Position numbers and translations under genes: made by a program
The notes under the pieces: generated by a model
Seen by the model: only the letters and a program-made list of their open reading frames with translations
The model's database searches: none
What the model was told of the DNA's origin: nothing
Origin: Bacteroidaceae bacterium
GTDB taxonomy: Bacteria > Bacteroidota > Bacteroidia > Bacteroidales > Bacteroidaceae
Direction: 5' to 3'
DNA length: 64,000 nt
NCBI GenBank assembly: GCA_017622815.1
Contig: JAGAQH010000027.1
Span: 62,001-126,000, forward strand
Shown: positions 1-64,000 of the stretch, piece after piece
How the letters are laid out: the number at the start of each line of letters is the position of its first letter
How positions within the stretch are numbered: position 1 is the first letter of the stretch

Positions 1-651
1 GTGAGGATTGATGGCGTTCTTGATGTCGGAAATCTGCTGCATCAGTTCCTCGTCGATGGCAAGACGGCCGGCGGTATCCACGATGACAACATCGTGAGCC
101 TTGGACCTTGCCTCGCGGATGGCATTCAGGGCTACCTGAACGGGATCTGTGGCACCCTCCTCGATGTACACGGGCACGCCAACCTGCTCGCCGAGCACGC
201 GCAACTGCTCCATGGCGGCGGGACGGAAGGTGTCGCACGCGGCCAGAAGGGGACTCTTGTGCTTCTTCTCCTTGAGCATCTTGGCCAGTTTGCCGCTCAT
301 GGTGGTCTTACCGGAACCGTTCAAACCGGCCATCAGAATGATGCTGGGCTCGCCGATACGGCCGGGCAGGTTGAGTTCGGCGGTTTCGCCACCCATCAGT
401 TCTGCCAGTTCATCGTGAACGATCTTCACCATCAACTGCTGGGGCTTCACGGCGGTGAGCACGTTCTGTCCCAGAGCCTTCTGCTTCACGGTGTCGGTGA
501 AAGTCTTGGCCACCTTGTAGTTCACGTCGGCATCCAACAGGGCGCGACGCACGTCCTTGAGGGTCTCGGCAACATTGATTTCGGTAATCTTGCCCTCACC
601 CTTCAGTATTTTCCACGAGCGTTCGAGACGCTCCGAAAGATTTTCAAACAT
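1..651 (-). CDS. ffh: Signal recognition particle GTPase Ffh, C-terminus outside window
   Basis: This is the N-terminal 217 codons of Ffh, the SRP54-type GTPase that binds signal peptides through 4.5S RNA and delivers ribosomes to FtsY at the membrane. Translation of the reverse strand begins MFENLSERLERSWKILKG (N domain). The G domain follows, with the P-loop GLNGSGKTT near residue 112, the CDTFRPAA motif and the G3 motif DTAGR. The M domain lies beyond position 1. The start is the ATG at 649-651, which gives the family's usual N-terminus. The reading frame is open to the window edge with no stop. The identification is secure. Confidence 0.96.
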   Translation of the reverse strand, partial: MFENLSERLERSWKILKGEGKITEINVAETLKDVRRALLDADVNYKVAKTFTDTVKQKALGQNVLTAVKPQQLMVKIVHDELAELMGGETAELNLPGRIGEPSIILMAGLNGSGKTTMSGKLAKMLKEKKHKSPLLAACDTFRPAAMEQLRVLGEQVGVPVYIEEGATDPVQVALNAIREARSKAHDVVIVDTAGRLAIDEELMQQISDIKNAINPH

Positions 652-713
652 AATCTTATATCTGTTTTCGTTTATTCCTTATATATATGCTCTGTATTCC
701 TTGACCAGAGACA

Positions 714-779
714 ACACGTTGCGAGGCTCATCGGAACACGTTACGAGGCCCATCGCTTCACGTTGCGAAGCCTCACGCT
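714..779. repeat. Three tandem copies of a 22-nt repeat
   Basis: Copies lie at 714-735, 736-757 and 758-779 and share the core ACGTTGCGAGGC, with 4-7 substitutions between copies. The array fills most of the gap between ffh and the hydrolase gene and ends eight bases from the hydrolase stop codon. Its period matches the other 22-23 nt arrays in this window (21745, 23076, 38882, 44732, 56367), although the unit sequence differs. Confidence 0.85.
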
Positions 780-786
780 CCAAGGG

Positions 787-1374
787 TCATATCCCCAGAA
801 GTTTCTCTACCAGAGGTATGATTACCTTGCCAAGCACCACTCCGTTCAGATAGTGTTCGCCCTCAAAGAGGGTCATCTGCCCAGTGCCGTAGTGCTTGCG
901 GAAGTCGGGCTGGCAATTCACGTTCTTGTCCTTGGTGCCGAACAGTCCCCAAACGAGCTGCTTCTCCTCGGGGGTGATGTCCTGGAAACTCTGTTTCTCC
1001 ACCTCCTTGAACTCTGCTATCATCTGCTTGTCCACCTTGAAGTCGCGTGCGCCGTCCTCGCGCTTGTTGCGGAACTCCTGGCGACCCATGCCACGGAAAG
1101 TGAGCAGGCGTGCCATGTGGAAGGAGGGATTCACCAGGATGCGTCTTATACCGTGCAACTGCTCGGCATACATGGCTCCCATGGAGGTGGCGACGATAAG
1201 GTCGGGCTGGTGCTCGCCAACATACTGGCGAAGGTACTCTATGGCGCGAAGCGGTTCTACGGGAACATCAGGACTGAGCACCTGTACCCCCTTGGGATAG
1301 AGGTGATTGCGCAACTGGGTGGCACTACCTGTGCTACCCGCCGATGCAAAGCCGTGTATGTATAATACCTTCAT
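787..1374 (-). CDS. YqiA/YcfP-type alpha/beta hydrolase
   Basis: A 195-residue protein of the YqiA/UPF0227 esterase family, small cytosolic alpha/beta hydrolases of unclear physiological substrate. The start MKVLYIHGFASAG carries the strand-1/oxyanion HGF motif. The nucleophile elbow is TSMGAMYA, replacing the common GxSxG with the YqiA-like S-M-G form. The likely catalytic histidine is in GEHYLNG near the C-terminus. The ATG at 1372-1374 is preferred over an upstream in-frame ATG at 1408-1410, because the upstream one adds 12 residues ahead of the first strand. The stop codon is followed almost at once by a 22-nt tandem array. The family assignment is good; the substrate cannot be told from sequence. 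Confidence 0.85.
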   Translation of the reverse strand: MKVLYIHGFASAGSTGSATQLRNHLYPKGVQVLSPDVPVEPLRAIEYLRQYVGEHQPDLIVATSMGAMYAEQLHGIRRILVNPSFHMARLLTFRGMGRQEFRNKREDGARDFKVDKQMIAEFKEVEKQSFQDITPEEKQLVWGLFGTKDKNVNCQPDFRKHYGTGQMTLFEGEHYLNGVVLGKVIIPLVEKLLGI

Positions 1375-1385
1375 CAGTGTAATGC

Positions 1386-1435
1386 AGAAAAGAAAAGAAC
1401 TCTCCAGCAAAGATAAATCTTTAACCGGAGAGTTC
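1386..1435 (-). terminator. Rho-independent terminator of tRNA-fMet
   Basis: On the minus strand, GAACTCTCC (1427-1435) pairs with GGAGAGTTC (1397-1405). An inner AAAGAT/ATCTTT helix lies in the loop, and a TTTTCTTTTC tract follows. It lies 15 bases past the tRNA 3' end. Confidence 0.85.
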
Positions 1436-1449
1436 CACCACCACTTCTG

Positions 1450-1522
1450 TTGCGGGGGTCCGACTCGAACGGGCGACCTCCAGGTTATGAGCCTGGCGAG
1501 CTACCAACTGCTCCACCCCGCG
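1450..1522 (-). tRNA. Initiator tRNA-Met (CAT)
   Basis: The minus strand folds into a complete cloverleaf beginning CGCGGGGTGGAGCAG. It has anticodon CAT in the loop CTCATAA and the T arm GTTCGAGTC. The first base C faces A at position 72, the unpaired C1-A72 combination that marks bacterial initiator tRNA. The anticodon stem is CCAGG/CCTGG, so the usual three consecutive G-C pairs next to the loop are reduced to A-T, G-C, G-C. CCA is not encoded. A promoter lies upstream at 1576-1584 and a terminator downstream at 1386-1435, so it appears to be a single-gene unit. Confidence 0.93.
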
Positions 1523-1575
1523 ATATTGCGTATCAAACTTGAACGCGACATAGGCGTCGTTTCTTGTTTGCGAGT

Positions 1576-1584
1576 GCAAAGGTA
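1576..1584 (-). promoter_or_regulatory. Bacteroidota -7 box for tRNA-fMet
   Basis: The minus strand reads TACCTTTGC, an exact match to TAnnTTTG, about 54 bases upstream of the tRNA. It diverges from the TetR promoter at 1658. Confidence 0.75.
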
Positions 1585-1657
1585 TGCCTTTTTCCTGATA
1601 CCGCCAAACGTTTTAGTGAAAAATTGCAAAATTATTGCTAATATGGAGGAATTATCG

Positions 1658-1666
1658 TACCTTTGC
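1658..1666 (+). promoter_or_regulatory. Bacteroidota -7 box for the TetR gene
   Basis: TACCTTTGC lies 31 bases before the chosen ATG at 1697. Its position rules out the longer upstream reading frame as the true start. Confidence 0.75.
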
Positions 1667-1696
1667 ACAGAATTACACCTTATATACATATATAGT

Positions 1697-2290
1697 ATGG
1701 CGGTAGAGAAAACAAGGAACAAACTGATAGAGGTGGCACGCACCCTGTTTGCCAAACAAGGCATAGAGGAAACCACGATGAACGACATCGCCCTGGCTTC
1801 CGGGAAGGGCAGGCGCACGCTTTACACCTACTTCAAGAGCAAGGAAGACATCTATGATGCCGTGGTTCAGGACGAACTGGAACTGATGGCACAGAAGATG
1901 GCCGAGGTGGCCCAGCAGGAAATGGACCCCGAGGACAAACTCGTGGCCCTCATATACGCACACCTGCAGGCCATAAAGGACGTGGTGCAGCGCAACGGCA
2001 ACATACGCGCAGAGTTCTTCCGCGACATCTGGCGCGTGAGCCTCATCCGCCAGCGTTTCGACCGCAACGAGAAGATACTCCTGACCACCATACTGTCCGA
2101 GGGCGTGGAAAAGGGACTGTTTGAGATAGACGACCTCTCGCTCATGGTGGACATCATAAGATACTCCGTGCGAGGACTGGAGGTACCGTTCATCTACGGA
2201 CGCATAGCCGACGGCATGCCCAAAGGACTGATACGTGGCGTGGTGCACAAGATAATACACCGCTCACTGAGCAAGAAATACAACAAATAA
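1697..2290 (+). CDS. TetR/AcrR-family transcriptional regulator
   Basis: A 197-residue one-component repressor. The N-terminal helix-turn-helix is typical of TetR: KLIEVARTLFAKQG, then TTMNDIALASGKGRRTLYTYF, then KSKEDIYDAV. The C-terminal two thirds is a helical ligand-binding and dimer domain with no recognised ligand signature. The ATG at 1697 follows the TACCTTTGC box by 31 bases; the reading frame is open much further upstream, but that part covers the promoter and the tRNA. It lies 76 bases before fabG, so control of the fatty-acid/envelope genes downstream is possible but is inference from position only. Confidence 0.88.
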   Translation: MAVEKTRNKLIEVARTLFAKQGIEETTMNDIALASGKGRRTLYTYFKSKEDIYDAVVQDELELMAQKMAEVAQQEMDPEDKLVALIYAHLQAIKDVVQRNGNIRAEFFRDIWRVSLIRQRFDRNEKILLTTILSEGVEKGLFEIDDLSLMVDIIRYSVRGLEVPFIYGRIADGMPKGLIRGVVHKIIHRSLSKKYNK

Positions 2291-2366
2291 GGCCGGCCGG
2301 AGCATGCTCTCCCTGCCGACGACAACAACAAACCATCAGAAAATACCAAACATACCCATAACGACT

Positions 2367-3125
2367 ATGAAACTATTGGAAGGAAAAACCGCCCTCGTAA
2401 CCGGTGCGGCACGTGGTATAGGCAAGGCAATCGCCTTGAAGTTCGCCTCCGAAGGGGCAAACATCGCTTTCACCGACCTGGTTCTTAACGACGAAATGGC
2501 TGCCGGCCTGGAAGCCACACGTCAGGAGATAGAGGCCCTCGGCGTAAAGTGTCTGGCATACGCCGGCAATGCCGCCGACTTCGCACAGACAGAGGAGACC
2601 GTAAAGAAGATAAAGGAAGACTTCGGCACTATAGACATCCTGGTAAACAATGCCGGCATCACCAAGGACGGCCTGATGCTCCGCATGACAGAAGCCCAGT
2701 GGGATGCCGTCATCAACGTAAACCTGAAATCGGCCTTCAACTTCATCCATGCCTGCGTACCCGTGATGATGCGCCAGCGTGGCGGTTCCATCATCAACAT
2801 GGCCAGCGTGGTGGGCGTTCACGGCAATGCCGGTCAGGCCAACTATGCAGCCTCCAAGGCCGGCATGATAGCCCTGGCAAAGAGCGTGGCTCAGGAAATG
2901 GGTCCCAAGGGCATACGTGCCAACGCAATAGCCCCCGGCTTCATTGAAACCGCCATGACCGCAGCCCTGCCCGACGAGGTACGCGAGGAGTGGAAGAAGA
3001 AGATACCCCTGCGCCGCGGCGGACAGACCGAGGACATCGCCAACACCGCCCTGTATCTGGCCAGCGACCTGTCAAGTTACGTTACCGGTCAGGTTATCCA
3101 GGTGGACGGCGGCATGAACATGTAA
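2367..3125 (+). CDS. fabG: 3-oxoacyl-[acyl-carrier-protein] reductase FabG
   Basis: A 252-residue short-chain dehydrogenase that reduces beta-ketoacyl-ACP with NADPH in fatty acid elongation. Visible motifs are the cofactor loop TGAARGIG (residues 12-19), NNAG (94-97) and the catalytic tetrad Asn119, Ser147, Tyr160, Lys164 (YAASKAG). The C-terminus GQVIQVDGGMNM is typical of FabG. The ATG at 2367 gives the standard N-terminus MKLLEGKTALVTG; an in-frame ATG at 2304 would add 21 unmatched residues. It is followed nine bases later by the pseudouridine synthase gene and then tamB-tamL, consistent with one transcript for lipid and envelope functions. Confidence 0.93.
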   Translation: MKLLEGKTALVTGAARGIGKAIALKFASEGANIAFTDLVLNDEMAAGLEATRQEIEALGVKCLAYAGNAADFAQTEETVKKIKEDFGTIDILVNNAGITKDGLMLRMTEAQWDAVINVNLKSAFNFIHACVPVMMRQRGGSIINMASVVGVHGNAGQANYAASKAGMIALAKSVAQEMGPKGIRANAIAPGFIETAMTAALPDEVREEWKKKIPLRRGGQTEDIANTALYLASDLSSYVTGQVIQVDGGMNM

Positions 3126-3134
3126 TCCAAGCAG

Positions 3135-3818
3135 ATGACCGTTCTATACGAAGACAACCATCTGATAATAGTAAACAAACAGGCAGGGGAGATAGTCCAG
3201 GGCGACAAGACCGGCGACACTCCCCTATCTGATATTGTCAAGGACTGGCTGAAGGAGAAGCACAACAAACCAGGCAACGTGTATCTGGGAGTGGTGCATC
3301 GTCTGGACAGGCCAGTGTCGGGCGTGGTACTTTTTGCCAAGACAAGCAAGGCCCTGCCACGCCTGAACAAGATGTTTGCCGAACACGACAAGGTAAGCAA
3401 GACCTATTGGGCGATAGTGCAGAACCGTCCGCAAGCATCCAAAGGCACACTGACGCACTGGCTCACCCGACAGGAGAAGAACAACACGGCACGCGCCTAC
3501 GACCGCGAAGTGCCGGGGGCGAAGAAGGCCGTCCTGGACTACGAACTCATCGCCTCTGGCGACAGGTACCACCTCCTGGAAATACATCTGCACACCGGAC
3601 GGCACCACCAGATACGGTGCCAACTGGCCAAGATGGGATGCCCCATAAAGGGCGACCTGAAATACGGAGCACCGAGAAGCAATCCCGACGGAAGCATCTC
3701 CCTGCATGCCCGCAACCTGACACTGGAACATCCCGTGAGCCACGAGACGATTTCCGTCACGGCACCCGTGCCCGACGACAGACTTTGGCTGGCCTTGTGC
3801 AAAGAGGCAACGAAATAA
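3135..3818 (+). CDS. RluA-family RNA pseudouridine synthase
   Basis: A 227-residue pseudouridine synthase of the RluA/RsuA superfamily, converting uridine to pseudouridine in rRNA or tRNA. The catalytic motif HRLDRPVSG holds the nucleophilic aspartate at residue 58. The LHTGRHHQIRCQLA block and the C-terminal LHARNLTLEHP strand are also family-typical. There is no N-terminal S4 domain, so it resembles the short RluA subgroup (RluC/TruC-like) rather than RluD. The start is nine bases after fabG. The target RNA position cannot be inferred. Confidence 0.9.
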   Translation: MTVLYEDNHLIIVNKQAGEIVQGDKTGDTPLSDIVKDWLKEKHNKPGNVYLGVVHRLDRPVSGVVLFAKTSKALPRLNKMFAEHDKVSKTYWAIVQNRPQASKGTLTHWLTRQEKNNTARAYDREVPGAKKAVLDYELIASGDRYHLLEIHLHTGRHHQIRCQLAKMGCPIKGDLKYGAPRSNPDGSISLHARNLTLEHPVSHETISVTAPVPDDRLWLALCKEATK

Positions 3819-3851
3819 GACACACTACACACACTAACGTCCCCAATCCTT

Positions 3852-6800
3852 TTGAACATCATCCGACGCATATTGAAATGGACAGGCATCACCCTTGGAA
3901 CGGTGTTGCTGCTTCCCGTATTCATAATGGTGCTTCTGTACATACCCCCCATCCAGAACTGGGCGGTACAGAAAGCCATTGGCATAGCCTCTGAGGAAAC
4001 GGGCATGGACATCAGTCTGGAGAAGGTGGGCATCACCCCGCTGCTGGACATAGAACTGGAGAATCTTACCGCCATACAGGAAAACGACACCGTCCTGCAC
4101 ACGGGGGCAGTGATGGTGGACCTGGACTTCGGCAACATCCTCCAAGGGCAATTCGGAATAGAGGGCATAGATATCAGGAACGGAGTCTTTAACTCCCTCG
4201 ACCTCATTCCACAACTCGGAATAAACGGACGCCTCGGTCTGCTGCACCTTGACCGTGAGGACACAGACCTGAAAAACGGTCGCGCACAACTGAGCGGCGC
4301 ATCCATAGAGGGTTGCGACCTGGACATCTGCATGCGCGATACCGTAATAACGGACACAACGGAAAGCGCTCCCCTGCCCTGGACAATAAAGGTGGGACAA
4401 ATAGACATACGGAACAGCCGCATAGGCTTCCGCACGGCGGGAGACACACTTGCCGTAAGTACCGCCATCAGAAACGCACAACTCTCGGGAGGGGACATCA
4501 GTCTGGAAAACGGCATATATGCCGTGAATGCCCTGGGGATAGACATAGACACTCTGCTTCTGTGCATGAAAGACACGGCAGGGGCAAGCACATGCATATC
4601 CCTGCCTGCCACCTCGCTCTCTGCAGAAGGTCTGAGGATGGACACCATGGCCGTAAGCCTGCCGAAGTTCTCCATCAACACCGGCATGCAGGAAAAGCCG
4701 CAGAGCCTCATCAACGGAAACCTGCACATGGACTTCAATGCATTCACTCCCCGGAGCGGAGGTTTCATGGCGGCAAACATCAAGGCATCGCTCTCCCACT
4801 CCGACCTGCTCGGCATAGCCAAGGACTACATTCCCGAAGACCTGGCAAAGGCATACCCTGCCCTACCCCTGAATGCCCACATAACGGCTAACGGCAATAT
4901 CGACTCCATTAACATAGATACCCTGCACCTGCTCATGCCCACCGCAATAGACATAAAGGCAGACGGATACGTTGCAGATGCACTGGCGGAAGGCGGAATG
5001 AGGGCTCACCTACTGTGGGACGCAAGTACCATGAACCTGGACTTCATACGTCGCTATCTGGGACTTACCGGCATTAACATACCGCGCATGAACATGTCTG
5101 CCGACACAAGGGTACATGACAATACATACAAGGCAGACGCACTTATCAGACAAGGCGAAGGAACGTTGCACGCCAACGCATCGCTAGACCTTGACAACAT
5201 GTCGTACATGGCCAGGGCACATGCCAAGGATATAAACATCCGAAACTTCATGCCGGAGGACAGCATCGGACTACTGACCCTTTATGCCGACGTAAGCGGA
5301 CATGGCACAGACTTTCTTTCCAAGGCTACAGGACTGAAAGCGGCAGTGGACCTGAAACACCTGGAATACAAGGACTGGGATGTGGACAATGCCAGACTTA
5401 CAGCCCAACTGAAACGTGGTAAGGCTACGGTAGAACTGCATTGCGACAACGATATCCTCATGGCAAACGCATGCGCCAATGCCAATATAGACAAAAAGGA
5501 TTCCAAGGCCGATTTCTCCCTGTCCATGAACAGGATAAACTTCCAGGCTCTGGGAATAACAAAAGACTCTCTCGTGGCATCCATGACACTAAGCATGGAC
5601 GGCGGCACGGACATGAAGCAGACACACCGTCTGAACGGAAGCGTACACAGCATAGAATTGGCCACCCCCGACACCACCTACTACCCACTGGACCTGAATC
5701 TGGAGGTGAACCTGAACGAGGAGAGCATGCTGGCAAGGACAAACGCCGGCAACATGTGGATTCAGTTCCATTCAGACGAAGGCCTGGACTCACTGATGAA
5801 GAAAACCGGCAACTTCATGCAGGAACTGAACAGGCAGAGAGACGCACACATACTTGACATGCACGAACTGAACAGACGCCTGCCCCTGGTGGACATGCAT
5901 CTGCTGTGCGGCAACAACAACCCTCTGGCAAACATCATGCGTTCCATGCTCGGCACAACCATGACCGAAATGGCCTTCGACCTGACAACGAATCCCGAAG
6001 AGGGACTGAACGGACAGGGCCACATGAACAAGCTGAGAACCGCGGCGGTAGTCATCGACTCCATTTCCTGGAACATCAAAAACATTGCCGAAGGCGTGAA
6101 GATGATGGCAAGGGTGAAGAACGGCCCCAGGAACAAGGTGGTCAACTTCGATGCCTCGCTGAATGCGCTCGTAACGCCCAAGGGACTGGAGAGCAGTTTC
6201 CTGTTCATTGACGGAAAAGGCAACAAGGGCGTGGACTTCGGACTTAACGTGGGCATAGCGGACAGCGCACTGAAAGTGCAACTTACTCCGCTCGACCCCA
6301 TCTTTGCATACCGTCGCTTCAATGTGAATGCCGACAACTTCCTGTCCATCGACAAGTCAAACCACATAAAGGCAGACATGAACCTGCTTGCCGACGACGG
6401 TACCGCCCTGAACCTGTATAGCACGCCGAACGAAACGGCACAACAGGACATCACATTGTCCATCGCCAACTTCAACCTTGGCGAACTTTCACGCGTCCTG
6501 CCCTTCATGCCCATGGTGACGGGCATGCTGAACGGCGACATACATGCCGTGAAGGAGGAAGAACAGGCCACGGTATCGGTGGACATGGACGTGAAGAAGA
6601 TGGGCTTTGAGGGAAGTCCGCTTGGCGACATAGGCATGGAGATGATTTACTTCCCCAATGCCGACGGTTCGCACCTGGTGGACGGAATACTGTCTCAGAA
6701 CAACAGGGAAATAGCCCTGCTGAACGGCAGATACTGGACCAAGGGCGAAGAAGGTCAGATTGAAGCCGAGGCACATCTGCAACGCCTGCCCCTGAACATT

Positions 6801-8372
6801 GCCAACGGTTTCATCACCGACAACATGGCACGTCTGGAGGGCTATATCAGCGGCACGCTGGATGTGCAGGGACCTGTCTCTGCACCCCTCATGTCAGGTT
6901 CCATTGCTACGGACAGCATGCACATCTGTTCCGACCCCTATAGCATAGACCTCCGCCTGCCGGACGACGAGATAGTGATCGAGAAGAACTTCCTGGACCT
7001 CGACAAGATACAGGCGTATGCCAACGGTGACAATCCTCTCACTCTGGACGGTATCATCGACTTCACTGACCTGAGCAAGGCAAAACTGGATCTGAATGTG
7101 GTGGCACGCGACTTCAACCTTATCAACGCGCCCAAACGCAAGGGAGCCGAAGCCTACGGCAAAGTGTACGTGGACCTCTTCGGACGTATGCGCGGAACCC
7201 TGGACAACCTGGACATCCGCGGCCGCCTGAACATCAACGGCAAAACGAACGTAACGTACGTGATGAAGGACTCTCCCCTCGTGGTAGACGACCAACTGAG
7301 CAGTCTGGTAACATTCACCGACTTCTCAGACACCACCGAAACTGTGCCAACGCCAATGCCCGAACAGAACGTGAAGATGGACTTCCAAGTAAACATCGAC
7401 GAGGCCACGACAATACATTGCCTGATGAGCGAAGACGGGCAGGACAACATAGAACTGGAGGGTGGTGGCGAACTGCGCATGACCTACGACATGCTGTCAG
7501 GCATGAGGCTGTTCGGACGCTACACCGTGCTCTCAGGAAGCATGGACTACAGCCTGGTGATTGTCTCGCTGAAGAACTTCAAGATTGACAGCGGCAGTTA
7601 CGTGGAGTTCACTGGCGACATGATGAACCCCAAACTCAACATCAGCGCCAGCGAACGCAAGAAAGCCTCCGTTTCCACCAACAACACAACACGAAGCGTA
7701 AACTTCGACGTTGGTTTGAAGATAACACAGACCCTGTCCGACCTCGGCTTGGAATTCACTCTGGAAGCACCCGAAGACCTGACGGTGCAGAACGAACTCG
7801 CCTCCATGTCCATAGAGGACCGCGGACGTGCCGCCGTGGCAATGCTGACCACCGGCATGTACCTTTCGCCCAACAGTAGCGGAAGCGGAGAGGGATTCGA
7901 CGCCACCAGCGCCCTGAGTTCCTTCCTGAACAGCCAGATTTCCAACATTGCAGGCAAGGCCCTGTCCACCATAGACATCGGTTTCGGCATAGACAACACT
8001 ACCAGCGCGACAGGTGCGGCACAGACCGACTACAACTTCTCCTTTGCAAAACGTTTCTGGGGCAACCGCATCAGTGTGATAATAGGTGGCAAGGTAAGTT
8101 CCGGCAACGATGCGCAGAATACCGGTATGAGCATCATCAATAACGTATCAGTTGAATACCGTCTGGACAACTCCGGCACACGCTATGTAAAAGCCTTCTA
8201 CAACAAGGACACCGAATCAATACTCGACTCTGAAGTAATGGAAATGGGTGCCAGCCTTGTACTACGAAGGAAGACCGAGAACCTGGGAGAACTGTTCATC
8301 TTCCGTGATACGAAGAAGAAGAGCCAGCAACGTCCCGCACAAGCCAACACCACAATGCAGACACAAAAATGA
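3852..8372 (+). CDS. tamB: TamB-type translocation and assembly module protein
   Basis: A 1506-residue protein of the AsmA/TamB (DUF490) superfamily, predicted to be anchored in the inner membrane and to span the periplasm as a beta-groove. TamB proteins work with an Omp85 partner in outer-membrane protein or lipid delivery. An N-terminal membrane helix (about residues 10-32) is followed by long beta-repeat sequence. The C-terminal TamB domain (roughly residues 1100-1450) ends in a strand typical of partner contact. The start appears to be TTG at 3852: no ATG lies between the in-frame stop at 3816 and residue 25, and beginning at residue 25 would cut the membrane helix. Its stop overlaps the tamL start (ATGA), indicating translational coupling. 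Confidence 0.88.
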   Translation: MNIIRRILKWTGITLGTVLLLPVFIMVLLYIPPIQNWAVQKAIGIASEETGMDISLEKVGITPLLDIELENLTAIQENDTVLHTGAVMVDLDFGNILQGQFGIEGIDIRNGVFNSLDLIPQLGINGRLGLLHLDREDTDLKNGRAQLSGASIEGCDLDICMRDTVITDTTESAPLPWTIKVGQIDIRNSRIGFRTAGDTLAVSTAIRNAQLSGGDISLENGIYAVNALGIDIDTLLLCMKDTAGASTCISLPATSLSAEGLRMDTMAVSLPKFSINTGMQEKPQSLINGNLHMDFNAFTPRSGGFMAANIKASLSHSDLLGIAKDYIPEDLAKAYPALPLNAHITANGNIDSINIDTLHLLMPTAIDIKADGYVADALAEGGMRAHLLWDASTMNLDFIRRYLGLTGINIPRMNMSADTRVHDNTYKADALIRQGEGTLHANASLDLDNMSYMARAHAKDINIRNFMPEDSIGLLTLYADVSGHGTDFLSKATGLKAAVDLKHLEYKDWDVDNARLTAQLKRGKATVELHCDNDILMANACANANIDKKDSKADFSLSMNRINFQALGITKDSLVASMTLSMDGGTDMKQTHRLNGSVHSIELATPDTTYYPLDLNLEVNLNEESMLARTNAGNMWIQFHSDEGLDSLMKKTGNFMQELNRQRDAHILDMHELNRRLPLVDMHLLCGNNNPLANIMRSMLGTTMTEMAFDLTTNPEEGLNGQGHMNKLRTAAVVIDSISWNIKNIAEGVKMMARVKNGPRNKVVNFDASLNALVTPKGLESSFLFIDGKGNKGVDFGLNVGIADSALKVQLTPLDPIFAYRRFNVNADNFLSIDKSNHIKADMNLLADDGTALNLYSTPNETAQQDITLSIANFNLGELSRVLPFMPMVTGMLNGDIHAVKEEEQATVSVDMDVKKMGFEGSPLGDIGMEMIYFPNADGSHLVDGILSQNNREIALLNGRYWTKGEEGQIEAEAHLQRLPLNIANGFITDNMARLEGYISGTLDVQGPVSAPLMSGSIATDSMHICSDPYSIDLRLPDDEIVIEKNFLDLDKIQAYANGDNPLTLDGIIDFTDLSKAKLDLNVVARDFNLINAPKRKGAEAYGKVYVDLFGRMRGTLDNLDIRGRLNINGKTNVTYVMKDSPLVVDDQLSSLVTFTDFSDTTETVPTPMPEQNVKMDFQVNIDEATTIHCLMSEDGQDNIELEGGGELRMTYDMLSGMRLFGRYTVLSGSMDYSLVIVSLKNFKIDSGSYVEFTGDMMNPKLNISASERKKASVSTNNTTRSVNFDVGLKITQTLSDLGLEFTLEAPEDLTVQNELASMSIEDRGRAAVAMLTTGMYLSPNSSGSGEGFDATSALSSFLNSQISNIAGKALSTIDIGFGIDNTTSATGAAQTDYNFSFAKRFWGNRISVIIGGKVSSGNDAQNTGMSIINNVSVEYRLDNSGTRYVKAFYNKDTESILDSEVMEMGASLVLRRKTENLGELFIFRDTKKKSQQRPAQANTTMQTQK

Positions 8373-10834
8373 AGCGTCACCACATGACCATATATAATAT
8401 ATATAATAAGGTATACAGTCTCCCCTTCCTGATACTCCTGACACTGATGCTAACGGGATGTTACCAAACAAAGAACATCCCTGAGGACGAATATCTCTAT
8501 GCCGGAATCAAGGAATTGTCCTACGGGCAACGATGGGACGAGAAACGCAAGAAGAGCCAGGACAGCACGGGAGTGATAACTGCCGTAGCCGATGCCTATA
8601 CCGCCGTAGAGGACATATTCCGTGGCAATACCGACACAAAGGAAGGAGAGAAGCAAAGAGAACTCACACCCGAAGAGCAGGACAGCCTGCGACGACAGGA
8701 AATCATAGACAAGGAGGCGTACAGCACAGCACGTGCTGAAGTGACCGGGGCACTTGCCTACGCCCCGAACGGAACCATTATGGGTTCCAGTTACTGGACA
8801 CACCCCTTCACCATAGGTCTGTGGGTATGGAATCGCTACGGCCAGAGCGAAAGCGCCTTCGGCAAATGGATGATGAACACTCTTGGGGCGACACCCAAAT
8901 ACATCAGTACCGTTAGTCCCAGCATACGAACCCAGGTGGCACGCAACACACTACGCAATCATGGTTATTTCCGTGGTGACGTCAGATACCGCATCGAGGA
9001 CGTGAAGAACCCCCGAAAGAAGAAAATATCCTATCAGGTTCTGCCGGGAGAACTGTTCCATCTGGACAGCATAGAGTACCGCGACTTCCCCTTGAGCATA
9101 GACACACTCATCAGGCAGACGATGGACGAGTCGCTGTTGAAGCGCAACAATCCCTTCAACGTGCCGACACTTGCCAACGAACGCGACCGCATAGCATCTC
9201 TTCTGCGCAATCGCGGCCACTACTATTTCCGTAGCGACCACATTGCCTACAAGGCCGACACTCTCATGCGGCCCGAACACGTACAATTGCAGGTACTGCC
9301 CTCTCCCACCATGACACAGGTGGCAAAACAACCCTTCCACATAGGTAATACACGCATTACCATACTGAAATACAATACACGCGAACTGACAGATTCATTC
9401 TCGCTTCGTAATTTGAGTATGCAATGGAGCGGAGGTGGCAAGCGCAAGCCATCCCTAAGGCTGTCTGCCTTCTACAGATACCTTTACATGAAGAAAGGCG
9501 ACCTTTACAATCAAGACCTGCATAATCTGATGATAAGCAAACTGTCCGGCATGGGCATATTCTCCTCCGTGCAGGTGAACTATGTGCCAAAGGATACGGC
9601 TTTGCTGCAAGGCAAGTACAACACCACGCAGTTCAACGACACCCTGGACTTGGACATCCAATGCATGCTGGACAAGCCGTACGACAGTGAGTTTGAAGCC
9701 AAGATTACCAACAAGACAAATGGTCTGCTCGGCCCAGGACTGTCCTATTCCATAAACAAGCGCAACGCATTCCGCGGTGCAGAGACGCTAACCCTGGGTG
9801 TTAACGGTTCGTACGAATGGCAGACCGGAGCCAACATGCAAGGAGACAAGACGGGCATCAATTCGTGGGAACTGGGAGGCAACCTGAATCTCACCTATCC
9901 ACGATTCATATTCTTCGGAAACCTGTGGCGCAAACTCAACAGGAAGATACAGGCCTCTACACTGTTCAAGATGGACGTAAAATGGATGAACAGTGCCGGA
10001 TACTATGGAAGTGCCAGTGCCGGTGCACGCATAAAGTGGACCTTCCAGAAAGGAGAAAACATCATCCACGAGTTCACGCCAGTACGTCTGGAATACAATC
10101 ACCTGCTAAGCACCACACAGCGTTTCGATAGCCTGATGACTGAGAATCCGGCCCTCTATGAGAGCCTGCGAGACAAACTGGTCCCCAGCATGGAATACGC
10201 CTTCACCTGGACCAGCCCAAAGGTCCAGAAGCATCAGGGACGCGTGTCCCTCTTCACGAAGCAGGCCATCCAGTTCCAGAAGTACACGGCCGAATACTCC
10301 CACATGCTACGTGTCTCCCCTCGTAGCCAACTGGTGCTTCGCGGCTACCTTGGATTTATCTGGAACTATGGCGACAAGACTGCACCCTATGCCGACCTCT
10401 TCTCTGCCGGCGGTGCCAACAGCATCCGCGCCTTCGGCGTTCGTGGCATAGGTCCTGGCAGTTACAACCCTGCGGAAAGCAGTTATTCATATCTCGACCA
10501 AGTGGGTAACATACGTTTCGAATGCAACGTGGAGTACCGCTTCCCTCTCGTGGCAAACCTCTTCGGAGCCGTATTTCTGGATGCCGGCAATGTATGGCTC
10601 ACCAAGGAAGACCCGGCACGTCCAGGCGGACGCTTCCAATGGAAAAACTTTGGCAAGGAACTGGCTCTTGGCACTGGTGCCGGCCTACGATACGACCTGG
10701 AGTTTCTGGTCATCCGTTTTGATGTTGGCGTGGGATTGCATGCACCCTACGACACAGGCAAGACAGGTTACTACAACATGCCTTCATTCGGCAAATCGCT
10801 TGGCTATCATTTTGCCGTAGGCTACCCGTTCTGA
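8369..10834 (+). CDS. tamL: TamL, lipoprotein Omp85 (BamA/TamA-family) outer-membrane protein
   Basis: An 821-residue Omp85-family protein. The N-terminus is a lipoprotein signal with lipobox LMLTGC (Cys31), which distinguishes the Bacteroidota TamL subfamily from proteobacterial TamA. A periplasmic POTRA region (about residues 190-440) precedes a C-terminal 16-strand-type barrel. The barrel carries the VRGIGPGSYNP-like VRG loop motif and the terminal strand GYHFAVGYPF ending in Phe. It overlaps tamB by four bases, so the two products are probably made in step and work as one machine across the envelope. A strong terminator follows. The subfamily call rests on the lipobox plus the tamB neighbour. 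Confidence 0.9.
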   Translation: MKRHHMTIYNIYNKVYSLPFLILLTLMLTGCYQTKNIPEDEYLYAGIKELSYGQRWDEKRKKSQDSTGVITAVADAYTAVEDIFRGNTDTKEGEKQRELTPEEQDSLRRQEIIDKEAYSTARAEVTGALAYAPNGTIMGSSYWTHPFTIGLWVWNRYGQSESAFGKWMMNTLGATPKYISTVSPSIRTQVARNTLRNHGYFRGDVRYRIEDVKNPRKKKISYQVLPGELFHLDSIEYRDFPLSIDTLIRQTMDESLLKRNNPFNVPTLANERDRIASLLRNRGHYYFRSDHIAYKADTLMRPEHVQLQVLPSPTMTQVAKQPFHIGNTRITILKYNTRELTDSFSLRNLSMQWSGGGKRKPSLRLSAFYRYLYMKKGDLYNQDLHNLMISKLSGMGIFSSVQVNYVPKDTALLQGKYNTTQFNDTLDLDIQCMLDKPYDSEFEAKITNKTNGLLGPGLSYSINKRNAFRGAETLTLGVNGSYEWQTGANMQGDKTGINSWELGGNLNLTYPRFIFFGNLWRKLNRKIQASTLFKMDVKWMNSAGYYGSASAGARIKWTFQKGENIIHEFTPVRLEYNHLLSTTQRFDSLMTENPALYESLRDKLVPSMEYAFTWTSPKVQKHQGRVSLFTKQAIQFQKYTAEYSHMLRVSPRSQLVLRGYLGFIWNYGDKTAPYADLFSAGGANSIRAFGVRGIGPGSYNPAESSYSYLDQVGNIRFECNVEYRFPLVANLFGAVFLDAGNVWLTKEDPARPGGRFQWKNFGKELALGTGAGLRYDLEFLVIRFDVGVGLHAPYDTGKTGYYNMPSFGKSLGYHFAVGYPF

Positions 10835-10875
10835 CATATCCAGCACAACCCTCACACGTTGTTTTTAGCATAATT

Positions 10876-10908
10876 TGCCCGTCTCTGCATGAAAGACGGG
10901 CATTTTTT
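10876..10908 (+). terminator. Rho-independent terminator after tamL
   Basis: TGCCCGTCT (10876-10884) pairs with AGACGGGCA (10894-10902), followed by TTTTTT. It closes the fabG-tamL gene group. Confidence 0.9.
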
Positions 10909-10943
10909 CGTATTACGATGAACCGTCGTATGCTTTTTCTTTG

Positions 10944-10952
10944 TATATTTGT
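10944..10952 (+). promoter_or_regulatory. Bacteroidota -7 box for the nucleotidyltransferase
   Basis: TATATTTGT fits TAnnTTTG and lies 46 bases before the ATG at 10998. A TTT-rich run sits a few bases upstream. Confidence 0.6.
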
Positions 10953-10997
10953 AGCGAAAGAATACTTAATGTTAACCTATTTAAACACATTTACACA

Positions 10998-11915
10998 ATG
11001 AAACCTACACTATTCCTTCTGGCTGCCGGTATGGGTAGCCGCTACGGTGGTCTGAAGCAGTTGGACACTCTCGGCCCTCAGGGTCAGAGCATTATGGACT
11101 ACAGTATTTATGATGCTATCCAGGCAGGCTTCGGCAAGATTGTATGGGTTATCCGCCGCGACTTCGAACAGCAGTTCCGCGAACAGATTCTGGCCAAGTA
11201 CGAGGGACATGTTCCTTGCGAACTCTGTTTCCAGGCTCTGGACGCACTGCCCGAAGGCTTCACTGTTCCCGAAGGCCGTGAAAAGCCCTGGGGTACCAAC
11301 CATGCCGTTATGATGGGCAAGGACGTTATCAAGGAGCCTTTCGCTGTACTGAACTGCGATGACTTCTACGATCGCGACGCTTTCCAGGTAATGGCAAAGT
11401 TCCTGACCTCTCTGCCCGAGGGCAGCAAGGGCAAGTATGCAATGGTAGGCTTCCGTGTGGACAACACCCTGTCCGAAAGCGGTACCGTTAGCCGTGGCAT
11501 CTGCGAGATGGATCCCGAGACACACCTGCTGACCGGTGTTGTTGAGCGCACGAAGATCGAGCGCCACAACGGTGTTGTAGAGTATCTGGACGAGGACGGC
11601 ACCACATGGGTTGCTATCCCCGACACCGCTCCCACCAGCATGAACTTCTGGGGCTTCACTCCCGATTACTTCCAGTACAGCGAAGACTTCTTCAAGGTAT
11701 TCCTGTCTGACCCCAAGAACCAGACCAACCTGAAGAGCGAATTCTTCATCCCCTTGATGGTGGACACCCTCATCAAGGAAGGCAAGGCTACCTGCGAGGT
11801 TCTTGACACTACCTCTAAGTGGTTCGGCGTTACCTATCCCGAGGATCGTCCCGAGACCGTAGCCAAGCTCGCTGCTCTGCACGAGGCCGGCCAGTATCCC
11901 GACCAGATGTTCTAA
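10998..11915 (+). CDS. Sugar-phosphate nucleotidyltransferase-like protein
   Basis: A 305-residue NTP_transferase family protein. The N-terminus MKPTLFLLAAGMGSRYGGLKQ carries the nucleotide-binding signature GxGxRxGG and a following K as in sugar-1-phosphate nucleotidylyltransferases. NCDDFYDRDAF supplies the metal-binding aspartates. No left-handed beta-helix follows, so it is a stand-alone catalytic domain. Frequent GTT/GCT codons give it a highly expressed look compared with neighbours. The ATG at 10998 is preferred to an in-frame ATG at 10941, which would start upstream of the promoter box. Nothing nearby names the sugar substrate. Confidence 0.85.
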   Translation: MKPTLFLLAAGMGSRYGGLKQLDTLGPQGQSIMDYSIYDAIQAGFGKIVWVIRRDFEQQFREQILAKYEGHVPCELCFQALDALPEGFTVPEGREKPWGTNHAVMMGKDVIKEPFAVLNCDDFYDRDAFQVMAKFLTSLPEGSKGKYAMVGFRVDNTLSESGTVSRGICEMDPETHLLTGVVERTKIERHNGVVEYLDEDGTTWVAIPDTAPTSMNFWGFTPDYFQYSEDFFKVFLSDPKNQTNLKSEFFIPLMVDTLIKEGKATCEVLDTTSKWFGVTYPEDRPETVAKLAALHEAGQYPDQMF

Positions 11916-11966
11916 TACAGAGAATCATTCGATTGTAAGGAAGATTTCCTGTCAAGACGAAACAGC

Positions 11967-12026
11967 AAATGGTGTGCAACGTTAGCGTAACCCTGTTTAC
12001 GCAACGAGGCGCACCATTTTACTTTT
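11967..12026 (+). terminator. Large hairpin terminator in the 380-base gap before purL
   Basis: AAATGGTG (11967-11974) pairs with CACCATTT (12012-12019). An inner GCGTAA/TTACGC helix is followed by TTACTTTTCTCC. The rest of the gap (12027-12234) shows no gene; a short minus-strand reading frame there runs through the hairpin and is not credible. Confidence 0.65.
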
Positions 12027-12234
12027 CTCCTCCACTCCGACGTACCCTCTGAAGTCTTCCCCGGCAGCATTCCCACCATCGTCAGTTGCAGCAGTGTAGC
12101 GATCAACACAAGAAAATAACAGAGTCCAGACAACATTATTGCATAATGTACACCTGCATTCATCCCTGTAATGCCTCTGTATCAACCTCTACTCCACCAT
12201 AGTTCCCCTGTATTTAAATTATAACCCACTATTC

Positions 12235-12267
12235 TTTGCCCCTTTGGCAAAAAAAGCGTAACTTTAC
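12235..12267 (+). promoter_or_regulatory. Promoter of purL
   Basis: A -33 element TTTG (12235-12238) is followed after 20 bases by TAACTTTAC (12259-12267), a one-base variant of TAnnTTTG. The ATG is at 12296. Confidence 0.65.
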
Positions 12268-12295
12268 ACCGCGAATATTATAAGCAAAGAAAGAT

Positions 12296-15200
12296 ATGGC
12301 AATTACCTTCTTTAAAACACCGCAGCAGAGCATCATCGCTACGGAAAGTGCCGAGGTTCTGACCAAGGCCGAGATAGAAAAGTTGTGCTGGCTGTATGGC
12401 GAGGCCGAAATGTTGGAAGCAGACCATCTGGCAGGTTGCTTCGTGGGTCCGCGCCGCGAGATGATAACTCCCTGGAGTACCAATGCCGTGGAGATAACAC
12501 AGAACATGGCTGTACAGGGCATTGCACGCATAGAGGAATACTTCCCGGTGCAGAACGAGGAGGCCGAATTCGACCCCATGCTTCAGCGCATGTACAAGAA
12601 CGGTCTGGACCAGAATCTGTTCCGCGTGAACATAGAGCCTCAGCCCATCGTGGAGATTACCGACCTGGAGACATACAACGAGCAGGAAGGTCTGGCACTG
12701 AGCGCAGAAGAGATTGAATACCTGCACAAGGTGGAGGGCCAGTTGGGCCGTCCCCTGACAGACTCCGAGGTATTCGGTTTCGCACAAATCAACAGCGAGC
12801 ACTGCCGTCACAAGATTTTCGGCGGAACCTTCATCATCGACGGTGAAGAGAAGGAGAGCAGCCTGTTCCAGATGATCAAGAAGACCACTCAGGAAAACCC
12901 CAACCGCATACTCTCTGCCTACAAGGACAACGTGGCGTTCAGCCAGGGTCCCAAGGTGGAACTCTTTGCGCCTGCCACCCATGCCGAGCCCGACTACTAT
13001 CAGGTGAAGGAGGTGGAGAGCGTAATCTCACTGAAGGCAGAGACACACAACTTCCCCACCACCGTGGAGCCTTTCAACGGCGCCTCTACCGGTAGTGGCG
13101 GTGAGATACGCGACCGTATGGGCGGTGGCGTAGGTTCTATGCCCATTGCAGGTACGGCTGTGTACATGACCAGTTACTCACGCCTGCAGGGCGATGCTGT
13201 AAGTGCCGAGCACGATGCAAGCCTGAAGCAATGGGAAAAGATATTGCCCGTACGCGAGTGGTTGTACCAGACTCCCGAGCAGATTCTCATAAAGGCCTCC
13301 AACGGTGCCAGCGACTTCGGCAACAAGTTCGGCCAGCCCCTCATCTGCGGTTCAGTGCTGACTTTCGAGCACAACGAGGAGGGCAGCCAGGAGAGATATG
13401 CCTATGACAAGGTTATCATGCTTGCAGGCGGTGTGGGCTACGGCACAAAGCGCGACTGTCTGAAAGGCCAGCCCCAGCCCGGCAACAAGGTTGTGGTGAT
13501 GGGTGGCGAGAACTACCGCATCGGTCTTGGTGGCGGCAGCGTAAGTTCCGTGGAGACCGGCCGTTATAGCAGCGGCATCGAGTTGAACGCCGTACAGCGC
13601 GCCAACCCCGAAATGCAGAAGCGCACCTACAACGTGGTACGTGCCCTGTGCGAGGAGGACAACAACCCCATCGTCAGCATCCACGACCATGGTTCTGCAG
13701 GACACGTGAACTGTCTGAGCGAACTTGTCGAGGAGTGTGGCGGCATCATACACATGGACAAACTGCCCATCGGCGACAAGACTCTCTCCGCCAAGGAAAT
13801 CATTGCCAACGAGAGCCAGGAGCGCATGGGTCTGCTCATTGACGAAAAAGCCATAGAGCATGTGCGCCGCATTGCCGAACGCGAACGTGCCCCCATGTAC
13901 ACCGTGGGCGAGACAACAGGCGACCACCGCTTCACCTTCGAGCAGGCCGACGGCGTGCGTCCCTTTGATCTGGCCGTAGAGCAGATGTTCGGTTCGTCTC
14001 CCAAGACCATCATGGTGGACAAGACCGTGGAACGCACATACAGCGACAAGAAGGACATCGATCCTGCACAGATAGAGACATACCTGAAGAACCTTCTGCC
14101 CCTGGAGGCCGTTGCATGTAAGGACTGGCTGACCAACAAGGTGGACCGTTGCGTCAGCGGCCGCGTGGCACGCCAGCAGTGTCAGGGCGAATTGCAGTTG
14201 CCACTGAGCGACTGCGGTGCCGTGGCTCTCGACTACCGTGGCGAGAAGGGTATTGCCACCGCACTGGGTCATGCACCTCAGGCAGCATTAGCAAATCCTG
14301 CAACAGGCAGCGTGCTGGCAGTGGCAGAGGCACTGACCAACCTGGTATGGGCACCCCTTGCCATAGAGGACGAGAAGGGTGCAAGTGCTATGGACAGCAT
14401 CAGCCTGAGCGCCAACTGGATGTGGCCCTGCCGTGCACAGGAGGGCGAGGACGCACGTCTGTACAGTGCCGTTAAGGCATTGAGCGACTTCTGCTGCGCC
14501 CTGCAGATCAACGTGCCCACCGGCAAGGACTCTCTGAGCATGACCCAGAAGTACCCCAACGGTGACAAGGTTGTAAGTCCAGGTACCGTGATTGTAAGCG
14601 CAGGCGGCGAGGTAAGCGACATCAAGAAGATAGTTTCTCCCGTGCTGAAGCAGGTGAAGGGCAAGTGGGCAGGCAGCCGTCTGTACCATATCGACTTTAG
14701 TTTCGATGCCCTGAAACTGGGCGGCAGCGCCTTCAACCAGAGTTGGGGACTGGTGGGCAGCGACGTTCCCACAGTGCAGAACCCCGAATACTTCCGCGAT
14801 GCCTTCCTGGCTGTTCAGCAACTCGTCAGCGAGGGCCTCATCCTTGCCGGTCACGACATCAGTGCCGGTGGTCTGGCTACCTGTCTGCTGGAAATGTGTT
14901 TTGCCAACACCACAGGTGGTCTGAAACTCGACCTGAGCAAGTTCAAGGGCGAGAATGACGCACAGGATGCATTGGTGAAGATCCTCTTTGCAGAGAACCC
15001 CGGTGTGGTAATTCAGGTAAGCGACGAGAACGGTGCACGCGTGAAGAAGATTCTGGAGGATGCCGGTGTGGGTTACATCAAGATCGGCGAGGTTTGCGAG
15101 GAACGCACCATCGACCTTGGACAGGGCATCAAATTGGACATCGACCAGTATCGCGACATCTGGTACCAGACTTCATACCTGCTGGACCGCAAGCAGAGTT

Positions 15201-16141
15201 TCAACGGCAAGGCAGCCGAGCGTTACCAGAACTACAAGAGCATGCCCGTACAGCCCGTCTTCGGCAAGGACTTCACCGGTAAGTTGAGCCAGTATGGTGC
15301 TAACCCCGACCGTCGTGAGAAGAGCGGCATCCGTGCCGCCGTTATCCGCGAGAAGGGAACCAACAGCGAGCGCGAGATGGCATACTCATTCTGGCTAGCA
15401 GGCTTCGACGTGAAGGACGTTACCATGACCGACCTCATCTCCGGACGCGAGACTCTGGAGGACGTGAACGTGATTGCCTTCTGTGGCGGTTTCTCCAACA
15501 GCGACGTTCTGGGCAGTGCCAAGGGATGGGCAGGCGCATTCCTGTACAACCCCAAGGCCAAGGAGGCATTGGACAAGTTCTATGCGCGCGAGGACACTCT
15601 GAGTCTTGGCGTCTGCAATGGTTGCCAGTTGATGATAGAACTGGGACTGGTCAACAAGTCTCTGGATACCGCCAACGGCGAGAGCATCCTGGACAGCAAG
15701 CGACTGAGCCAGTACCGCAAGGAGACAGCACAGATGCTGCACAACGACAGCCACAAGTTCGAGAGCACCTTCGTAGCACTTACCATACCCGAGAACAAGA
15801 GCGTGATGTTCGGTTCGCTGGGCGGTTTCAAGATTGGCACATGGGTGGCACACGGCGAGGGCAAGTTCCGTCTGCCTAAGGCAGAAAGCGAATACAACGT
15901 GGTGGCAAAGTTCAGTTACACTGGCTATCCCGGCAACCCCAACGGTTCCGACTACGACGTGGCAGCCATCTGCAGCGGCGACGGCCGTCATCTGGCCATC
16001 ATGCCTCACCCCGAGCGCACCATCTTCCCCTGGCAATGCGGCTACTATCCCGAGGAGCGCCGTCTCACCGACCAGTGCACTCCATGGCTGGAAGCCTTCG
16101 TGAACGCACGCAAGTGGGTTGAAGAGAGAATGAAGAAATAA
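12296..16141 (+). CDS. purL: Phosphoribosylformylglycinamidine synthase (large PurL)
   Basis: A 1281-residue single-chain FGAM synthase, catalysing the fourth step of purine synthesis (FGAR + glutamine + ATP to FGAM). Domain order is an N-terminal PurS-like region, a linker, two AIRS-type ATP-binding halves (ETHNFPTTVEPFNGASTG motif near residue 250) and a C-terminal class I glutamine amidotransferase. The amidotransferase has the nucleophile in VCNGCQLM and the His-Glu pair in MPHPERT. Length matches the proteobacterial-type long form, so no separate purQ or purS is needed. It has its own promoter and is followed by a GC-rich hairpin, so it is probably monocistronic. Confidence 0.97.
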   Translation: MAITFFKTPQQSIIATESAEVLTKAEIEKLCWLYGEAEMLEADHLAGCFVGPRREMITPWSTNAVEITQNMAVQGIARIEEYFPVQNEEAEFDPMLQRMYKNGLDQNLFRVNIEPQPIVEITDLETYNEQEGLALSAEEIEYLHKVEGQLGRPLTDSEVFGFAQINSEHCRHKIFGGTFIIDGEEKESSLFQMIKKTTQENPNRILSAYKDNVAFSQGPKVELFAPATHAEPDYYQVKEVESVISLKAETHNFPTTVEPFNGASTGSGGEIRDRMGGGVGSMPIAGTAVYMTSYSRLQGDAVSAEHDASLKQWEKILPVREWLYQTPEQILIKASNGASDFGNKFGQPLICGSVLTFEHNEEGSQERYAYDKVIMLAGGVGYGTKRDCLKGQPQPGNKVVVMGGENYRIGLGGGSVSSVETGRYSSGIELNAVQRANPEMQKRTYNVVRALCEEDNNPIVSIHDHGSAGHVNCLSELVEECGGIIHMDKLPIGDKTLSAKEIIANESQERMGLLIDEKAIEHVRRIAERERAPMYTVGETTGDHRFTFEQADGVRPFDLAVEQMFGSSPKTIMVDKTVERTYSDKKDIDPAQIETYLKNLLPLEAVACKDWLTNKVDRCVSGRVARQQCQGELQLPLSDCGAVALDYRGEKGIATALGHAPQAALANPATGSVLAVAEALTNLVWAPLAIEDEKGASAMDSISLSANWMWPCRAQEGEDARLYSAVKALSDFCCALQINVPTGKDSLSMTQKYPNGDKVVSPGTVIVSAGGEVSDIKKIVSPVLKQVKGKWAGSRLYHIDFSFDALKLGGSAFNQSWGLVGSDVPTVQNPEYFRDAFLAVQQLVSEGLILAGHDISAGGLATCLLEMCFANTTGGLKLDLSKFKGENDAQDALVKILFAENPGVVIQVSDENGARVKKILEDAGVGYIKIGEVCEERTIDLGQGIKLDIDQYRDIWYQTSYLLDRKQSFNGKAAERYQNYKSMPVQPVFGKDFTGKLSQYGANPDRREKSGIRAAVIREKGTNSEREMAYSFWLAGFDVKDVTMTDLISGRETLEDVNVIAFCGGFSNSDVLGSAKGWAGAFLYNPKAKEALDKFYAREDTLSLGVCNGCQLMIELGLVNKSLDTANGESILDSKRLSQYRKETAQMLHNDSHKFESTFVALTIPENKSVMFGSLGGFKIGTWVAHGEGKFRLPKAESEYNVVAKFSYTGYPGNPNGSDYDVAAICSGDGRHLAIMPHPERTIFPWQCGYYPEERRLTDQCTPWLEAFVNARKWVEERMKK

Positions 16142-16153
16142 AACATGACATAC

Positions 16154-16188
16154 TGCGAGGGCGGAGGAGACTCTTCCCCGCCCTCGCA
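16154..16188 (+). terminator. GC-rich hairpin after purL
   Basis: TGCGAGGGCGG (16154-16164) pairs perfectly with CCGCCCTCGCA (16178-16188). There is no T tract, so termination would not be a classical intrinsic one. The 9-nt repeat region begins three bases later. Confidence 0.55.
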
Positions 16189-16190
16189 AC

Positions 16191-16260
16191 TATAGGAGTT
16201 ATAGATGCTATAGATTCTATAGAGACTATAGAGATTATAGAGGCTATAGAAAGTTATAGT
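16191..16260. repeat. 9-nt TATAG-phased tandem repeat
   Basis: TATAGnnnn recurs with a 9-base step about eight times between the purL hairpin and the first chromate-transporter gene. TATAG is invariant and the four following bases vary (examples TATAGATGC, TATAGATTC, TATAGAGAC, TATAGAGAT, TATAGAGGC). It ends 14 bases before the ATG at 16275. No TAnnTTTG box is present nearby. Confidence 0.9.
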
Positions 16261-16274
16261 ATCATCACACACAG

Positions 16275-16799
16275 ATGCTTGAACTATTCGTCACCTTTGC
16301 CAAGATAGGACTGTTTACCATCGGAGGAGGCTATGCCATGATTCCTCTGATAAAGCAGACCGTTGTGGACGAGAAGCAATGGGCCACAGAGGAAGAACTG
16401 ATGGACCTCATTGCCGTGGCACAGTCGTGTCCCGGTGTGTTTGCCGTTAACATCAGCGTGTTCATCGGCTACAGGATGAAGCGTCTGCCCGGAGCACTGA
16501 TGTGCGCCTTTGGCGCTGCCCTACCCTCTTTCTTTATCATATTGGCCATAGCGATATTCTTCCGCCAGTATAGGGAGAACCCGGTTGTGGCAAGCATCTT
16601 CCGTGGCATACGTCCTGCCGTGGCGGCACTGATAGCAGCCCCCGTGTTCAGGATGGCACGCACGGCCAAGATAAATATATATAATGTATGGATACCAGTG
16701 GTGGCGGCCCTTGCCATCTGGATGCTCGGTTTCAGTCCCGTTTACGTGATAATGATAGCGGCCCTTGGCGGATATGCCTACGGCCAACTAACCAAATAA
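16275..16799 (+). CDS. Chromate transporter family (CHR), first half-size subunit
   Basis: A 174-residue membrane protein equal to one half of a full ChrA. It carries the family signature GGGYAMIPL near residue 18 and AQSCPGVFAVNIS in the next loop, with five to six predicted membrane helices. Short CHR proteins work as pairs encoded by adjacent genes, here with the gene at 16840 (40 bases downstream). Known members export chromate, but many anaerobe homologues have no tested substrate, so chromate is a family label rather than a conclusion. The start follows the TATAG repeat closely. Confidence 0.85.
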   Translation: MLELFVTFAKIGLFTIGGGYAMIPLIKQTVVDEKQWATEEELMDLIAVAQSCPGVFAVNISVFIGYRMKRLPGALMCAFGAALPSFFIILAIAIFFRQYRENPVVASIFRGIRPAVAALIAAPVFRMARTAKINIYNVWIPVVAALAIWMLGFSPVYVIMIAALGGYAYGQLTK

Positions 16800-16839
16800 G
16801 GCTCTAAGGACCCTACCTCCACACTAAAGCCCGTTAAAC

Positions 16840-17412
16840 ATGATATTCTTCCTCCTATTCATAACATTCTTCCAGATAGGTCTGCTTGGTTTCGGCGGAG
16901 GCTACTCCATGCTGTCCATGATACAGGCGGAAGTAGTGACACGCCATGGTTGGATGACCATGAGCGAGTTCACCGACATGGTGGCAATAAGCCAGATGAC
17001 ACCCGGTCCCATAGGCATCAACTCGGCCACCTACACCGGTTACACAGCCGTAGTGAATGCCGGTTACCCCGAATGGGCCGGACTTTTAGGCTCTGCCCTG
17101 GCAACCTTTGCCCTGGTTCTGCCCACATTCGTACTGATGATTATCATCAGCCGCTTCCTGCTCCGATATAAATCCCATCCCATTGTGGAAAGCATATTCA
17201 AGGGTCTTCGCCCTGCCGTGGTGGGACTCATAGCAGCAGCAGCACTGCTACTATGCACACATGACAACTTCGGCAGTCCCGACACCGACCCATGGAGGTT
17301 TTGGATAAGCCTTGGACTCTTCGTCTTTGTGTTCATTGGCCAGCAGGTTTACAAGTTGCACCCCATACTGCTCATCTGCATGTGCGGTGTAGCAGGATTG
17401 ATACTTTTTTAA
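16840..17412 (+). CDS. Chromate transporter family (CHR), second half-size subunit
   Basis: A 190-residue partner of the preceding CHR protein. It has GGGYSMLSMI near residue 20, the motif SQMTPGPIGINSATYTGY that matches the second conserved CHR block, and about six membrane helices. The two subunits differ in the conserved loop (SCPGVFAVN versus MTPGPIGIN), as expected of the two non-identical halves of a heterodimer. The tRNA-Pro unit follows; no clear terminator separates them apart from an A/T-rich stretch. Confidence 0.85.
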   Translation: MIFFLLFITFFQIGLLGFGGGYSMLSMIQAEVVTRHGWMTMSEFTDMVAISQMTPGPIGINSATYTGYTAVVNAGYPEWAGLLGSALATFALVLPTFVLMIIISRFLLRYKSHPIVESIFKGLRPAVVGLIAAAALLLCTHDNFGSPDTDPWRFWISLGLFVFVFIGQQVYKLHPILLICMCGVAGLILF

Positions 17413-17455
17413 GAAAATATCTTACGTTTTGCTTGCATAAACAAAAAAAAGGGGT

Positions 17456-17464
17456 TACCTTTGC
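17456..17464 (+). promoter_or_regulatory. Bacteroidota -7 box for tRNA-Pro
   Basis: TACCTTTGC lies 29 bases before the tRNA. TTTG at 17428-17431 and TTGC at 17434-17437 are candidate -33 elements. Confidence 0.75.
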
Positions 17465-17493
17465 AATGTGTTAAGCTTAAAGGCAAGGCACAT

Positions 17494-17566
17494 CGGGGTG
17501 TAGCGCAGTTGGTAGCGCACCTGGTTTGGGACCAGGTGGTCGCCCGTTCGAGTCGGGTCACCCCGA
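17494..17566 (+). tRNA. tRNA-Pro (TGG)
   Basis: A full cloverleaf. The acceptor stem is CGGGGTG/CACCCCG, the anticodon loop TTTGGGA holds anticodon TGG, the T arm is GTTCGAGTC and the discriminator is A. CCA is not encoded. A C followed by seven T residues directly after the acceptor stem should end transcription. Confidence 0.95.
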
Positions 17567-17610
17567 CTTTTTTTATTTATTATAGTACCTGAAATAATAC
17601 TAACAAGACT

Positions 17611-18681
17611 ATGAAGAAGTATAATTTCAATGCAGGTCCCTCCAAGTTGCCCAAAGAGGTAATGGAGGCAGTTTCTAAAGCATGTATCGAATTTGAAGGC
17701 AGCGGTCTCTCCCTGATGGAGATGAGCCATCGTGCCAAGAACTTCCAGCCCGTGCTGGACGAGGCAGTAGCACTGTTCAAGGAGTTGCTCAATATCCCCG
17801 AGGGATACAGCGTGCTCTTCTTGGGTGGCGGTGCCAGCCTGGAGTTCTGTATGATTCCCTATAACTTCCTGGAGAAGAAGGCTGCATACATCAATACCGG
17901 TGTATGGGCCAAGAAGGCTATGGCCGAGGCAAAACTCTTCGGTGAGTGCGTGGAGGTGGCATGCAGTTCGGATGCCAACTACACCTACATCCCCAAGAAC
18001 TTCACCATCCCTGCGGATGCCGACTATTTCCACATCACCACCAACAACACCATCTATGGTACGGAGATACGTCAGGACTTCGACAGCCCCATACCCCTGA
18101 TTGCCGACATGAGTTCCGACATCTTCTCACGCCCTGTGGACGTGAGCAAGTACGCCATGATCTATGGCGGTGCACAGAAGAACCTGGCCATGGCCGGTGT
18201 TACCTTCATCATCGTGAAGGAAGAGGCTCTGGGCAAGGTGAGCCGTCAGATTCCTACCATGCTGGACTACCGCACGCACATCAAGGGCGGTTCCATGTTC
18301 AACACACCTCCCACAGTGCCCATCTACTGCGCCCTGCAGACACTGAGATGGATTAAGAAGAACGGCGGTGTGGCCGAGATGGAGCGCCGTGCCATAGAGA
18401 AGGCCACAGCCCTCTATGCCGAGATTGACCGCAACAAGATGTTCCGTGCCACAGTACAGGATGCCGAGGACCGCAGCCGCATGAACGTTTGCTTCGTGAT
18501 GAACGAGGAGTACAAGGACCTGGAGGCCGACTTCATGGCATTCGCCACAGAGCGCGGCATGGTGGGCATCAAGGGACACCGCAGCGTGGGTGGTTTCCGT
18601 GCAAGTCTCTACAATGCAGTGGACATGGAGGACGTCCAGGCTCTCGTTGCCTGCATGCAGGAATTCGAGGCCCAGCACTAA
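17611..18681 (+). CDS. serC: Phosphoserine aminotransferase
   Basis: A 356-residue PLP-dependent class V aminotransferase that converts 3-phosphohydroxypyruvate to 3-phosphoserine, and also acts in pyridoxal phosphate synthesis. The start [14 protein letters not shown] is the conserved SerC N-terminus. The PLP lysine is Lys190 in YGGAQKNLA, and [14 protein letters not shown] near the end is the substrate-phosphate loop. It sits 46 bases before serA, so the first two steps of serine synthesis are co-encoded; phosphoserine phosphatase is not in the window. Confidence 0.96.
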
Positions 18682-18727
18682 TCGGCGCTGTATGCCTTTA
18701 TATATATAATAAGGAAAGAATACCTAT

Positions 18728-19651
18728 ATGGCAAAGATACTTATAGCAACGGAGAAGCCTTTCAGCAAGGTTGCCGTTGACGGAATAAAGAAAGTGGCAG
18801 ACGAGGCCGGCATGGAACTGGCTCTGCTGGAGAAATACACAGAAAAGGCCCAACTTTTAGAGGCCGTTGCCGATACCGATGCTCTCATCGTGCGCTCCGA
18901 CAAGGTGGACGCCGAGGTGGTTGAGGCTGCCAAGAACCTGAAGATTGTTGTCCGCGCCGGTGCCGGTTTTGACAACCTCGACCTTGAGGCCTGCACAAAG
19001 GCCGGCGTGGTGGCAATGAACACTCCCGGACAGAATGCCAACAGTGTGGCAGAACTGGTGTTCGGCATGCTCGTAATGGCAGTGCGCAACTTCTACGACG
19101 GAACCAGCGGCACTGAGTTGATGGGCAAGAAGTTGGGCATCCTGGCCTTCGGTAACGTGGGCCGCAACGTGGCACGCATAGCCAAGGGCTTCGGCATGGA
19201 GGTGATGGCATATGACGCCTTCTGCCCTGCTGAGGCAATAGAGAGTGCCGGGGTGAAGGCTGCCGCAAGCCAGGTAGAACTCTTCGAGCAGTGCGACGTG
19301 GTTTCACTCCACATCCCCGCTACCGCAGAGACACGCCAGAGCATCAACGCCGAACTTGTAGGCAAGATGAAGAAGGGTGGCATCGTGGTGAACACCGCAC
19401 GCAAGGAGGTTATCGACGAGGCCTCTCTGCTCGGCCTGATGAAGGAGCGTACCGACCTGAAGTACGTTGCCGACATCAAGCCCGACATGCATGCAGAATA
19501 CTCCGAGGCTCTGGCAGGACGCTATTTCGCCACTCCCAAGAAGATGGGAGCGCAGACGGCCGAGGCCAACGTGAATGCGGGCATTGCCGCGGCAAAGCAG
19601 ATTGTCGGTTACCTGAAGGACGGCATCACCAAATTCCAACTGAACAAGTAA
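18728..19651 (+). CDS. serA: D-3-phosphoglycerate dehydrogenase, short form with Lys in place of catalytic His
   Basis: A 307-residue D-2-hydroxyacid dehydrogenase performing the first step of serine synthesis. The Rossmann motif LAFGNVGRNVA (139-149), the substrate Arg225 in NTARKEVID and the acidic residue in VADIKPD are present. The usual TPHxGG block that supplies the general-acid histidine reads TPKKMGAQT, so Lys271 stands where His is expected. There is no C-terminal ACT or ASB domain, so feedback control by serine through those domains is not possible. As far as I recall, a His-to-Lys form is known from Bacteroidota and Entamoeba enzymes. The pairing with serC supports the assignment. 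Confidence 0.92.
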   Translation: MAKILIATEKPFSKVAVDGIKKVADEAGMELALLEKYTEKAQLLEAVADTDALIVRSDKVDAEVVEAAKNLKIVVRAGAGFDNLDLEACTKAGVVAMNTPGQNANSVAELVFGMLVMAVRNFYDGTSGTELMGKKLGILAFGNVGRNVARIAKGFGMEVMAYDAFCPAEAIESAGVKAAASQVELFEQCDVVSLHIPATAETRQSINAELVGKMKKGGIVVNTARKEVIDEASLLGLMKERTDLKYVADIKPDMHAEYSEALAGRYFATPKKMGAQTAEANVNAGIAAAKQIVGYLKDGITKFQLNK

Positions 19652-19690
19652 ACGGAAAAACTGAAAACAGAAATCCTAAGCCCTACATCT

Positions 19691-19870
19691 ATGACATACG
19701 GAAAATTGCTTGGCGCCTTAATCACAGGCATATTGTTCGCCCTCTTCATGTGGATTGGCGATGAGTTCGTCCTTGATGACAAGAACCCATTCTACGTGTA
19801 TATCGTTTATGCCTTAGTGTTTGCCGTGGCAATGTTCTTGTACGACAAGTTCTTCGGCAAGAAGAAATAA
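19691..19870 (+). CDS. Small membrane protein in the serine cluster
   Basis: A 59-residue protein (start MTYGKLLGALITGILFALF, end KFFGKKK) with two predicted membrane helices (about residues 5-22 and 34-52). A short acidic loop (DEFVLDDKN) separates them and the tail is basic. It fits between serA (39 bases upstream) and the DUF1015 gene (24 bases downstream) without overlap, so it is very likely real and cotranscribed. I do not recognise a family. It is easily missed because of its length. Confidence 0.7.
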   Translation: MTYGKLLGALITGILFALFMWIGDEFVLDDKNPFYVYIVYALVFAVAMFLYDKFFGKKK

Positions 19871-19894
19871 GAAACCTGATAAAAATCTGATACT

Positions 19895-21142
19895 ATGGCA
19901 ATCATAAAACCCTTCAAGGGACTACGTCCCCCAAAAGACCTTGTAGAACAGGTACAGTCACGCCCCTACGACGTATTGGACTCTGAAGAGGCCCGCGCCG
20001 AGGCCGAGGGCAACGAGAAGAGCCTTTACCATATCATCAAGCCGGAGATAGACTTCCCCGTCGGTACCAGCGAATATGCACCCGAGGTGTATGCCAAGGC
20101 TGCAGAGAACTTCCAGAAGTTCCAGGACAACGGCTGGCTGGTTCAGGACAAGGAGGACGGATACTATATCTATGCCCAGACCATGAACGGCAAGACACAG
20201 TTCGGTCTGGTGGTATGTGCCTACGTGGACGACTACATGAACGGTGTCATCAAGAAGCACGAACTGACACGCCGCGACAAGGAGGAAGACCGCATGAAGC
20301 ATGTCCGCGTGAACGATGCCAACATGGAGCCTGTCTTCTTTGCCTACCCCGACAATGACACTCTGGCTGCCATCATAGCACGCTATGTATGCAACGAGCC
20401 AGAATATGATTTCACCGCCGCCACCGACGGTTTCCGCCATCAGTTGTGGCTCATACAGGACAAGCAGGACCAGGAGGCTATCACCAAGGCCTTTGCCGAA
20501 ATTCCATACCTGTATATTGCCGACGGTCACCATCGTAGTGCCGCCGCCGCTCTGGTGGGTGCCGAGAAGGCAAAGCAGAACCCCAACCACCGTGGCGACG
20601 AGGAGTACAACTACTTCATGGCTGTCTGCTTCCCTGCAAGCCAACTGACCATCCTCGACTACAACCGCGTTGTGAAGGACCTCAACGGACACAGCAGTCT
20701 GAAGTTCATGTCCCTGCTGGCAGAGAACTTCACCGTAACCCCCATGGGCGAGGCATGCTACCGTCCCGAGAAACTGCACGAGTTCAGCCTGTATCTGGAC
20801 GGAGAGTGGTACAAGTTGGAACTGCTCCCCGGCAAGGCAGACGACAACGACCCCATCAAGTCTTTGGACGTGAGCATCAGCAGCGAACTCATCCTTGACC
20901 AGATTCTGGGCATCAAGGACCTGCGCAGCGACAAGCGCATAGACTTCGTGGGCGGTCTCCGTGGCTTGGAGGAACTGAAGCGCCGTGTGGACAGCGGAGA
21001 AATGCGCATGGCCCTGGCACTCTATCCCGTCAGCATGCAGCAGATCATCAACATTGCCGACAGCGGCAACATCATGCCTCCCAAGGCCACATGGTTCGAG
21101 CCTAAGTTACGTTCCGGTCTGGTGGTACACAAATTGTCGTAA
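19895..21142 (+). CDS. DUF1015-family protein of the serine cluster
   Basis: A 415-residue cytosolic protein of the DUF1015 (COG4198) family. Recognisable features are the N-terminal KPFKGLRPPKDLVEQVQSRPYDVLD, which matches the conserved RP..YDV block, the central YIADGHHRSAAA motif and the C-terminal MPPKATWFEPKLRSGLVVH. The DGHHR motif resembles a metal- or phosphate-binding site, but the biochemical role is not something I can name with confidence. In Bacteroidota the family commonly follows serC-serA, as here, which suggests a role linked to phosphoserine or serine. Its stop overlaps the next start (TAATG). Confidence 0.88.
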   Translation: MAIIKPFKGLRPPKDLVEQVQSRPYDVLDSEEARAEAEGNEKSLYHIIKPEIDFPVGTSEYAPEVYAKAAENFQKFQDNGWLVQDKEDGYYIYAQTMNGKTQFGLVVCAYVDDYMNGVIKKHELTRRDKEEDRMKHVRVNDANMEPVFFAYPDNDTLAAIIARYVCNEPEYDFTAATDGFRHQLWLIQDKQDQEAITKAFAEIPYLYIADGHHRSAAAALVGAEKAKQNPNHRGDEEYNYFMAVCFPASQLTILDYNRVVKDLNGHSSLKFMSLLAENFTVTPMGEACYRPEKLHEFSLYLDGEWYKLELLPGKADDNDPIKSLDVSISSELILDQILGIKDLRSDKRIDFVGGLRGLEELKRRVDSGEMRMALALYPVSMQQIINIADSGNIMPPKATWFEPKLRSGLVVHKLS

Positions 21143-21753
21143 TGAGAGATTCATACAAAGTATTGACAAAAGCAAGCGAGGGAACCTACTCCGAACTGAG
21201 GAGCAAGTTCCTCGCTTTTGCTATACCCGTGCGCACGGCCGAAGAGGCCATGGAGCAGGTGGCGAAGTACCAGAAGGAGTATTTCGACGCACGCCACGTC
21301 TGCTGGGCATACCGGTTGGGTCCCGAGGGAGAGGAGTACCGCTCCAACGACAACGGCGAGCCTTCCGGCACGGCAGGCAAGCCCATACTTGGACAGATGG
21401 TCAGTGCCGACGTGTCCGACCTCATCATCCTGGTGATACGTTATTTCGGCGGAGTGAAACTGGGCACCAGCGGCCTCATCGTTGCCTACCGCACGGCAGC
21501 CGCCGAGGCTCTGGAGGCAGGCGAGTATGCCGAGCGTCTGGTGGAGAAGGAACTGAAACTGACCTTCGGCTACGAGCACATGAACATGGTCATGCGCATG
21601 GTCAAGGACCTGCAGCCACGCATCGTCAGCCAGGACTATAAGGACAACGGCGACATCGTCATGACCATAGCCATACGCCTCTCACTTGTGGAACGTGTGC
21701 ACTCGGCCTTCATTGTCAACGGTCAAAGCCTCGTGAAGGTAGAGGAGTGTTGA
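21142..21753 (+). CDS. YigZ/IMPACT-family protein
   Basis: A 203-residue protein of the YigZ/IMPACT family. The N-terminal UPF0029 domain contains KFLAFAIPV and the family signature NDNGEPSGTAGKPIL, followed by LIILVIRYFGGVKLGTSGL. A short C-terminal DUF1949-type domain follows. Bacterial members are poorly defined; the eukaryotic homologue is a translational regulator that binds GCN1. The start overlaps the DUF1015 stop, so it is the last gene of the serine cluster. The first copy of a 22-nt tandem array runs through its final codons and stop. Confidence 0.9.
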   Translation: MRDSYKVLTKASEGTYSELRSKFLAFAIPVRTAEEAMEQVAKYQKEYFDARHVCWAYRLGPEGEEYRSNDNGEPSGTAGKPILGQMVSADVSDLIILVIRYFGGVKLGTSGLIVAYRTAAAEALEAGEYAERLVEKELKLTFGYEHMNMVMRMVKDLQPRIVSQDYKDNGDIVMTIAIRLSLVERVHSAFIVNGQSLVKVEEC

Positions 21754-21810
21754 CGTGACAACACTGGAGTGTTGATGCGACAACACTCTTCTGTTGATAC
21801 TGCAACAAAA
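21745..21810. repeat. Three tandem copies of a 22-nt dyad repeat over a stop codon
   Basis: Copies lie at 21745-21766, 21767-21788 and 21789-21810. The unit contains the dyad AGTGTTG-N6-CAACACT, perfect in copies one and two and decayed in copy three. The first copy includes the YigZ stop codon (21751-21753). A classical terminator begins 12 bases after the array. Confidence 0.88.
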
Positions 21811-21822
21811 TAACACCCATAC

Positions 21823-21868
21823 GATGGTGCATGCCGGGGCTCACGGACATGCACCATCATTCTTTTTT
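21823..21868 (+). terminator. Rho-independent terminator of the serine cluster
   Basis: GATGGTGCATG (21823-21833) pairs perfectly with CATGCACCATC (21848-21858), followed by ATTCTTTTTTT. Confidence 0.92.
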
Positions 21869-21943
21869 TATAAAAATCCGGAAAAACGCGAAAGGATTTG
21901 CGCATCCCCGTGTCTAAGAGAGTAGAGAACAACAGAAAAACGG

Positions 21944-22426
21944 ATGGAAAACATTGAATTGCAATTCACGAAAATGGTGGAGGAATACCGGAAGACTATC
22001 TACACCGTATGCTATTTCTTCTCCAAGGACACGGAAGAGGTGAACGACCTTTTTCAGGAAATCCTTATAAACCTATGGAAAGGTTTCCCGAAATTCCGTG
22101 GAGAGAGCGACATCAGGACATGGATATGGCGCGTAAGCCTGAACACATGCAGTAACCAGAAACGCAGGAAGGACAGCCGGGTACAGACAGTACCGCTATC
22201 GGTAGACATCGACCTCTACAACGATGACGACCTGCACAGCCGGCAGATACAGATGCTGTACGACCGCATCAACAGGCTCGATGTCTTTGACAAGGCCATT
22301 ATCCTCCTCTGGCTGGAGAACATGACGTACCAGGACATAGCCAGTGTGGTAGGCATATCCACCGCTGCCGTCACCACCCGTTTGTTCCGCATAAAGGAAC
22401 AGTTGAAATCAATGTCTAACAAGTAA
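21944..22426 (+). CDS. ECF-type RNA polymerase sigma factor
   Basis: A 160-residue sigma-70 family factor with region 2 (KTIYTVCYFFSKDTEEVNDLFQEI, then WKGFPKFRGESDIRTWIWRVS) and region 4 (LWLENMTYQDIASVVGISTAAVTTRLFRIKEQL). No region 1.1 or 3 is present, as in extracytoplasmic-function factors. The downstream gene, 13 bases later, encodes a membrane protein without a recognised zinc-binding anti-sigma domain; by position it is the likely partner. No TAnnTTTG box lies upstream, which would fit self-directed transcription, but that is inference. Confidence 0.9.
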   Translation: MENIELQFTKMVEEYRKTIYTVCYFFSKDTEEVNDLFQEILINLWKGFPKFRGESDIRTWIWRVSLNTCSNQKRRKDSRVQTVPLSVDIDLYNDDDLHSRQIQMLYDRINRLDVFDKAIILLWLENMTYQDIASVVGISTAAVTTRLFRIKEQLKSMSNK

Positions 22427-22439
22427 ACACGGAACAATC

Positions 22440-23036
22440 ATGTCACAACAAACCCTTGACCTCAGCGAACTGCAGGAACTGAAAGAGCAGTTCAACCTTA
22501 TGGATGCCAAACTGGAAAAGCAGAGAATCATCAACGAGAAGATGCTGGAAAAGTCCATGAAGGAAAACCTTTCACACATAGAACGCTGGTACCAGTACCG
22601 CCTGCGCGTATGCAGCATTTCTGCGCCATTGGTAAGTTTCATCTTCTTAGTAAAGTTCTATGATCAAGGCATAGCCTACTGGGGATTCTGCCTGATGATC
22701 ATGGCCGTAGCCCTGCTGGAACTGTATCTGGACAGGAAAAGTTACCATGCCCTCGACATCAGCAACCTGCCCAACCTGAGCATGGCCCAAGCCACGGAGA
22801 ACGTAATCAGACACAAGAAGTACCGCAGCATTACGAACTGGTTGCTGCTCGTCCCCGGCACTGCCCTCGTGGTATGGACCATCCTTATTGCCAGCAACTT
22901 CACATGGGACCTGCGCATCATTGCCATCACGATATTCACCATGGGGGTCTCCATCCTCTGGGGCCTGCGCCAATCCAAGAAGAACGGCAAAAGGCTGGAC
23001 GATGTGCTGGAGCAAATAGAGAGTATGAGGGAATAA
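22440..23036 (+). CDS. Membrane protein, probable partner of the ECF sigma factor
   Basis: A 198-residue protein. Residues 1-60 form a charged, heptad-rich cytosolic segment (LSELQELKEQFNLMDAKLEKQ). It is followed by four predicted membrane helices (about 62-76, 82-98, 135-152 and 160-176) and a short basic tail. The paired layout, with a cytosolic helical N-terminus directly behind a sigma gene, is what is seen for anti-sigma proteins in Bacteroidota. There is no HxxxCxxC zinc motif, so the assignment is by context only. A 23-nt tandem array begins 39 bases after the stop. Confidence 0.65.
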   Translation: MSQQTLDLSELQELKEQFNLMDAKLEKQRIINEKMLEKSMKENLSHIERWYQYRLRVCSISAPLVSFIFLVKFYDQGIAYWGFCLMIMAVALLELYLDRKSYHALDISNLPNLSMAQATENVIRHKKYRSITNWLLLVPGTALVVWTILIASNFTWDLRIIAITIFTMGVSILWGLRQSKKNGKRLDDVLEQIESMRE

Positions 23037-23075
23037 ACTTTCCCCTTCCCAAGGCACGTCTGTATCCTCAAGGAG

Positions 23076-23190
23076 GACAGGGGCGAGTCACCGAGGGTGA
23101 CAGGGGCGAGTCACCGAGGGTGACAAGGACGAGTCACCCGGGAGGACAAGGACGAGTCACCTGGGAGGACAAAAACAGCGCCTCGGGGAA
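23076..23190. repeat. Tandem 23-nt repeat array (GACAAGG/GTCACC family)
   Basis: Four clear copies lie at 23076-23098, 23099-23121, 23122-23144 and 23145-23167, with a decayed fifth to 23190. The core of each unit is GACAAGGACGAGTCACC, and GGTGAC/GTCACC can pair across units. The array ends in GGGAGGACAAAAA, the same end seen at 38961 and, with one change, at 56446. It lies between convergent genes, just before the DUF5606 terminator. Confidence 0.9.
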
Positions 23191-23210
23191 GACTATCCGG
23201 ATTGGCACGT

Positions 23211-23257
23211 GCAAGAAAAAAGACAGGTCCGACGGCATGGAAATGTCGTCGGACCTG
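23211..23257 (-). terminator. Rho-independent terminator after DUF5606
   Basis: On the minus strand CAGGTCCGACG (23247-23257) pairs with CGTCGGACCTG (23224-23234), followed by TCTTTTTTC. The AT-rich motif CCTTATACATATAGC lies directly ahead of the stem. Confidence 0.9.
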
Positions 23258-23297
23258 CTATATGTATAAGGTCGGTAAATTTCCGAGGGTAGTCCCT

Positions 23298-23726
23298 TTA
23301 CTCTGCCTCCTGTGTGTCGGCAGCCTGCTGCTTCTCCTCAAAGTCGGTAATACCGTTCTCAACAAGGATGTTGTACCACTGGATGAGTTTCTTCATGTCG
23401 CCGGGATACACGTGGTCGCGGTCGTAGTTGGGCAGAGCCTTGGCCATGAAGTCGGCCAGTTCGGCAGTGCTTGCCTTGCGATAGTCTATGGCAGTAGCCT
23501 TACCGCCCTCCATGTCATAGATGTTCTTCAGAACCTGACGCAAGGGTACTTCTTCCTCGTCGGTGTACATGGCTATATCTGCCAGAGAGATAATCTTATC
23601 TGTACCGAAAGCAGGCATGCGCTTCTTCTGCGCGTCCAATGTCTCAACGATAAGACTGCGGTTTCCGCGGTTTACCAGTCGGTAAAGTCCGGGCTTGCCG
23701 GAGATGGCGAGAATTGTTTCAAGCAT
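23298..23726 (-). CDS. DUF5606 domain protein
   Basis: A 142-residue cytosolic protein of a family I know only from Bacteroidota. The conserved start MLETILAISGKPGLYRLV resembles a small SH3/beta-barrel fold. It is followed by IVETLDAQKKRMPAF and a helical second half (LADFMAKALPNYDRDHVYPGDMKKLIQWY), then an acidic tail. It follows coaE by 20 bases and ends the nusB-yajC-ybbR-coaE group. Its biochemical function is unknown. Confidence 0.85.
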   Translation of the reverse strand: MLETILAISGKPGLYRLVNRGNRSLIVETLDAQKKRMPAFGTDKIISLADIAMYTDEEEVPLRQVLKNIYDMEGGKATAIDYRKASTAELADFMAKALPNYDRDHVYPGDMKKLIQWYNILVENGITDFEEKQQAADTQEAE

Positions 23727-23746
23727 TTTCTTTCTACTGTGTTTGT

Positions 23747-24265
23747 TTATACATTATTTATTATTATATCGGGATTGGGGTACTCCTGCTGCCGGGCCAT
23801 GCGTTCGAGCACCTTTTCACGAGTGACACCGTCCCGTTGCATTGCACGGCTGATGCGTGTCTCCACCGGAGCATCCACCCGAATTATCTTGTCCACTATC
23901 TTGTCTATGCCGCTTTCGGCCAGCAAGGCTGTCTCTATGGCTACCACTGGAGCCGTCTGCTCTGTCGTCCAGCGCAGGAAGTCGTCCTTTACCACCGGAT
24001 GTATGAGGGCGTTGACACGCCTGGCATTCTCCTCGCCTGCAAACAGGAAGGCTGCGAGTCGCTGTCTGTCCAGACGCCCCTGCGCATCATATACGTCTGC
24101 ACCTACCATTTCCGTCAGTCCGCTACGTATTACAGCAGACTCCTCGTTAAGGCGCTTGGCGTTTGCATCGGAGTCGTAGACAGGAATTCCCAAGAGTTCT
24201 GTCATCTGACGCGCCACGTAACTCTTGCCGCTGCCTATTCCCCCGGTAATGGCCAGTTTAATCAT
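23747..24265 (-). CDS. coaE: Dephospho-CoA kinase, short C-terminus
   Basis: A 172-residue P-loop kinase for the last step of coenzyme A synthesis (phosphorylation of the 3'-hydroxyl of dephospho-CoA). The Walker A is GGIGSGKS (8-15), the CoA-domain motif is RLAAFLFAGEENARRVNALIHP, and the lid contains RAMQRDGVTREKVLERMARQ. The protein stops at PNPDIIINNV, just after the beta-strand that normally reads ADxVIxNxG, so the usual final helix of about 20-30 residues is missing. The start overlaps the ybbR end by eight bases. The core catalytic parts are intact. Confidence 0.92.
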   Translation of the reverse strand: MIKLAITGGIGSGKSYVARQMTELLGIPVYDSDANAKRLNEESAVIRSGLTEMVGADVYDAQGRLDRQRLAAFLFAGEENARRVNALIHPVVKDDFLRWTTEQTAPVVAIETALLAESGIDKIVDKIIRVDAPVETRISRAMQRDGVTREKVLERMARQQEYPNPDIIINNV

Positions 24266-25304
24266 CTGCGGTCTCCTCGGCTGTTTGCAGGGGTTCCTTT
24301 ATTGACTGCTCCAGAAGGAAGTCAACCTCCTGAGGGAAGATGCGCACATTGCTCACCCCTTCAGGTATGGACCTGAGTTGGAGCCTTAGTTTCTTGTTTG
24401 CATCGGCATGCAACTCCTCGTATGTCGTAGCCAGAACGAAATTCTCCGGACGGATGAAACGTGCATTGGAAGCACCTACCATGTACTTCACCGTGACGGT
24501 GGCCGGAAACGTCTTCAACGTTATTCCTGCAGGGAAATTCAGCCCTATGACAGGAACCTGCACGGTCTGCTCCGTATAATAGTCCACGTGGGCAGTCATC
24601 TGTATGGTCTCAGGTTCCACCTTCACACCCTGAATCTTCGGAAAGTGGAGGCTGAAGGTGGCAGTCTTTGTCAACTCCGTGAAGTCATGACGTTCCGTAT
24701 AGGCATAGCGGAGAGTATCCAGAATTGTCTGCGGAGCATATACGGTGGCGCTGTCCGGGTTGAGCGTTATATTCTGCAGATAGTTCTGCCTGGCAGTTGT
24801 CACATTACCGACGAACTTTACGGGGATACGGCGCGACATGCCACGATTGTAATGGAACTCAAACTTGCTGGGAGTAAGTCGTATTACCTGAGTGGACGAG
24901 TTCATCTGCTGTTGGAAGGCACGCTGCACATCGGCAGACGGCACTGTCGCCCTTCCTGCAACCGAACCGTTGTCGTACACGGAGAAGTCCAGACGTATGG
25001 GTTGGATGCCCTTGCTCCTGCGTTTATAATTGAACAGGTTCGTACCTCTGTCCTGTACGGTAATCACCACCTCCTTAGGCAGAGGTGCAGTGATAATGGT
25101 TCCCTTGGGAATGCCCACCAGTTCCAGAGGCACGCGGATATCAGCCTCAAAGGTGTCGTCGAGTTTCTGCAACACCCAGAAACCGCCGCTTATGGCCAGG
25201 AAAAAGGCAAAGACGATTATGTCCCTGCCCTTTTCGCGGAGCAGGGATGTAAAGCTTAATGTTGCCCTATTCCTACCTGATCTGATCCTGTTGTGCAGTT
25301 GCAT
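24258..25304 (-). CDS. YbbR/CdaR-like domain protein
   Basis: A 348-residue membrane-anchored protein. A single N-terminal helix (DIIVFAFFLAISGGFWVLQ) is followed by extracytoplasmic YbbR repeats, recognisable from blocks such as FPATVTVKY and VSNVRIFPQEVDFL. In Firmicutes the homologue CdaR regulates the c-di-AMP cyclase CdaA; no cdaA gene lies here, so the role is open. The ATG at 25302-25304 is chosen, giving MQLHNRIRSGRNRATL; an ATG seven codons upstream is also in frame. Either start overlaps the yajC end (25273), which suggests coupled translation. Confidence 0.82.
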   Translation of the reverse strand: MQLHNRIRSGRNRATLSFTSLLREKGRDIIVFAFFLAISGGFWVLQKLDDTFEADIRVPLELVGIPKGTIITAPLPKEVVITVQDRGTNLFNYKRRSKGIQPIRLDFSVYDNGSVAGRATVPSADVQRAFQQQMNSSTQVIRLTPSKFEFHYNRGMSRRIPVKFVGNVTTARQNYLQNITLNPDSATVYAPQTILDTLRYAYTERHDFTELTKTATFSLHFPKIQGVKVEPETIQMTAHVDYYTEQTVQVPVIGLNFPAGITLKTFPATVTVKYMVGASNARFIRPENFVLATTYEELHADANKKLRLQLRSIPEGVSNVRIFPQEVDFLLEQSIKEPLQTAEETADD

Positions 25305-25578
25305 AAACGCTGTTGCGGTCAACACGGATGTTCACACCCTTGGCAACCTCTATTACCAGAATGTTGTCGACTTCTTCTATGCCGCGCACGTCTCCATAGA
25401 TACCACCCGAAGTTACCACTCTGGTACCGATGGTGATGGAGTTGCGGAACTTCTGTATTTCCTGCTGTCTCTTCTTCTGGGGACGCATGATGAAAAACCA
25501 GAAGATAAGGCCGATGGCCACCCACATGAGTATAATTACAGGGTCAAAGCCTCCCTGGGCTGCTAATGTCTGAATCAT
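25273..25578 (-). CDS. yajC: Preprotein translocase subunit YajC
   Basis: A 101-residue single-span inner-membrane protein of the SecDF-YajC complex. The helix is VIILMWVAIGLIFWFFIM, followed directly by the family block RPQKKRQQEIQKFRNSITIGTRVVTSGGIYGDV. It lies 71 bases after nusB and overlaps ybbR. secD and secF are not in the window. The Bacteroidota order nusB-yajC-ybbR-coaE is intact. Confidence 0.95.
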   Translation of the reverse strand: MIQTLAAQGGFDPVIILMWVAIGLIFWFFIMRPQKKRQQEIQKFRNSITIGTRVVTSGGIYGDVRGIEEVDNILVIEVAKGVNIRVDRNSVYATAQQDQIR

Positions 25579-25649
25579 TGTCTTATTATGTTTGTTGTTT
25601 ATTTATCTTGATTACTTGCCTCGTACGACCGTGAAACGAGGTCTGTGCC

Positions 25650-26576
25650 TCAGGCATTCTTTATCAGTTTGCGTTCGGCAATGAGTTTCTTGCTGATGTT
25701 GTCCAGAGTGGCATTGATATAGCGTGCACTGTTGGGGGTGCTGTAACTCTTGGCTATCTCTATGTACTCGTTGATGGAAACGGACAACGGTATGGTGGGA
25801 CATGATGTGATTTCTGCCAGAGCCACCTGCATTATGACACGGTCCATCAGCGGAACACGCTCCATGTCCCAGTTGCGTGTATTCTGCGATATGAGGCTAC
25901 GGTAATAGTCGGAACCGTTCATGGCCTGCAGTATCAGCTTGCGTGCGAATTCCAGGTCTTCCCCATCGCGGAACTCGGGCAGGAGCGGATAACTGTCGTC
26001 AACATCCTTTGTAAAACGGTTGATGGTCTTCAACACAAAAGTGTCAATGATATGGCGGTCGTCGTTCCAGAATATGTTGACATCCTCCAGCAGTTCGTCT
26101 ATACTGTCATTGTCCACTATGATGTAGCGGTAGACCTTGCGCCACAACTCGCGGTCCTCATCATAAGAGTCCTCTCCGCTATCCATGTATTCGCGGTAGA
26201 AGTCGCTGTCCACAACCTTGTTGTAGAGAGTGCGTACAAACTCCTCCTCGTTGGTCCAGTCCAGACGCTGGTTCTTGCGGTTGTCCTGCAACTGACGGTT
26301 GCTCTCCAACTGCAACATGAAGCGGTTGTCCACAAACTTACGGCTGGGTTCGGACAAGCCCAGACGCCTCGCTCTGCTGGATTGCGCCTCGTGGGCACGC
26401 AATCCCAAACGGGAAATCTCCACCATCAAGGTCAGCATGGTATTGTACAAATCGTAGGCAGTACCCAAACTGCTGAGCAATATGTTCTCGCCATCCTCAG
26501 GGCGACGTACATCGTTGAGACAGCAGGAGTATGCCACCTGCACAGTCTTGATGCGGATTAGTTTACGATTTATCAT
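25650..26576 (-). CDS. nusB: Transcription antitermination factor NusB, long Bacteroidota form
   Basis: A 308-residue protein with the RNA-binding NusB fold in its C-terminal half (LILQAMNGSDYYRSLI, MDRVIMQVALAEITSCPTIPLSVSINEYIEIAKSY, RYINATLDNI). The long N-terminal helical extension (LIRIKTVQVAYSC onward) is about twice the usual NusB length and is typical of this phylum. It binds boxA RNA with NusE in rRNA antitermination. A TACCTTTG box lies 22 bases upstream, back to back with the rplY promoter. Confidence 0.9.
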   Translation of the reverse strand: MINRKLIRIKTVQVAYSCCLNDVRRPEDGENILLSSLGTAYDLYNTMLTLMVEISRLGLRAHEAQSSRARRLGLSEPSRKFVDNRFMLQLESNRQLQDNRKNQRLDWTNEEEFVRTLYNKVVDSDFYREYMDSGEDSYDEDRELWRKVYRYIIVDNDSIDELLEDVNIFWNDDRHIIDTFVLKTINRFTKDVDDSYPLLPEFRDGEDLEFARKLILQAMNGSDYYRSLISQNTRNWDMERVPLMDRVIMQVALAEITSCPTIPLSVSINEYIEIAKSYSTPNSARYINATLDNISKKLIAERKLIKNA

Positions 26577-26597
26577 AAGAACGATTTATAAAGCGCA

Positions 26598-26605
26598 CAA
26601 AGGTA
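26598..26605 (-). promoter_or_regulatory. Bacteroidota -7 box for nusB
   Basis: The minus strand reads TACCTTTG, about 22 bases before the nusB start codon. It is divergent from the rplY promoter at 26712. Confidence 0.72.
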
Positions 26606-26711
26606 CTCATTTTTAATGAAGAATAGGGAAGGACAAGGAGAAAAAGGGTGAAAAAGGGAAGATTTCACAAAAAAGACCGCACAACAACGCTGTTCTTTCA
26701 CCATTTTTACG

Positions 26712-26720
26712 TACCTTTGC
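26712..26720 (+). promoter_or_regulatory. Bacteroidota -7 box for rplY
   Basis: TACCTTTGC lies 82 bases before the rplY ATG, leaving a leader of roughly 75 bases. Confidence 0.75.
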
Positions 26721-26801
26721 ACCCGCTTATGAAAGCCCGTGTGATGGCGAATTAGGCAAAAACTTAATTTAGAGTAACACAAACTAACACAAAGAGACAA
26801 A

Positions 26802-27401
26802 ATGAAAAGTATCGACGTAAAGGGCACAGCCCGCACCGCTACCGGCAAGAAGGCTACACGCGAAATCCGCAAGAGCGGTTCAATCCCCTGCAACCTGTAT
26901 GGTGAGAAGCGCGGCGAGAACGGCCTGCCCGTAGCCCTCGGTTTCTCAGTAACCGCTGCTGAGGTTCGCAACCTGGTTTACTCTCCCGACATCTACAGCG
27001 TAAACCTGAACATCGACGGTCAGGAGTACAAGGCTGTAATGAAGGAGCTGCAGTTCCATCCCGTAACAGACCAGCTGCTGCACATCGACTTCTACGAGAT
27101 CACCGAGGAGAAGCCCATCGTAATGGAGGTGCCCATCAAGCTGAACGGTCTGGCAGAGGGTGTTAAGGCCGGTGGTAAGCTGGCTGCAAGCGTACGTAAC
27201 CTGAAGGTTCGCGCTCCCTACACTCAGATTCCCGAGAAGCTGAACATCGACGTTACCAACCTTGGTCTGGGCAAGACCATCAAGGTTGCCGAACTGAGCT
27301 TCGAAGGTCTGGAACTCGTAACCAGCCCCAGCGTAGTAGTATGTCAGGTTAAGATGACACGTAGCGCTATGAGCGCAATGGCTGCCGCTGGCAAGAAGTA
27401 A
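26802..27401 (+). CDS. rplY: 50S ribosomal protein bL25 (CTC form)
   Basis: A 199-residue bL25/general stress protein CTC. The N-terminal 5S-rRNA-binding L25 domain begins MKSIDVKGTARTATGKKATREIRKSGSIPCNLYG. The C-terminal TL5/CTC beta domain (about residues 100-185) contains VMEVPIKLNGLAEGVKAGGKL and LKVRAPYTQIPEKLNIDVTNL. Codon use is strongly biased, as expected of a ribosomal gene. It is preceded by its own promoter and followed by a hairpin terminator at 27487. Confidence 0.97.
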   Translation: MKSIDVKGTARTATGKKATREIRKSGSIPCNLYGEKRGENGLPVALGFSVTAAEVRNLVYSPDIYSVNLNIDGQEYKAVMKELQFHPVTDQLLHIDFYEITEEKPIVMEVPIKLNGLAEGVKAGGKLAASVRNLKVRAPYTQIPEKLNIDVTNLGLGKTIKVAELSFEGLELVTSPSVVVCQVKMTRSAMSAMAAAGKK

Positions 27402-27486
27402 AAACAGAGATTTTCATCAACCCTACCTCCCACACCCGTGGCTATGCCATCAGGGGACACGAGGAAAGGACTCTGACAAAACAAGG

Positions 27487-27526
27487 AATACGGGTGACGG
27501 CCATGCCGCTGCCCGTATTTTGCTTT
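27487..27526 (+). terminator. Rho-independent terminator after rplY
   Basis: AATACGGG (27487-27494) pairs with CCCGTATT (27512-27519), with an inner CGGC/GCCG pairing, followed by TTGCTTTT. Confidence 0.78.
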
Positions 27527-27620
27527 TATGAACATCATACAGAAACTGATAACATTCCTTCTGCCGTCGTCAGTATGCCACAAGGACTGCGACAGGACAG
27601 AAGAGAAGGGAAGTCCGATT

Positions 27621-28184
27621 ATGAAATACCTTATTGTAGGACTTGGAAACATTGGCGACGAATACCGCGGCACACGCCACAACGTAGGATTCCGCGTAGT
27701 GGATGCCCTGGCTCAGGCACAGGGTGCGACATTCCAGGACAAGCGCTACGGATTTGTATGCAAGACCCGCGTGAAGAATGCCGAACTGATACTGCTGAAG
27801 CCAAGCACGTACATGAACCTCTCCGGCAATGCTGTGCGCTACTGGATGCAACAGGAGAAGATACAACTGGAGAACCTCCTCGTGATAGTGGACGATCTGT
27901 CCCTGCCCGTAGGCGCCATACGCATGAAGCAGAACGGGTCGGATGCCGGGCACAACGGCCTGAAGCACATAGCACAGATGCTCAGCACCCAGGGATACAA
28001 CCGTCTGAAGTTCGGCATAGGCAACGACTTCCCCCGTGGTGGCCAGGTGGACTTCGTCTTGGGCAAGTTCTCACCCGAAGACAACAAGACCATAGACGAG
28101 AAGGTACCTGTGGCATGCGATGCCATAAAGGCCTTTGCCCTGAGCGGCATGCAGTTCGCAATGAACCACTATAACAACAAATGA
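27621..28184 (+). CDS. pth: Peptidyl-tRNA hydrolase
   Basis: A 187-residue Pth that releases tRNA from stalled peptidyl-tRNA. Asn10 and His20 of the active site lie in [18 protein letters not shown], exactly at the positions of the E. coli enzyme. [15 protein letters not shown] and [27 protein letters not shown] are the other conserved blocks. The ATG at 27621 is preferred over an in-frame ATG at 27528, because the extra 31 residues would overlap the rplY terminator and match nothing. The stop overlaps the hslR start (ATGA). Confidence 0.96.
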
Positions 28185-28657
28185 AGAACAACGAAGCACG
28201 AATAGACAAGTGGCTGTGGGCGGCACGTATCTTCAAGACGCGCACCATAGCGGCGGCGGCCTGCAAGAAAGGGCAGGTCAGCATGAAAGGAGCACAACTG
28301 AAACCGTCGCGCACCATACGTGAGGGCGACGTGATAGATGTGCGCAAACCGCCCATAACCTACAGTTTCCGCGTACTGCAGGCCATAGAGAAGCGTGTGG
28401 GAGCGAAACTCATTCCCGAAATCCTGGAAAACGTGACTGCACCCGAGCAGTACGAAATCCTGGAGATGGCCAAGATTTCAGGCTTCGTGGGACGTGCCAA
28501 AGGATTGGGACGACCTACCAAGAAGGACCGCCGCAGCCTGGACTCCTTCACAAGCGAAGTGCCCGAGTTCTTCGGAGATTTCGCCTTTGACTTCGACGAC
28601 GGCACAGACGACGGGGAGTATGACGAAGATAGCGAAGAGGAGATGGACGAGGATTAA
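28181..28657 (+). CDS. hslR: S4-domain RNA-binding protein (Hsp15-like)
   Basis: A 158-residue protein with an N-terminal S4 domain ([28 protein letters not shown], then [19 protein letters not shown]). In E. coli, Hsp15 binds free 50S subunits carrying nascent chains and helps recycle them. The tail is very acidic ([20 protein letters not shown]), a common ending in Bacteroidota homologues. It overlaps pth by four bases, linking two ribosome-rescue functions in one transcript. Confidence 0.88.
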
Positions 28658-28724
28658 GGTCCTGTGAGCGTAAAGAGATATACCTTATTTATATTATATA
28701 ACCACCTAACAAAAAGAAAAGACT

Positions 28725-29306
28725 ATGAAGAAATCAACAATCATCATTATCGTAGTAGCAGTCATTGCCGTTATATGGGGCATCAGCGGTTACAACGGAC
28801 TCGTTAGCATGGACGAGGGAGTGCAGACCAAGTGGGCCGACGTGGAGACCCAGTACCAGCGCCGTGCCGACCTTATCCCCAACCTGGTGAATACCGTAAA
28901 GGGATATGCCGCACACGAGAGCGAAACCCTGCAGGCCGTAGTTGAGGCACGTGCCAAGGCTACAAGCATGAACATCGACCCCAGCAACATGTCTGCCGAG
29001 CAGATTGCCAACTTCCAGAAGGCACAGGACGGTGTAAGTTCCGCCTTGAGCCGTCTGCTCGTTACCGTAGAGAAGTACCCCGACCTGAAGGCCAACGAGA
29101 ACTTCAAGGAACTGCAGGTCCAGTTGGAGGGCACGGAGAACCGCATCAGCGTGGCACGCCGCGACTATAACGAATCTGCACGCAAGTACAACACCACCCT
29201 GCGCAGTTTCCCCAAGAACATCCTGGCCGGCATGTTCGGTTTCGAGAAGAAGGCCTACTTCGAGGCTCAGGAGGGCAGCGAACAGGCTCCCACCGTGCAG
29301 TTCTAA
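28725..29306 (+). CDS. LemA family protein
   Basis: A 193-residue LemA protein. A single N-terminal membrane helix (STIIIIVVAVIAVIWGISGYNGLV) is followed by the LemA signature VQTKWADVETQYQRRADLIPNLVNTVKGYA and a long helical bundle with LEGTENRISVARRDYNESARKYNT. Function in bacteria is uncertain. LemA genes are usually followed by TPM-domain genes, as here (36 bases downstream), implying a shared envelope role. The AT-rich motif TACCTTATTTATATTATATA lies 42-23 bases before the start. Confidence 0.93.
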   Translation: MKKSTIIIIVVAVIAVIWGISGYNGLVSMDEGVQTKWADVETQYQRRADLIPNLVNTVKGYAAHESETLQAVVEARAKATSMNIDPSNMSAEQIANFQKAQDGVSSALSRLLVTVEKYPDLKANENFKELQVQLEGTENRISVARRDYNESARKYNTTLRSFPKNILAGMFGFEKKAYFEAQEGSEQAPTVQF

Positions 29307-29342
29307 GGAAGGTCCCATAACTTAACATTGAACTATTTTGAC

Positions 29343-30254
29343 ATGAAGAAGGTTCTATGCATACTGGTCCTTGTCCTTGCCCCGTTCCTACCTACAGGGG
29401 CAAGCGACAACAAGGCATACTCCGTGGAGACTGTGCCTAATGTATATGCGCAGGACCGCCGCCTGCACGTAAGCGACCCCAACGGATTGCTTGCCACGGA
29501 GACCCAAGCGGAGATAAACCGTATGCTGACCCTGCTGGAAGACAGCACTGGCATACAGTCCATGGTGGTGATGCTGCCAAGCATAGGGGGCGAAGACATC
29601 TTCGACTTTGCACACAACCTGTTCCGCCATTGGGGCATAGGCAACAAGGAGAGCAACAACGGCATGCTGATACTGTATGTTGCCGACCAGCGCAAGATAC
29701 GCTTCACCACAGGATACGGACTTGAAGGCATACTGCCCGATGCCCTGTGCAAGCGCATACAGTCGCGCTACATGATTCCACACTTTCGCGAAGGCAACAC
29801 CGACCAGGGAATGCTTGAAGGCACGAAGGCCGTGGTAGCCATATTGGACGGTTCCATGAAGGCCGACAGCACCGAGGAGGAAATGACTCTGTGGGGAGTT
29901 CTCCTGACCATGGGAGTTATCCTCCTGATAATCGTTGCCCCTATCTGGCTGATACACCGCCAGGAGACCAAATGCCCAAGATGCGGAAAGGCAGGTGCGC
30001 TGAAAGTAGTTTCGCAGACGAGCACACCTACACGCAGAGGCAAACTTATAAGGAAGACCATGCGTTGTTCCTCCTGCGGTCACACCGTAATAAAGGAATA
30101 CCTCCAATACGACAATGACGACACCGACAGCATGGTGGGCGGCATGCTCATGGGTTCCATGCTTGGAGGAGGACGCCGCGGAGGCGGCGGCTTCACGGGC
30201 GGTTTCTTCGGTGGAGGCAGTACCGGTGGCGGCGGCTCTACCTCGGGATGGTAG
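29343..30254 (+). CDS. TPM-domain (YgcG-like) membrane protein with zinc ribbon
   Basis: A 303-residue exported protein with signal peptide MKKVLCILVLVLAPFLPTGA. A TPM domain (about residues 40-165, with DSTGIQSMVVMLPSI and RFTTGYGLEGILPDALCKRI) is followed by a membrane helix (about 184-205). A cytosolic treble-cleft ribbon (CPRCGKAG and CSSCGHT) and a Gly/Ser-rich tail ending GGGSTSGW come last. The TPM-helix-Gly-rich layout is common beside lemA; the CxxC pairs between helix and tail suggest metal binding. The ATG at 29343 gives the signal peptide its natural start. Function is not established. Confidence 0.85.
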   Translation: MKKVLCILVLVLAPFLPTGASDNKAYSVETVPNVYAQDRRLHVSDPNGLLATETQAEINRMLTLLEDSTGIQSMVVMLPSIGGEDIFDFAHNLFRHWGIGNKESNNGMLILYVADQRKIRFTTGYGLEGILPDALCKRIQSRYMIPHFREGNTDQGMLEGTKAVVAILDGSMKADSTEEEMTLWGVLLTMGVILLIIVAPIWLIHRQETKCPRCGKAGALKVVSQTSTPTRRGKLIRKTMRCSSCGHTVIKEYLQYDNDDTDSMVGGMLMGSMLGGGRRGGGGFTGGFFGGGSTGGGGSTSGW

Positions 30255-30265
30255 GCGAAAGGGAG

Positions 30266-30486
30266 AAAGGAGAAAGGAGAACTTTGCGATTAAGTGAGAG
30301 CAGAAGCAAGTCTAACTTGATTCTGCCGAGCGTGAGCAAAGTCAAGACCGCAAAGCGGGATTAAAGGAGAAAGGAAAACTGCGAATAAGTGAGAGCAGAA
30401 GCATGGTAGGGACACGGCATGCCGTGTCCGATAACAAAAGCACAAGCGGACTCGGCATGCCGAGTCCCTACATCCCCGAGCGTGAG
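30266..30486. repeat. Nested REP-like repeat cluster
   Basis: Two copies of a unit beginning AAAGGAGAAAGGA and continuing TAAGTGAGAGCAGAAGCA start at 30266 and 30363; both later reach CCGAGCGTGAG (30326-30336 and 30476-30486). In copy one the middle is a short imperfect hairpin (AAGTCTAACTTGATTCTG). In copy two the middle is replaced by a 66-base block (30406-30471) bounded by GTAGGGAC and GTCCCTAC. That block contains two perfect 20-base palindromes, GGACACGGCATGCCGTGTCC (30410-30429) and GGACTCGGCATGCCGAGTCC (30448-30467). There is no gene in 30255-30525. Confidence 0.85.
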
Positions 30487-30525
30487 TATATCCTACAAGG
30501 TCAAAGGCGACTAAACAATGTTGGT

Positions 30526-31398
30526 TTAGATTTCACCTTTCCGTTTTCCGTTTTCACATTTCCTGAACCTCTTTGTCACGGCTGCATATCCGCACCGCTG
30601 GCAAAGAGGTTCTGTTGCAACATGGCGCGTGAAACCATCATACAGGGCACTGGCACGAGGGGACTCCAATATCTCCTCTAAAGTCTGATGAAAAAGATTG
30701 CCCAAAGCCACGTTGCCATTATGGTCCAGACAGCAGGGGACAACCGTGCCGTCCGCAAGCACACCTATCTGGTTGCGCAAGGCATAACAGAATACCTCCT
30801 CGGTTTCAATGGCCTCGCGCTCCTCGTCGGGCCACTCGAATATGTGGTCATACTCCAGATATATGCAATCCGCCATCTTCCACCCGTCGTAGCGTTCCGT
30901 CCACGGACGGGGCACATACTCCGAAGCCAACTCCAAAAGACGTTCGTTGGCCGAATTATATCCACCCTGATTCCAAAGGCGCAGGACAACTATCACCCCA
31001 AGGCTTGCCGCCTTCTGCGCGAATGTCATTACCTGACGCATGTATTCCTCGGGGGCATCCTTGCCGTTACCCTCGTGCGAGTGCAGGGATATCTGCACCT
31101 TGTGGGGCAAGGCATCAAGCAAGGCATCACCGGCCTTGTCCAGAAGAGTTCCGTTTGTTGTCAGGACCGGAATAAAGCCCTTCTCCTTTGCCATCGTGAC
31201 AAACTCAGGCAAATGACGGTGAAGCAGAGGTTCGCCCATCAGGTGAAAGTACAGGAACTTTATCCTGCCAACAAGCCTGTCTGTAAGCAAATCAAACTCT
31301 TCCACAGACATGGTCCGCCCCTTCCGCTCCGTCTTGGGGCAGAAGAGGCAATCAAGATTGCACACGTTGGTTATTTCAAGGTAACAACGGGATATCAT
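30526..31398 (-). CDS. Radical SAM protein with SPASM-type C-terminus
   Basis: A 290-residue radical SAM enzyme. The [4Fe-4S]/SAM motif is CNLDCLFC (Cys13, 17, 20) within EITNVCNLDCLFCPKTERKG. The HLMGEPLLH and LTTNGTLLD blocks are the usual SAM-binding elements. A C-terminal cysteine cluster (CYALRN, VVPCCLDHNGN, CQRCGY) fits a SPASM auxiliary-cluster domain. No precursor peptide, sulfatase or quinohemoprotein gene is adjacent, so the substrate is unknown. The last residues (ENGKRKGEI) come from a purine-rich GAAAACG-repeat tract at the edge of the REP cluster. It is third in a pepT-DUF454-radical SAM operon. Confidence 0.85.
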   Translation of the reverse strand: MISRCYLEITNVCNLDCLFCPKTERKGRTMSVEEFDLLTDRLVGRIKFLYFHLMGEPLLHRHLPEFVTMAKEKGFIPVLTTNGTLLDKAGDALLDALPHKVQISLHSHEGNGKDAPEEYMRQVMTFAQKAASLGVIVVLRLWNQGGYNSANERLLELASEYVPRPWTERYDGWKMADCIYLEYDHIFEWPDEEREAIETEEVFCYALRNQIGVLADGTVVPCCLDHNGNVALGNLFHQTLEEILESPRASALYDGFTRHVATEPLCQRCGYAAVTKRFRKCENGKRKGEI

Positions 31399-31405
31399 AC
31401 CGTCT

Positions 31406-31771
31406 TCACTTCTTCAATGTCTTGTACGACAGGATATGCCAACTGATGGCTGTGGCAAGCAAAAGGAAAAGTACGCTTGCCCATACAGGAAGGCTCATGC
31501 CAAAGGCACAATACAAGAGGGTTATCCACACTAATGACACCGAGACTACCTTGGTATGCAAGGGAATGGCCTTGTACTCACGGAAGTTGCGGATATACGG
31601 TCCGAGGGTGCGATGCCCCAGGAGCCAGGCATAAAGCCGGGGGGAACTGCGGAAGAACAATGCCGCGGCCAGCAACAGGAAAGGAGTGGTGGGGAGCAGG
31701 GGCAGAAACATGCCCAGCAAGCCCAAGCCTACGGCCACCAATCCCATCACCTTCATGCAAACATTCTTCAT
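31406..31771 (-). CDS. DUF454 (YbaN-like) inner-membrane protein
   Basis: A 121-residue membrane protein of the YbaN/DUF454 family. The signature GLGLLGMFLPLLPTTPFLLLAAALFFRSSPRLYAWLL at the N-terminus gives one or two helices, and two more follow (VSVSLVWITLLYCAFGMSLPVWASVLFLLLATAISW). It starts 18 bases after pepT and ends seven bases before the radical SAM gene. The family has no assigned biochemical function. Confidence 0.88.
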   Translation of the reverse strand: MKNVCMKVMGLVAVGLGLLGMFLPLLPTTPFLLLAAALFFRSSPRLYAWLLGHRTLGPYIRNFREYKAIPLHTKVVSVSLVWITLLYCAFGMSLPVWASVLFLLLATAISWHILSYKTLKK

Positions 31772-31789
31772 CCCTGCCTGTACTGACCT

Positions 31790-33034
31790 TTAAGCGTACT
31801 TCTCGGAAACGATACGGCAGATGTTCACCACCGTCTGCATGGCCTTCTCCATGCTTTGAATGGGCAGGAACTCGTGACGGCCGTGGAAGTTGAGTCCGCC
31901 GGCAAAGATATTTGGACAGGGCAACCCCTTGAATGACAACTGCGCTCCGTCTGTACCGCCACGGATGGGCACTACCTTGGAGAATCCGCATGCCTCCTCA
32001 ATGGCACGCAGGGCAATGTCGGTGATGTGAGGCTTGTCTACCAACTGGGTGTGCATATTATAATAGGTGTCCTTCACCTCGGGCAGGAATGTGCCGTGCC
32101 CGTACTTGTCGTTCATCCTCTCGCACATGTCCAGGATAAGACGCTTGCGCATCTGGAACATCTGCGTGTTGTGGTCGCGGATTATGTATGTCAGTGTGGC
32201 CTGCTCCACCCCACCCTGCATCTGGTACAGGTGGAAGAAGCCTTCGTAACCGGTGGTACGCTCAGGCACCTCGTTCTCCGGCATCTGCTGGGCAAATTCC
32301 GTAGCCAACAGGGCGGCATTCACCATCTTGTCCTTGGCATAGCCGGGATGCACGCTCACGCCGTTCACAACAATCTTGGCACTGGCGGCATTAAAGTTCT
32401 CGAACTCCAGTTCGCCCACCTCGCTACCGTCCATAGTGTATGCCCACTGGCATCCGAACTTCTCCACATCGAAGAGGTGTGCGCCACAACCGATTTCCTC
32501 GTCGGGATTGAAGCAGACGCGCACCTTGCCGTGCTTCACCTCAGGATGGGCCAACAGGTACGACATTGCCGTCATTATCTCGGCAATGCCTGCCTTGTCG
32601 TCGGCGCCGAGCAGGGTATGACCGTCGGTAACGATGATGTCCTCGCCCTTGTGCGCAAGGAGTTCGGGGAACTGGCTGACACGTGTCACGATACCTTCCG
32701 CATCGTCCAACACTATGTCCGTGCCGTCGTAGTTTTCTATGATGCGCGGCTTTACATCAGCACCCGAACAATCAGGACTGGTGTCCATGTGTGCAATGAA
32801 TCCCACCACAGGCACTTCCTCCAAACCCTCGCTTGAAGGCAGAGTGGCATAGACATAGCCATGGGCGTCCATCTCCACCTCCTGCATACCCATCTCCTTC
32901 AACTCGTCCACCAAGTATTCCGCCAGACGCAACTGCTTCTCCGTACTGGGACAACGGCCCTCTGCCTCCTCGCTTGACTGGGTGTCGAAACTCACATACT
33001 TCAAGAATCTTTCTACTATTTCCTTTTTCATCAT
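31790..33034 (-). CDS. pepT: Peptidase T (tripeptide aminopeptidase)
   Basis: A 414-residue M20B zinc peptidase that removes the N-terminal residue of tripeptides in the cytosol. Metal-ligand motifs are [23 protein letters not shown] (bridging Asp and catalytic Glu region), [15 protein letters not shown] and the C-terminal [13 protein letters not shown]. The length is typical. The start [21 protein letters not shown] is at 33034, with a second ATG one codon later. A promoter box TACCTTTG lies 29 bases upstream, in a sequence shared with the dnaG promoter. It heads the pepT-DUF454-radical SAM transcript. Confidence 0.96.
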
Positions 33035-33062
33035 GTCCTTGTTCCTACGTTATTCTTCCGCA

Positions 33063-33087
33063 CAAAGGTACGATTAAGTGAGCGAAA
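33063..33087 (-). promoter_or_regulatory. pepT promoter, shared 25-base cassette
   Basis: On the minus strand the -7 box TACCTTTG (33063-33070) is preceded by TTTCGCTCACTTAATCG. These 25 bases are identical to those at the dnaG promoter (36651-36675). The gap 33088-33204 beyond it shows no gene. Confidence 0.75.
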
Positions 33088-33204
33088 ATGCAAGAAAACG
33101 ATTAAACATTTCTCCGAAGCGACGAACTGGAGATTGATGTCCCAAGGAACTAAGGTCGGCTATGCAAGAGCATTGCATGCCAACTTCTTGTTGTGAAAGG
33201 AAGA

Positions 33205-33666
33205 CTAATCCAACTTAATTGGCAGATAGTATCTTATCGGTATGATTCTACCGGCTTCAGAAGCAGGTTTCCATCGTGGCATATTCTTCACGACTCGCAC
33301 GGCTTTCTTGTCCAGCCTTTTGTTTCCAGAACCACGAACTATCTCTATGTCACTTAAGCTTCCGTCTACATTGATTGTAAACCTAAGTATTATTCTGTCA
33401 CGTGTTGTTTTCTCCAGGGATTTCCTGGTGTATCGGAATTCTTTTTTTAGATACTCCTTCAATGCTTCCTGTCCACCTGGAAATTCGGCAGGAAATTCAA
33501 AATCTTCATAAATAGTACTGTATCTACTCTCCTTAGTTTTCAAACTATCAGAGTTGCTGACCACGGTCTCTATCTTAGAATGAGAAAGAATGGAGACAAC
33601 AAGCATGGCAGACAGGAATAGTCCTCTAAGCATGAGAAACTTGTTTGAATTCCGTTTGTACTCCAT
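33205..33666 (-). CDS. TonB C-terminal domain protein
   Basis: A 153-residue protein. A hydrophobic N-terminal anchor or signal (about residues 11-28) is followed by a short linker and a TonB C-terminal domain. The domain carries the typical PAEFPGGQEALKEYLKKEFRY strand-helix, ILRFTINVDGSLSDIEIVRGSG and MPRWKPASEAGRIIPIRYYLPI. It lacks a proline-rich periplasm-spanning segment, so it is unlikely to be an ordinary energy transducer. In Bacteroidota such domains are often fused to BlaR1-like M56 peptidases; here it is a separate gene 48 bases behind one. Base composition is visibly AT-richer than the flanking core genes. Confidence 0.82.
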   Translation of the reverse strand: MEYKRNSNKFLMLRGLFLSAMLVVSILSHSKIETVVSNSDSLKTKESRYSTIYEDFEFPAEFPGGQEALKEYLKKEFRYTRKSLEKTTRDRIILRFTINVDGSLSDIEIVRGSGNKRLDKKAVRVVKNMPRWKPASEAGRIIPIRYYLPIKLD

Positions 33667-33714
33667 ATTGGTATTGCGTTTAAATTCTTTATACTATTAT
33701 TTTTGAAATCTGCC

Positions 33715-35718
33715 CTATTCGAACCGGATATATCTTGAAACCTTGCCGAGAATGGTTTCTATGCTGACTTCTTCGTATGTAAAGATGAGCATGCGCATGG
33801 CATCTTTGCGTCCCTTCTTGTAGAACTCGATGGCATAACATTTCTTTGCATTCTCCCGGATTATTCGGTCATTCAATGTACCTGCGTTTTTGATTTCTTC
33901 TATATGAGGCAACTGAACAACGAAGATTTTGTCAGCATTGGTATTCTCTATGAATTCGCCAGAAGTGAATGTACGCTCGTACTTGGCGCGCAGTTGCTTT
34001 ATGGTACTTTTTACCTTAGCACGCTCTTTAGCAGAGAGAGGGGCACTATTCTTGTCGTCTGTGTCAGCATCCACACCACCGTTATACTCTATTTGTCCTT
34101 CCCTCCAATAGGTATCACAATTCTTGAGCATCCAACCGGTGATGGTGGGAAAATAGTTGGGGGCGTACCTGTACTGTTCATGCCTGAGAACTATAGTAGT
34201 ATCCATTGTCATTGTCAGTACAAAGAAGTTATCGAATAAGGAAGTACATATTGCTCCCACATTGAAGACAGGTGAACCTTGCTGCTTTTGTAAGTCTCCA
34301 AACGAGTATGTTAGCATAAAGGTGTCGACAAACTTTAGACTATTGGCAGGTAGAAACCTGGAAAGTCCTAAATGTTTCCTCAATCTATGCGAGTAAAGAT
34401 GTTTGTTTTTTTCCTTTTTTGCCATAAATCTTTTCTTTGCCAATTCTTCCTCTGTTGGCTGAGGACGTCCAAGCGCTTCATAGAGAGCCTTTGGATTATT
34501 GCGGTACATCTGGGCAATGATTTGTATGGTCTTCTCGTCAAGACATATTGTATCATGCGGAGAAACCTCAACAACCTCGGTGACATTAATGCCTGCTTCT
34601 AATTCGATGAGAAGTCCATTTACCAACTCAAGTTTTCCTTCTGACCGTAATTGGCGAACCCTGTCTTTTACCTCTGAATCCGAATAGATGGTATCGCCAG
34701 TTGCGGTTATCTGTTTCTCAATACGTATTACTACTGCATCTTGCTCCGGCATTGCAAATATGGTAGAAGCGCCTACCAGTGTAATGCACCACAATATGGC
34801 AGAGGTCTTACCCCAATGCCCAAGAACGGTGACACCCTTGCGCTTCATTTCCTTGATGCGACGACGGATAAAGGATTGATTGAAACCATTGGTAAAGATG
34901 GAACATTCGTCAGAAGCCACTTCCAGCAAGAGGCACTGATAAGAATGTACATCCACTCCTTGTGCAAGAACAAGGTGATCGGCCTCAAATTCGTGCAAGT
35001 CGCGCAAGTACTTGCGTACCACCCATAGCATGGGGTTGAACCATAGTAGCCTTACCATCACCTCTATGCACCACACGTCAATGTAGTGCAAACTCTGGAT
35101 GTGAGCCTTTTCATGCTTGATAAAAATCTCTTCTGCCTCCTTGCTCTTTCCCATGGGCAGGAATATGATGCGTCCCATGGAGAAGGGAGTGCTGACCCAT
35201 GGTTTCCGTACGATGGTGCAGGAACCCTCCATGTTTGAGAGCCTGATAGCACGTGTACGAAGCAAGAGCTGTACAAGAGGGATGAGTATTATGAGCAAGA
35301 GCAGTGCTGACACTATGGGAATGCCAAGGTAGATACATTTTAGGATAGTGCTGGCAGATATTACAAATTGTTCTTCTTCGGGCAAGGGCGTTGGCGTGGA
35401 TATGCCCTCTGCTTCTGTGGCTGGCATTTCTTCAGCAATCACCTTCGTATCAGGATTCTCATATTGGTATCGCCTGGCCTCCTCCTGGGTGAGAGTAATA
35501 ACCTCGACTTCTTCTTGAGGCATAATTTTAGGCAGAACGGCCAATGCTATAATCTGCATGAAACATACCGCAGGGATAGCCAGCAAGTACATGCGCTGAA
35601 ACCGAAACGATTGCTTGCGCGACATCACCAATAAGTAGAATGCCATCAGCAAAGTTGATACCAGCAGGATACTGCCATAGCCTTGCAGCATGGGGATGAG
35701 TGAATCAAAGTTTGTCAT
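33715..35718 (-). CDS. BlaR1/MecR1-type M56 membrane metallopeptidase
   Basis: A 667-residue membrane sensor-protease. Four N-terminal membrane helices surround a cytosolic M56 domain with zinc motif HEKAH (in IFIKHEKAHIQSLHYID) and the second-ligand region LHEFEADHLVLA. A further helix follows (SAILWCITLVGASTIFAM). The remaining 330 residues are extracytoplasmic and show no penicillin-binding motif (no SxxK/SxN/KTG), so this is not a beta-lactam sensor by sequence. In the Bla/Mec systems such a protease inactivates BlaI; the adjacent blaI-like gene (44 bases upstream) makes that role likely here. Stimulus unknown. Confidence 0.87.
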   Translation of the reverse strand: MTNFDSLIPMLQGYGSILLVSTLLMAFYLLVMSRKQSFRFQRMYLLAIPAVCFMQIIALAVLPKIMPQEEVEVITLTQEEARRYQYENPDTKVIAEEMPATEAEGISTPTPLPEEEQFVISASTILKCIYLGIPIVSALLLLIILIPLVQLLLRTRAIRLSNMEGSCTIVRKPWVSTPFSMGRIIFLPMGKSKEAEEIFIKHEKAHIQSLHYIDVWCIEVMVRLLWFNPMLWVVRKYLRDLHEFEADHLVLAQGVDVHSYQCLLLEVASDECSIFTNGFNQSFIRRRIKEMKRKGVTVLGHWGKTSAILWCITLVGASTIFAMPEQDAVVIRIEKQITATGDTIYSDSEVKDRVRQLRSEGKLELVNGLLIELEAGINVTEVVEVSPHDTICLDEKTIQIIAQMYRNNPKALYEALGRPQPTEEELAKKRFMAKKEKNKHLYSHRLRKHLGLSRFLPANSLKFVDTFMLTYSFGDLQKQQGSPVFNVGAICTSLFDNFFVLTMTMDTTIVLRHEQYRYAPNYFPTITGWMLKNCDTYWREGQIEYNGGVDADTDDKNSAPLSAKERAKVKSTIKQLRAKYERTFTSGEFIENTNADKIFVVQLPHIEEIKNAGTLNDRIIRENAKKCYAIEFYKKGRKDAMRMLIFTYEEVSIETILGKVSRYIRFE

Positions 35719-35762
35719 AAGGTGTGAAGGGGGTTAAGTGATTGGAATTTCATGTAACAGGA

Positions 35763-36131
35763 TTACTCCTCGTCATTGATTTCGTCAAGGATCTTATTCA
35801 GTTCTTCCTTGCTCAGTTTTTCGCTCTTCACGAAATAGGAGAAGAGACTGCGCAAAGAACCCTGAAAGAGAACGTTGCGGGTTTCCTGCATAAAAGTATC
35901 GATGTAATCTTCGCGAGAGAGCAGAGGACGAAACACGTGCGCCTTGCCCCTGCGCTCAGGAGAGACTATTCCCTTGCGGGTAAGTACCTGCATCACGGTC
36001 AGCACAGTTGTATAGGCCGGTTTGGGTTCGCTCATCACTTCGATTATCTCGTTCACGGTGGCTTCGTTCTTGCTCCACAGAATGTTCATCACATTTAGTT
36101 CTGCCTTGGTCAGAGACTTCTTGTTTTCCAT
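35763..36131 (-). CDS. BlaI/MecI/CopY-family repressor
   Basis: A 122-residue winged-helix repressor. LTKAELNVMNILWSKNEATVNEIIEVM and PAYTTVLTVMQVLTRKGIVSPERRGKAHVFRPL form the DNA-binding domain, followed by a dimerisation helix pair (FQGSLRSLFSYFVKSEKLSKEELNKIL). The ATG at 36129-36131 is chosen because the in-frame extension to 36218 runs through the promoter. Three dyads upstream (36193-36293) are likely its operators, so it should repress its own operon until cleaved by the adjacent M56 protease. Confidence 0.9.
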   Translation of the reverse strand: MENKKSLTKAELNVMNILWSKNEATVNEIIEVMSEPKPAYTTVLTVMQVLTRKGIVSPERRGKAHVFRPLLSREDYIDTFMQETRNVLFQGSLRSLFSYFVKSEKLSKEELNKILDEINDEE

Positions 36132-36192
36132 ATTGCCGTAAGTATTATATTTATTGCATTTGATATCAAAAAGTATATGTCGCCATGCTTTT

Positions 36193-36293
36193 CTACTGCA
36201 AATGTAGTACAAAATCATTTGTCAGCACATAAGTTTTAACTATAATCATAGTATTTGGATGAAAAAAACACGATAACCAACTACAATCGTAGT
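36193..36293 (-). promoter_or_regulatory. Promoter and three operator-like dyads upstream of blaI
   Basis: Dyads lie at 36193-36207 (CTACTGCAAATGTAG), 36239-36252 (ACTATAATCATAGT) and 36280-36293 (ACTACAATCGTAGT). Their centres are about 45 and 41 bases apart, close to four helical turns. The first dyad contains the minus-strand -7 box TACATTTGC (36198-36206), so a bound repressor would block RNA polymerase. The form resembles the TACAnnTGTA class of BlaI/MecI sites. Confidence 0.72.
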
Positions 36294-36620
36294 ACTATAC
36301 ATTATTTATTTACGTGAGTCCGATGATTCAGCACACCGTCTATCCTTATACTTCGTGCATTCAGTATGGGAACTACTTCCCATAAAGAGTCTGTTTCCTA
36401 CCCATCCGTCAAACACATGTGTCTTGAAGGTTCGCATTTCATCATCGGCACAGAGTAACCCTTGGTCTTATGCAACCGTTAAACTTCACGATACGCACTA
36501 ACACTAAAGTGAGCGCAGATAACCAAACCGATGCCTCTAAGGTGCTCACGCATATAAATGCTCAAATAAAACTGACCTGATGGGCTTAGAAACTCACACG
36601 CGGCATAAAAAATAAACTTT
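36294..36620. other. Intergenic stretch without a clear gene
   Basis: Between the blaI operators and the dnaG promoter no credible complete gene is present. On the minus strand a stretch of about 50 codons ending at 36312 is open and reads DDEMRTFKTHVFDG, then WVGNRLFMGSSS. It has a stop directly upstream and no promoter, so it may be a gene remnant or chance. A longer minus-strand frame from 36778 to 36479 overlaps the dnaG start and promoter cassette and is rejected. Confidence 0.4.
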
Positions 36621-36643
36621 TTCTGCTCTCGCTTAATCGTTTC

Positions 36644-36676
36644 TTTGGGATTTCGCTCACTTAATCGTACCTTTGC
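36644..36676 (+). promoter_or_regulatory. dnaG promoter
   Basis: TTTG (36644-36647), a 20-base spacer and TACCTTTGC (36668-36676), seven bases before the ATG. The spacer TTTCGCTCACTTAATCG is the same as at pepT. A related TCTGCTCTCGCTTAATCG stands just upstream at 36622-36639. Confidence 0.8.
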
Positions 36677-36683
36677 ACTGAAT

Positions 36684-38732
36684 ATGATAGACAGGATTAC
36701 CACAGACAAGATAAAGGAGGCGGCACAGATAGTGGACGTGGTGTCGGATTTCGTCACACTGAAGAAGTCCGGTGCCAACTATAAGGGATTGTGCCCTTTC
36801 CACGATGACCGCACGCCGTCGTTCTATGTTTCACCAGCAAAAAACTATTGTCAATGCTTTGCCTGTGGCAAAGGTGGCAATCCTATCGGCTTCATCATGG
36901 AGCACGAGCAACTGTCCTATCCTGATGCGCTTCGCTATCTGGCCAAGAAATACGGCATTCAGGTGGAGGAAAGGGAACTGACCGCCGAGGAACGTGCTGC
37001 ACAAATGGAGAGGGATAGCATGTTCATCCTGAACGAATGGGCGCTGAAGTGGTTCAAGGACCAGATGTACAACACCATGGACGGTCGCGCCATTGGTCTT
37101 GCCTACTTCCGCCAACGTGGTTTCCGCGACGACATCATAGAGAAGTTCCAGTTGGGCTTCTGTCCCAAGGGGCGCGACGTCATGACCCGCGCCGCCCTGA
37201 AAGAGGGCTATCGCGAGCAGTACCTCGTGGGCACAGGCCTGTCGATCAAGCGCGAGGACGGCAGTGTGGTGGACCGTTTCTGGGGGCGCGTCATGTTCCC
37301 CTGGTACACCATAGGAGGCAAAGTGGCCGGTTTTGGCGGACGTGTATTGGATGCCGCCACCAAGGGTGTGGCGGTGAAGTACCAGAACTCGCCCGAATCC
37401 AGCATATATAGCAAGCGCCGCGAACTGTACGGTCTTTACCATGCCAAGCAGGCAATAGTGAAGATGGACCAGGTGTATATGGTGGAGGGCTACACCGATG
37501 TAATCTCCATGCACCAGTGCGGCATTGAGAACGTGGTGGCAAACTCGGGCACCGCACTTACCAAGGAGCAGATACACCTGTTGCACCGTTTCACCAACAA
37601 CATCACCCTGCTCTACGACGGCGACGATGCCGGCATACATGCCGCCCAGCGAGGCACGGACATGCTTCTGGCGGCCGGCATGAACGTGAAAATACTGCTT
37701 CTGCCCGACGGCGACGACCCCGACAGTTTTGCACGCAAGCACAATGCCGAGGACTTCCGACGCTACGTGGAACAGCATCAGGTGGACTTCCTCAAGTTCA
37801 AGACCGACCTGCTCATGTCCCAGGCACAGAACGACCCTCGCAAACTGAGCCAACTGGTGGCAGAAATCGTCACGAGCATTTCCTTCATCCCCGACGAGAT
37901 AACACGCTCGCTCTACATACGCGAAACGGCACAGACCATGCAGATGCAGGAACAGATGATACACCGTGCCGTGCAGAACCAGATGTCCAAGAACCGCGAG
38001 GAGGAATACAAGCGCAGGAATTCTCCACAAAACCTGCCCAACGAAATCGGGCCCTCGCAAGGTGAGAATACCGATACGGAAGCATCCCTCCCCACTGAGG
38101 CAAACAAGGACATTCCCGCACAAGGTTTCACCCAACAAGCCACCCCGCAACCTCTGCCCCGACAAGTTGCCAACAAACAGGGCAAGTCAGCGCATGGCAC
38201 AGAGTTGCTCCTGGCCCAACTGATTGTGCGCTATGGAGAAAAGATTGTATGCGAGGCCGAAGACGAGAACGGCAACAACGTACCCCTGTCAGTGGCAGAG
38301 TTCATCTTCTACTCGCTGGCACAGGACGGCCTTACCTTCAGCAATCCCACGGCACAAGTCATCCTGGACAAAGCCATAGAGCACATCCACGACGAAGGCT
38401 TCGTGGCCGAGAAATATTTCCTTGGACACCACAACCCGCAACTCTCGCAGGCTGCCTTCCAACTATGCATGGACAAGGAGGAACTGAGCAAGTACCACAC
38501 CCGCGGACAACAACTTACCACCGACGGGGACAGGCTCATGGAAGTGACCACACACGTTCTGGCCGACATGAAGATTTCCATCGTCAGAAGCAAGATCAAC
38601 AAGGTGATGGCAGAGATGAAGAACCCTGCCACACCAAAGGAAGAGCAACTCAAATTACTCGCCCAATACAAGGAACTGAAGGACGCAGAAAAGCGTCTTG
38701 CCAAGGAATGCGGCGACAAGGTGCTGGTATAG
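36684..38732 (+). CDS. dnaG: DNA primase
   Basis: A 682-residue replicative primase that makes RNA primers at the fork. The CHC2 zinc finger is Cys37-His40-Cys58-Cys61 (CPFHDDRTPSF, then YCQCFACG). The catalytic core follows, with the TOPRIM motif VYMVEGYTDVISMHQCG and LLYDGDDAGIHAAQRG. A low-complexity linker (about residues 455-515) precedes the C-terminal helicase-interaction domain. The ATG at 36684 is chosen because the frame upstream contains the promoter. It is not in the classical rpsU-dnaG-rpoD operon. A 23-nt array and a long hairpin follow. Confidence 0.96.
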   Translation: MIDRITTDKIKEAAQIVDVVSDFVTLKKSGANYKGLCPFHDDRTPSFYVSPAKNYCQCFACGKGGNPIGFIMEHEQLSYPDALRYLAKKYGIQVEERELTAEERAAQMERDSMFILNEWALKWFKDQMYNTMDGRAIGLAYFRQRGFRDDIIEKFQLGFCPKGRDVMTRAALKEGYREQYLVGTGLSIKREDGSVVDRFWGRVMFPWYTIGGKVAGFGGRVLDAATKGVAVKYQNSPESSIYSKRRELYGLYHAKQAIVKMDQVYMVEGYTDVISMHQCGIENVVANSGTALTKEQIHLLHRFTNNITLLYDGDDAGIHAAQRGTDMLLAAGMNVKILLLPDGDDPDSFARKHNAEDFRRYVEQHQVDFLKFKTDLLMSQAQNDPRKLSQLVAEIVTSISFIPDEITRSLYIRETAQTMQMQEQMIHRAVQNQMSKNREEEYKRRNSPQNLPNEIGPSQGENTDTEASLPTEANKDIPAQGFTQQATPQPLPRQVANKQGKSAHGTELLLAQLIVRYGEKIVCEAEDENGNNVPLSVAEFIFYSLAQDGLTFSNPTAQVILDKAIEHIHDEGFVAEKYFLGHHNPQLSQAAFQLCMDKEELSKYHTRGQQLTTDGDRLMEVTTHVLADMKISIVRSKINKVMAEMKNPATPKEEQLKLLAQYKELKDAEKRLAKECGDKVLV

Positions 38733-38773
38733 CCTCATCCGGCAAAGCCGGACATGACCTGAACACAAAAATA

Positions 38774-38824
38774 ATGACACCCCTTGAAGAAAGCGGCATA
38801 GCCATGCTCTTCAAGGGGTGTCAT
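38774..38824 (-). terminator. 17-bp perfect hairpin, terminator for the minus-strand transcript
   Basis: ATGACACCCCTTGAAGA (38774-38790) is the exact complement of TCTTCAAGGGGTGTCAT (38808-38824). The 17-base loop itself contains GGC-ATA-GCC. Reading on the minus strand the stem is followed by TATTTTTGTG, so it probably ends the nadK-ABC transporter transcript; it may also stop dnaG transcripts. The 38733-39154 gap otherwise holds a tandem array (38882) and no gene. Confidence 0.7.
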
Positions 38825-38881
38825 CATGCCATATCGGCACATCTGCCCCGAAAGCAGCCAAAAACCCGTCATTTTGGGGGA

Positions 38882-38984
38882 TTTTTGTCCTCCCGGAGAA
38901 CGAGCCCTTGTTGTCCCGATGACAAGGGCTTGTCACCACTGATGACACGCCCTTGTCGTCGGGAGGACAAAAACACGCCCTCAC
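38882..38984. repeat. Tandem 22-23-nt array bounded by inverted ends
   Basis: About four units with step 22-23 carry alternating GCCCTTGT and ACAAGGGC cores (for example GATGACAAGGGCTTGTC). The array starts with TTTTTGTCCTCCCG (38882-38895) and reaches the exact inverse CGGGAGGACAAAAA (38960-38973). It is related to the arrays at 23076 and 56367 and lies between the convergent dnaG and ABC transporter genes. Confidence 0.88.
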
Positions 38985-39154
38985 GAAGGCAAATGCAGGA
39001 CAATGCGAGACACAGGCCGCCACTCCCCCATTGCCACTCACTGACGGACTTGAAGATATTGAAATTACATGACAAAACGGAACAGCCGTCCACATAACCG
39101 TGTCTCCGGCCATCACGCTTGTCTCTGGAAGAGAAAGGGCTAAAATGCAGAATG

Positions 39155-40810
39155 CTATCCGTTTCTGTAAAGCCGCAATGTATTCTCGCAATACTCTACC
39201 ACGGCAGGACGGTGAGTTATGAATAGGATGGTCTGCTTTCTTTCTCTGGCCTGGCTGGCGATATTCCCTATCAGTTGGCGCTCCGTATCCGTGTCCAACG
39301 CACTGGTGGCCTCGTCCAGAAGAAGGATATTGCCCTGGCGCAGAAGAGCACGCGCTATGGCAATGCGCTGGGCCTGCCCTTCCGACAGGCCTGTGCCGCC
39401 CTCGCCACATACAGTGTCCAGCGTTTCCGGCAAAGAAAAGACGAAATCGGCGCATGCCATGCGCAGGGCCTGGTGCAAGTCCTCGTCAGTTGCATCAGGG
39501 TTGCCCAGCAGAAGGTTGTCGCGGATGGTACCGCTCAGCAACGTATTGCCCTGTGGCACGTAGACAAGGTTGCAACGTGTGTCGGGAGAGGCCGCAACGG
39601 AAGTTGTGGCATCATAGAACTCCACCTTGCCCCGGGTGGGGGAAAGCAGAGCCAGGACCATACGTATCAGCGTGGTCTTGCCCGCGCCCGTTTCGCCAAG
39701 TATGGCCGTGGTGCTTCCGGGTGCGAAATCAAACGAAAAGTTGTCAAGGACATTGCGATGACCGTCATTGTAGCGGTATGTGACATTGCTGAAACGGATA
39801 CCAGCCCCGTGCGGGAAGAGTTTCTGACTGACGGATTCCTCCATCGGAGTCTGCTCCAGTTGCTCCATGCGTTCGGCAGCCGTCAGCGCACCTACGATGG
39901 CCGGAACAAAGCGTGTCATGTCGCGGAAGGGGCCCTGTATCTGCCCCACCAGTTGGATGAAGGCCAGCATGGTACCATAGGTTATGGTGCCGGCTTCCAT
40001 GCGGTACACGCCCCAGATGAAGGTGAGCAGGTAGCCTGCGGTGAAGCCGAAGTTGACGGTCAGGTTGCTGAAACTGGAGAAGAGGGTACGATGGCGCACC
40101 TGTCCGTGCAGATGCTCCTGTGTGCGTTCCAGACGCTCCACCATCCCACCGGTCTGTTCCAGAGTCTTCAGCACCATACGGTGTTGTATGCTCTCCTGCA
40201 GGATGCTATGTATGCGGCTGTCGGTAGTGCGTATCTCGCGTGACAGGCTGCGCATCTTTCGGATGTACACCTTGCTGAGCAAGAAGAAAGCCGGAGCCAG
40301 CACCAGAACGACCATTGCCAGCCATGAGTCGAAATGGAACAGATACAGAAACGCCAGCAACAGCCTGACGGACACGCAGATGGCGGCAGGCAGGGTGTCG
40401 GTGATGACGGAGGTTATCTCGTTGGCATCACGTATCAGACGGTTCATCACGTCGCCCGAATGGAACTGCTCCTTGCCCGTCCATACACTATGCATCAGAC
40501 GCGAGAATGCCCTCAACTGCATCAGGTTCTGGCTTTTCACTCCCAGTATGGCACTTGTCCACCGACGCACAAAGGAGATACCAATGTTCACAAGCCCTAT
40601 GCCAACGAGCAGGGCGCACCCCACCCACAACGGGCGGTCGTCCTGGCCGGTAGCCGTGTCAATGGTCATCTTCGTTGCCCAGATGAAGGCAAAGTCCATG
40701 CCCACGACCAGCAGCCCCAGAATGACGTTCACAATGGACTTCATCCTGATACCGCGGCTGGTGTGCCAGAACCATGCAAGCAGATGCCTTATCTGTTGGG
40801 GTGTTGCCAT
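39155..40810 (-). CDS. ABC exporter, fused permease and ATPase
   Basis: A 551-residue half-transporter. A six-helix type I exporter domain (about residues 20-310) is followed by the nucleotide-binding domain, with Walker A GETGAGKT, Q-loop VPQGN, signature LSEGQ, Walker B ILLLDEATSALD and H-loop ITHRP. It would act as a homodimer, or with an unlinked partner, to export lipid, peptide or drug; the substrate is not indicated. The start ATG at 40808-40810 gives MATPQQIRHLL, eight bases after the nadK stop; a longer in-frame start at 40843 would overlap nadK. Confidence 0.9.
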   Translation of the reverse strand: MATPQQIRHLLAWFWHTSRGIRMKSIVNVILGLLVVGMDFAFIWATKMTIDTATGQDDRPLWVGCALLVGIGLVNIGISFVRRWTSAILGVKSQNLMQLRAFSRLMHSVWTGKEQFHSGDVMNRLIRDANEITSVITDTLPAAICVSVRLLLAFLYLFHFDSWLAMVVLVLAPAFFLLSKVYIRKMRSLSREIRTTDSRIHSILQESIQHRMVLKTLEQTGGMVERLERTQEHLHGQVRHRTLFSSFSNLTVNFGFTAGYLLTFIWGVYRMEAGTITYGTMLAFIQLVGQIQGPFRDMTRFVPAIVGALTAAERMEQLEQTPMEESVSQKLFPHGAGIRFSNVTYRYNDGHRNVLDNFSFDFAPGSTTAILGETGAGKTTLIRMVLALLSPTRGKVEFYDATTSVAASPDTRCNLVYVPQGNTLLSGTIRDNLLLGNPDATDEDLHQALRMACADFVFSLPETLDTVCGEGGTGLSEGQAQRIAIARALLRQGNILLLDEATSALDTDTERQLIGNIASQARERKQTILFITHRPAVVEYCENTLRLYRNG

Positions 40811-40818
40811 ATCCTTCC

Positions 40819-41700
40819 TTACTCTCTTGAATCCGCGCCCCACATGAGTTTCTCGCGGAGCGTGCGGAAGAAACTTCCTTCGCTACGTTTGAGCACGTTG
40901 ATGGTGTAGGGTGCCTTGCGGATGGTCAGTGTGATGCCCTCCTGCGAGGATTCGCTGCGTCCGTCCAAGGACAGGAGGAAGTTGTGCGAGCGGCTCTTCA
41001 CCTTCATCCTTACCGTGGCGTCGGCAGAAATGGTAAGGGGCCTTACCGTCAGCGAGTGGGGAGCCACGGGCACCAAGCCTATGATGTTGCTGCCCGGACC
41101 TATGATGGGGCCTCCCACGGAGAGGGCATAACCCGTACTTCCCGTGGATGTGTTCACTATGAGTCCGTCGGCCTGATAGGTGGTGAGGAACTCGCCGTTC
41201 ACCTCCACATCAATGCTTATCATGGAGGAATTGTCGTGCTTCAGCACCGCCACCTCGTTCAGGGCATAGGGATGCCCCTGTATGGAGTGCCTGTCGTCCT
41301 CCACCATCAGCACGGTGCGTTCCTCTATGCGGTACGTGCCGTTGTATATGTGCTCTATGGCAGAAGGTATGTCCTCTGCCTGATAATCGGACAGGAAGCC
41401 CAGGCGCCCCATGTTTATGCCCAGGATGGGAGTACCCTTGTCGCCCACGTGGCGTGCCGCCTCCAGGAAGGTGCCGTCGCCACCCATGGATATGACAAAG
41501 TCTGCCTGGAAGTCGCTTCCCTCTATCAGTGCCTCCGGCTTTACGGATATGCCGAGTCCGTCGGTCAGATAGCCGTAGAAGGCCTTGTCGATGAGCAGCG
41601 ATGCACCGTGCTCCTCCAGTATGCTGATGAGACGTTGCACGCAGGCCGACTTCTTTGCCTGGTATGTATTGCCGAATATGGCGAAGCGAAGTTTCTTCAT
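40819..41700 (-). CDS. nadK: NAD kinase
   Basis: A 293-residue ATP-NAD kinase that makes NADP. The signature GGDGTFLEAARHV (near residue 77), the substrate loop LNEVAVLKHDNSSMISIDV, the conserved DGLIVNTSTGSTGYALSVGGPI and the C-terminal VAPHSLTVRPLTI are all present. The length is normal. Its start codon is separated from its promoter (41890-41898) by a 162-bp MITE-like element, giving an unusually long structured leader. An ABC exporter gene follows eight bases downstream. Confidence 0.96.
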   Translation of the reverse strand: MKKLRFAIFGNTYQAKKSACVQRLISILEEHGASLLIDKAFYGYLTDGLGISVKPEALIEGSDFQADFVISMGGDGTFLEAARHVGDKGTPILGINMGRLGFLSDYQAEDIPSAIEHIYNGTYRIEERTVLMVEDDRHSIQGHPYALNEVAVLKHDNSSMISIDVEVNGEFLTTYQADGLIVNTSTGSTGYALSVGGPIIGPGSNIIGLVPVAPHSLTVRPLTISADATVRMKVKSRSHNFLLSLDGRSESSQEGITLTIRKAPYTINVLKRSEGSFFRTLREKLMWGADSRE

Positions 41701-41718
41701 TCGTGTATGGGTCTTTAT

Positions 41719-41880
41719 CCCAAATCGGTCATTAGACTGTTACGCGCTAATGACGCTATCTTTTTGTCATCTGTTTCGTCGCTTCTCGGTTACAATGGAA
41801 CCCCATTGCGCCCTCAAAGCGACAAAACATCTGTTCAAAAACAAAGCGATTATCATCATAACGCTAATGACCGATTTGGG
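41719..41880. mobile_element. 162-bp MITE-like element with TTTAT target duplication
   Basis: The ends are perfect 17-base inverted repeats, CCCAAATCGGTCATTAG (41719-41735) and its complement (41864-41880). TTTAT flanks both sides (41714-41718 and 41881-41885). The interior is an imperfect palindrome: GTCGCTT (41779-41785) faces AAGCGAC (41817-41823), and CAATGG faces CCATTG at the centre. There is no coding capacity and no transposase. The structure matches a non-autonomous miniature element moved by a transposase that makes 5-bp duplications. Confidence 0.85.
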
Positions 41881-41889
41881 TTTATGCGG

Positions 41890-41898
41890 GCAAAGTTA
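41890..41898 (-). promoter_or_regulatory. Bacteroidota -7 box for nadK
   Basis: The minus strand reads TAACTTTGC. It lies about 190 bases before the nadK start, on the far side of the MITE-like element, and only about 50 bases from the divergent promoter at 41953. Confidence 0.65.
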
Positions 41899-41952
41899 CA
41901 TGATTTATTTTAGTTTTTGTGCTGACCGGGCTGAAAATGCATATTTTTTATG

Positions 41953-41960
41953 TATATTTG
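41953..41960 (+). promoter_or_regulatory. Bacteroidota -7 box for the DJ-1 family gene
   Basis: TATATTTG lies 31 bases before the ATG at 41991. Confidence 0.65.
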
Positions 41961-41990
41961 TGCCATAGAACATTATAAAACGACACAACT

Positions 41991-42575
41991 ATGATATACC
42001 TGTTTTTAGCAACCGGATTTGAAGACATCGAGGCATTGGCTCCTCTGGACATCATCAGACGTGCAGGTCTGGACATAACCACGGTAAGCATTACCGGCGA
42101 GAAGATCGTCTATAGTGCACATGGTGTGGGCGTGGTGGCAGATGCCCTCCTGGCCGATGTGGACCTGAGCGGAGCGGACATGCTCGTGTTGCCCGGCGGT
42201 CTTCCCGGCAGCACCAATCTGGACGAGTGCGAGCCCCTGCGCCAGGCCATACTGAAGCACCATGCCGAGGGCAAGCCCCTGGCCGCCATCTGTGCCGCCC
42301 CCATGGTGTACGGACACCTGGGCATACTGGAGGGAGTGAAGGCAACATGCTATCCCGGTGTGCAGGGCCAGTTGAAGGGCGCTGAGTACACGGGCGAGAT
42401 TGTCACCAAGGACGGCCAGTTCATCACCGGCCGCGGTCCTGGCGCCGCCATGGCCTTCGGCTATGCCATTGCCGAGCATTTCCTGGGTGAAGAGGCAGTT
42501 GCTCCCCTGCGCGAGGGCATGATATACAATCAGTTGTTTAAGGACAAACTGGCGGATCTGTACAAGGAATTTTAG
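41991..42575 (+). CDS. DJ-1/PfpI-family protein
   Basis: A 194-residue DJ-1/ThiJ protein. The start MIYLFLATGFEDIEALAPLDIIRRAGLDI holds the conserved Glu, and the nucleophile elbow AAICAAPMVYGHLG holds the reactive Cys. PGGLPGSTNLDE and the C-terminal ITGRGPGAAMAFG complete the fold. It is closest in layout to the YajL/DJ-1 group (protein or glyoxal deglycase/chaperone activities are reported for that group, and debated). It precedes recG by 25 bases. Confidence 0.92.
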   Translation: MIYLFLATGFEDIEALAPLDIIRRAGLDITTVSITGEKIVYSAHGVGVVADALLADVDLSGADMLVLPGGLPGSTNLDECEPLRQAILKHHAEGKPLAAICAAPMVYGHLGILEGVKATCYPGVQGQLKGAEYTGEIVTKDGQFITGRGPGAAMAFGYAIAEHFLGEEAVAPLREGMIYNQLFKDKLADLYKEF

Positions 42576-42600
42576 TAGCGTGAGAAACTGACGACTTTGC

Positions 42601-44703
42601 GTGAGCGCCCCCATTCTCGACACAGAACTTACTTACCTGCCGGGGATCGGTCCCAAGCGTGCCGAACTTCTGCAGAAGGAACTGGGTCTTAAGACCTGGG
42701 GCGACCTGTTGTACTATTTCCCCTACAAGCACATAGACAGAAGCCGCCTGTACCGCACCTCGGAACTGACCTCCGACATGCCCTTCGTGCAGATACGGGG
42801 GCAGTTCATCAGTTTCGAGCAGATGGGCGAAGGCAGGAAGAAGCGCCTGATAGGGCACTTCACGGACGGATATGGCTGGGTGGACTGCGTGTGGTTCAAC
42901 TCGCAACAGTATATATTGAAAACGGTGAAGTTGCACTCCGACTATATCTTGTTCGGCAGACCTTCGCTATTCAACGACAGGATAAACCTCTCGCATCCCG
43001 ACATAGACCCGGCCGACACCCTGGTGCTGAGCAAGATGAGCATGCAACCGTACTACCAGACCACGGAGCGCATGAAGAAGGCGGGCATGGTGTCGCGCAC
43101 TCTGGAGAGGTTCACGAGCACACTGATAAGGCATCTTCCCGAAGGAAGCATCCCTGAGACCCTGCCACGCCACATGCTGGAGCGCCTTTGCATGGTGTCG
43201 AGGGACGAGGCACTGAGGGCCGCACACTATCCCTCGTCGGCCAACGGGCTCACCCAGGCCAACTACCGGCTGAAGTTTGAAGAACTATTCTACGTGCAGT
43301 TGTCTGTGCTCCGCTATGCGCGTCTGCGCCAAGGGACCATACGCGGACATGTCTTCTCCAGAGTGGGAGACTACTTCAACACCTTCTATTCCCACAACCT
43401 GCCATTCCAACTGACAGAAGCGCAGAAGCGCGTGATACGCGAGATGCACGCCGACATGAAATCGGGCAGGCAGATGAACCGTCTGGTGCAGGGCGATGTA
43501 GGCTCGGGCAAGACCATGGTGGCACTGATGACCATGCTCATTGCCTTGGACAACGGTTATCAGGCGTGCATCATGGCACCTACCGAAATCCTTGCCGAAC
43601 AGCACTTCGCAACCTTCCGCAAGATGTTGGGCGACATGCCGGTGCGTGTGGAACTGCTCACCGGCATGGTCAAGGGAAAGAGGCGCAAGGCCGTGATGGA
43701 GGGCCTGCAGACGGGAGAGGTGCAGATACTCGTAGGCACTCATGCCGTGATAGAGGACAACGTGCTTTTCCGCAACCTCGGACTCGTGGTCATAGACGAA
43801 CAGCACCGCTTCGGTGTGGCACAGCGTGCCAAGTTGTGGGAAAAGAACCTCACACCGCCGCATGTGCTTGTGATGACCGCCACACCCATACCGCGCACAC
43901 TGGCCATGACCCTGTACGGCGACCTGGACGTCTCCGTGATAGACGAACTTCCGCCAGGCAGAAAGCCCATACAGACCATGCACATGTACGACAACAATCC
44001 CGACAAACTCTATCGCGGCATAAACCAGCAGATTCAGGAGGGACGGCAGGTGTACATGGTGTACCCTCTGGTAAAGGAGAGCGAGAAACTTGACCTGAAG
44101 AACGTGGAGGCGGCATACGTACACTTGCAGAAGATATTCCCCCAGTACAGGATAAGCATGGTGCACGGCCAGATGAAACCTGCCGACAAGGATGCGGAAA
44201 TGCAACGCTTTGTCAGCGGAGAGACGCAAATCCTGGTGGCCACCACTGTGATAGAAGTGGGTGTGAACGTACCCAACGCCTCTGTGATGGTGATACAGAA
44301 TGCCGAGCGCTTCGGCCTGTCCCAACTGCATCAGTTGCGCGGACGTGTGGGGCGCGGTGCAAGCCAGAGTTATTGCATACTGGTGACGAAATACGAACTT
44401 TCCTCCGACACGCGCCGGCGCATAGACATAATGACCGAGACGAACGACGGTTTCGAGATTGCCGAAGCCGACCTGCGTTTCCGTGGTCCCGGCGACCTGG
44501 AGGGCACGCAACAGAGCGGCATAGCCTTCGACCTGAAACTTGCCAACCTTGCCCGAGACGGCCAGATAGTCCAGTTGGCACGCGAGACGGCTTCTGCCAT
44601 CCTGGACGAAGACCCCACCCTGTCCCAACCACAGCACCGCATAATGGTGGAACGCCTACGCTATCTCAAACGCGACGAGATGGACTGGAGCAATATAAGT
44701 TGA
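42601..44703 (+). CDS. recG: ATP-dependent DNA helicase RecG
   Basis: A 700-residue branched-DNA helicase that reverses stalled forks. An N-terminal wedge/OB domain (ELTYLPGIGPKRAELLQKELGLKTWGDLLYYFPYKH) precedes the helicase core, with Walker A LVQGDVGSGKTMVAL, Walker B VVIDEQHRFG (DEQH box), MTATPIPRTLAMT, ATTVIEVGVNVPNAS and QLRGRVGRG. The start appears to be GTG at 42601, since the conserved sequence begins six residues later and no ATG lies suitably near. A 22-nt array begins 28 bases after the stop. Confidence 0.95.
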   Translation: MSAPILDTELTYLPGIGPKRAELLQKELGLKTWGDLLYYFPYKHIDRSRLYRTSELTSDMPFVQIRGQFISFEQMGEGRKKRLIGHFTDGYGWVDCVWFNSQQYILKTVKLHSDYILFGRPSLFNDRINLSHPDIDPADTLVLSKMSMQPYYQTTERMKKAGMVSRTLERFTSTLIRHLPEGSIPETLPRHMLERLCMVSRDEALRAAHYPSSANGLTQANYRLKFEELFYVQLSVLRYARLRQGTIRGHVFSRVGDYFNTFYSHNLPFQLTEAQKRVIREMHADMKSGRQMNRLVQGDVGSGKTMVALMTMLIALDNGYQACIMAPTEILAEQHFATFRKMLGDMPVRVELLTGMVKGKRRKAVMEGLQTGEVQILVGTHAVIEDNVLFRNLGLVVIDEQHRFGVAQRAKLWEKNLTPPHVLVMTATPIPRTLAMTLYGDLDVSVIDELPPGRKPIQTMHMYDNNPDKLYRGINQQIQEGRQVYMVYPLVKESEKLDLKNVEAAYVHLQKIFPQYRISMVHGQMKPADKDAEMQRFVSGETQILVATTVIEVGVNVPNASVMVIQNAERFGLSQLHQLRGRVGRGASQSYCILVTKYELSSDTRRRIDIMTETNDGFEIAEADLRFRGPGDLEGTQQSGIAFDLKLANLARDGQIVQLARETASAILDEDPTLSQPQHRIMVERLRYLKRDEMDWSNIS

Positions 44704-44731
44704 ACTCAGTACCGGTTTTTGTAATGCCGAA

Positions 44732-44808
44732 TCGGTACTGGAGTACTCTCACGTCGGTACTGGAGTACTCTCGTGTCGGTACTGGAGTACCTTCGTGTTG
44801 GTACTGGC
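44732..44808. repeat. Tandem 22-nt array between convergent genes
   Basis: Copies lie at 44732-44753, 44754-44775 and 44776-44797, with a partial fourth to 44808. The unit is TCGGTACTGGAGTACTCTC plus three variable bases, and the dyad GTACT-GG-AGTAC is central in each. Copies differ at only 1-3 positions. It fills almost the whole space between the recG stop (44703) and the stop of the M48 gene (44812); no classical terminator is present there. Confidence 0.93.
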
Positions 44809-44811
44809 CTG

Positions 44812-46086
44812 CTAACAGATTGCGTCAAGACTTGGCACGTAGCACTGCTGTATGGACTCCGCAATGGCGGTGGCAACCTCCATGTCGCTCAGGCCTATGC
44901 TGTTGCCGAACTGGTATATCAGTTCCACTTCTTCCTTGGCTATAATCTTGTCGGAGAGGACTATCTGTATCATATACTGCAGCATCCCTTCCTTAAGGCC
45001 GGGATTTATCTCCAGCATCTTCTGCACAGATTCGTTGAAGATTTCGGCCACATCACCCTTTATTATCTCGTCCAGGAACTCCTTGGGAAATATCTTCAAG
45101 GCAGCAAGCGACTGTATGATCTTGTCATACTCCTCCTTGTTGATATCCTCGTCGGTGCTGGCCACAAGCAGGCCGGCAGAAGCGATGAAGCGTGCCGTGT
45201 GCTCGTCCAGGTCGCTATCGCCTACCTTCAGCAGTATGGATATCAGTTCCTTCATGCCGTTGTCCAGTTCTTCCTTGTCCTTGGCCGTAGCAAAGAGGTT
45301 CAGCGCCTGTACCCTGATAGGGTTTACAGGATGTGAGGCGCGGCTCATACCCTTGTCCTTGAGGAAATAGTCCAGACGCCGGTTGTTGTCGGCAATGAGG
45401 GCCTCTATACTCACGTTCATCTTCATGAGATCCAGTCCTGATGCCATCTTGAAGAAGGCTGTCACGCAGGCATCAAGGTTCTCCACGGCCAGATAGCCGT
45501 AACGGTCGGCAACAAGTTCTGCCAACTGTTCGTGCAGGCGTATCTTGTATTGCAGGGTCACGGGCACGTCGGAATTCGGAGGGAACACAAAGTTTATGAG
45601 CCTGGCCAGGGCAGTGTCTCTATTGATGAGATGTCCCAACTCGTGCCCGACAACAAACCTCAGTTCGTCCTGGGTCATGAGTCCGAAGAGCGCCGAATTG
45701 ATGTTAACGATGTGCGGTTCTTCCTCGTTTTCGGCTGCTACCGAAAAGGCATTCACCGTGGAGTCGCCGGTAATGTAGAAGTCTACCTTTTCCTTGAAGT
45801 CCAGTTTTCCGCACACTTCGTGACACAGGTCGTAGAAGTCCTTGAGCAGGTCCTCCTCCACCTTCAGGCTGTGTCCTTCCATGGCACTGCGCCAATAGGC
45901 ATCGGTATTGGTGGTCTTTATCTTGCGAAGGACTTCCTCCACAACCGTACCTTGCAATGCATTGTATATCTGTTCTCCGATCTGCTTCTCCAACTCAATA
46001 GATGCGGAAAAGCGTCCGTCCTTCTGTCGGTCATCCTTGTCGGTTCCCTTGAACCAGTGCCATAGGCTGTTAGTAGAGGTGTCCAT
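44812..46086 (-). CDS. M48-family metallopeptidase with TerB-like C-terminal domain
   Basis: A 424-residue protein. The zinc site is HELGH (in VVGHELGHLINRDTA), with the third-ligand region HEQLAELVADRYGY. After the peptidase core, residues about 290-420 form a helical domain with acidic motifs (STDEDINKEEYDKI, LSDKIIAKEEVELI) resembling TerB/DjlA-type domains. There is no signal peptide and no membrane helix, so it is cytosolic, unlike HtpX. The start ATG at 46084-46086 follows a TATTTTTG box; the frame continues upstream without good sequence. The substrate is unknown. Confidence 0.83.
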   Translation of the reverse strand: MDTSTNSLWHWFKGTDKDDRQKDGRFSASIELEKQIGEQIYNALQGTVVEEVLRKIKTTNTDAYWRSAMEGHSLKVEEDLLKDFYDLCHEVCGKLDFKEKVDFYITGDSTVNAFSVAAENEEEPHIVNINSALFGLMTQDELRFVVGHELGHLINRDTALARLINFVFPPNSDVPVTLQYKIRLHEQLAELVADRYGYLAVENLDACVTAFFKMASGLDLMKMNVSIEALIADNNRRLDYFLKDKGMSRASHPVNPIRVQALNLFATAKDKEELDNGMKELISILLKVGDSDLDEHTARFIASAGLLVASTDEDINKEEYDKIIQSLAALKIFPKEFLDEIIKGDVAEIFNESVQKMLEINPGLKEGMLQYMIQIVLSDKIIAKEEVELIYQFGNSIGLSDMEVATAIAESIQQCYVPSLDAIC

Positions 46087-46118
46087 AATATGCTTTCCTT
46101 TTTGGGGTTTGTCCAGCA

Positions 46119-46126
46119 CAAAAATA
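46119..46126 (-). promoter_or_regulatory. Possible -7 box for the M48 gene
   Basis: The minus strand reads TATTTTTG, which fits TAnnTTTG, 33 bases before the start codon. Confidence 0.45.
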
Positions 46127-46299
46127 AGAATTCTCTCTGAAATATGCCAACGAATGAGGGAAAATAATGATGTCAGAAGTGGTGTTGGTTTCATTATTGT
46201 GTTGGGAACTGCCTTTTAAGAGGCCGTGTCGCATACCCTCTGCATGTCAGCACCGAGCATCCCAATCGTCATAATCAATATACCGATAGATTTAATCGT

Positions 46300-46331
46300 T
46301 TTGACAAATAAAGGATAAGCCTTACCTTTGC
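46300..46331 (+). promoter_or_regulatory. trxA promoter
   Basis: TTTG (46300-46303), a 19-base spacer and TACCTTTGC (46323-46331), 39 bases before the ATG. The upstream part of the gap (46127-46299) shows no gene. Confidence 0.75.
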
Positions 46332-46369
46332 ACCACAAAGAAAAACAAACCAATTAAATATTACAGATT

Positions 46370-46735
46370 ATGGCAACAATCAACTTGACAAAAGAAGGCT
46401 TTGAGAGAAGAATATCCAGCATTGAGACGTTAAAAAGCAAGTGGGAATATTTAGGAGACAAGCCGGCAGTGATAGATTTCTATGCTCCATGGTGCGGTCC
46501 CTGCAAGATGCTCTCCCCTATACTGGAAGATTTGTCGGAGGAGTATGCCGGGAAGGTAGACATATATAAGGTAAATGTAGATAGCGAAGAAGAACTGTCT
46601 GCCTTGTTCGGAATAAGAAGTGTCCCCACATTGCTTTTCATCCCATTACACGATGCACCACAAAGGGCAAGCGGAGCACCAACCAAGCAGCAACTGCGTA
46701 CGGTTATTGAGGACTTCCTGCTTAAAGGCAAGTAA
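46370..46735 (+). CDS. trxA: Thioredoxin
   Basis: A 121-residue thioredoxin with active site WCGPC (Cys42, Cys45) in DFYAPWCGPCKMLSPI and the cis-proline segment SVPTLLFIP. An N-terminal extension of about 15 residues and an insertion after the cis-proline strand (LHDAPQRASGAPTKQQL) make it slightly longer than classical thioredoxin. There is no signal peptide, so it is cytosolic. It is followed after 45 bases by a four-domain CoA-disulfide-reductase-like gene and then oxyR, making a thiol/peroxide cluster. Confidence 0.93.
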   Translation: MATINLTKEGFERRISSIETLKSKWEYLGDKPAVIDFYAPWCGPCKMLSPILEDLSEEYAGKVDIYKVNVDSEEELSALFGIRSVPTLLFIPLHDAPQRASGAPTKQQLRTVIEDFLLKGK

Positions 46736-46780
46736 CCTCCGGACAAATGACAATAGACAACTGATAGACAAGAGTAAGGT

Positions 46781-49252
46781 ATGAAAGCAAACACTAATCA
46801 AAAATATATTATAATAGGTGGTGTGGCCGGTGGTGCCACCGCAGCGGCACGCATACGCCGGAACACCGAACAGGCGGAGATAATCCTGTTTGAGAAGGGC
46901 GAGCATATCTCGTACGCCAATTGCGGACTTCCATATTACATCGGAGGTGTCATAGAGGAACGTGAACGCCTTTTTGTACAAACTCCCGAAGCATTCGGTA
47001 AACGCTTCAACATAGACGTAAGGGTCAATAGCGAAGTTGTGGGCATATATCCCGACAATAAATCGGTGCGAGTACGCACATCCGACGGGCGTGAATATAC
47101 GGAATCGTACGACAAATTGCTGCTGTCTCCGGGTGCCACTCCGGTACGTCCGCCCTTGCCGGGCATTGACAGCGAGGGAATATTTACATTGCGCAGCGTG
47201 GCAGATACCGACAGGATAAAGGAACATATAATCCGACATCATGTCAGGCATGCTGTAATCGTGGGCGGCGGCTTCATCGGTTTGGAAATGGCGGAAAACA
47301 TCCACCGCACAGGTGCGCAGGTTACGGTAGTGGAGATGGCCAATCAGGTAATGACGCCCATTGACTTCTCTATGGCGTCCATCGTACACCAGCATCTGCA
47401 GGAGAAAGGCGTGCAACTGTATCTTGACCAAAAAGTAGAGTCTTTCACACGTCATGACGGGATGCTGAGAGTGCATTTCCAGTCAGGCATCAAGTTGGAC
47501 GCCGACTTCGTACTGCTCTCCATAGGCGTGAGGGCACAGACCCAACTGGCAAAGGATGCAGGGCTGAAACTGGGAGAAATGCAGGGAATATATGTGAATG
47601 AATACCTGCAGACTTCTGATGAACACATCTATGCCGTCGGCGATGCCATAGAATATCCCCATCCCATCACCGGAAAGCCATGGTTGAACTTTCTTGCCGG
47701 CCCTGCCAACCGTCAGGCGCGCATAGTTGCAGACAATATGGTTTTCAACAATATCCAGACTTACGAAGGTTCCATTGGCACATCCATAGCCAAGGTGTTC
47801 GACCTCACCGTCGCATCCACGGGTCTTCCAGCCAAACGGCTGAAGCAGATGAATATTCCTTATCTGTCCTCGACCATTCATTCCGGTTCGCACGCGGGAT
47901 ATTATCCGGAGTCTTTGCAGATGGACATCAAAATCACGTTCTCGCCGGACGGAGGACGTTTGTATGGCGCACAGATTGTGGGCTATGACGGAGTGGACAA
48001 GCGTATAGACCAGTATGCCATGGCCATCAAGAACGGATACACGGTGGAAAGACTCACCAATCTGGAACATGCCTACGCGCCACCCTTTTCTTCGGCAAAA
48101 GACCCGGTGGCTATATCGGGATATGTGGCCGGGAACATCCTTTGCGGCAAGATGACTCCGCTCTATTGGCGCGAGTTGCAGGATGCCGATCTTTCCAAGG
48201 TGATGCTTGTGGATGTGCGGACGCCTGAAGAATCTGCACTAAGTGCCGTTCCCGGGGCGGTCAACATCCCGCTGGACGACCTGCGCGAACGAATGGGCGA
48301 AATCCCCAAAGACCGGCCGATATACCTCTTCTGCGAGGTGGGCTTGCGCGGCTACTTAGCCTCCAATATACTGAAAGGACATGGCTACAAGGATGTGCGC
48401 AATCTTATAGGAGGCCTCAAGACATACAAGGCTGCCACAAGCCCCGTGCCTGTTCCAAACGCAAATGAGAATGGGACAAAGGAGACCTGCTGCAGTGCTG
48501 CATCGTTGCAGGAGGCTGATACAGCCGTCGTCCGGATAGACGCTTGCGGTATCCAATGCCCTGGACCCATCCTGAAACTGAAGAAAAGCATGGACTCCCT
48601 GCAACCGGGGCAAAAGGTTGAGGTGCGTTCTACGGACGCCGGATTCCCCAACGATGCCGAGTCATGGTGTCATACAACCGGACACAAGTTCATACAAAAG
48701 CGTTCAGAAAGGGGCATACACTATGTGCTGATAGAGAAAAAGTCATCTTGCGGTGCAGGGAATGTGAGCGTGGCAAGCGAAGACAAGGGCAAAACCTTTA
48801 TCCTCTTCAGCGACGACCTTGACAAGGCACTGGCCACCTTCGTTCTGGCAAACGGGGCGGCAGCCACGGGCAAGAAGGTGTCGATATTCTTTACCTTCTG
48901 GGGACTGAACGCAATAAAGAAGTCGCACAAACCCAAGGTTAAGAAAGACTTCTGGGGACGCATGTTCGGCCTGATGCTGCCATCCGACTCCACGAAGTTG
49001 CCTCTCTCGCAGATGAACATGATGGGTATCGGCGCCAAAATGATGCGTTTCATCATGAAGCGCAAAAGTGTGGACTCGCTTGAAAGTCTCCGCCAGCAGG
49101 CCATTGACAATGGAGTGGAGTTCATTGCATGCCAGATGTCTATGGATGTGATGGGAGTAAAGCGCGAAGAACTGCTCGACGAAGTCACCGTAGGAGGTGT
49201 TGCCACCTATATGGACAGAGCCGAACAGGCCAACGTGAACCTGTTCATCTGA
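46781..49252 (+). CDS. CoA-disulfide reductase-like flavoprotein with rhodanese, TusA and DsrE-like domains
   Basis: An 823-residue protein of four modules. (1) An FAD/NAD(P)H disulfide oxidoreductase (about 1-450) with GGVAGGATAAAR, the single redox Cys48 in YANCGLPYY typical of CoA-disulfide and NADH-persulfide reductases, and the FAD motif YAVGDAIEY. (2) A rhodanese (about 460-555) with Cys518 in FCEVGLRGY. (3) A TusA-type domain with CPGP at Cys593. (4) A DsrE/DsrF-like domain (about 665-823, FILFSDDLDKALATFVLANGAAATGK). This chain of sulfur-carrier domains suggests reduction or relay of persulfide sulfur in the cytosol. It lies between trxA and oxyR. Confidence 0.92.
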   Translation: MKANTNQKYIIIGGVAGGATAAARIRRNTEQAEIILFEKGEHISYANCGLPYYIGGVIEERERLFVQTPEAFGKRFNIDVRVNSEVVGIYPDNKSVRVRTSDGREYTESYDKLLLSPGATPVRPPLPGIDSEGIFTLRSVADTDRIKEHIIRHHVRHAVIVGGGFIGLEMAENIHRTGAQVTVVEMANQVMTPIDFSMASIVHQHLQEKGVQLYLDQKVESFTRHDGMLRVHFQSGIKLDADFVLLSIGVRAQTQLAKDAGLKLGEMQGIYVNEYLQTSDEHIYAVGDAIEYPHPITGKPWLNFLAGPANRQARIVADNMVFNNIQTYEGSIGTSIAKVFDLTVASTGLPAKRLKQMNIPYLSSTIHSGSHAGYYPESLQMDIKITFSPDGGRLYGAQIVGYDGVDKRIDQYAMAIKNGYTVERLTNLEHAYAPPFSSAKDPVAISGYVAGNILCGKMTPLYWRELQDADLSKVMLVDVRTPEESALSAVPGAVNIPLDDLRERMGEIPKDRPIYLFCEVGLRGYLASNILKGHGYKDVRNLIGGLKTYKAATSPVPVPNANENGTKETCCSAASLQEADTAVVRIDACGIQCPGPILKLKKSMDSLQPGQKVEVRSTDAGFPNDAESWCHTTGHKFIQKRSERGIHYVLIEKKSSCGAGNVSVASEDKGKTFILFSDDLDKALATFVLANGAAATGKKVSIFFTFWGLNAIKKSHKPKVKKDFWGRMFGLMLPSDSTKLPLSQMNMMGIGAKMMRFIMKRKSVDSLESLRQQAIDNGVEFIACQMSMDVMGVKREELLDEVTVGGVATYMDRAEQANVNLFI

Positions 49253-49295
49253 CAAACTAAACGACATGTCCTGAGGCTTCTTTTAGGAAATTTAG

Positions 49296-49304
49296 TATAT
49301 TTGC
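49296..49304 (+). promoter_or_regulatory. oxyR promoter -7 box
   Basis: TATATTTGC lies about 160 bases before the oxyR ATG, leaving a long leader (49312-49464) with short hairpins such as CGGT/ACCG but no recognised riboswitch. Confidence 0.65.
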
Positions 49305-49464
49305 AACACGTTTCGGTTCATACAGACCGGTTATCGGGTAGATATTCCTTCTCTGTCACCCCCATGCGGCATGTTTCCGCACACTGGACAGGAAGGGATG
49401 TCTTCTCATAATCGCCCACGAGTAGCAACAAACATCAAGCCAACCTCAAAACACAACAACCGGC

Positions 49465-50391
49465 ATGACACTTCAACAAATGGAATATATCGTGGCAGTA
49501 GGCAAATACCGCCACTTTGCACGTGCCGCAGAATCGTGTGGCATCACCCAGTCTACACTGTCTTCATTGATACAGAAATTGGAAGCAGAACTGGATGTGA
49601 CCATATTCGACCGCAGCAGCCACCCGATAAAGCCAACCAAATTAGGGGAAGAAATCATCAATCAGGCGAAAGTCCTGCTGTTCAATGCCTCGCAGATAGA
49701 AGAACTTGTATCAGCACACAAAGGCAAGGCTATAGGCAAAGTGCGCATGGGCATAGCGTCAACCATAGCGCCGTATATACTGCCTAAGATGTTCAAGCAC
49801 CTTTCCAAGGAGCACCCCGGCATAGACCTGTATGTGGAAGAAGCCCGCATAGCAACCATCATACAAAAGTTGGAACGGGCCGAATTAGACATTGCCCTAT
49901 TGGCCACACCTCTGGATAACAGCGAATTGCTGGAAATACCAATTTACACGGAGCGCTTTGTGGCGTACGTCTCGCCAAGCGAGGAAATGTACCGGCACAA
50001 GACGTTGGAGACATCTGCACTACCAGCCGAAAGCGTCTGGGTACTGCGGGAAGGATACTGTCCGAACAGGGGCATTTTCCCATTCTGCCATGCTAATACG
50101 GAAAAACGCGCAATATATGAAGCCGGCAGCATCGAGACGCTTGTCAGGATTGTTGACGAAAATGGCGGTTATACCATTATACCCGAACTACACGTGCCAC
50201 TGCTTGGCAACGGCCAGCAAGCCCACATCCGCCATTTGCAGAATCCCCAGCCAACACGTGAAATCGCCCTTGTCATAAGACGCGACTATGTGCGGGAACG
50301 TCTGCTTAACATCCTGGCAGATGCAATAAAGGCAGTCATTCCACAAGACATGATTCACGAAAGACTCAAAAAGTTTGCGATAAAACTCTAA
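49465..50391 (+). CDS. oxyR: Peroxide-sensing LysR-type regulator OxyR
   Basis: A 308-residue LysR-family activator. The N-terminal winged helix is MTLQQMEYIVAVGKYRHFARAAESCGITQSTLSSLIQKLE. The redox pair Cys199 and Cys208 (EGYCPNRGIFPFCHA) falls at exactly the residue numbers of E. coli OxyR with the same nine-residue step. It is followed by SIETLVRIVDENGGYTIIPE, the regulatory-domain signature. It should form an intramolecular disulfide on peroxide exposure. It is downstream of trxA and the sulfur-relay flavoprotein but has its own promoter. Confidence 0.93.
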   Translation: MTLQQMEYIVAVGKYRHFARAAESCGITQSTLSSLIQKLEAELDVTIFDRSSHPIKPTKLGEEIINQAKVLLFNASQIEELVSAHKGKAIGKVRMGIASTIAPYILPKMFKHLSKEHPGIDLYVEEARIATIIQKLERAELDIALLATPLDNSELLEIPIYTERFVAYVSPSEEMYRHKTLETSALPAESVWVLREGYCPNRGIFPFCHANTEKRAIYEAGSIETLVRIVDENGGYTIIPELHVPLLGNGQQAHIRHLQNPQPTREIALVIRRDYVRERLLNILADAIKAVIPQDMIHERLKKFAIKL

Positions 50392-50746
50392 AAAGAGTCT
50401 GAGAGGCGTGCGCTTCGTTTTCTGGCGCCATGCACGAGTTTTTGCGCATGACGGCGAAGGAGATTTCCAGGAGGAAGGCCTCGCTTTCAGGTTCTGCGCA
50501 CAAGTTTTTGCCCTGGCCGACTACCGGATTACTTCAAATACGGCAATAGTTTCCCTGCACGTCGTGTACGTTGTGCAACGGAGCAGTACGGAGGATGCTG
50601 AGCATGCACCAAAAAGCATGCCATAATGCACTCCAACATGCCTTTGCGGCGGCCTAAATGTGTCCTCACGACACTTTTAACGCCAAAAATGGCACGTTAA
50701 GGCAATTTATGTGCGATATAAGTGTTGGATTTTCAAATAAATGTTG
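50392..50746. other. Intergenic stretch with decayed direct repeats
   Basis: No gene is visible between oxyR and the ndk promoter. Two related segments, GCACGAGTTTTTGCGCATG (50433-50451) and GCACAAGTTTTTGCCC (near 50499), lie about 65 bases apart. A short hairpin GTGTC-CTCAC-GACAC followed by TTTT (50660-50678) repeats the TGTCCTCACGACA unit of the 56367 array. The rest appears featureless. Confidence 0.55.
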
Positions 50747-50754
50747 TACCTTTG
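50747..50754 (+). promoter_or_regulatory. Bacteroidota -7 box for ndk
   Basis: TACCTTTG, with TTGG 18 bases upstream (50725-50728), 56 bases before the ATG at 50810. Confidence 0.7.
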
Positions 50755-50809
50755 TCGCCGTTATGGCACGCGTGTGCCCATATATGACTTTTGAATAACG
50801 ATAAGACAG

Positions 50810-51274
50810 ATGTTGGAAAGAACCTTAGTACTGCTGAAACCCAGCACAGTTGAAAGAGCGCTGATAGGCGAGATTATAAATCGTTTTGAGAAGAAAGGCC
50901 TGCGTATTGCCGGCATGAAGATGTTGCAGTTGGACGACGACATTTTGGCCGAACACTATGCACACCTGAAGAACAAGCCCTTCTTCGGTATTCTGAAAGC
51001 CTCCATGATGAAGACCCCCGTAGTGGCCATGTGCCTGGAGGGTGTTGACGCCATTGCCGTGGTAAGGTACATTACCGGATACACCAATGGCCGTAAGGCT
51101 GACCCCGGAACCATCCGCGGCGACTATTGTATGAGCAACCAGCAGAACATAGTTCATGCCTCTGACTCTCCCGAGGCTGCCGAGGCAGAACTGAAAAGAT
51201 TCTTCCGTCCCGAAGAAATTTTTGACCTGAAGGACATGAATCTGAGCCGTCTTTATGCCGTAGACGAGATTTAA
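50810..51274 (+). CDS. ndk: Nucleoside diphosphate kinase
   Basis: A 154-residue Ndk transferring the gamma-phosphate between NTPs and NDPs. The start is MLERTLVLLKPSTVERALIGEII. The phosphohistidine is His116 in QNIVHASDSPEAAEAEL. An insertion (GRKADPGTIRGDYCMS) precedes the active site as in other bacterial enzymes. The length is near the family's upper range. The M23 peptidase gene follows after 63 bases. Confidence 0.97.
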   Translation: MLERTLVLLKPSTVERALIGEIINRFEKKGLRIAGMKMLQLDDDILAEHYAHLKNKPFFGILKASMMKTPVVAMCLEGVDAIAVVRYITGYTNGRKADPGTIRGDYCMSNQQNIVHASDSPEAAEAELKRFFRPEEIFDLKDMNLSRLYAVDEI

Positions 51275-51337
51275 GCACGGCATGTGAGACACGTAAATCC
51301 TACAAAGCACTAACCACTTAAACAACCTAACACACCA

Positions 51338-52318
51338 ATGCACTTCTTAAAGACCACCGAGAAGAAGAGAACACTGATGTTATCCATCCTGGCCATGTTT
51401 GCCTTTGTGGCAATGGCACAGGACCAGTTGGCCAGCGTGGCCCCCATTGACAAGCGCATGCGCGCCATTGATTCCGTAAGCATAGCAAAGATGCTGGAGA
51501 AGGAGTCTTTAGGCGACCCTGCCTCATCACTTTATCCCAACTGGAACAACAACTACACCACAAACTATGGTGTGGAGATGCCCAAGGAATACAAAATTGA
51601 CCTGCGTGCTTTCCACTTCCCTTGCGAAAGCCGTCGCGTGACAAGCAGTTACGGCTACCGCCGCTCATTCCGCCGCAAGCACTACGGCACCGACATCAAG
51701 GTATATGTAGGTGACACCATACGTTCTGCCTTTTCCGGCAAGATACGCATCGTTGCCAACCAGGGCAGGAGGAAGGGTTATGGCAAGTACGTGGTAATCC
51801 GCCACCACAACGGTTTGGAGACCGTTTATGGTCATTTGAGCAAGCAGCTGGTCGTAGAGGACCAGGAGGTAAAGGCTGGCGAGCCTATCGGTTTGGGTGG
51901 CAACACCGGCCGTTCTACCGGCAGCCACCTGCACTTTGAGACACGCTTCCTTGGCCAGTTCATTGACCCCGAAAAGCTGTTCGACTTTACTGCCCAGGAC
52001 GTTCTTGGCGACTACTATTTGTTCTCATCCGTAGGACGCAGCCGCCTGCTCACATCCGATGAGAGCAAGCAACTGCCCGACAACAAGGTATTGGCTTCTG
52101 TAGGCGGTCCCACTTTCGAGGCAGACAAGGCAGCACAGAGCAAGAAGTTCCAGGAGGAACGTCGCGAATCTCTCCGTGCCCAGGTGCATAAGGTAAGAAA
52201 GGGAGAAAGCCTTTCCGTCATTGCACGCAAGCGTGGCACCACAGTCAAGCGCCTGTGCCAGCTGAACAACATTACCACAAAGACAGTCCTTCGTGTTGGT
52301 CAGATCCTAAGATGCTGA
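51338..52318 (+). CDS. M23 endopeptidase with LysM domain
   Basis: A 326-residue exported peptidoglycan hydrolase or EnvC/NlpD-like activator. The hydrophobic signal (LMLSILAMFAFVAMA) ends near residue 28. The M23 domain (about 95-215) carries the zinc-site residues of HYGTD and HLHFETRFLGQ, so the peptidase is probably active. A C-terminal LysM (HKVRKGESLSVIARKRGTTVKRLCQLN, to the end) binds glycan. The gene is followed by a hairpin terminator. Confidence 0.93.
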   Translation: MHFLKTTEKKRTLMLSILAMFAFVAMAQDQLASVAPIDKRMRAIDSVSIAKMLEKESLGDPASSLYPNWNNNYTTNYGVEMPKEYKIDLRAFHFPCESRRVTSSYGYRRSFRRKHYGTDIKVYVGDTIRSAFSGKIRIVANQGRRKGYGKYVVIRHHNGLETVYGHLSKQLVVEDQEVKAGEPIGLGGNTGRSTGSHLHFETRFLGQFIDPEKLFDFTAQDVLGDYYLFSSVGRSRLLTSDESKQLPDNKVLASVGGPTFEADKAAQSKKFQEERRESLRAQVHKVRKGESLSVIARKRGTTVKRLCQLNNITTKTVLRVGQILRC

Positions 52319-52391
52319 CAAGCACCGTCCGTCCTCTCCGGGACGACCCCGGAGGCACAGACATGGCAACGACAGGATAAAAGGAACAAGG

Positions 52392-52425
52392 AAGAACCGG
52401 TCCCCGGCCGGGGATTGGTTCTTTC
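52392..52425 (+). terminator. Rho-independent terminator after the M23 gene
   Basis: AAGAACCGGTCCCC (52392-52405) pairs with GGGGATTGGTTCTT (52410-52423), with two G-T wobbles and a GGCC loop, then a short T run. A weaker hairpin (CCTCTCCGGG/CCCGGAGG) precedes it. Confidence 0.75.
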
Positions 52426-52466
52426 ATCATATAAGGGGACAGCACCCCAGATTACCATAATATATA

Positions 52467-53012
52467 ATGAACACGCGCGAACAGTTTGAAGCGGTGATGC
52501 AGGAATGCCGCACCCTGTTTTCCAAGAAACTCCACGACTACGGAGCAGCGTGGCGCATAATGCGTCCCGAGTCGGTGACCGACCAGATATACATCAAGGC
52601 CAACCGTATCCGTAGCATAGAAACCAAGGGCGTGACAATGGTAGGCGAGGGCATACGCCCCGAATTCATTGGCATTGTAAACTATGCCCTCATCGGTTTG
52701 ATTCAGTTGGAACTTGGAGCGGCAGAGGTAACAGACGGCATGAGCCCCGAACGTGCACTGGCCGAGTATGACCGCCATGCACAGGAGTGTTTTGAACTGA
52801 TGCTGCGCAAGAACCACGACTACGACGAGGCCTGGCGCTCAATGCGCATCAGCAGTTACACAGACCTCATACTGATGAAGATATTCCGGACAAAGCAAAT
52901 CGAATCTCTCAGCGGAGAGACACTGGTGTCCGAGGGCATAGACGCCAATTACATGGATATGCTCAACTATGCAGTGTTCGGTTTGATAAAATTGACATTC
53001 GGTGAGGAGTAG
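52467..53012 (+). CDS. DUF1599 protein with internally duplicated domain
   Basis: A 181-residue cytosolic protein of the DUF1599 (nucleotide modification associated) family. Two halves are homologous. Half one reads KKLHDYGAAWRIMRPESVTD, then IRPEFIGIVNYALIGLIQLEL. Half two reads RKNHDYDEAWRSMRISSYTD, then IDANYMDMLNYAVFGLIKLTF. The shared HDYxxAWRxMR motif is the likely active or binding site. Function unknown. The end overlaps the next gene by 11 bases, and the gene order to tpiA and folE is typical of Bacteroidota. Confidence 0.85.
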   Translation: MNTREQFEAVMQECRTLFSKKLHDYGAAWRIMRPESVTDQIYIKANRIRSIETKGVTMVGEGIRPEFIGIVNYALIGLIQLELGAAEVTDGMSPERALAEYDRHAQECFELMLRKNHDYDEAWRSMRISSYTDLILMKIFRTKQIESLSGETLVSEGIDANYMDMLNYAVFGLIKLTFGEE

Positions 53013-54174
53013 CAGACTGTTCTCAGTGTTGCGGTGGCTTCTGGTAAATGCATGCCGCATTACCCTTTCTGCATCCCTGATATTCTCGGGAGCAGTGAAG
53101 ATGATAGACCCGCGCGGCACAGAGTACAAGATCAAGGACTATGCCGTGGCATTCGGCTTAGACGAACTGTTGGGCCTGTACATGCCGCTTCTGCTGAGCA
53201 TGGCATTGGCACTGACGGAATTCTGCATGGGAGTGAACCTGCTCTTCGGCAGCAACAGGCGATGGACATCACGTGTGGTGTTGGCGTTCTTCCTGATATT
53301 CACTCCGTTCACACTTTATCTGGCAATAGAGAACCCTGTCAGTGACTGCGGATGCTTCGGCGATGCATGGGTACTGACCAACTGGCAGACATTCGGCAAG
53401 AACGTGGTCCTGCTGACATGCGCCATTCTGGTGTGCATGTATTACAAGTTGCAGACACGCCTGATCAGCGAACACGCACAATGGCACGTGTCGCTCTATA
53501 ATTGGATGTACGCCTTTACGCTGACGCTCTATTGTGTGTACACCCTGCCGGTTATGGACTTCCGTCCCTATCACATAGGTGCAGACATTCATGCCAAGAT
53601 GCAATGGGACGACACGGACAGGATACCTCCCATAACAGACCTGGTAATATCCGACCCCGTTACAGGAGAGGACATGACAGACAGTATAGTTTCGGGCCAG
53701 GGATGGAAGTTCCTCGTCGTGGCACCAAGACTGGAAAATGCCGACGACGGCGTGATGGACAAACTGGCTGAACTGACAGAGTACTGCGAAGACTACGGAT
53801 ACCCGCTTGTGGCGCTGACGGCAAGCAGCGACAGTCTGATAGAGTACTGGCGCGACATAACCGGAGCGGAATATCCCTTCCTCGTCGCCGACGAGATACC
53901 GCTAAAGACCATGGTCAGGAGCAATCCGGGCGTGATACTGCTCAACGGCAGCGTGGTGGCCAACAAATGGGCATCGTCGCAGATACCGGGACAGGACGAA
54001 CTTGTTTCCACGCTGGACGAGATGCCATGGGTGCAGAAACCTCAGTCTACCTATGCAGAAAGGTTCTTCATCCTGCTGTCGTGGTACATCATCCCACTGC
54101 TCGCCTTCACCATATTGGACAAGGTTTGGCTTGGGATAAGGATATTGAGAGAGAGAAAGAAACAAGATACATAA
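53002..54174 (+). CDS. BT_3928-like protein: DoxX/MauE-type membrane domain plus periplasmic thioredoxin-like domain
   Basis: A 390-residue membrane protein. Four N-terminal helices (about residues 10-155) carry the DoxX/MauE-like block FSGAVKMIDPRGTEYKIKDY and a CGCFG motif (DCGCFGDAWVLTNWQTFGKN). A further helix is followed by an extracytoplasmic domain (about 205-345) that reads like a thioredoxin-fold AhpC/TSA relative without a clear CxxC, and a last helix near 360. The start is GTG at 53002, inside the end of the DUF1599 gene. The CGC motif suggests disulfide exchange, but this is inference. Confidence 0.75.
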   Translation: MRSSRLFSVLRWLLVNACRITLSASLIFSGAVKMIDPRGTEYKIKDYAVAFGLDELLGLYMPLLLSMALALTEFCMGVNLLFGSNRRWTSRVVLAFFLIFTPFTLYLAIENPVSDCGCFGDAWVLTNWQTFGKNVVLLTCAILVCMYYKLQTRLISEHAQWHVSLYNWMYAFTLTLYCVYTLPVMDFRPYHIGADIHAKMQWDDTDRIPPITDLVISDPVTGEDMTDSIVSGQGWKFLVVAPRLENADDGVMDKLAELTEYCEDYGYPLVALTASSDSLIEYWRDITGAEYPFLVADEIPLKTMVRSNPGVILLNGSVVANKWASSQIPGQDELVSTLDEMPWVQKPQSTYAERFFILLSWYIIPLLAFTILDKVWLGIRILRERKKQDT

Positions 54175-54195
54175 ACCTTTTAAAAACTATTGAAA

Positions 54196-54954
54196 ATGAG
54201 AAAGCACATTGTAGCAGGCAACTGGAAGATGAACAAGAGCCTGCAGGAGGGTGTAGCACTGGCTACTGAACTGAAGGACATGCTGGCTGCCGAGAAGCCC
54301 AATTGCGATGTTATCATCGGTACTCCCTTCATCCACTTGGCTACCGTTAGCGAGTTGCTGAAGGACAGCGTAATCGCCGTTAGCGCAGAGAACTGTGCAG
54401 ACAAGGAGAGCGGTGCATACACCGGTGAGGTTAGCGCTTCTATGGTTAAGAGCACTGGTGCCGAGTACGTTATCCTCGGTCACTCAGAGCGTCGCGAATA
54501 TTATCACGAGACTCCCGAGATCCTGAAGGAGAAGGTTGACCTGGCTCTGGCAAACGGCCTGAAGGTTATCTTCTGCATCGGCGAGAGCCTGGCAGAGCGC
54601 GAGGCAAACGAGCAGGAGGCTGTATGTAAGGCTGAGTTGGCTGGCAGCGTATTCCACCTGACCGCTGAGCAGTGGAAGAACGTTGTTATCGCTTACGAGC
54701 CCATCTGGGCCATCGGCACCGGCAAGACCGCTACCGCCGAGCAGGCTGAGGAAATCCACGCCTTCATCCGTTCTTGCGTTGCTGAGGTTTACGGTGCTGA
54801 GGTTGCCGACGAGACCAGCATCCTGTATGGTGGTTCTTGCAAGGCAAGCAATGCTCCCGAACTCTTCGGCAAGCCCAACATTGACGGTGGTCTGATTGGT
54901 GGCGCTTCTCTGAAGGCTGCTGACTTCAAGGGCATCATCGACGCTTGGAACTAA
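54196..54954 (+). CDS. tpiA: Triose-phosphate isomerase
   Basis: A 252-residue TIM-barrel enzyme interconverting dihydroxyacetone phosphate and glyceraldehyde 3-phosphate. Active-site residues are Lys11 (AGNWKMNK), His96 (ILGHSERR) and the Glu in [22 protein letters not shown] and the [12 protein letters not shown] phosphate loop are present. The ATG at 54196 ([11 protein letters not shown]) is preferred to one two codons upstream. Codon use is strongly biased, in keeping with high expression. Confidence 0.98.
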
Positions 54955-54984
54955 TTAAAGAACATTTACGGCACCATAGTGCGG

Positions 54985-55010
54985 AGGGCCTGTCAGAGGC
55001 AGGCCCTTTC
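54985..55010 (+). terminator. Hairpin after tpiA
   Basis: AGGGCCTG (54985-54992) pairs with CAGGCCCT (55000-55007), followed by TTC only; a weak terminator. Confidence 0.5.
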
Positions 55011-55043
55011 GCATGAAGGCCGTACAACAAACAACACCATTTT

Positions 55044-55553
55044 ATGAAGAGAAAAATCTTCATCTCCTTCCTCCTGACGCTACTGTGTTCAGTCATGGCT
55101 CATGCCCAGCAGGAGATAACCATGGACAGCATCCTCCGCACCATCCAGCAAGAGGACAGCGCCATCGTTGTTAAGGAAAAACGGGCCAACACCCACTCCA
55201 AACGTATCCGCGTGAACGGCTACCGTGTGCAAGTCTACTACGGAGGCAACAACCAGAAGTCCAAACTTCAAGCACGACAGATGGCACAAAGGGTGAAGAT
55301 ATGGTTCGAGGACCTGTCCGTATACACCAGCTTCTCCTCTCCGCATTGGATATGCCGCGTAGGCGATTTCCAGACACGCGAGGAGGCAATGGAAGTACTC
55401 CAGGCCATGCGCGAATCCGGCCGTTTCCCCAAGGCTATTATAGTGAAGAGCAAGATTAACATTACAGAAGATGAACTCAGAAGAGAAGAACCTGACTCCT
55501 GTGCAAGCAGAAATACAACAACATGTTGCACGGATTCTGGAATTATTGGGTGA
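55044..55553 (+). CDS. SPOR-domain protein
   Basis: A 169-residue exported protein: signal peptide [21 protein letters not shown], then a SPOR domain (about residues 60-135, [22 protein letters not shown] to [21 protein letters not shown]) that binds denuded peptidoglycan glycans. After the domain the frame continues through the first 83 bases of folE, adding a cysteine-rich tail ([16 protein letters not shown]) with no resemblance to SPOR proteins. Either this tail is read as such, or the gene has lost an earlier stop. Confidence 0.85.
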
Positions 55554-56061
55554 AGATCCATCAAGAGAGGGGCTGCAGAGAACACCGCTACGCGTGTCAA
55601 GAGCCATGACCGACCTGACCAGAGGATACGAACAGGATCCTGTGGCCATATTAAAGAGCGCCATCTTCCATGAGGAAGGTTGCAACCAGATGGTCATAGT
55701 GAAGGACATCAACTTCTACTCTCTCTGCGAACACCACATGCTTCCCTTCTACGGACGTGTTCATGTGGCATACATCCCCAATGGCGAAGTTACGGGACTG
55801 AGCAAGATACCCCGTGTGGTGGATGTGTTCAGCCACCGCCTTCAGTTGCAGGAGCGCCTGACCAAGCAAATCCGCGAGGCGATACAGGAGGCTCTGCATC
55901 CCCAGGGAGTGATGGTAGTAGTAGAGGCCCAGCACATGTGCATGCAGATGCGTGGCGTGGAGAAGCAGGGCAGCATCACCACCACCAGCGACTTCTGCGG
56001 GGCATTCAACCAGCACAAGACACGCGAGGAATTCCTTTCACTCATCAGGATGAGAGGATAG
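55471..56061 (+). CDS. folE: GTP cyclohydrolase I
   Basis: A 196-residue enzyme opening the folate pathway (GTP to dihydroneopterin triphosphate). The zinc-site motif [35 protein letters not shown] with the third ligand Cys, and the QERLTKQI block are conserved. The start [19 protein letters not shown] lies inside the SPOR gene, giving an 83-base overlap in another frame. The folE frame is certain from conservation. A terminator follows at 56111. Confidence 0.96.
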
Positions 56062-56110
56062 ACAAGACCGGCAGAACTGCCGTATCCACCCTGATTGCAA
56101 CACAAGACAA

Positions 56111-56152
56111 ACGGTGCGCCGACATATATGTTCGTCAGCACCGTATTTTTTT
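56111..56152 (+). terminator. Rho-independent terminator after folE
   Basis: ACGGTGC (56111-56117) pairs with GCACCGT (56138-56144), followed by ATTTTTTT. The remaining gap to 56615 contains a tandem array at 56367 and no gene. Confidence 0.85.
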
Positions 56153-56366
56153 GTGGGTGGAGAGTGTCCGGTAGACCTTATTCAACAATAGTTGACTATC
56201 CTTAGAAGCAGACCCCTCCACCCTGGGAAACGGAAGCGGGAACAGAGACAACTATCTGCCTGCATCATAATGATTTTTCAACATCCGCACACTCCCATGT
56301 CTGAGTTGCGATGCTCCCCGCCGTACAACCTGCGTAACTCTACACACAAACGCTCGGCAGGGCACC

Positions 56367-56459
56367 TTTTTGTCCTCACGACAACAAGGGCGAGTTGTCA
56401 TTGATGACAAGGCGCTGTCCTCACGACAACAAGGACGAGTCACCCGGGAGAACAAAAAT
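56367..56459. repeat. Tandem 22-23-nt array bounded by inverted ends
   Basis: About three full units step by 22-23 bases, with ACAACAAGGGCGAGTTGTC and ACAACAAGGACGAGTCACC as examples. A 22-base stretch at 56429-56450 is identical to 23123-23144. The array begins TTTTTGTCCTC (56367-56377) and ends GAGAACAAAAA, one base from the exact inverse. It lies between the convergent folE and gtrA genes. Confidence 0.88.
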
Positions 56460-56615
56460 GGCACTAAAATAGGGATTTTCCGGCCCATTACAGAGCACAG
56501 GATGGTTTTCGCACAACATCCCTACTGGAATACTCGGATAAAACGGTACAAATCCGGAGGTGTCATCATTTTTCCAACAAGCATCCGGATTTGCTTCATC
56601 TACAGCAGAGAGGCG

Positions 56616-57035
56616 TCACTTCGTCCTCTTCCTGAAAATCACCCACTCATTCATCACAAAATTGAAGATGCCTGAGAAGATAAGAGCCAGGAGATTACAT
56701 ACCACGACATTGAGTCCGGCAAAGTGGCGGATGAGGACAAACGGTACCATCTTTATCAGGAAAGCCGCTATGCAGGACACGTTGTAGGGCAGGAACCGTC
56801 CCCAGAAACCTCGGGCAGAACGCTCGCCTACCCTGTCTTTCCACACGAAGAAATAGGCTAACGTGTAGTTGGTGAATACGGCACACTCGAAGGAAACGGT
56901 GGGTGCAACGAAAAGACCCACATATTCGGTACCAGGAAACAGGACTTCGGCCAGGAGCCACATTACGGCACAGTCCACGGCGGTTCCACCAAGCGTGGAG
57001 ACCATGAACTTAAAATACCTCACCAGTTTATCCAT
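56616..57035 (-). CDS. GtrA-family membrane protein
   Basis: A 139-residue protein with four predicted membrane helices. The GtrA pattern is clear: LVRYFKFMVSTLGGTAVDCAVMWLL at the start, NYTLAYFFVWKDR after helix two, and NFVMNEWVIFRKR at the C-terminus. GtrA proteins are thought to help flip polyprenyl-linked sugars for cell-surface glycosylation. It lies 92 bases after a CDP-alcohol phosphatidyltransferase gene, so both may serve envelope lipid or glycan synthesis. Confidence 0.9.
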   Translation of the reverse strand: MDKLVRYFKFMVSTLGGTAVDCAVMWLLAEVLFPGTEYVGLFVAPTVSFECAVFTNYTLAYFFVWKDRVGERSARGFWGRFLPYNVSCIAAFLIKMVPFVLIRHFAGLNVVVCNLLALIFSGIFNFVMNEWVIFRKRTK

Positions 57036-57127
57036 CTATTCTACCTTTCTGCTACACAAACGGACCGGTTCCATTTGCGACAAAAACAAGAGAGGAGGGA
57101 CACAAAGACCCTCCTCACTATATTGAT

Positions 57128-57832
57128 TTACTTATTCTTCTTCAATGGGTCTATCTTGGCGAAATACTTACCGTCCTTGATAAGGCTGCCAAAATAAATA
57201 GAACACAGGATGATGAACACCACAACACCGGCCATGTCCAGACTGAGCAGTTCACCTGTAAGAGGGCCGACCTTGAGGGGAAGGCTGAAGGTGTGCAGAG
57301 GCTCGATGAAGAACCAGATGGTGTTGAGCAGTATCATCAGCACGCGCAATTCCGTAGGACCGAATACACCGTATGTCAACTTGAACTCATTCTTCAGATG
57401 GGCGCATATCATCACATACACCTCCATGCCGAGGTATACGCAGAACAGCAGCAGACCCATCCAGAAGTGCATGTAGGCCGACAGACCCATGCCGCCGAAG
57501 ATGAAGAACTCGGCGATGCAGTCCATATTGTGGTCAATGTAGAAACCATACAGGGGGCGCGACTGGTTGCGCACACGGGCGATGGTTCCGTCCAGAGAGT
57601 CACCTACCCAGTGGAGCACGAAGCCCAGGGAGGAAAGCCAGAGCCATGCCGGGTGATAGTTGGTCAGGAGATAGCCCAATGCTATAACCACGGCGCCGAA
57701 CAGGCTGAACCATGTAAGCATGTCGGATGTTACCCATCGGGGCAGACGCTCAGCCATCCAGATGAGGGCCTTTTTCTCGTAAGGATTCAGTATTGAAGTC
57801 TGTATGCGAACCGAATTTTCCTTATTACTCAT
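57128..57832 (-). CDS. CDP-alcohol phosphatidyltransferase family protein
   Basis: A 234-residue membrane enzyme with about six helices. The catalytic motif is DGTIAR-x9-GFYIDHNMD, matching DGx2ARx8-9Gx3Dx3D with all acidic metal ligands. Members transfer a phosphatidyl group from CDP-diacylglycerol to an alcohol (serine, glycerol phosphate, inositol phosphate); the acceptor cannot be read from sequence. The start ATG at 57830-57832 (MSNKENSVRIQTSILNPYEKK) is preferred to one 16 codons upstream. It has its own promoter about 100 bases upstream and precedes gtrA. Confidence 0.88.
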   Translation of the reverse strand: MSNKENSVRIQTSILNPYEKKALIWMAERLPRWVTSDMLTWFSLFGAVVIALGYLLTNYHPAWLWLSSLGFVLHWVGDSLDGTIARVRNQSRPLYGFYIDHNMDCIAEFFIFGGMGLSAYMHFWMGLLLFCVYLGMEVYVMICAHLKNEFKLTYGVFGPTELRVLMILLNTIWFFIEPLHTFSLPLKVGPLTGELLSLDMAGVVVFIILCSIYFGSLIKDGKYFAKIDPLKKNK

Positions 57833-57930
57833 AATCTTTTGTTTTATTCGTTTCTTTGTAAAAATACACAGCAACAACACTTAAAGGCATCCGCATGCGG
57901 CCACCTATAAGTCTTGTCTGCTTTTCGGGT

Positions 57931-57939
57931 GCAAAGTTA
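57931..57939 (-). promoter_or_regulatory. Bacteroidota -7 box for the phosphatidyltransferase
   Basis: The minus strand reads TAACTTTGC, about 100 bases before the start codon at 57832. Confidence 0.65.
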
Positions 57940-58062
57940 ACACTTTTTATTCAAACGGGCAAAAAAGACGCAATCTTTATAGTCCATCCGGCACATATAC
58001 GACAAAACTGCGCAAAAAACAACAGAATAACAAGAAAATAAGAGCAGCAAAACCCTACCCTG

Positions 58063-58560
58063 CTACCTTTGCCATAGCACCACCTCGCCTGCCTGCATAG
58101 ACATCTTCACGTCTATGAGCCTTTGGTTGGAAGAACCTCGGAAAAGGAGGTCGGTATTGCGGAGGGACTGAACAAAGGGACCGTCCACAAGAACATCCAG
58201 ATTGCCCAGCAGTGCCATCACGTCGGCATTGCCTTCCGAAAGTAGGTGTTCCCAAGTGTAGCCGGTATAGCACCACACGGTCTTGTCCGTCTCTGCCTTC
58301 ACTCTGGCGGCAAGTTCGGCACAGCCCCTCGCCTGCAGAAGAGGGTCACCGCCGGAAAGGGTAACGTGGGCAAAGGGGTCGTTGACAATGACACGCATCA
58401 GTTCGTCCACGGAGACCTCCTCTCCCCCACCCTCGTTCCACGACTCGGGATTATGGCAACCGGGGCAACGATGACGGCATCCCGCCAAATAGATGCTCGT
58501 ACGGAAACCGGGACCGTCTACCGTGGTGTCCTCTAAAATATCCAATACACGCAAGTTCAT
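58063..58560 (-). CDS. nrdG: Anaerobic ribonucleotide reductase activating protein
   Basis: A 165-residue radical SAM activase that installs the glycyl radical on NrdD. The cluster motif CRHRCPGC (Cys28, Cys32, Cys35) lies in YLAGCRHRCPGCHNPESW, and LSGGDPLLQ is the SAM-binding block. The gene lies 79 bases after nrdD, and an intrinsic terminator occupies the gap right before its start, so its expression is probably reduced relative to nrdD by read-through control. Confidence 0.95.
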   Translation of the reverse strand: MNLRVLDILEDTTVDGPGFRTSIYLAGCRHRCPGCHNPESWNEGGGEEVSVDELMRVIVNDPFAHVTLSGGDPLLQARGCAELAARVKAETDKTVWCYTGYTWEHLLSEGNADVMALLGNLDVLVDGPFVQSLRNTDLLFRGSSNQRLIDVKMSMQAGEVVLWQR

Positions 58561-58568
58561 ATCTGCAA

Positions 58569-58616
58569 GAAAAAAAGCAGACAGACGGCACTTTATGACA
58601 TGCTTGGTCTGTCTGC
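58569..58616 (-). terminator. Terminator between nrdD and nrdG
   Basis: On the minus strand GCAGACAGAC (58607-58616) pairs with GTCTGTCTGC (58577-58586), followed by TTTTTTTC. The T tract ends about nine bases before the nrdG start codon. Confidence 0.85.
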
Positions 58617-58639
58617 CTATATATTATATATAAGGTATA

Positions 58640-60847
58640 TTACTTATGTATGACACGGTCGTTCAGTTCAGCCAACTTTGCCTTGTTCCAACGGTCGGTG
58701 GTACCCACGAGGTAACCCGTGATGCGCTGGAGGCGGTCAATGTTGTGGCTGCCGCAACTGGGACATTCGTCCATCACCTTCTCGGCATTCTCGTAACCGC
58801 AATCCATGCAACGGTTGCGTGTATGGTTTACCGAGCCGTAACCGATATTGAACTTGTCCATCATGTCCACGATGTTCATCACGGCCTCGGGGTTGTGTGT
58901 GGCATCGCCGTCTATCTCCACGTAGAAGATGTGTCCGCCACCAGTCAGCGCATGGTATGGAGCCTCCACCTGAGCCTTGTGCAAGGCAGAGCACTTGTAG
59001 TAAACGGGCACATGGTTGGAGTTGGTATAGTAGTCCTTGTCGGTAACGCCGGGGATGATGCCGAACTTCTTCTTGTCGAACTTGGTAAAGCGGCCGGAAA
59101 GACCCTCGGCAGGAGTGGCCAGAACGCTGTAGTTATGCTGGTAGCGGTCGCAGAACTCCAGCACACGGTCGCGCATGTAGGTGACTATCTTCAGACCAAG
59201 TTCCTGACTCTCCTCGCTCTCACCGTGGTGCTTGCCAGTGAGGGCGATAAGACACTCTGCCAAGCCAATGAAACCGATACCCAGTGTACCCTGGTTGATG
59301 ACGGGGGCGATAGTCTCGTTGGGAGCAAGGTTCTCGCTACCTATCCACAGACCGCGCATGAGCAAGGGGAACTGCTTGGCGAAGGCGGTCTTCTGGAACT
59401 CCATACGGTCGTGCAGTTGCTGCGCAGTAACCTCCAGGAGGCTGTCCAACTTGGCAAAGAAGGCTGCTATGCGGTCCTCGCGGTCCTTGATGTTCATACA
59501 CTCGATGGCCAGGCGCACGATGTTGATGGTAGAGAAGGAGAGGTTACCGCGACCGATACTGGTCTTGGGGCCGAAACGGTTCTCGAACACGCGGGTACGG
59601 CAACCCATGGTAGCACACTCGTACTTGTAGCGCTCGGGATCGTTGATGTCCCACTTCTCGTGGTAGTTGTATGGGGCATCGAGATTGATGAAGTTGGGGA
59701 AGAAACGGCGTGCTGTCACCTGACAGGCATACTTGTAGAGGTCGTAGTTGCGGTCGGTGGGCAGATAACTTACGCCGCGCTTCTTCTTCCATATCTGTAT
59801 GGGGAAGATGGCAGTTTCGCCGTTGCCCACACCCTCGTAGGTACTCTTAAGCAACTCGCGTATGATGCAGCGTCCCTCGGCACTGATGTCCGTACCGTAG
59901 TTGATGGACGAGAACACCACCTGGTTGCCGCCACGAGAATGTATAGTGTTCATATTGTGGATGAACGCCTCCATGGACTGGTGCACACGTTCCACGGTCT
60001 TGTTGATGGCATGCTGGCGTATGCGCTCTCTGCCGGCAAGACCGGTCAGCGGGGTCTCGATGAAATCCTCTATCTCGCAGTTGTACAGTTCGCTGTAGTC
60101 CTCGGCATTCAGATCCTCCAACACCTTGACTTCCTCTATGAAACTCTTGCGCACGTATGGTGCCAGATAGAAATCGAAAGCCGGAATAGCCTGACCGCCG
60201 TGCATCTCGTTCTGCACAGTCTCCATGCTGATACAGCCCAGTATAGAAGCGGTCTCGATACGCTTTGCAGGACGGCTCTCGCCATGGCCGGCCTGGAATC
60301 CGTACTTCAGGATTCTGTCCAAAGGATGCTGGACGCAGGTCAACGACTTGGTAGGATAGTAATCCTTGTCGTGGATGTGCAGGTAGTTGTTGCTTACAGC
60401 CTCCTTCACCTCATCGCTCAGCAGATAGTCGTCCACGAAAGGCTTTGTGGTCTCGCTGGAGAACTTCATCATCATACCGGCAGGAGTGTCGGCATTCATG
60501 TTGGCATTCTCGCGGGTGACGTCGTTGTTCTTGATGTTTATTATCTCCAGGAAGATGTCGCGAGTCTTTGCCTTACGGGCAATGGTACGCGCACTACGGT
60601 ACTTAATGTATATTCTGGCAACGTCCGGACGGCTGGATTTCATCAGCTCGTCTTCCACCATATCCTGGATCTCCTCCACGGTCATCTGCGACTTGCCTCG
60701 CATGCTGACGCGGTCGGTAATTTTAGATATCAACTCGTTGTCTTCACCGGCATCTGTGGTAAGCATTGCCTTACGGATAGCGGCCGCTATCTTCTGCTCG
60801 TTGAAACCGACAATGCGTCCGTCTCTTTTAAGTACTGTCTGTATCAT
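58640..60847 (-). CDS. nrdD: Anaerobic (class III) ribonucleoside-triphosphate reductase
   Basis: A 735-residue glycyl-radical enzyme reducing NTPs to dNTPs without oxygen. An N-terminal ATP cone (MIQTVLKRDGRIVGFNEQKIAAAIRKAM) provides allosteric activity control. The catalytic barrel is followed by a four-cysteine zinc site (CMDCGYENAEK and CPSCGSHN). The glycyl radical is Gly711 in RITGYLVGT. The ATG at 60845-60847 is chosen since the frame upstream contains the promoter region. It is followed by nrdG. Presence of this pair fits an anaerobic lifestyle. Confidence 0.97.
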   Translation of the reverse strand: MIQTVLKRDGRIVGFNEQKIAAAIRKAMLTTDAGEDNELISKITDRVSMRGKSQMTVEEIQDMVEDELMKSSRPDVARIYIKYRSARTIARKAKTRDIFLEIINIKNNDVTRENANMNADTPAGMMMKFSSETTKPFVDDYLLSDEVKEAVSNNYLHIHDKDYYPTKSLTCVQHPLDRILKYGFQAGHGESRPAKRIETASILGCISMETVQNEMHGGQAIPAFDFYLAPYVRKSFIEEVKVLEDLNAEDYSELYNCEIEDFIETPLTGLAGRERIRQHAINKTVERVHQSMEAFIHNMNTIHSRGGNQVVFSSINYGTDISAEGRCIIRELLKSTYEGVGNGETAIFPIQIWKKKRGVSYLPTDRNYDLYKYACQVTARRFFPNFINLDAPYNYHEKWDINDPERYKYECATMGCRTRVFENRFGPKTSIGRGNLSFSTINIVRLAIECMNIKDREDRIAAFFAKLDSLLEVTAQQLHDRMEFQKTAFAKQFPLLMRGLWIGSENLAPNETIAPVINQGTLGIGFIGLAECLIALTGKHHGESEESQELGLKIVTYMRDRVLEFCDRYQHNYSVLATPAEGLSGRFTKFDKKKFGIIPGVTDKDYYTNSNHVPVYYKCSALHKAQVEAPYHALTGGGHIFYVEIDGDATHNPEAVMNIVDMMDKFNIGYGSVNHTRNRCMDCGYENAEKVMDECPSCGSHNIDRLQRITGYLVGTTDRWNKAKLAELNDRVIHK

Positions 60848-60941
60848 ACTGGGATAATGGGATAATGTGTTTCTAATATTATATAAGGTATACTCTCTCT
60901 GTGCTTCCGCCCTACCTGTTTTTTTTCGGGCGAAAAGCGTT

Positions 60942-60950
60942 GCAAATATA
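60942..60950 (-). promoter_or_regulatory. Bacteroidota -7 box for nrdD
   Basis: The minus strand reads TATATTTGC about 95 bases before the nrdD start. The leader contains the AT-rich motif ACCTTATATAATATTAG. The gap 60951-61146 beyond it has no gene, only an A/T hairpin CTTTTTCTT/AAAGAAAAAG near 61073-61097. Confidence 0.65.
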
Positions 60951-61146
60951 CGACAATAGACAATACCAGACAAGGATTTCAAACAAAAACTTTCCCGTTT
61001 TGGCAAACTTTTCATCTGCACAAAACGGGAAAGTTGTCCGGTTGTTTTTCTATTTTACTGATATTCAGCCGTCTTTTTCTTGACGTTAAAGAAAAAGTTT
61101 TCCAAAAGTGTCTTTTTACGCTTATTTATAAGCCGACATCACGAAA

Positions 61147-64000
61147 TTAGAATGTCACTACGTTCTGACGCTTGTCAACAAGCATGCCATTGGTGTGCTT
61201 CAAGGTGAATTTCTGCTTCTTCTTGGCCTTCATCTTCACGACCATCAGAGTGGTGTCACCCTCAATGTTCTGCTTCTCGCCCAGGTTGACGAAGGTGGGA
61301 TAAAGTACCTTGTCGCCATTGGTGTGCAGACGGTCGTATGTCATATTATACATTCCAGCAAGCGCAGGAGCCTCGACACCCACATATTCCCAATCCTGGG
61401 CGTTATAGGGAAGGGCCAGGCTCAAACCGTTCACGCTCTGCAGACCCTTGCCACTGATGGTAATGCTTGCAATGTCACCGGCATTGTACTGAGCCTTATC
61501 GGCCTTGATGCTGACCTCGCCTGCCACCGGAGCGGTCTTGCGGGGACTCACGCCATCGCTCAATGCCACTGCTACGGCCATAATGTCATACGCGTCCAAC
61601 AGACCGTTGCCGTTCAGGTCGCCCTTGCTCACATAGTCAAAGTCGCCGTCGCCCTTGCGCAAGCCGGTGTAGTTCATATAAGAAGTGAGGTCGTTCTCGT
61701 CCAACTTACCATCCAGATTGATGTCTCCGGGGATGTAGTATTCGGAATCGGGCTGACGGAAGATATACAGTTCGTGACCGGAACCGAAGTTACCCAGAGC
61801 CTCAGTCACCTTTATGCGGACGAAGCGTGCCTTGGGGGCATCCTTGAACACAACCTCCTTCACGTCACCGCTGCGTGCCCAGTCGAGAGCAACGGGGGCG
61901 CTCCAGTTCATGCGGTCCATGCTCACCTCATAGGAGGCCTTCAGTATTGTGCCGTTGCCGCCATCGGGACGTGGCATGTACTGCATCTTGTCAAGTATAT
62001 TGATGCTTCTCAGGTCTATCACAATATCGAACGGAACGGCAGTCTGTCCCCATGCGGTGTGCCAGATGCTTGTCTCGTCGAAGTCGAACATCTTGTCAAT
62101 GCCCTGTCCGCCCTGGTTTGCGCAAGTGGTTTCGGCACTGATTCCACGTATGGCAAAGCGCAGAGGATCGGCTGCCGTGGTAGCCTTCAGAGAGGTCCAG
62201 TCGCTAACACCGTCCTTGTTCACGCAACGTACCTTCACTTCGTAGGAGGTAGAAGCGGCAAGTCCGTCGATGGTGTACTCCGTGGCGGCAATGGTGCTAT
62301 ATATCTGTCCCTCGAACTCCAGTTCGTAGTAGTCGGCATTCTCCACTTCCTCCCATACCGGTGTCAGGGTGTAGGCATCGCTGCCCTCCATCTGTGCCTT
62401 CGGAGCCTGCAGGGCACCGGTATTGGCCAGAAGTTTGTCGGTGTTGTCCACAACAACCTTGGAAGCGGTCACGACAACCTCGTTGGCAACGACATCAGTT
62501 TCTGCCACATTCACCATCAGGGCAGAAACCTTCATGTACTTGTCCTCGGCATTCTGGCCATAGTAGTAACTGTTGGGGGTTGCCTTCCACGCCGCATAGT
62601 CAGAAACCTCGACGAGTTTAACCTTCTTGCCGCCAACCTTGGCTGCCACCTTGCCGGGCTTCTGGCTGCAGAACACGGTCAGGTGGGTGAACTTCTGCTT
62701 TTCAAAGCCCTTGAAACTGCCCTTGGTAGGCTCTACAGTAACGGTAAGGTTGCCTTTCCCGTCCAAATTGCTGTTCACCTTCGTTGTAGTGCTCTCGCCC
62801 TGGAGATATGCCTGGGTCTTGGCGTCATCGTCATAATCTGTGAATGAGGTGCTGCCCAAGGGGTATATTTCGTAAGCACGCATCTTGGGGTCTATCTCCA
62901 CTGGAGTGTTTGTTGTCTTATGCACGGGGATGATAGCACCACGCTTTATGAGCACAGGCAGTTTCCACAGGGGAGCAGGGAAGTTGTTGATGATGCGTCC
63001 GCCCTGGTACACATCGCCGGTGAAGTAGTCCACCCACTCGCCCTTGGGCAGGTAGATACCGTCGCGAACATCGTTGCCCTCCTTGTCAATACGTGTCTCC
63101 TTATATATAGGCGCCACCAGGATGCTGGGGCCGAACATGTACTGATACTCGGTGCGCTTGCCCAGAGTGTAGGGATTCTCCTCCTCCAGGAACATGGCAC
63201 GGATCATGGGTTTTCCGTCCACGGCCTCACGTGCTATGGTGTACTGGTAAGGAAGTATCTTTGACTTCAGTTTGAGGTAGTACCTGTTCAGGTCGGCAGC
63301 CTTGGGGCCGAGAGCCTGGGGATACTTGGGGCTTGAACCCCATCCGTCCATATTCAACTGCATGGGGCCGTAGGTCTTCCACTGGAAGTCACGCACGTTG
63401 ACCAGAAGGTTCTGTCCGCCGAAGATACCATCGGTATCGCTGGTGATGTTGGGCTGACCTGCCAGACCTGCACCGATGTAAGTGGGGATGTGGAAACGGA
63501 TATACTCCCATTCGCCACCCGTCTGGTCGCCCGACCATATACCGGCATAGCGCTGGGTACCTGCCCAACCGTCCAGAGAGATGATGAAGGGGCGTGCATC
63601 GTTGCCATAATAAGGCATAATCTGCGCCACATCGGCCACACCGTTCAGACCGAAGGAATAGCCTGCGCCAACCCATGCCACATCGGTCTTGAGGACACGC
63701 ACGCCGGCCACGCCAACCTCCTTCACTATGTCGCGCTGGAGCAGGGGTTCGATACCTTCCTTGGGATGCAGGTCGCTCTGTGTCCAGAGACCTATTTCCA
63801 CACCACGGCTACGGGCATAGTCGCCGAACTCCTTCAAGTTCTGAATGTTGCCGTCCAAAGAACCTGTCTGGCCATAGCCTGCGCCATAACCGTCGTTGGG
63901 AAGGAACCAACCCAGTGGGAAGTCATTGTCCAGATAACGGTCGAGGGCGGCGCGGGCAGAGAACTGGTAGTTGTTCTTCTCACCGTTCAGCGTTTCCTGC
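61147..64000 (-). CDS. GH31 glycoside hydrolase with Fn3, F5/8 C, dockerin and cohesin-like modules, 5' end outside window
   Basis: 950 codons of a large secreted GH31 (alpha-glucosidase family) enzyme; the frame is open past position 64000. The barrel shows LKTDVAWVG, whose Asp (63682-63684) is the likely nucleophile, and GIWSGDQTG, whose Asp is the likely acid/base. A GH31 beta-sandwich/DUF5110-like region follows, then Fn3 (about 62175-62400) and an F5/8 type C-like module (about 61755-62150). Two dockerin calcium loops come next (DINLDGKLDENDL and DLNGNGLLDAYDI, about 61561-61734). A final cohesin-like beta domain runs to the stop. It would act on alpha-glucans at the surface or outside the cell. 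Partner genes are not in view. Confidence 0.88.
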   Translation of the reverse strand, partial: QETLNGEKNNYQFSARAALDRYLDNDFPLGWFLPNDGYGAGYGQTGSLDGNIQNLKEFGDYARSRGVEIGLWTQSDLHPKEGIEPLLQRDIVKEVGVAGVRVLKTDVAWVGAGYSFGLNGVADVAQIMPYYGNDARPFIISLDGWAGTQRYAGIWSGDQTGGEWEYIRFHIPTYIGAGLAGQPNITSDTDGIFGGQNLLVNVRDFQWKTYGPMQLNMDGWGSSPKYPQALGPKAADLNRYYLKLKSKILPYQYTIAREAVDGKPMIRAMFLEEENPYTLGKRTEYQYMFGPSILVAPIYKETRIDKEGNDVRDGIYLPKGEWVDYFTGDVYQGGRIINNFPAPLWKLPVLIKRGAIIPVHKTTNTPVEIDPKMRAYEIYPLGSTSFTDYDDDAKTQAYLQGESTTTKVNSNLDGKGNLTVTVEPTKGSFKGFEKQKFTHLTVFCSQKPGKVAAKVGGKKVKLVEVSDYAAWKATPNSYYYGQNAEDKYMKVSALMVNVAETDVVANEVVVTASKVVVDNTDKLLANTGALQAPKAQMEGSDAYTLTPVWEEVENADYYELEFEGQIYSTIAATEYTIDGLAASTSYEVKVRCVNKDGVSDWTSLKATTAADPLRFAIRGISAETTCANQGGQGIDKMFDFDETSIWHTAWGQTAVPFDIVIDLRSINILDKMQYMPRPDGGNGTILKASYEVSMDRMNWSAPVALDWARSGDVKEVVFKDAPKARFVRIKVTEALGNFGSGHELYIFRQPDSEYYIPGDINLDGKLDENDLTSYMNYTGLRKGDGDFDYVSKGDLNGNGLLDAYDIMAVAVALSDGVSPRKTAPVAGEVSIKADKAQYNAGDIASITISGKGLQSVNGLSLALPYNAQDWEYVGVEAPALAGMYNMTYDRLHTNGDKVLYPTFVNLGEKQNIEGDTTLMVVKMKAKKKQKFTLKHTNGMLVDKRQNVVTF

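Follow-up and report, generated by a model that had tools for sequence, protein, structure and literature searches.

The 64-kb window, the whole stretch of bacterial DNA analyzed here, contains real tandem arrays whose constant period is far from chance. Pooled with the arrays of related genomes, they revealed a common unit design, a 22-bp palindrome that is often centered on CACG/CGTG and whose arms differ between species. The arrays are best read as phase-locked tandem sites for a putative dimeric DNA-binding protein, and judged from sequence the chances of this reading appear evenly balanced. The period, a palindromy above that of shuffled sequences, the recurrent center, the constant phase, the placement, and the lack of strand bias were all observed in this analysis. 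The arrays of the window are listed in Table 1.

Table 1. Tandem arrays of the window with their units, dyads, ends, and match rows in the source genome (some match rows overlap one another or count both strands of a single place).
Feature	Position	Strand	Units and period	Dyads or ends	Own-genome match rows
Array D	712..779	.	about 3 units, period 22	palindrome centered on CAA-CACG-TTG; 8/11 symmetric pairs	6
Array C	21744..21810	.	2-3 units, period 22	AGTGTTG(n6)CAACACT	8
Array A1	23071..23190	.	GTCACC family, 4.4 units, period 23	dyads GTCACC(gag)GGTGAC	44
Array A1, right end	23163-23175			GGGAGGACAAAAA	
Array A2	38882..38973	.	diverged GTCACC-type; half-sites step about 22-23 (by eye); no TRF row		
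Array A2, inverted ends	38882-38896 and 38960-38973			TTTTTGTCCTCCCGG and CGGGAGGACAAAAA	
Array B	44720..44812	.	3.5 units, period 22	dyads GGTACT(gg)AGTACC	11
Array A3	56367..56458	.	diverged GTCACC-type, 3.2 units, 61% matches	6/11 symmetric pairs	
Array A3, ends	56367-56376 and 56443-56458			TTTTTGTCCT and CCCGGGAGAACAAAAA	

TRF recovered five of the six arrays claimed in the original prediction, with rows at 712-779 (period 22), 21744-21798 (22), 23071-23172 (23), 44732-44807 (22), and 56371-56441 (22, 61% matches). The array at 38882 had no row at a score of at least 30, and its TTGTC half-sites, about 22-23 bases apart, were recognized by eye. In 20 locally shuffled copies of the window, three TRF rows reached a score of at least 50, two of them with a period of 20-24. 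The gene calls, made with our own script, placed four arrays between convergent genes, and all six touched or followed a gene 3' end, as predicted. The array at 714 had been described as lacking a dyad; however, a CAA-CACG-TTG dyad was present. Nor was the unit sequence specific to its locus, as had been claimed, because each unit type of the four arrays searched genome-wide belonged to a family dispersed in the source genome.

At lag 22, the intergenic DNA of 53 loci from relatives contained 49 clusters, compared with none in one dinucleotide shuffle and none in coding DNA. The neighboring lags in the same intergenic DNA gave 4 (lag 20), 3 (lag 23), 8 (lag 24), and 32 clusters (lag 21, heptad repeats included). 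The intergenic DNA of genome G012, from stretches picked before any unit search, had 16 clusters at lag 22, one at lag 21, none at lags 15-20 and 23-43, and nine at the harmonic of 44. In the source genome, nine clusters were found at lag 22 and 15 at lag 23, in a biased sample in which about half of the stretches were picked for GTCACC matches. The period had been given as 22-23; in the relatives it was mostly 22, and 23 was mainly that of the GTCACC family of the source genome, which is found in the window with this period and with dyads lacking CACG. A broad spread of periods had been named as the sign of coincidence, and instead a few values dominated (7/14 and 22 in the relatives; 7, 9, 10, and 22-23 in the source genome). 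Each array of the window, taken singly, is short and weak, as a coincidence of unrelated short repeats would have it, but this explanation was refuted by the lag spectra and the genus-wide line at 22, and its probability is negligible. The stretches of the recG loci, the genus sample (63 kb of intergenic DNA), the order sample (47 kb, several stretches being very short), and the first stretches of G012 were chosen independently of the arrays. About half of the own-genome stretches and those from G005, G008, G128, G024, and C12 and C16 of G012 were chosen because units were known there, and G076 was taken for its high count. All compared genomes were drafts, and the named ones were mostly MAGs.

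The phase between successive units was kept in spite of about 3.5 differences per unit. Five genomes were scanned with a matrix: among 185 successive hits within 90 bp, 176 were exactly 22 apart and the other nine were 44 or 66 apart. Successive units thus rarely left the 22-bp phase, and single units were near background; the matrix was trained on the same arrays and scanned in all phases, with one block shuffle as the control. When the core was sought with a free gap of 4-30, one step of 21 was seen by eye among the matches listed, all others being 22, and the reversed-pattern control gave none. At loci fetched from this search, all 54 of 54 steps of the same core were 22. Indel-free arrays as defined by TRF (115/167 at period 22) were no commoner than in other repeat classes, and this measure did not discriminate. 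The proposed selection on geometry, or else a mechanism that sets it, was supported, since the period stays at 22 while the families turn over, the phase is kept, and the dyads exceed those of shuffled sequences. The main rival explanation is a neutral or selfish palindromic minisatellite resembling REP/BIME, in which slippage would change the unit number, template switching in quasi-palindromes would maintain the symmetry of the units, gene conversion would spread the families, and the placement would merely reflect avoidance of promoters and genes. Such a minisatellite is possible, though on the whole unlikely. It is consistent with the different unit numbers found among close relatives, with the species-specific families, and with the strand symmetry expected from a mutation process at the DNA level. 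However, slippage has no reason to pick 22 in many families or to hold the phase through so many differences.

Consensus units, one per array, were pooled from 151 arrays under 38 genome labels, which are not all distinct (L078 is G005, so that one array was counted twice, and further overlaps outside the sampled stretches are possible). The best dyad axis paired at least 14 of the 22 positions in 85/151 units, compared with 19/151 after shuffling. CACG/CGTG was present in 94/151 units (18.9±4.0 in shuffled units), and it was also the top tetranucleotide when one array was taken per genome label (19/38, compared with 5.8±2.1). In the best-pairing CACG register of each array, seven of the nine symmetric pairs of arm columns exceeded the shuffles (z 3.4-6.1), and the outer two did not. 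Unit copies departed from their array consensus in 3% of cases at the C and G of the center, in 11-13% at the A and C that these enclose, in 9-23% in the arms, and in 25-34% at the outermost columns. Both the recurrence of the CACG center across otherwise different families and the low variability of its C and G argue against the minisatellite. Unit-by-unit compensation of the arms within arrays was absent, with 1434 of 2380 cells paired compared with 1427.9±9.2 after permutation, and selection for hairpins was not supported by this measure. When units were shuffled over all arrays of a genome, the pairing fell to 1338.3±13.9, and none of 500 shuffles reached 1434. G076 was the only one of five genomes in which arm swaps among array consensuses had a clear effect. 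The evidence for the dyad therefore lies mostly between families and genomes, where the shuffles ignore kinship. Some dyad excess was found at other periods as well, which is in keeping with the minisatellite, although it was weaker in these intergenic arrays (mean z 0.74±0.18) than at period 22 (1.35±0.17). The array ends were marked: the first unit started with AA in 24/62 rows and the last unit ended with TT in 24/62 (61 elements, one G008 locus being entered twice), compared with 5/225 and 11/225 at internal junctions.

In the operator model, each unit would be a 22-bp palindrome spanning about two helical turns and binding one dimer of the putative protein. Cooperation between neighboring dimers, all placed on one face of the helix, would account for units that come in runs of 2-9 and are very seldom single or out of step. 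The protein would make its core contact with the central CACG/CGTG (generally C-R-Y-G) and the flanking AA...TT, and the remaining arms would drift, being re-matched to a protein or paralogue set whose specificity changes with the species. The protein, its cooperativity, and its function are the parts of this model that we infer; the fixed spacing expected of an operator array was found in the arrays. A fixed specificity predicts constant arms, yet the arms vary, and the GTCACC family departs from the model in both period and center. Simple operator arrays would likewise give no reason to expect the marked AA/TT ends. ArgR boxes and pho boxes are comparable in that they are palindromic or repeated sites, at steps of about 21-22 bp, to which protein oligomers bind cooperatively. 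These belong to particular promoters and have a fixed sequence, whereas the present arrays are many per genome and change their arms. The targets of LAGLIDADG homing endonucleases are 22-bp pseudo-palindromes (9+4+9, with four central bases); they are single sites, unlike the tandem units described here.

The arrays were biased toward gene 3' ends, as originally claimed, but this was not a rule, as 22/151 arrays (one counted twice) lay between divergent genes; five divergent gene pairs flanking arrays were checked with Pfam. The array rate per kb was 0.77 in convergent, 0.36 in tandem, and 0.30 in divergent gaps. Arrays of period 22/44 were in convergent gaps in 48/153 cases, compared with 15/194 for other intergenic repeat classes (Fisher p 1.8e-8; periods 21, 23, and 46 were included only if heptad-type), and the lack of this preference in other repeats of the same genomes is a further point against the minisatellite. 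In tandem gaps, 63/78 arrays were nearer to the upstream stop codon, which is compatible with the minisatellite and also with tandem RNA hairpins in 3' UTRs acting as terminators or as signals of RNA stability or processing. For such hairpins, which have little probability, the A/T-marked ends would look like a bidirectional terminator, the first 40 of the 61 elements folded somewhat better than shuffles did (median z -2.0), and terminator-like hairpins were commoner at tandem-gap ends with an array (26/85) than at those without (123/690). Nevertheless, in convergent gaps they were equally frequent with (42/108) and without (80/222) an array, and arrays also occur between divergent genes. The center showed no strand preference in tandem gaps (CACG sense 23, CGTG sense 25), G-U pairs were not in excess there (46 G-T compared with 50 A-C mismatches), the end marks had no sense polarity (5' AA 17 and 3' TT 12 of 34), and the GTCACC family had ends of opposite polarity. 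A DNA site is favored over RNA hairpins because the center has no strand bias and G-U pairs are not preferred. An Rfam search at the arrays gave no matches. A replacement of intrinsic terminators by the arrays was not supported, as array-bearing gene ends were not poorer in terminator-like hairpins. Thus, of the two mechanisms proposed in the original prediction, the better fit is a dimeric protein bound in tandem, and RNA hairpins are disfavored by strand, G-U pairs, divergent gaps, and terminator counts. The arrays keep out of coding DNA, are densest between convergent genes, and in tandem gaps are found close to stop codons; operator arrays so placed would therefore probably serve in the architecture of the chromosome or as a transcriptional or topological boundary, and not in the control of particular promoters.

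A sequence search for the GTCACC family found it in none of 36 congeners, and the families are species-specific. The stretches sampled contained about 30-150 of these intergenic arrays per megabase. Their dispersal within a genome and their recurrent ends would also fit non-autonomous mobile elements, MITE-like as BrickBuilt, with a tandem core, inverted ends, and a transposase acting in trans. Another point for mobile elements is that Y1-type transposase matches (PF01797) were found in the array-bearing congeners G013, G022, G027, and G035; such matches were also found in 19/24 genomes of other families. The array-bearing genomes G000, G005, G008, G012, G016, and G024, all incomplete drafts, had none; a RAYT-type transposase is thus not required, though some members of the genus have one. 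The sister species G012 and G024, about 90% identical, kept arrays in place at 10/10 comparable loci, some of them decayed, with no empty site (for the other arrays no flank could be compared), and this persistence also speaks against the minisatellite. By eye, G008, G012, and G128 had no common leader or tail beyond the units, and termini of the BrickBuilt/ISPg type (four, with at most one mismatch) lay within 500 bp of at most 2/163 arrays. Mobile elements are therefore improbable, mainly because empty sites and termini are missing. One core was also absent from viral contigs, and together with a search for the GTCACC array in phage records this gave no support to phage carriage. A CRISPR array was rejected, as the units abut and have no unique spacers.

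The arrays resemble REP/BIME elements in being extragenic, palindromic, clustered, and present in many copies. For REPs, passages of PMC3733652 name proposed roles in supercoiling, termination, and mRNA stability, and describe super-families tagged GTAG and CGTC, the latter without a dedicated transposase. In the present units these tags, counted anywhere in the unit, were not enriched (12 and 20 of 151, compared with 23.0 and 19.1 shuffled); the units were also contiguous at an exact 22-bp period, singles were near background, and Y1/RAYT was dispensable. Porphyromonas gingivalis belongs to the same bacterial order as the present genus. Its BrickBuilt elements, as described in PMC4596501, are likewise intergenic tandem units without spacers, of 23 nt, in many copies and with a unit number that varies by strain; 22-nt repeats in strain W83 are also mentioned. 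BrickBuilt also has IS5-type termini and leader and tail segments as long as about 300 nt (PMC4596501), and these were not found at the present arrays. In that paper it is a single sequence family, present in P. gingivalis and P. gulae, whereas here one period is shared by many families throughout a genus.

An open-access literature search, judged from titles, abstract openings, and passages of PMC4060949 and PMC3733652, gave no paper that seemed to describe such an array class. Bacterial interspersed palindromes are usually known by their sequence; here, the invariant across the genus is a geometry, with one period and often one center. A protein that reads the arrays, should there be one, would be a candidate for a nucleoid or boundary factor of a large group of gut bacteria, represented in this analysis by draft genomes; the arrays would then offer a natural experiment in how a protein and its DNA sites co-evolve. 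We tentatively suggest, as a rather doubtful extension, a lineage-wide, fast-evolving chromosome-organizing system, in which a dimer would coat DNA in 22-bp steps and the species-specific arms would co-evolve with this protein around a conserved CRYG center. By analogy, such a system might in effect be a bacterial counterpart of fast-changing satellite DNA and the protein that binds it. If nothing reads the arrays, they are an unusual example of a phase held through many substitutions, for which neutral minisatellite models would have to account.

In the window, one gene ends at 21753, and its stop codon is overlapped by array C, whose center was CGTG in copy 1 and TGCG in copy 2. A hairpin at about 21822-21868, after this array, was spotted by eye and was not called by the terminator scan. 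Array A3 had a GTP cyclohydrolase I gene on one side and a convergent gene on the other, and array A2 was also present in the near relative L051, with two bases differing. Array B, in the gap where recG and an M48-type peptidase gene converge, had one CACG or CGTG in every unit, and in L051 it consisted of about 1.5 units.

TRF detected five of the six arrays with a 22-23 nt period that had been described in the window, and the array at 38882 was visible by eye alone as TTGTC half-sites with steps of approximately 22-23 nt. The observation was largely right and larger in extent than the sequence alone had shown, and the proposal that the geometry is constant stands. As a control, 20 shuffled windows gave two rows with a period of 20-24. 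Four arrays were flanked by convergent gene pairs in our own gene calls, as stated in the original prediction, and Pfam was run on ten of the proteins flanking the arrays. The sole Rfam calls in the window were two tRNAs. The claim that unit sequences were specific to each locus was wrong: when the arrays were used as queries against the whole genome, 44 match rows were found for the GTCACC family, 11 for the GTACT family (array B), 8 for the AGTGTTG family (array C), and 6 for the array at 714 (D), some of which overlap or represent both strands of one place. The GTCACC array had no matches in 36 other species of the genus or in 24 genomes from other families of the order.

Arrays in the window (own gene calls and Pfam) and further repeats observed in fetched stretches (L) and genomes (G)
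Feature	Location	Description
D	712-779	immediately downstream of the stop codon of a UPF0227 gene
C	21744-21810	starts within the last codons of UPF0029 gene 21142-21753
A1	23071-23190	convergent gap, gene 22440-23036 (without Pfam match) and DUF5606/DUF6852 gene
A2	38882-38973	convergent gap, dnaG and ABC transporter gene
B	44720-44812	convergent gap, recG and M48-type peptidase gene
A3	56367-56458	convergent gap, GTP cyclohydrolase I gene and another gene
Other intergenic classes, own genome	window 16190-16259; L031-L050	period 9 (CTATAGAGA- and TCGGAGTAT-type), period 10 (AGAGGANNNN-type), heptads (AAACGGA)
Heptads (7/14 nt), relatives	L051-L130, G genomes	frequent, intergenic; seldom convergent (2/90), in contrast to 22-bp arrays
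Second 22-bp family, G012/G024	e.g. L226 6158-6232; L276 9624-9684	GGTTAACC centre without CACG; coexists with the CACG family, adjacent at some loci
Terminal units	L265 15985-16072; L288 14256-14387	tendency towards CTAG/CTGCAG-type centres and AAAAC...GTTTT outer ends
22-bp arrays, different genus of the family	L313 170-226; 2978-3025	ACATTGTATG-type units
23-bp arrays, another family of the order	L204 8231-8298; 9647-9736	one family, CTCACAAG.TTGTCA-type; one array called between convergent genes
42-bp intergenic repeat, one relative	L054 13661-14034	~9 copies

The 22-bp period is characteristic of the clade. Self-match clusters were counted at each lag for three kinds of DNA: intergenic, intergenic after one shuffle, and coding. 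At 53 recG-region loci from relatives, lag 22 gave 49 intergenic clusters versus none in shuffled or coding DNA. Intergenic lags 20, 23, and 24 at these loci gave 4, 3, and 8 clusters, and lag 21 gave 32, heptad repeats included. Lag 22 gave 18 intergenic and no coding clusters in 20 further genus genomes (one stretch each) and 3 clusters at 27 more distant loci. In 20 stretches taken from genomes of the order outside this family, it gave 1 cluster. In the own genome (434 kb, partly picked on GTCACC matches), 9 clusters were found at lag 22 and 15 at lag 23. The intergenic DNA of one relative, G012, in stretches picked before units were searched for, gave 16 clusters at lag 22, 1 at lag 21, 9 at the harmonic 44, and none at lags 15-20 and 23-43. 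In 12 short stretches sampled outside the genus but within the family, 22-bp arrays were found in one genus (L313, two arrays) and in L318, a stretch fetched because an array was known there.

The steps were nearly invariant. The core CACGTTAAGT with a free gap of 4-30 matched in 19 of 121 genus genomes, in which the reversed control gave no matches. Among the matches listed, one step was 21 and the rest were 22 (by eye), and in the loci fetched from that search all 54 steps were 22. With the shorter core CACGTTAA in other sampled stretches, steps within 60 bp were 22 in 78 cases and 44 in three. When five genomes were scanned with a matrix, the spacing between successive hits was exactly 22 in 176 of 185 cases and 44 or 66 in the remainder; a laxer threshold gave 188 of 199 at 22, with three odd spacings. 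Isolated hits were near background (intergenic, 16 versus 7 shuffled; coding, 27 versus 19).

The period-22 set contained 151 arrays under 38 genome labels, two of which are one genome, with one array present twice. The best dyad axis paired at least 14 of 22 positions in 85 of the 151 units versus 19 in shuffled units, and CACG/CGTG was present in 94 versus 18.9±4.0. With one array per label, a statistic that ignores kinship, CACG/CGTG was found in 19 of 38 (5.8±2.1 shuffled) and mean palindromy was 12.58 (10.62±0.32 shuffled). When the 94 CACG-aligned arrays were each taken in the best-pairing register, seven of nine symmetric column pairs exceeded the shuffles (z 3.4-6.1), and the outer two did not. 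Examples of arms seen in different genomes are TTAA/TTAA, CCG/CGG, and CAA/TTG. The dyad excess was weaker in intergenic arrays with other periods. Of the window arrays, this design was matched by D, with CACG, and by B, every unit of which has CACG or CGTG. Array C matched it partly, one copy having CGTG and another TGCG, and no clear match was seen for the GTCACC family. Each of 340 units from 86 arrays was compared with its own array consensus: the central C and G differed in 3%, the A and C between in 11-13%, the arms in 9-23%, and the outermost columns in 25-34%.

The array ends were marked. In six genomes, the first unit started with AA in 24 of 62 array rows versus 5 of 225 internal junctions, and the last ended with TT in 24 of 62 versus 11 of 225. 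In tandem gaps, these marks showed no sense polarity (AA in 17 and TT in 12 of 34). CTAG or CTGCAG centres were frequent in terminal units (by eye). The polarity of the ends was reversed in the GTCACC family (TTTTTGTCC...GGACAAAAA): of 29 loci, 3 had both ends and 20 had a single end in the surrounding ~150 bp, compared with 0.25% and 2.3% of random windows, respectively.

We favour, at about even confidence, the reading that the arrays are putative tandem dimer sites on DNA; a neutral palindromic minisatellite is a less likely explanation. In 78 tandem-gap arrays, the sense strand carried CACG in 23, CGTG in 25, both in 6, and neither in 24, and mismatches were G-T in 46 and A-C in 50. Terminator-like hairpins, scored by our own heuristic, which may score array ends as terminators, were equally frequent at array-bearing and other gene ends in convergent gaps (42/108 versus 80/222) and commoner with an array in tandem gaps (26/85 versus 123/690); the array start preceded the hairpin in 35 cases and came after it in 33. 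Arm changes inside one array showed no unit-by-unit compensation. Permuting units over all the arrays of each genome reduced pairing, but arm swaps among array consensuses had a clear effect in only one (G076) of five genomes.

Among known kinds of element, Y1/RAYT appears not to be required for the arrays, because no match was found in six array-bearing draft genomes (G000, G005, G008, G012, G016, and G024). Four others with arrays (G013, G022, G027, and G035) had matches, as did 19 of the 24 genomes from other families. BrickBuilt-type MITE termini lay close to no more than 2 of 163 arrays. One array core had no match in viral contigs, and the GTCACC array had none in phage records. No description of the array class was found in open-access literature, judged from titles and abstracts; REP families (PMC3733652) and BrickBuilt (PMC4596501) are the nearest described classes, as far as excerpts of these papers indicate.

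Placement at gene 3' ends held as a bias and failed as a strict rule. The array rate per kb was 0.77 in convergent, 0.36 in tandem, and 0.30 in divergent gaps, the last two being similar, and 63 of 78 tandem-gap arrays were closer to the upstream stop. Five divergent-gap arrays were checked with Pfam on both flanks, for example between genes for a FAD-binding fumarate-reductase-type protein and B12-dependent methionine synthase. Convergent placement was found for 48 of 153 period-22/44 arrays versus 15 of 194 repeats of other intergenic classes (Fisher p 1.8e-8). Between the sister species G012 and G024 (~90% identical), paired sequences read by eye showed an array or decayed array in both at 10 of 10 comparable loci, the other arrays on those contigs being without comparable flank, and unit number or arms were altered between the species. 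The recG 3' end carried 3.5 units in the own genome versus ~1.5 in a near relative (L051), and period-22 arrays of different sequence occupied it in several other relatives.
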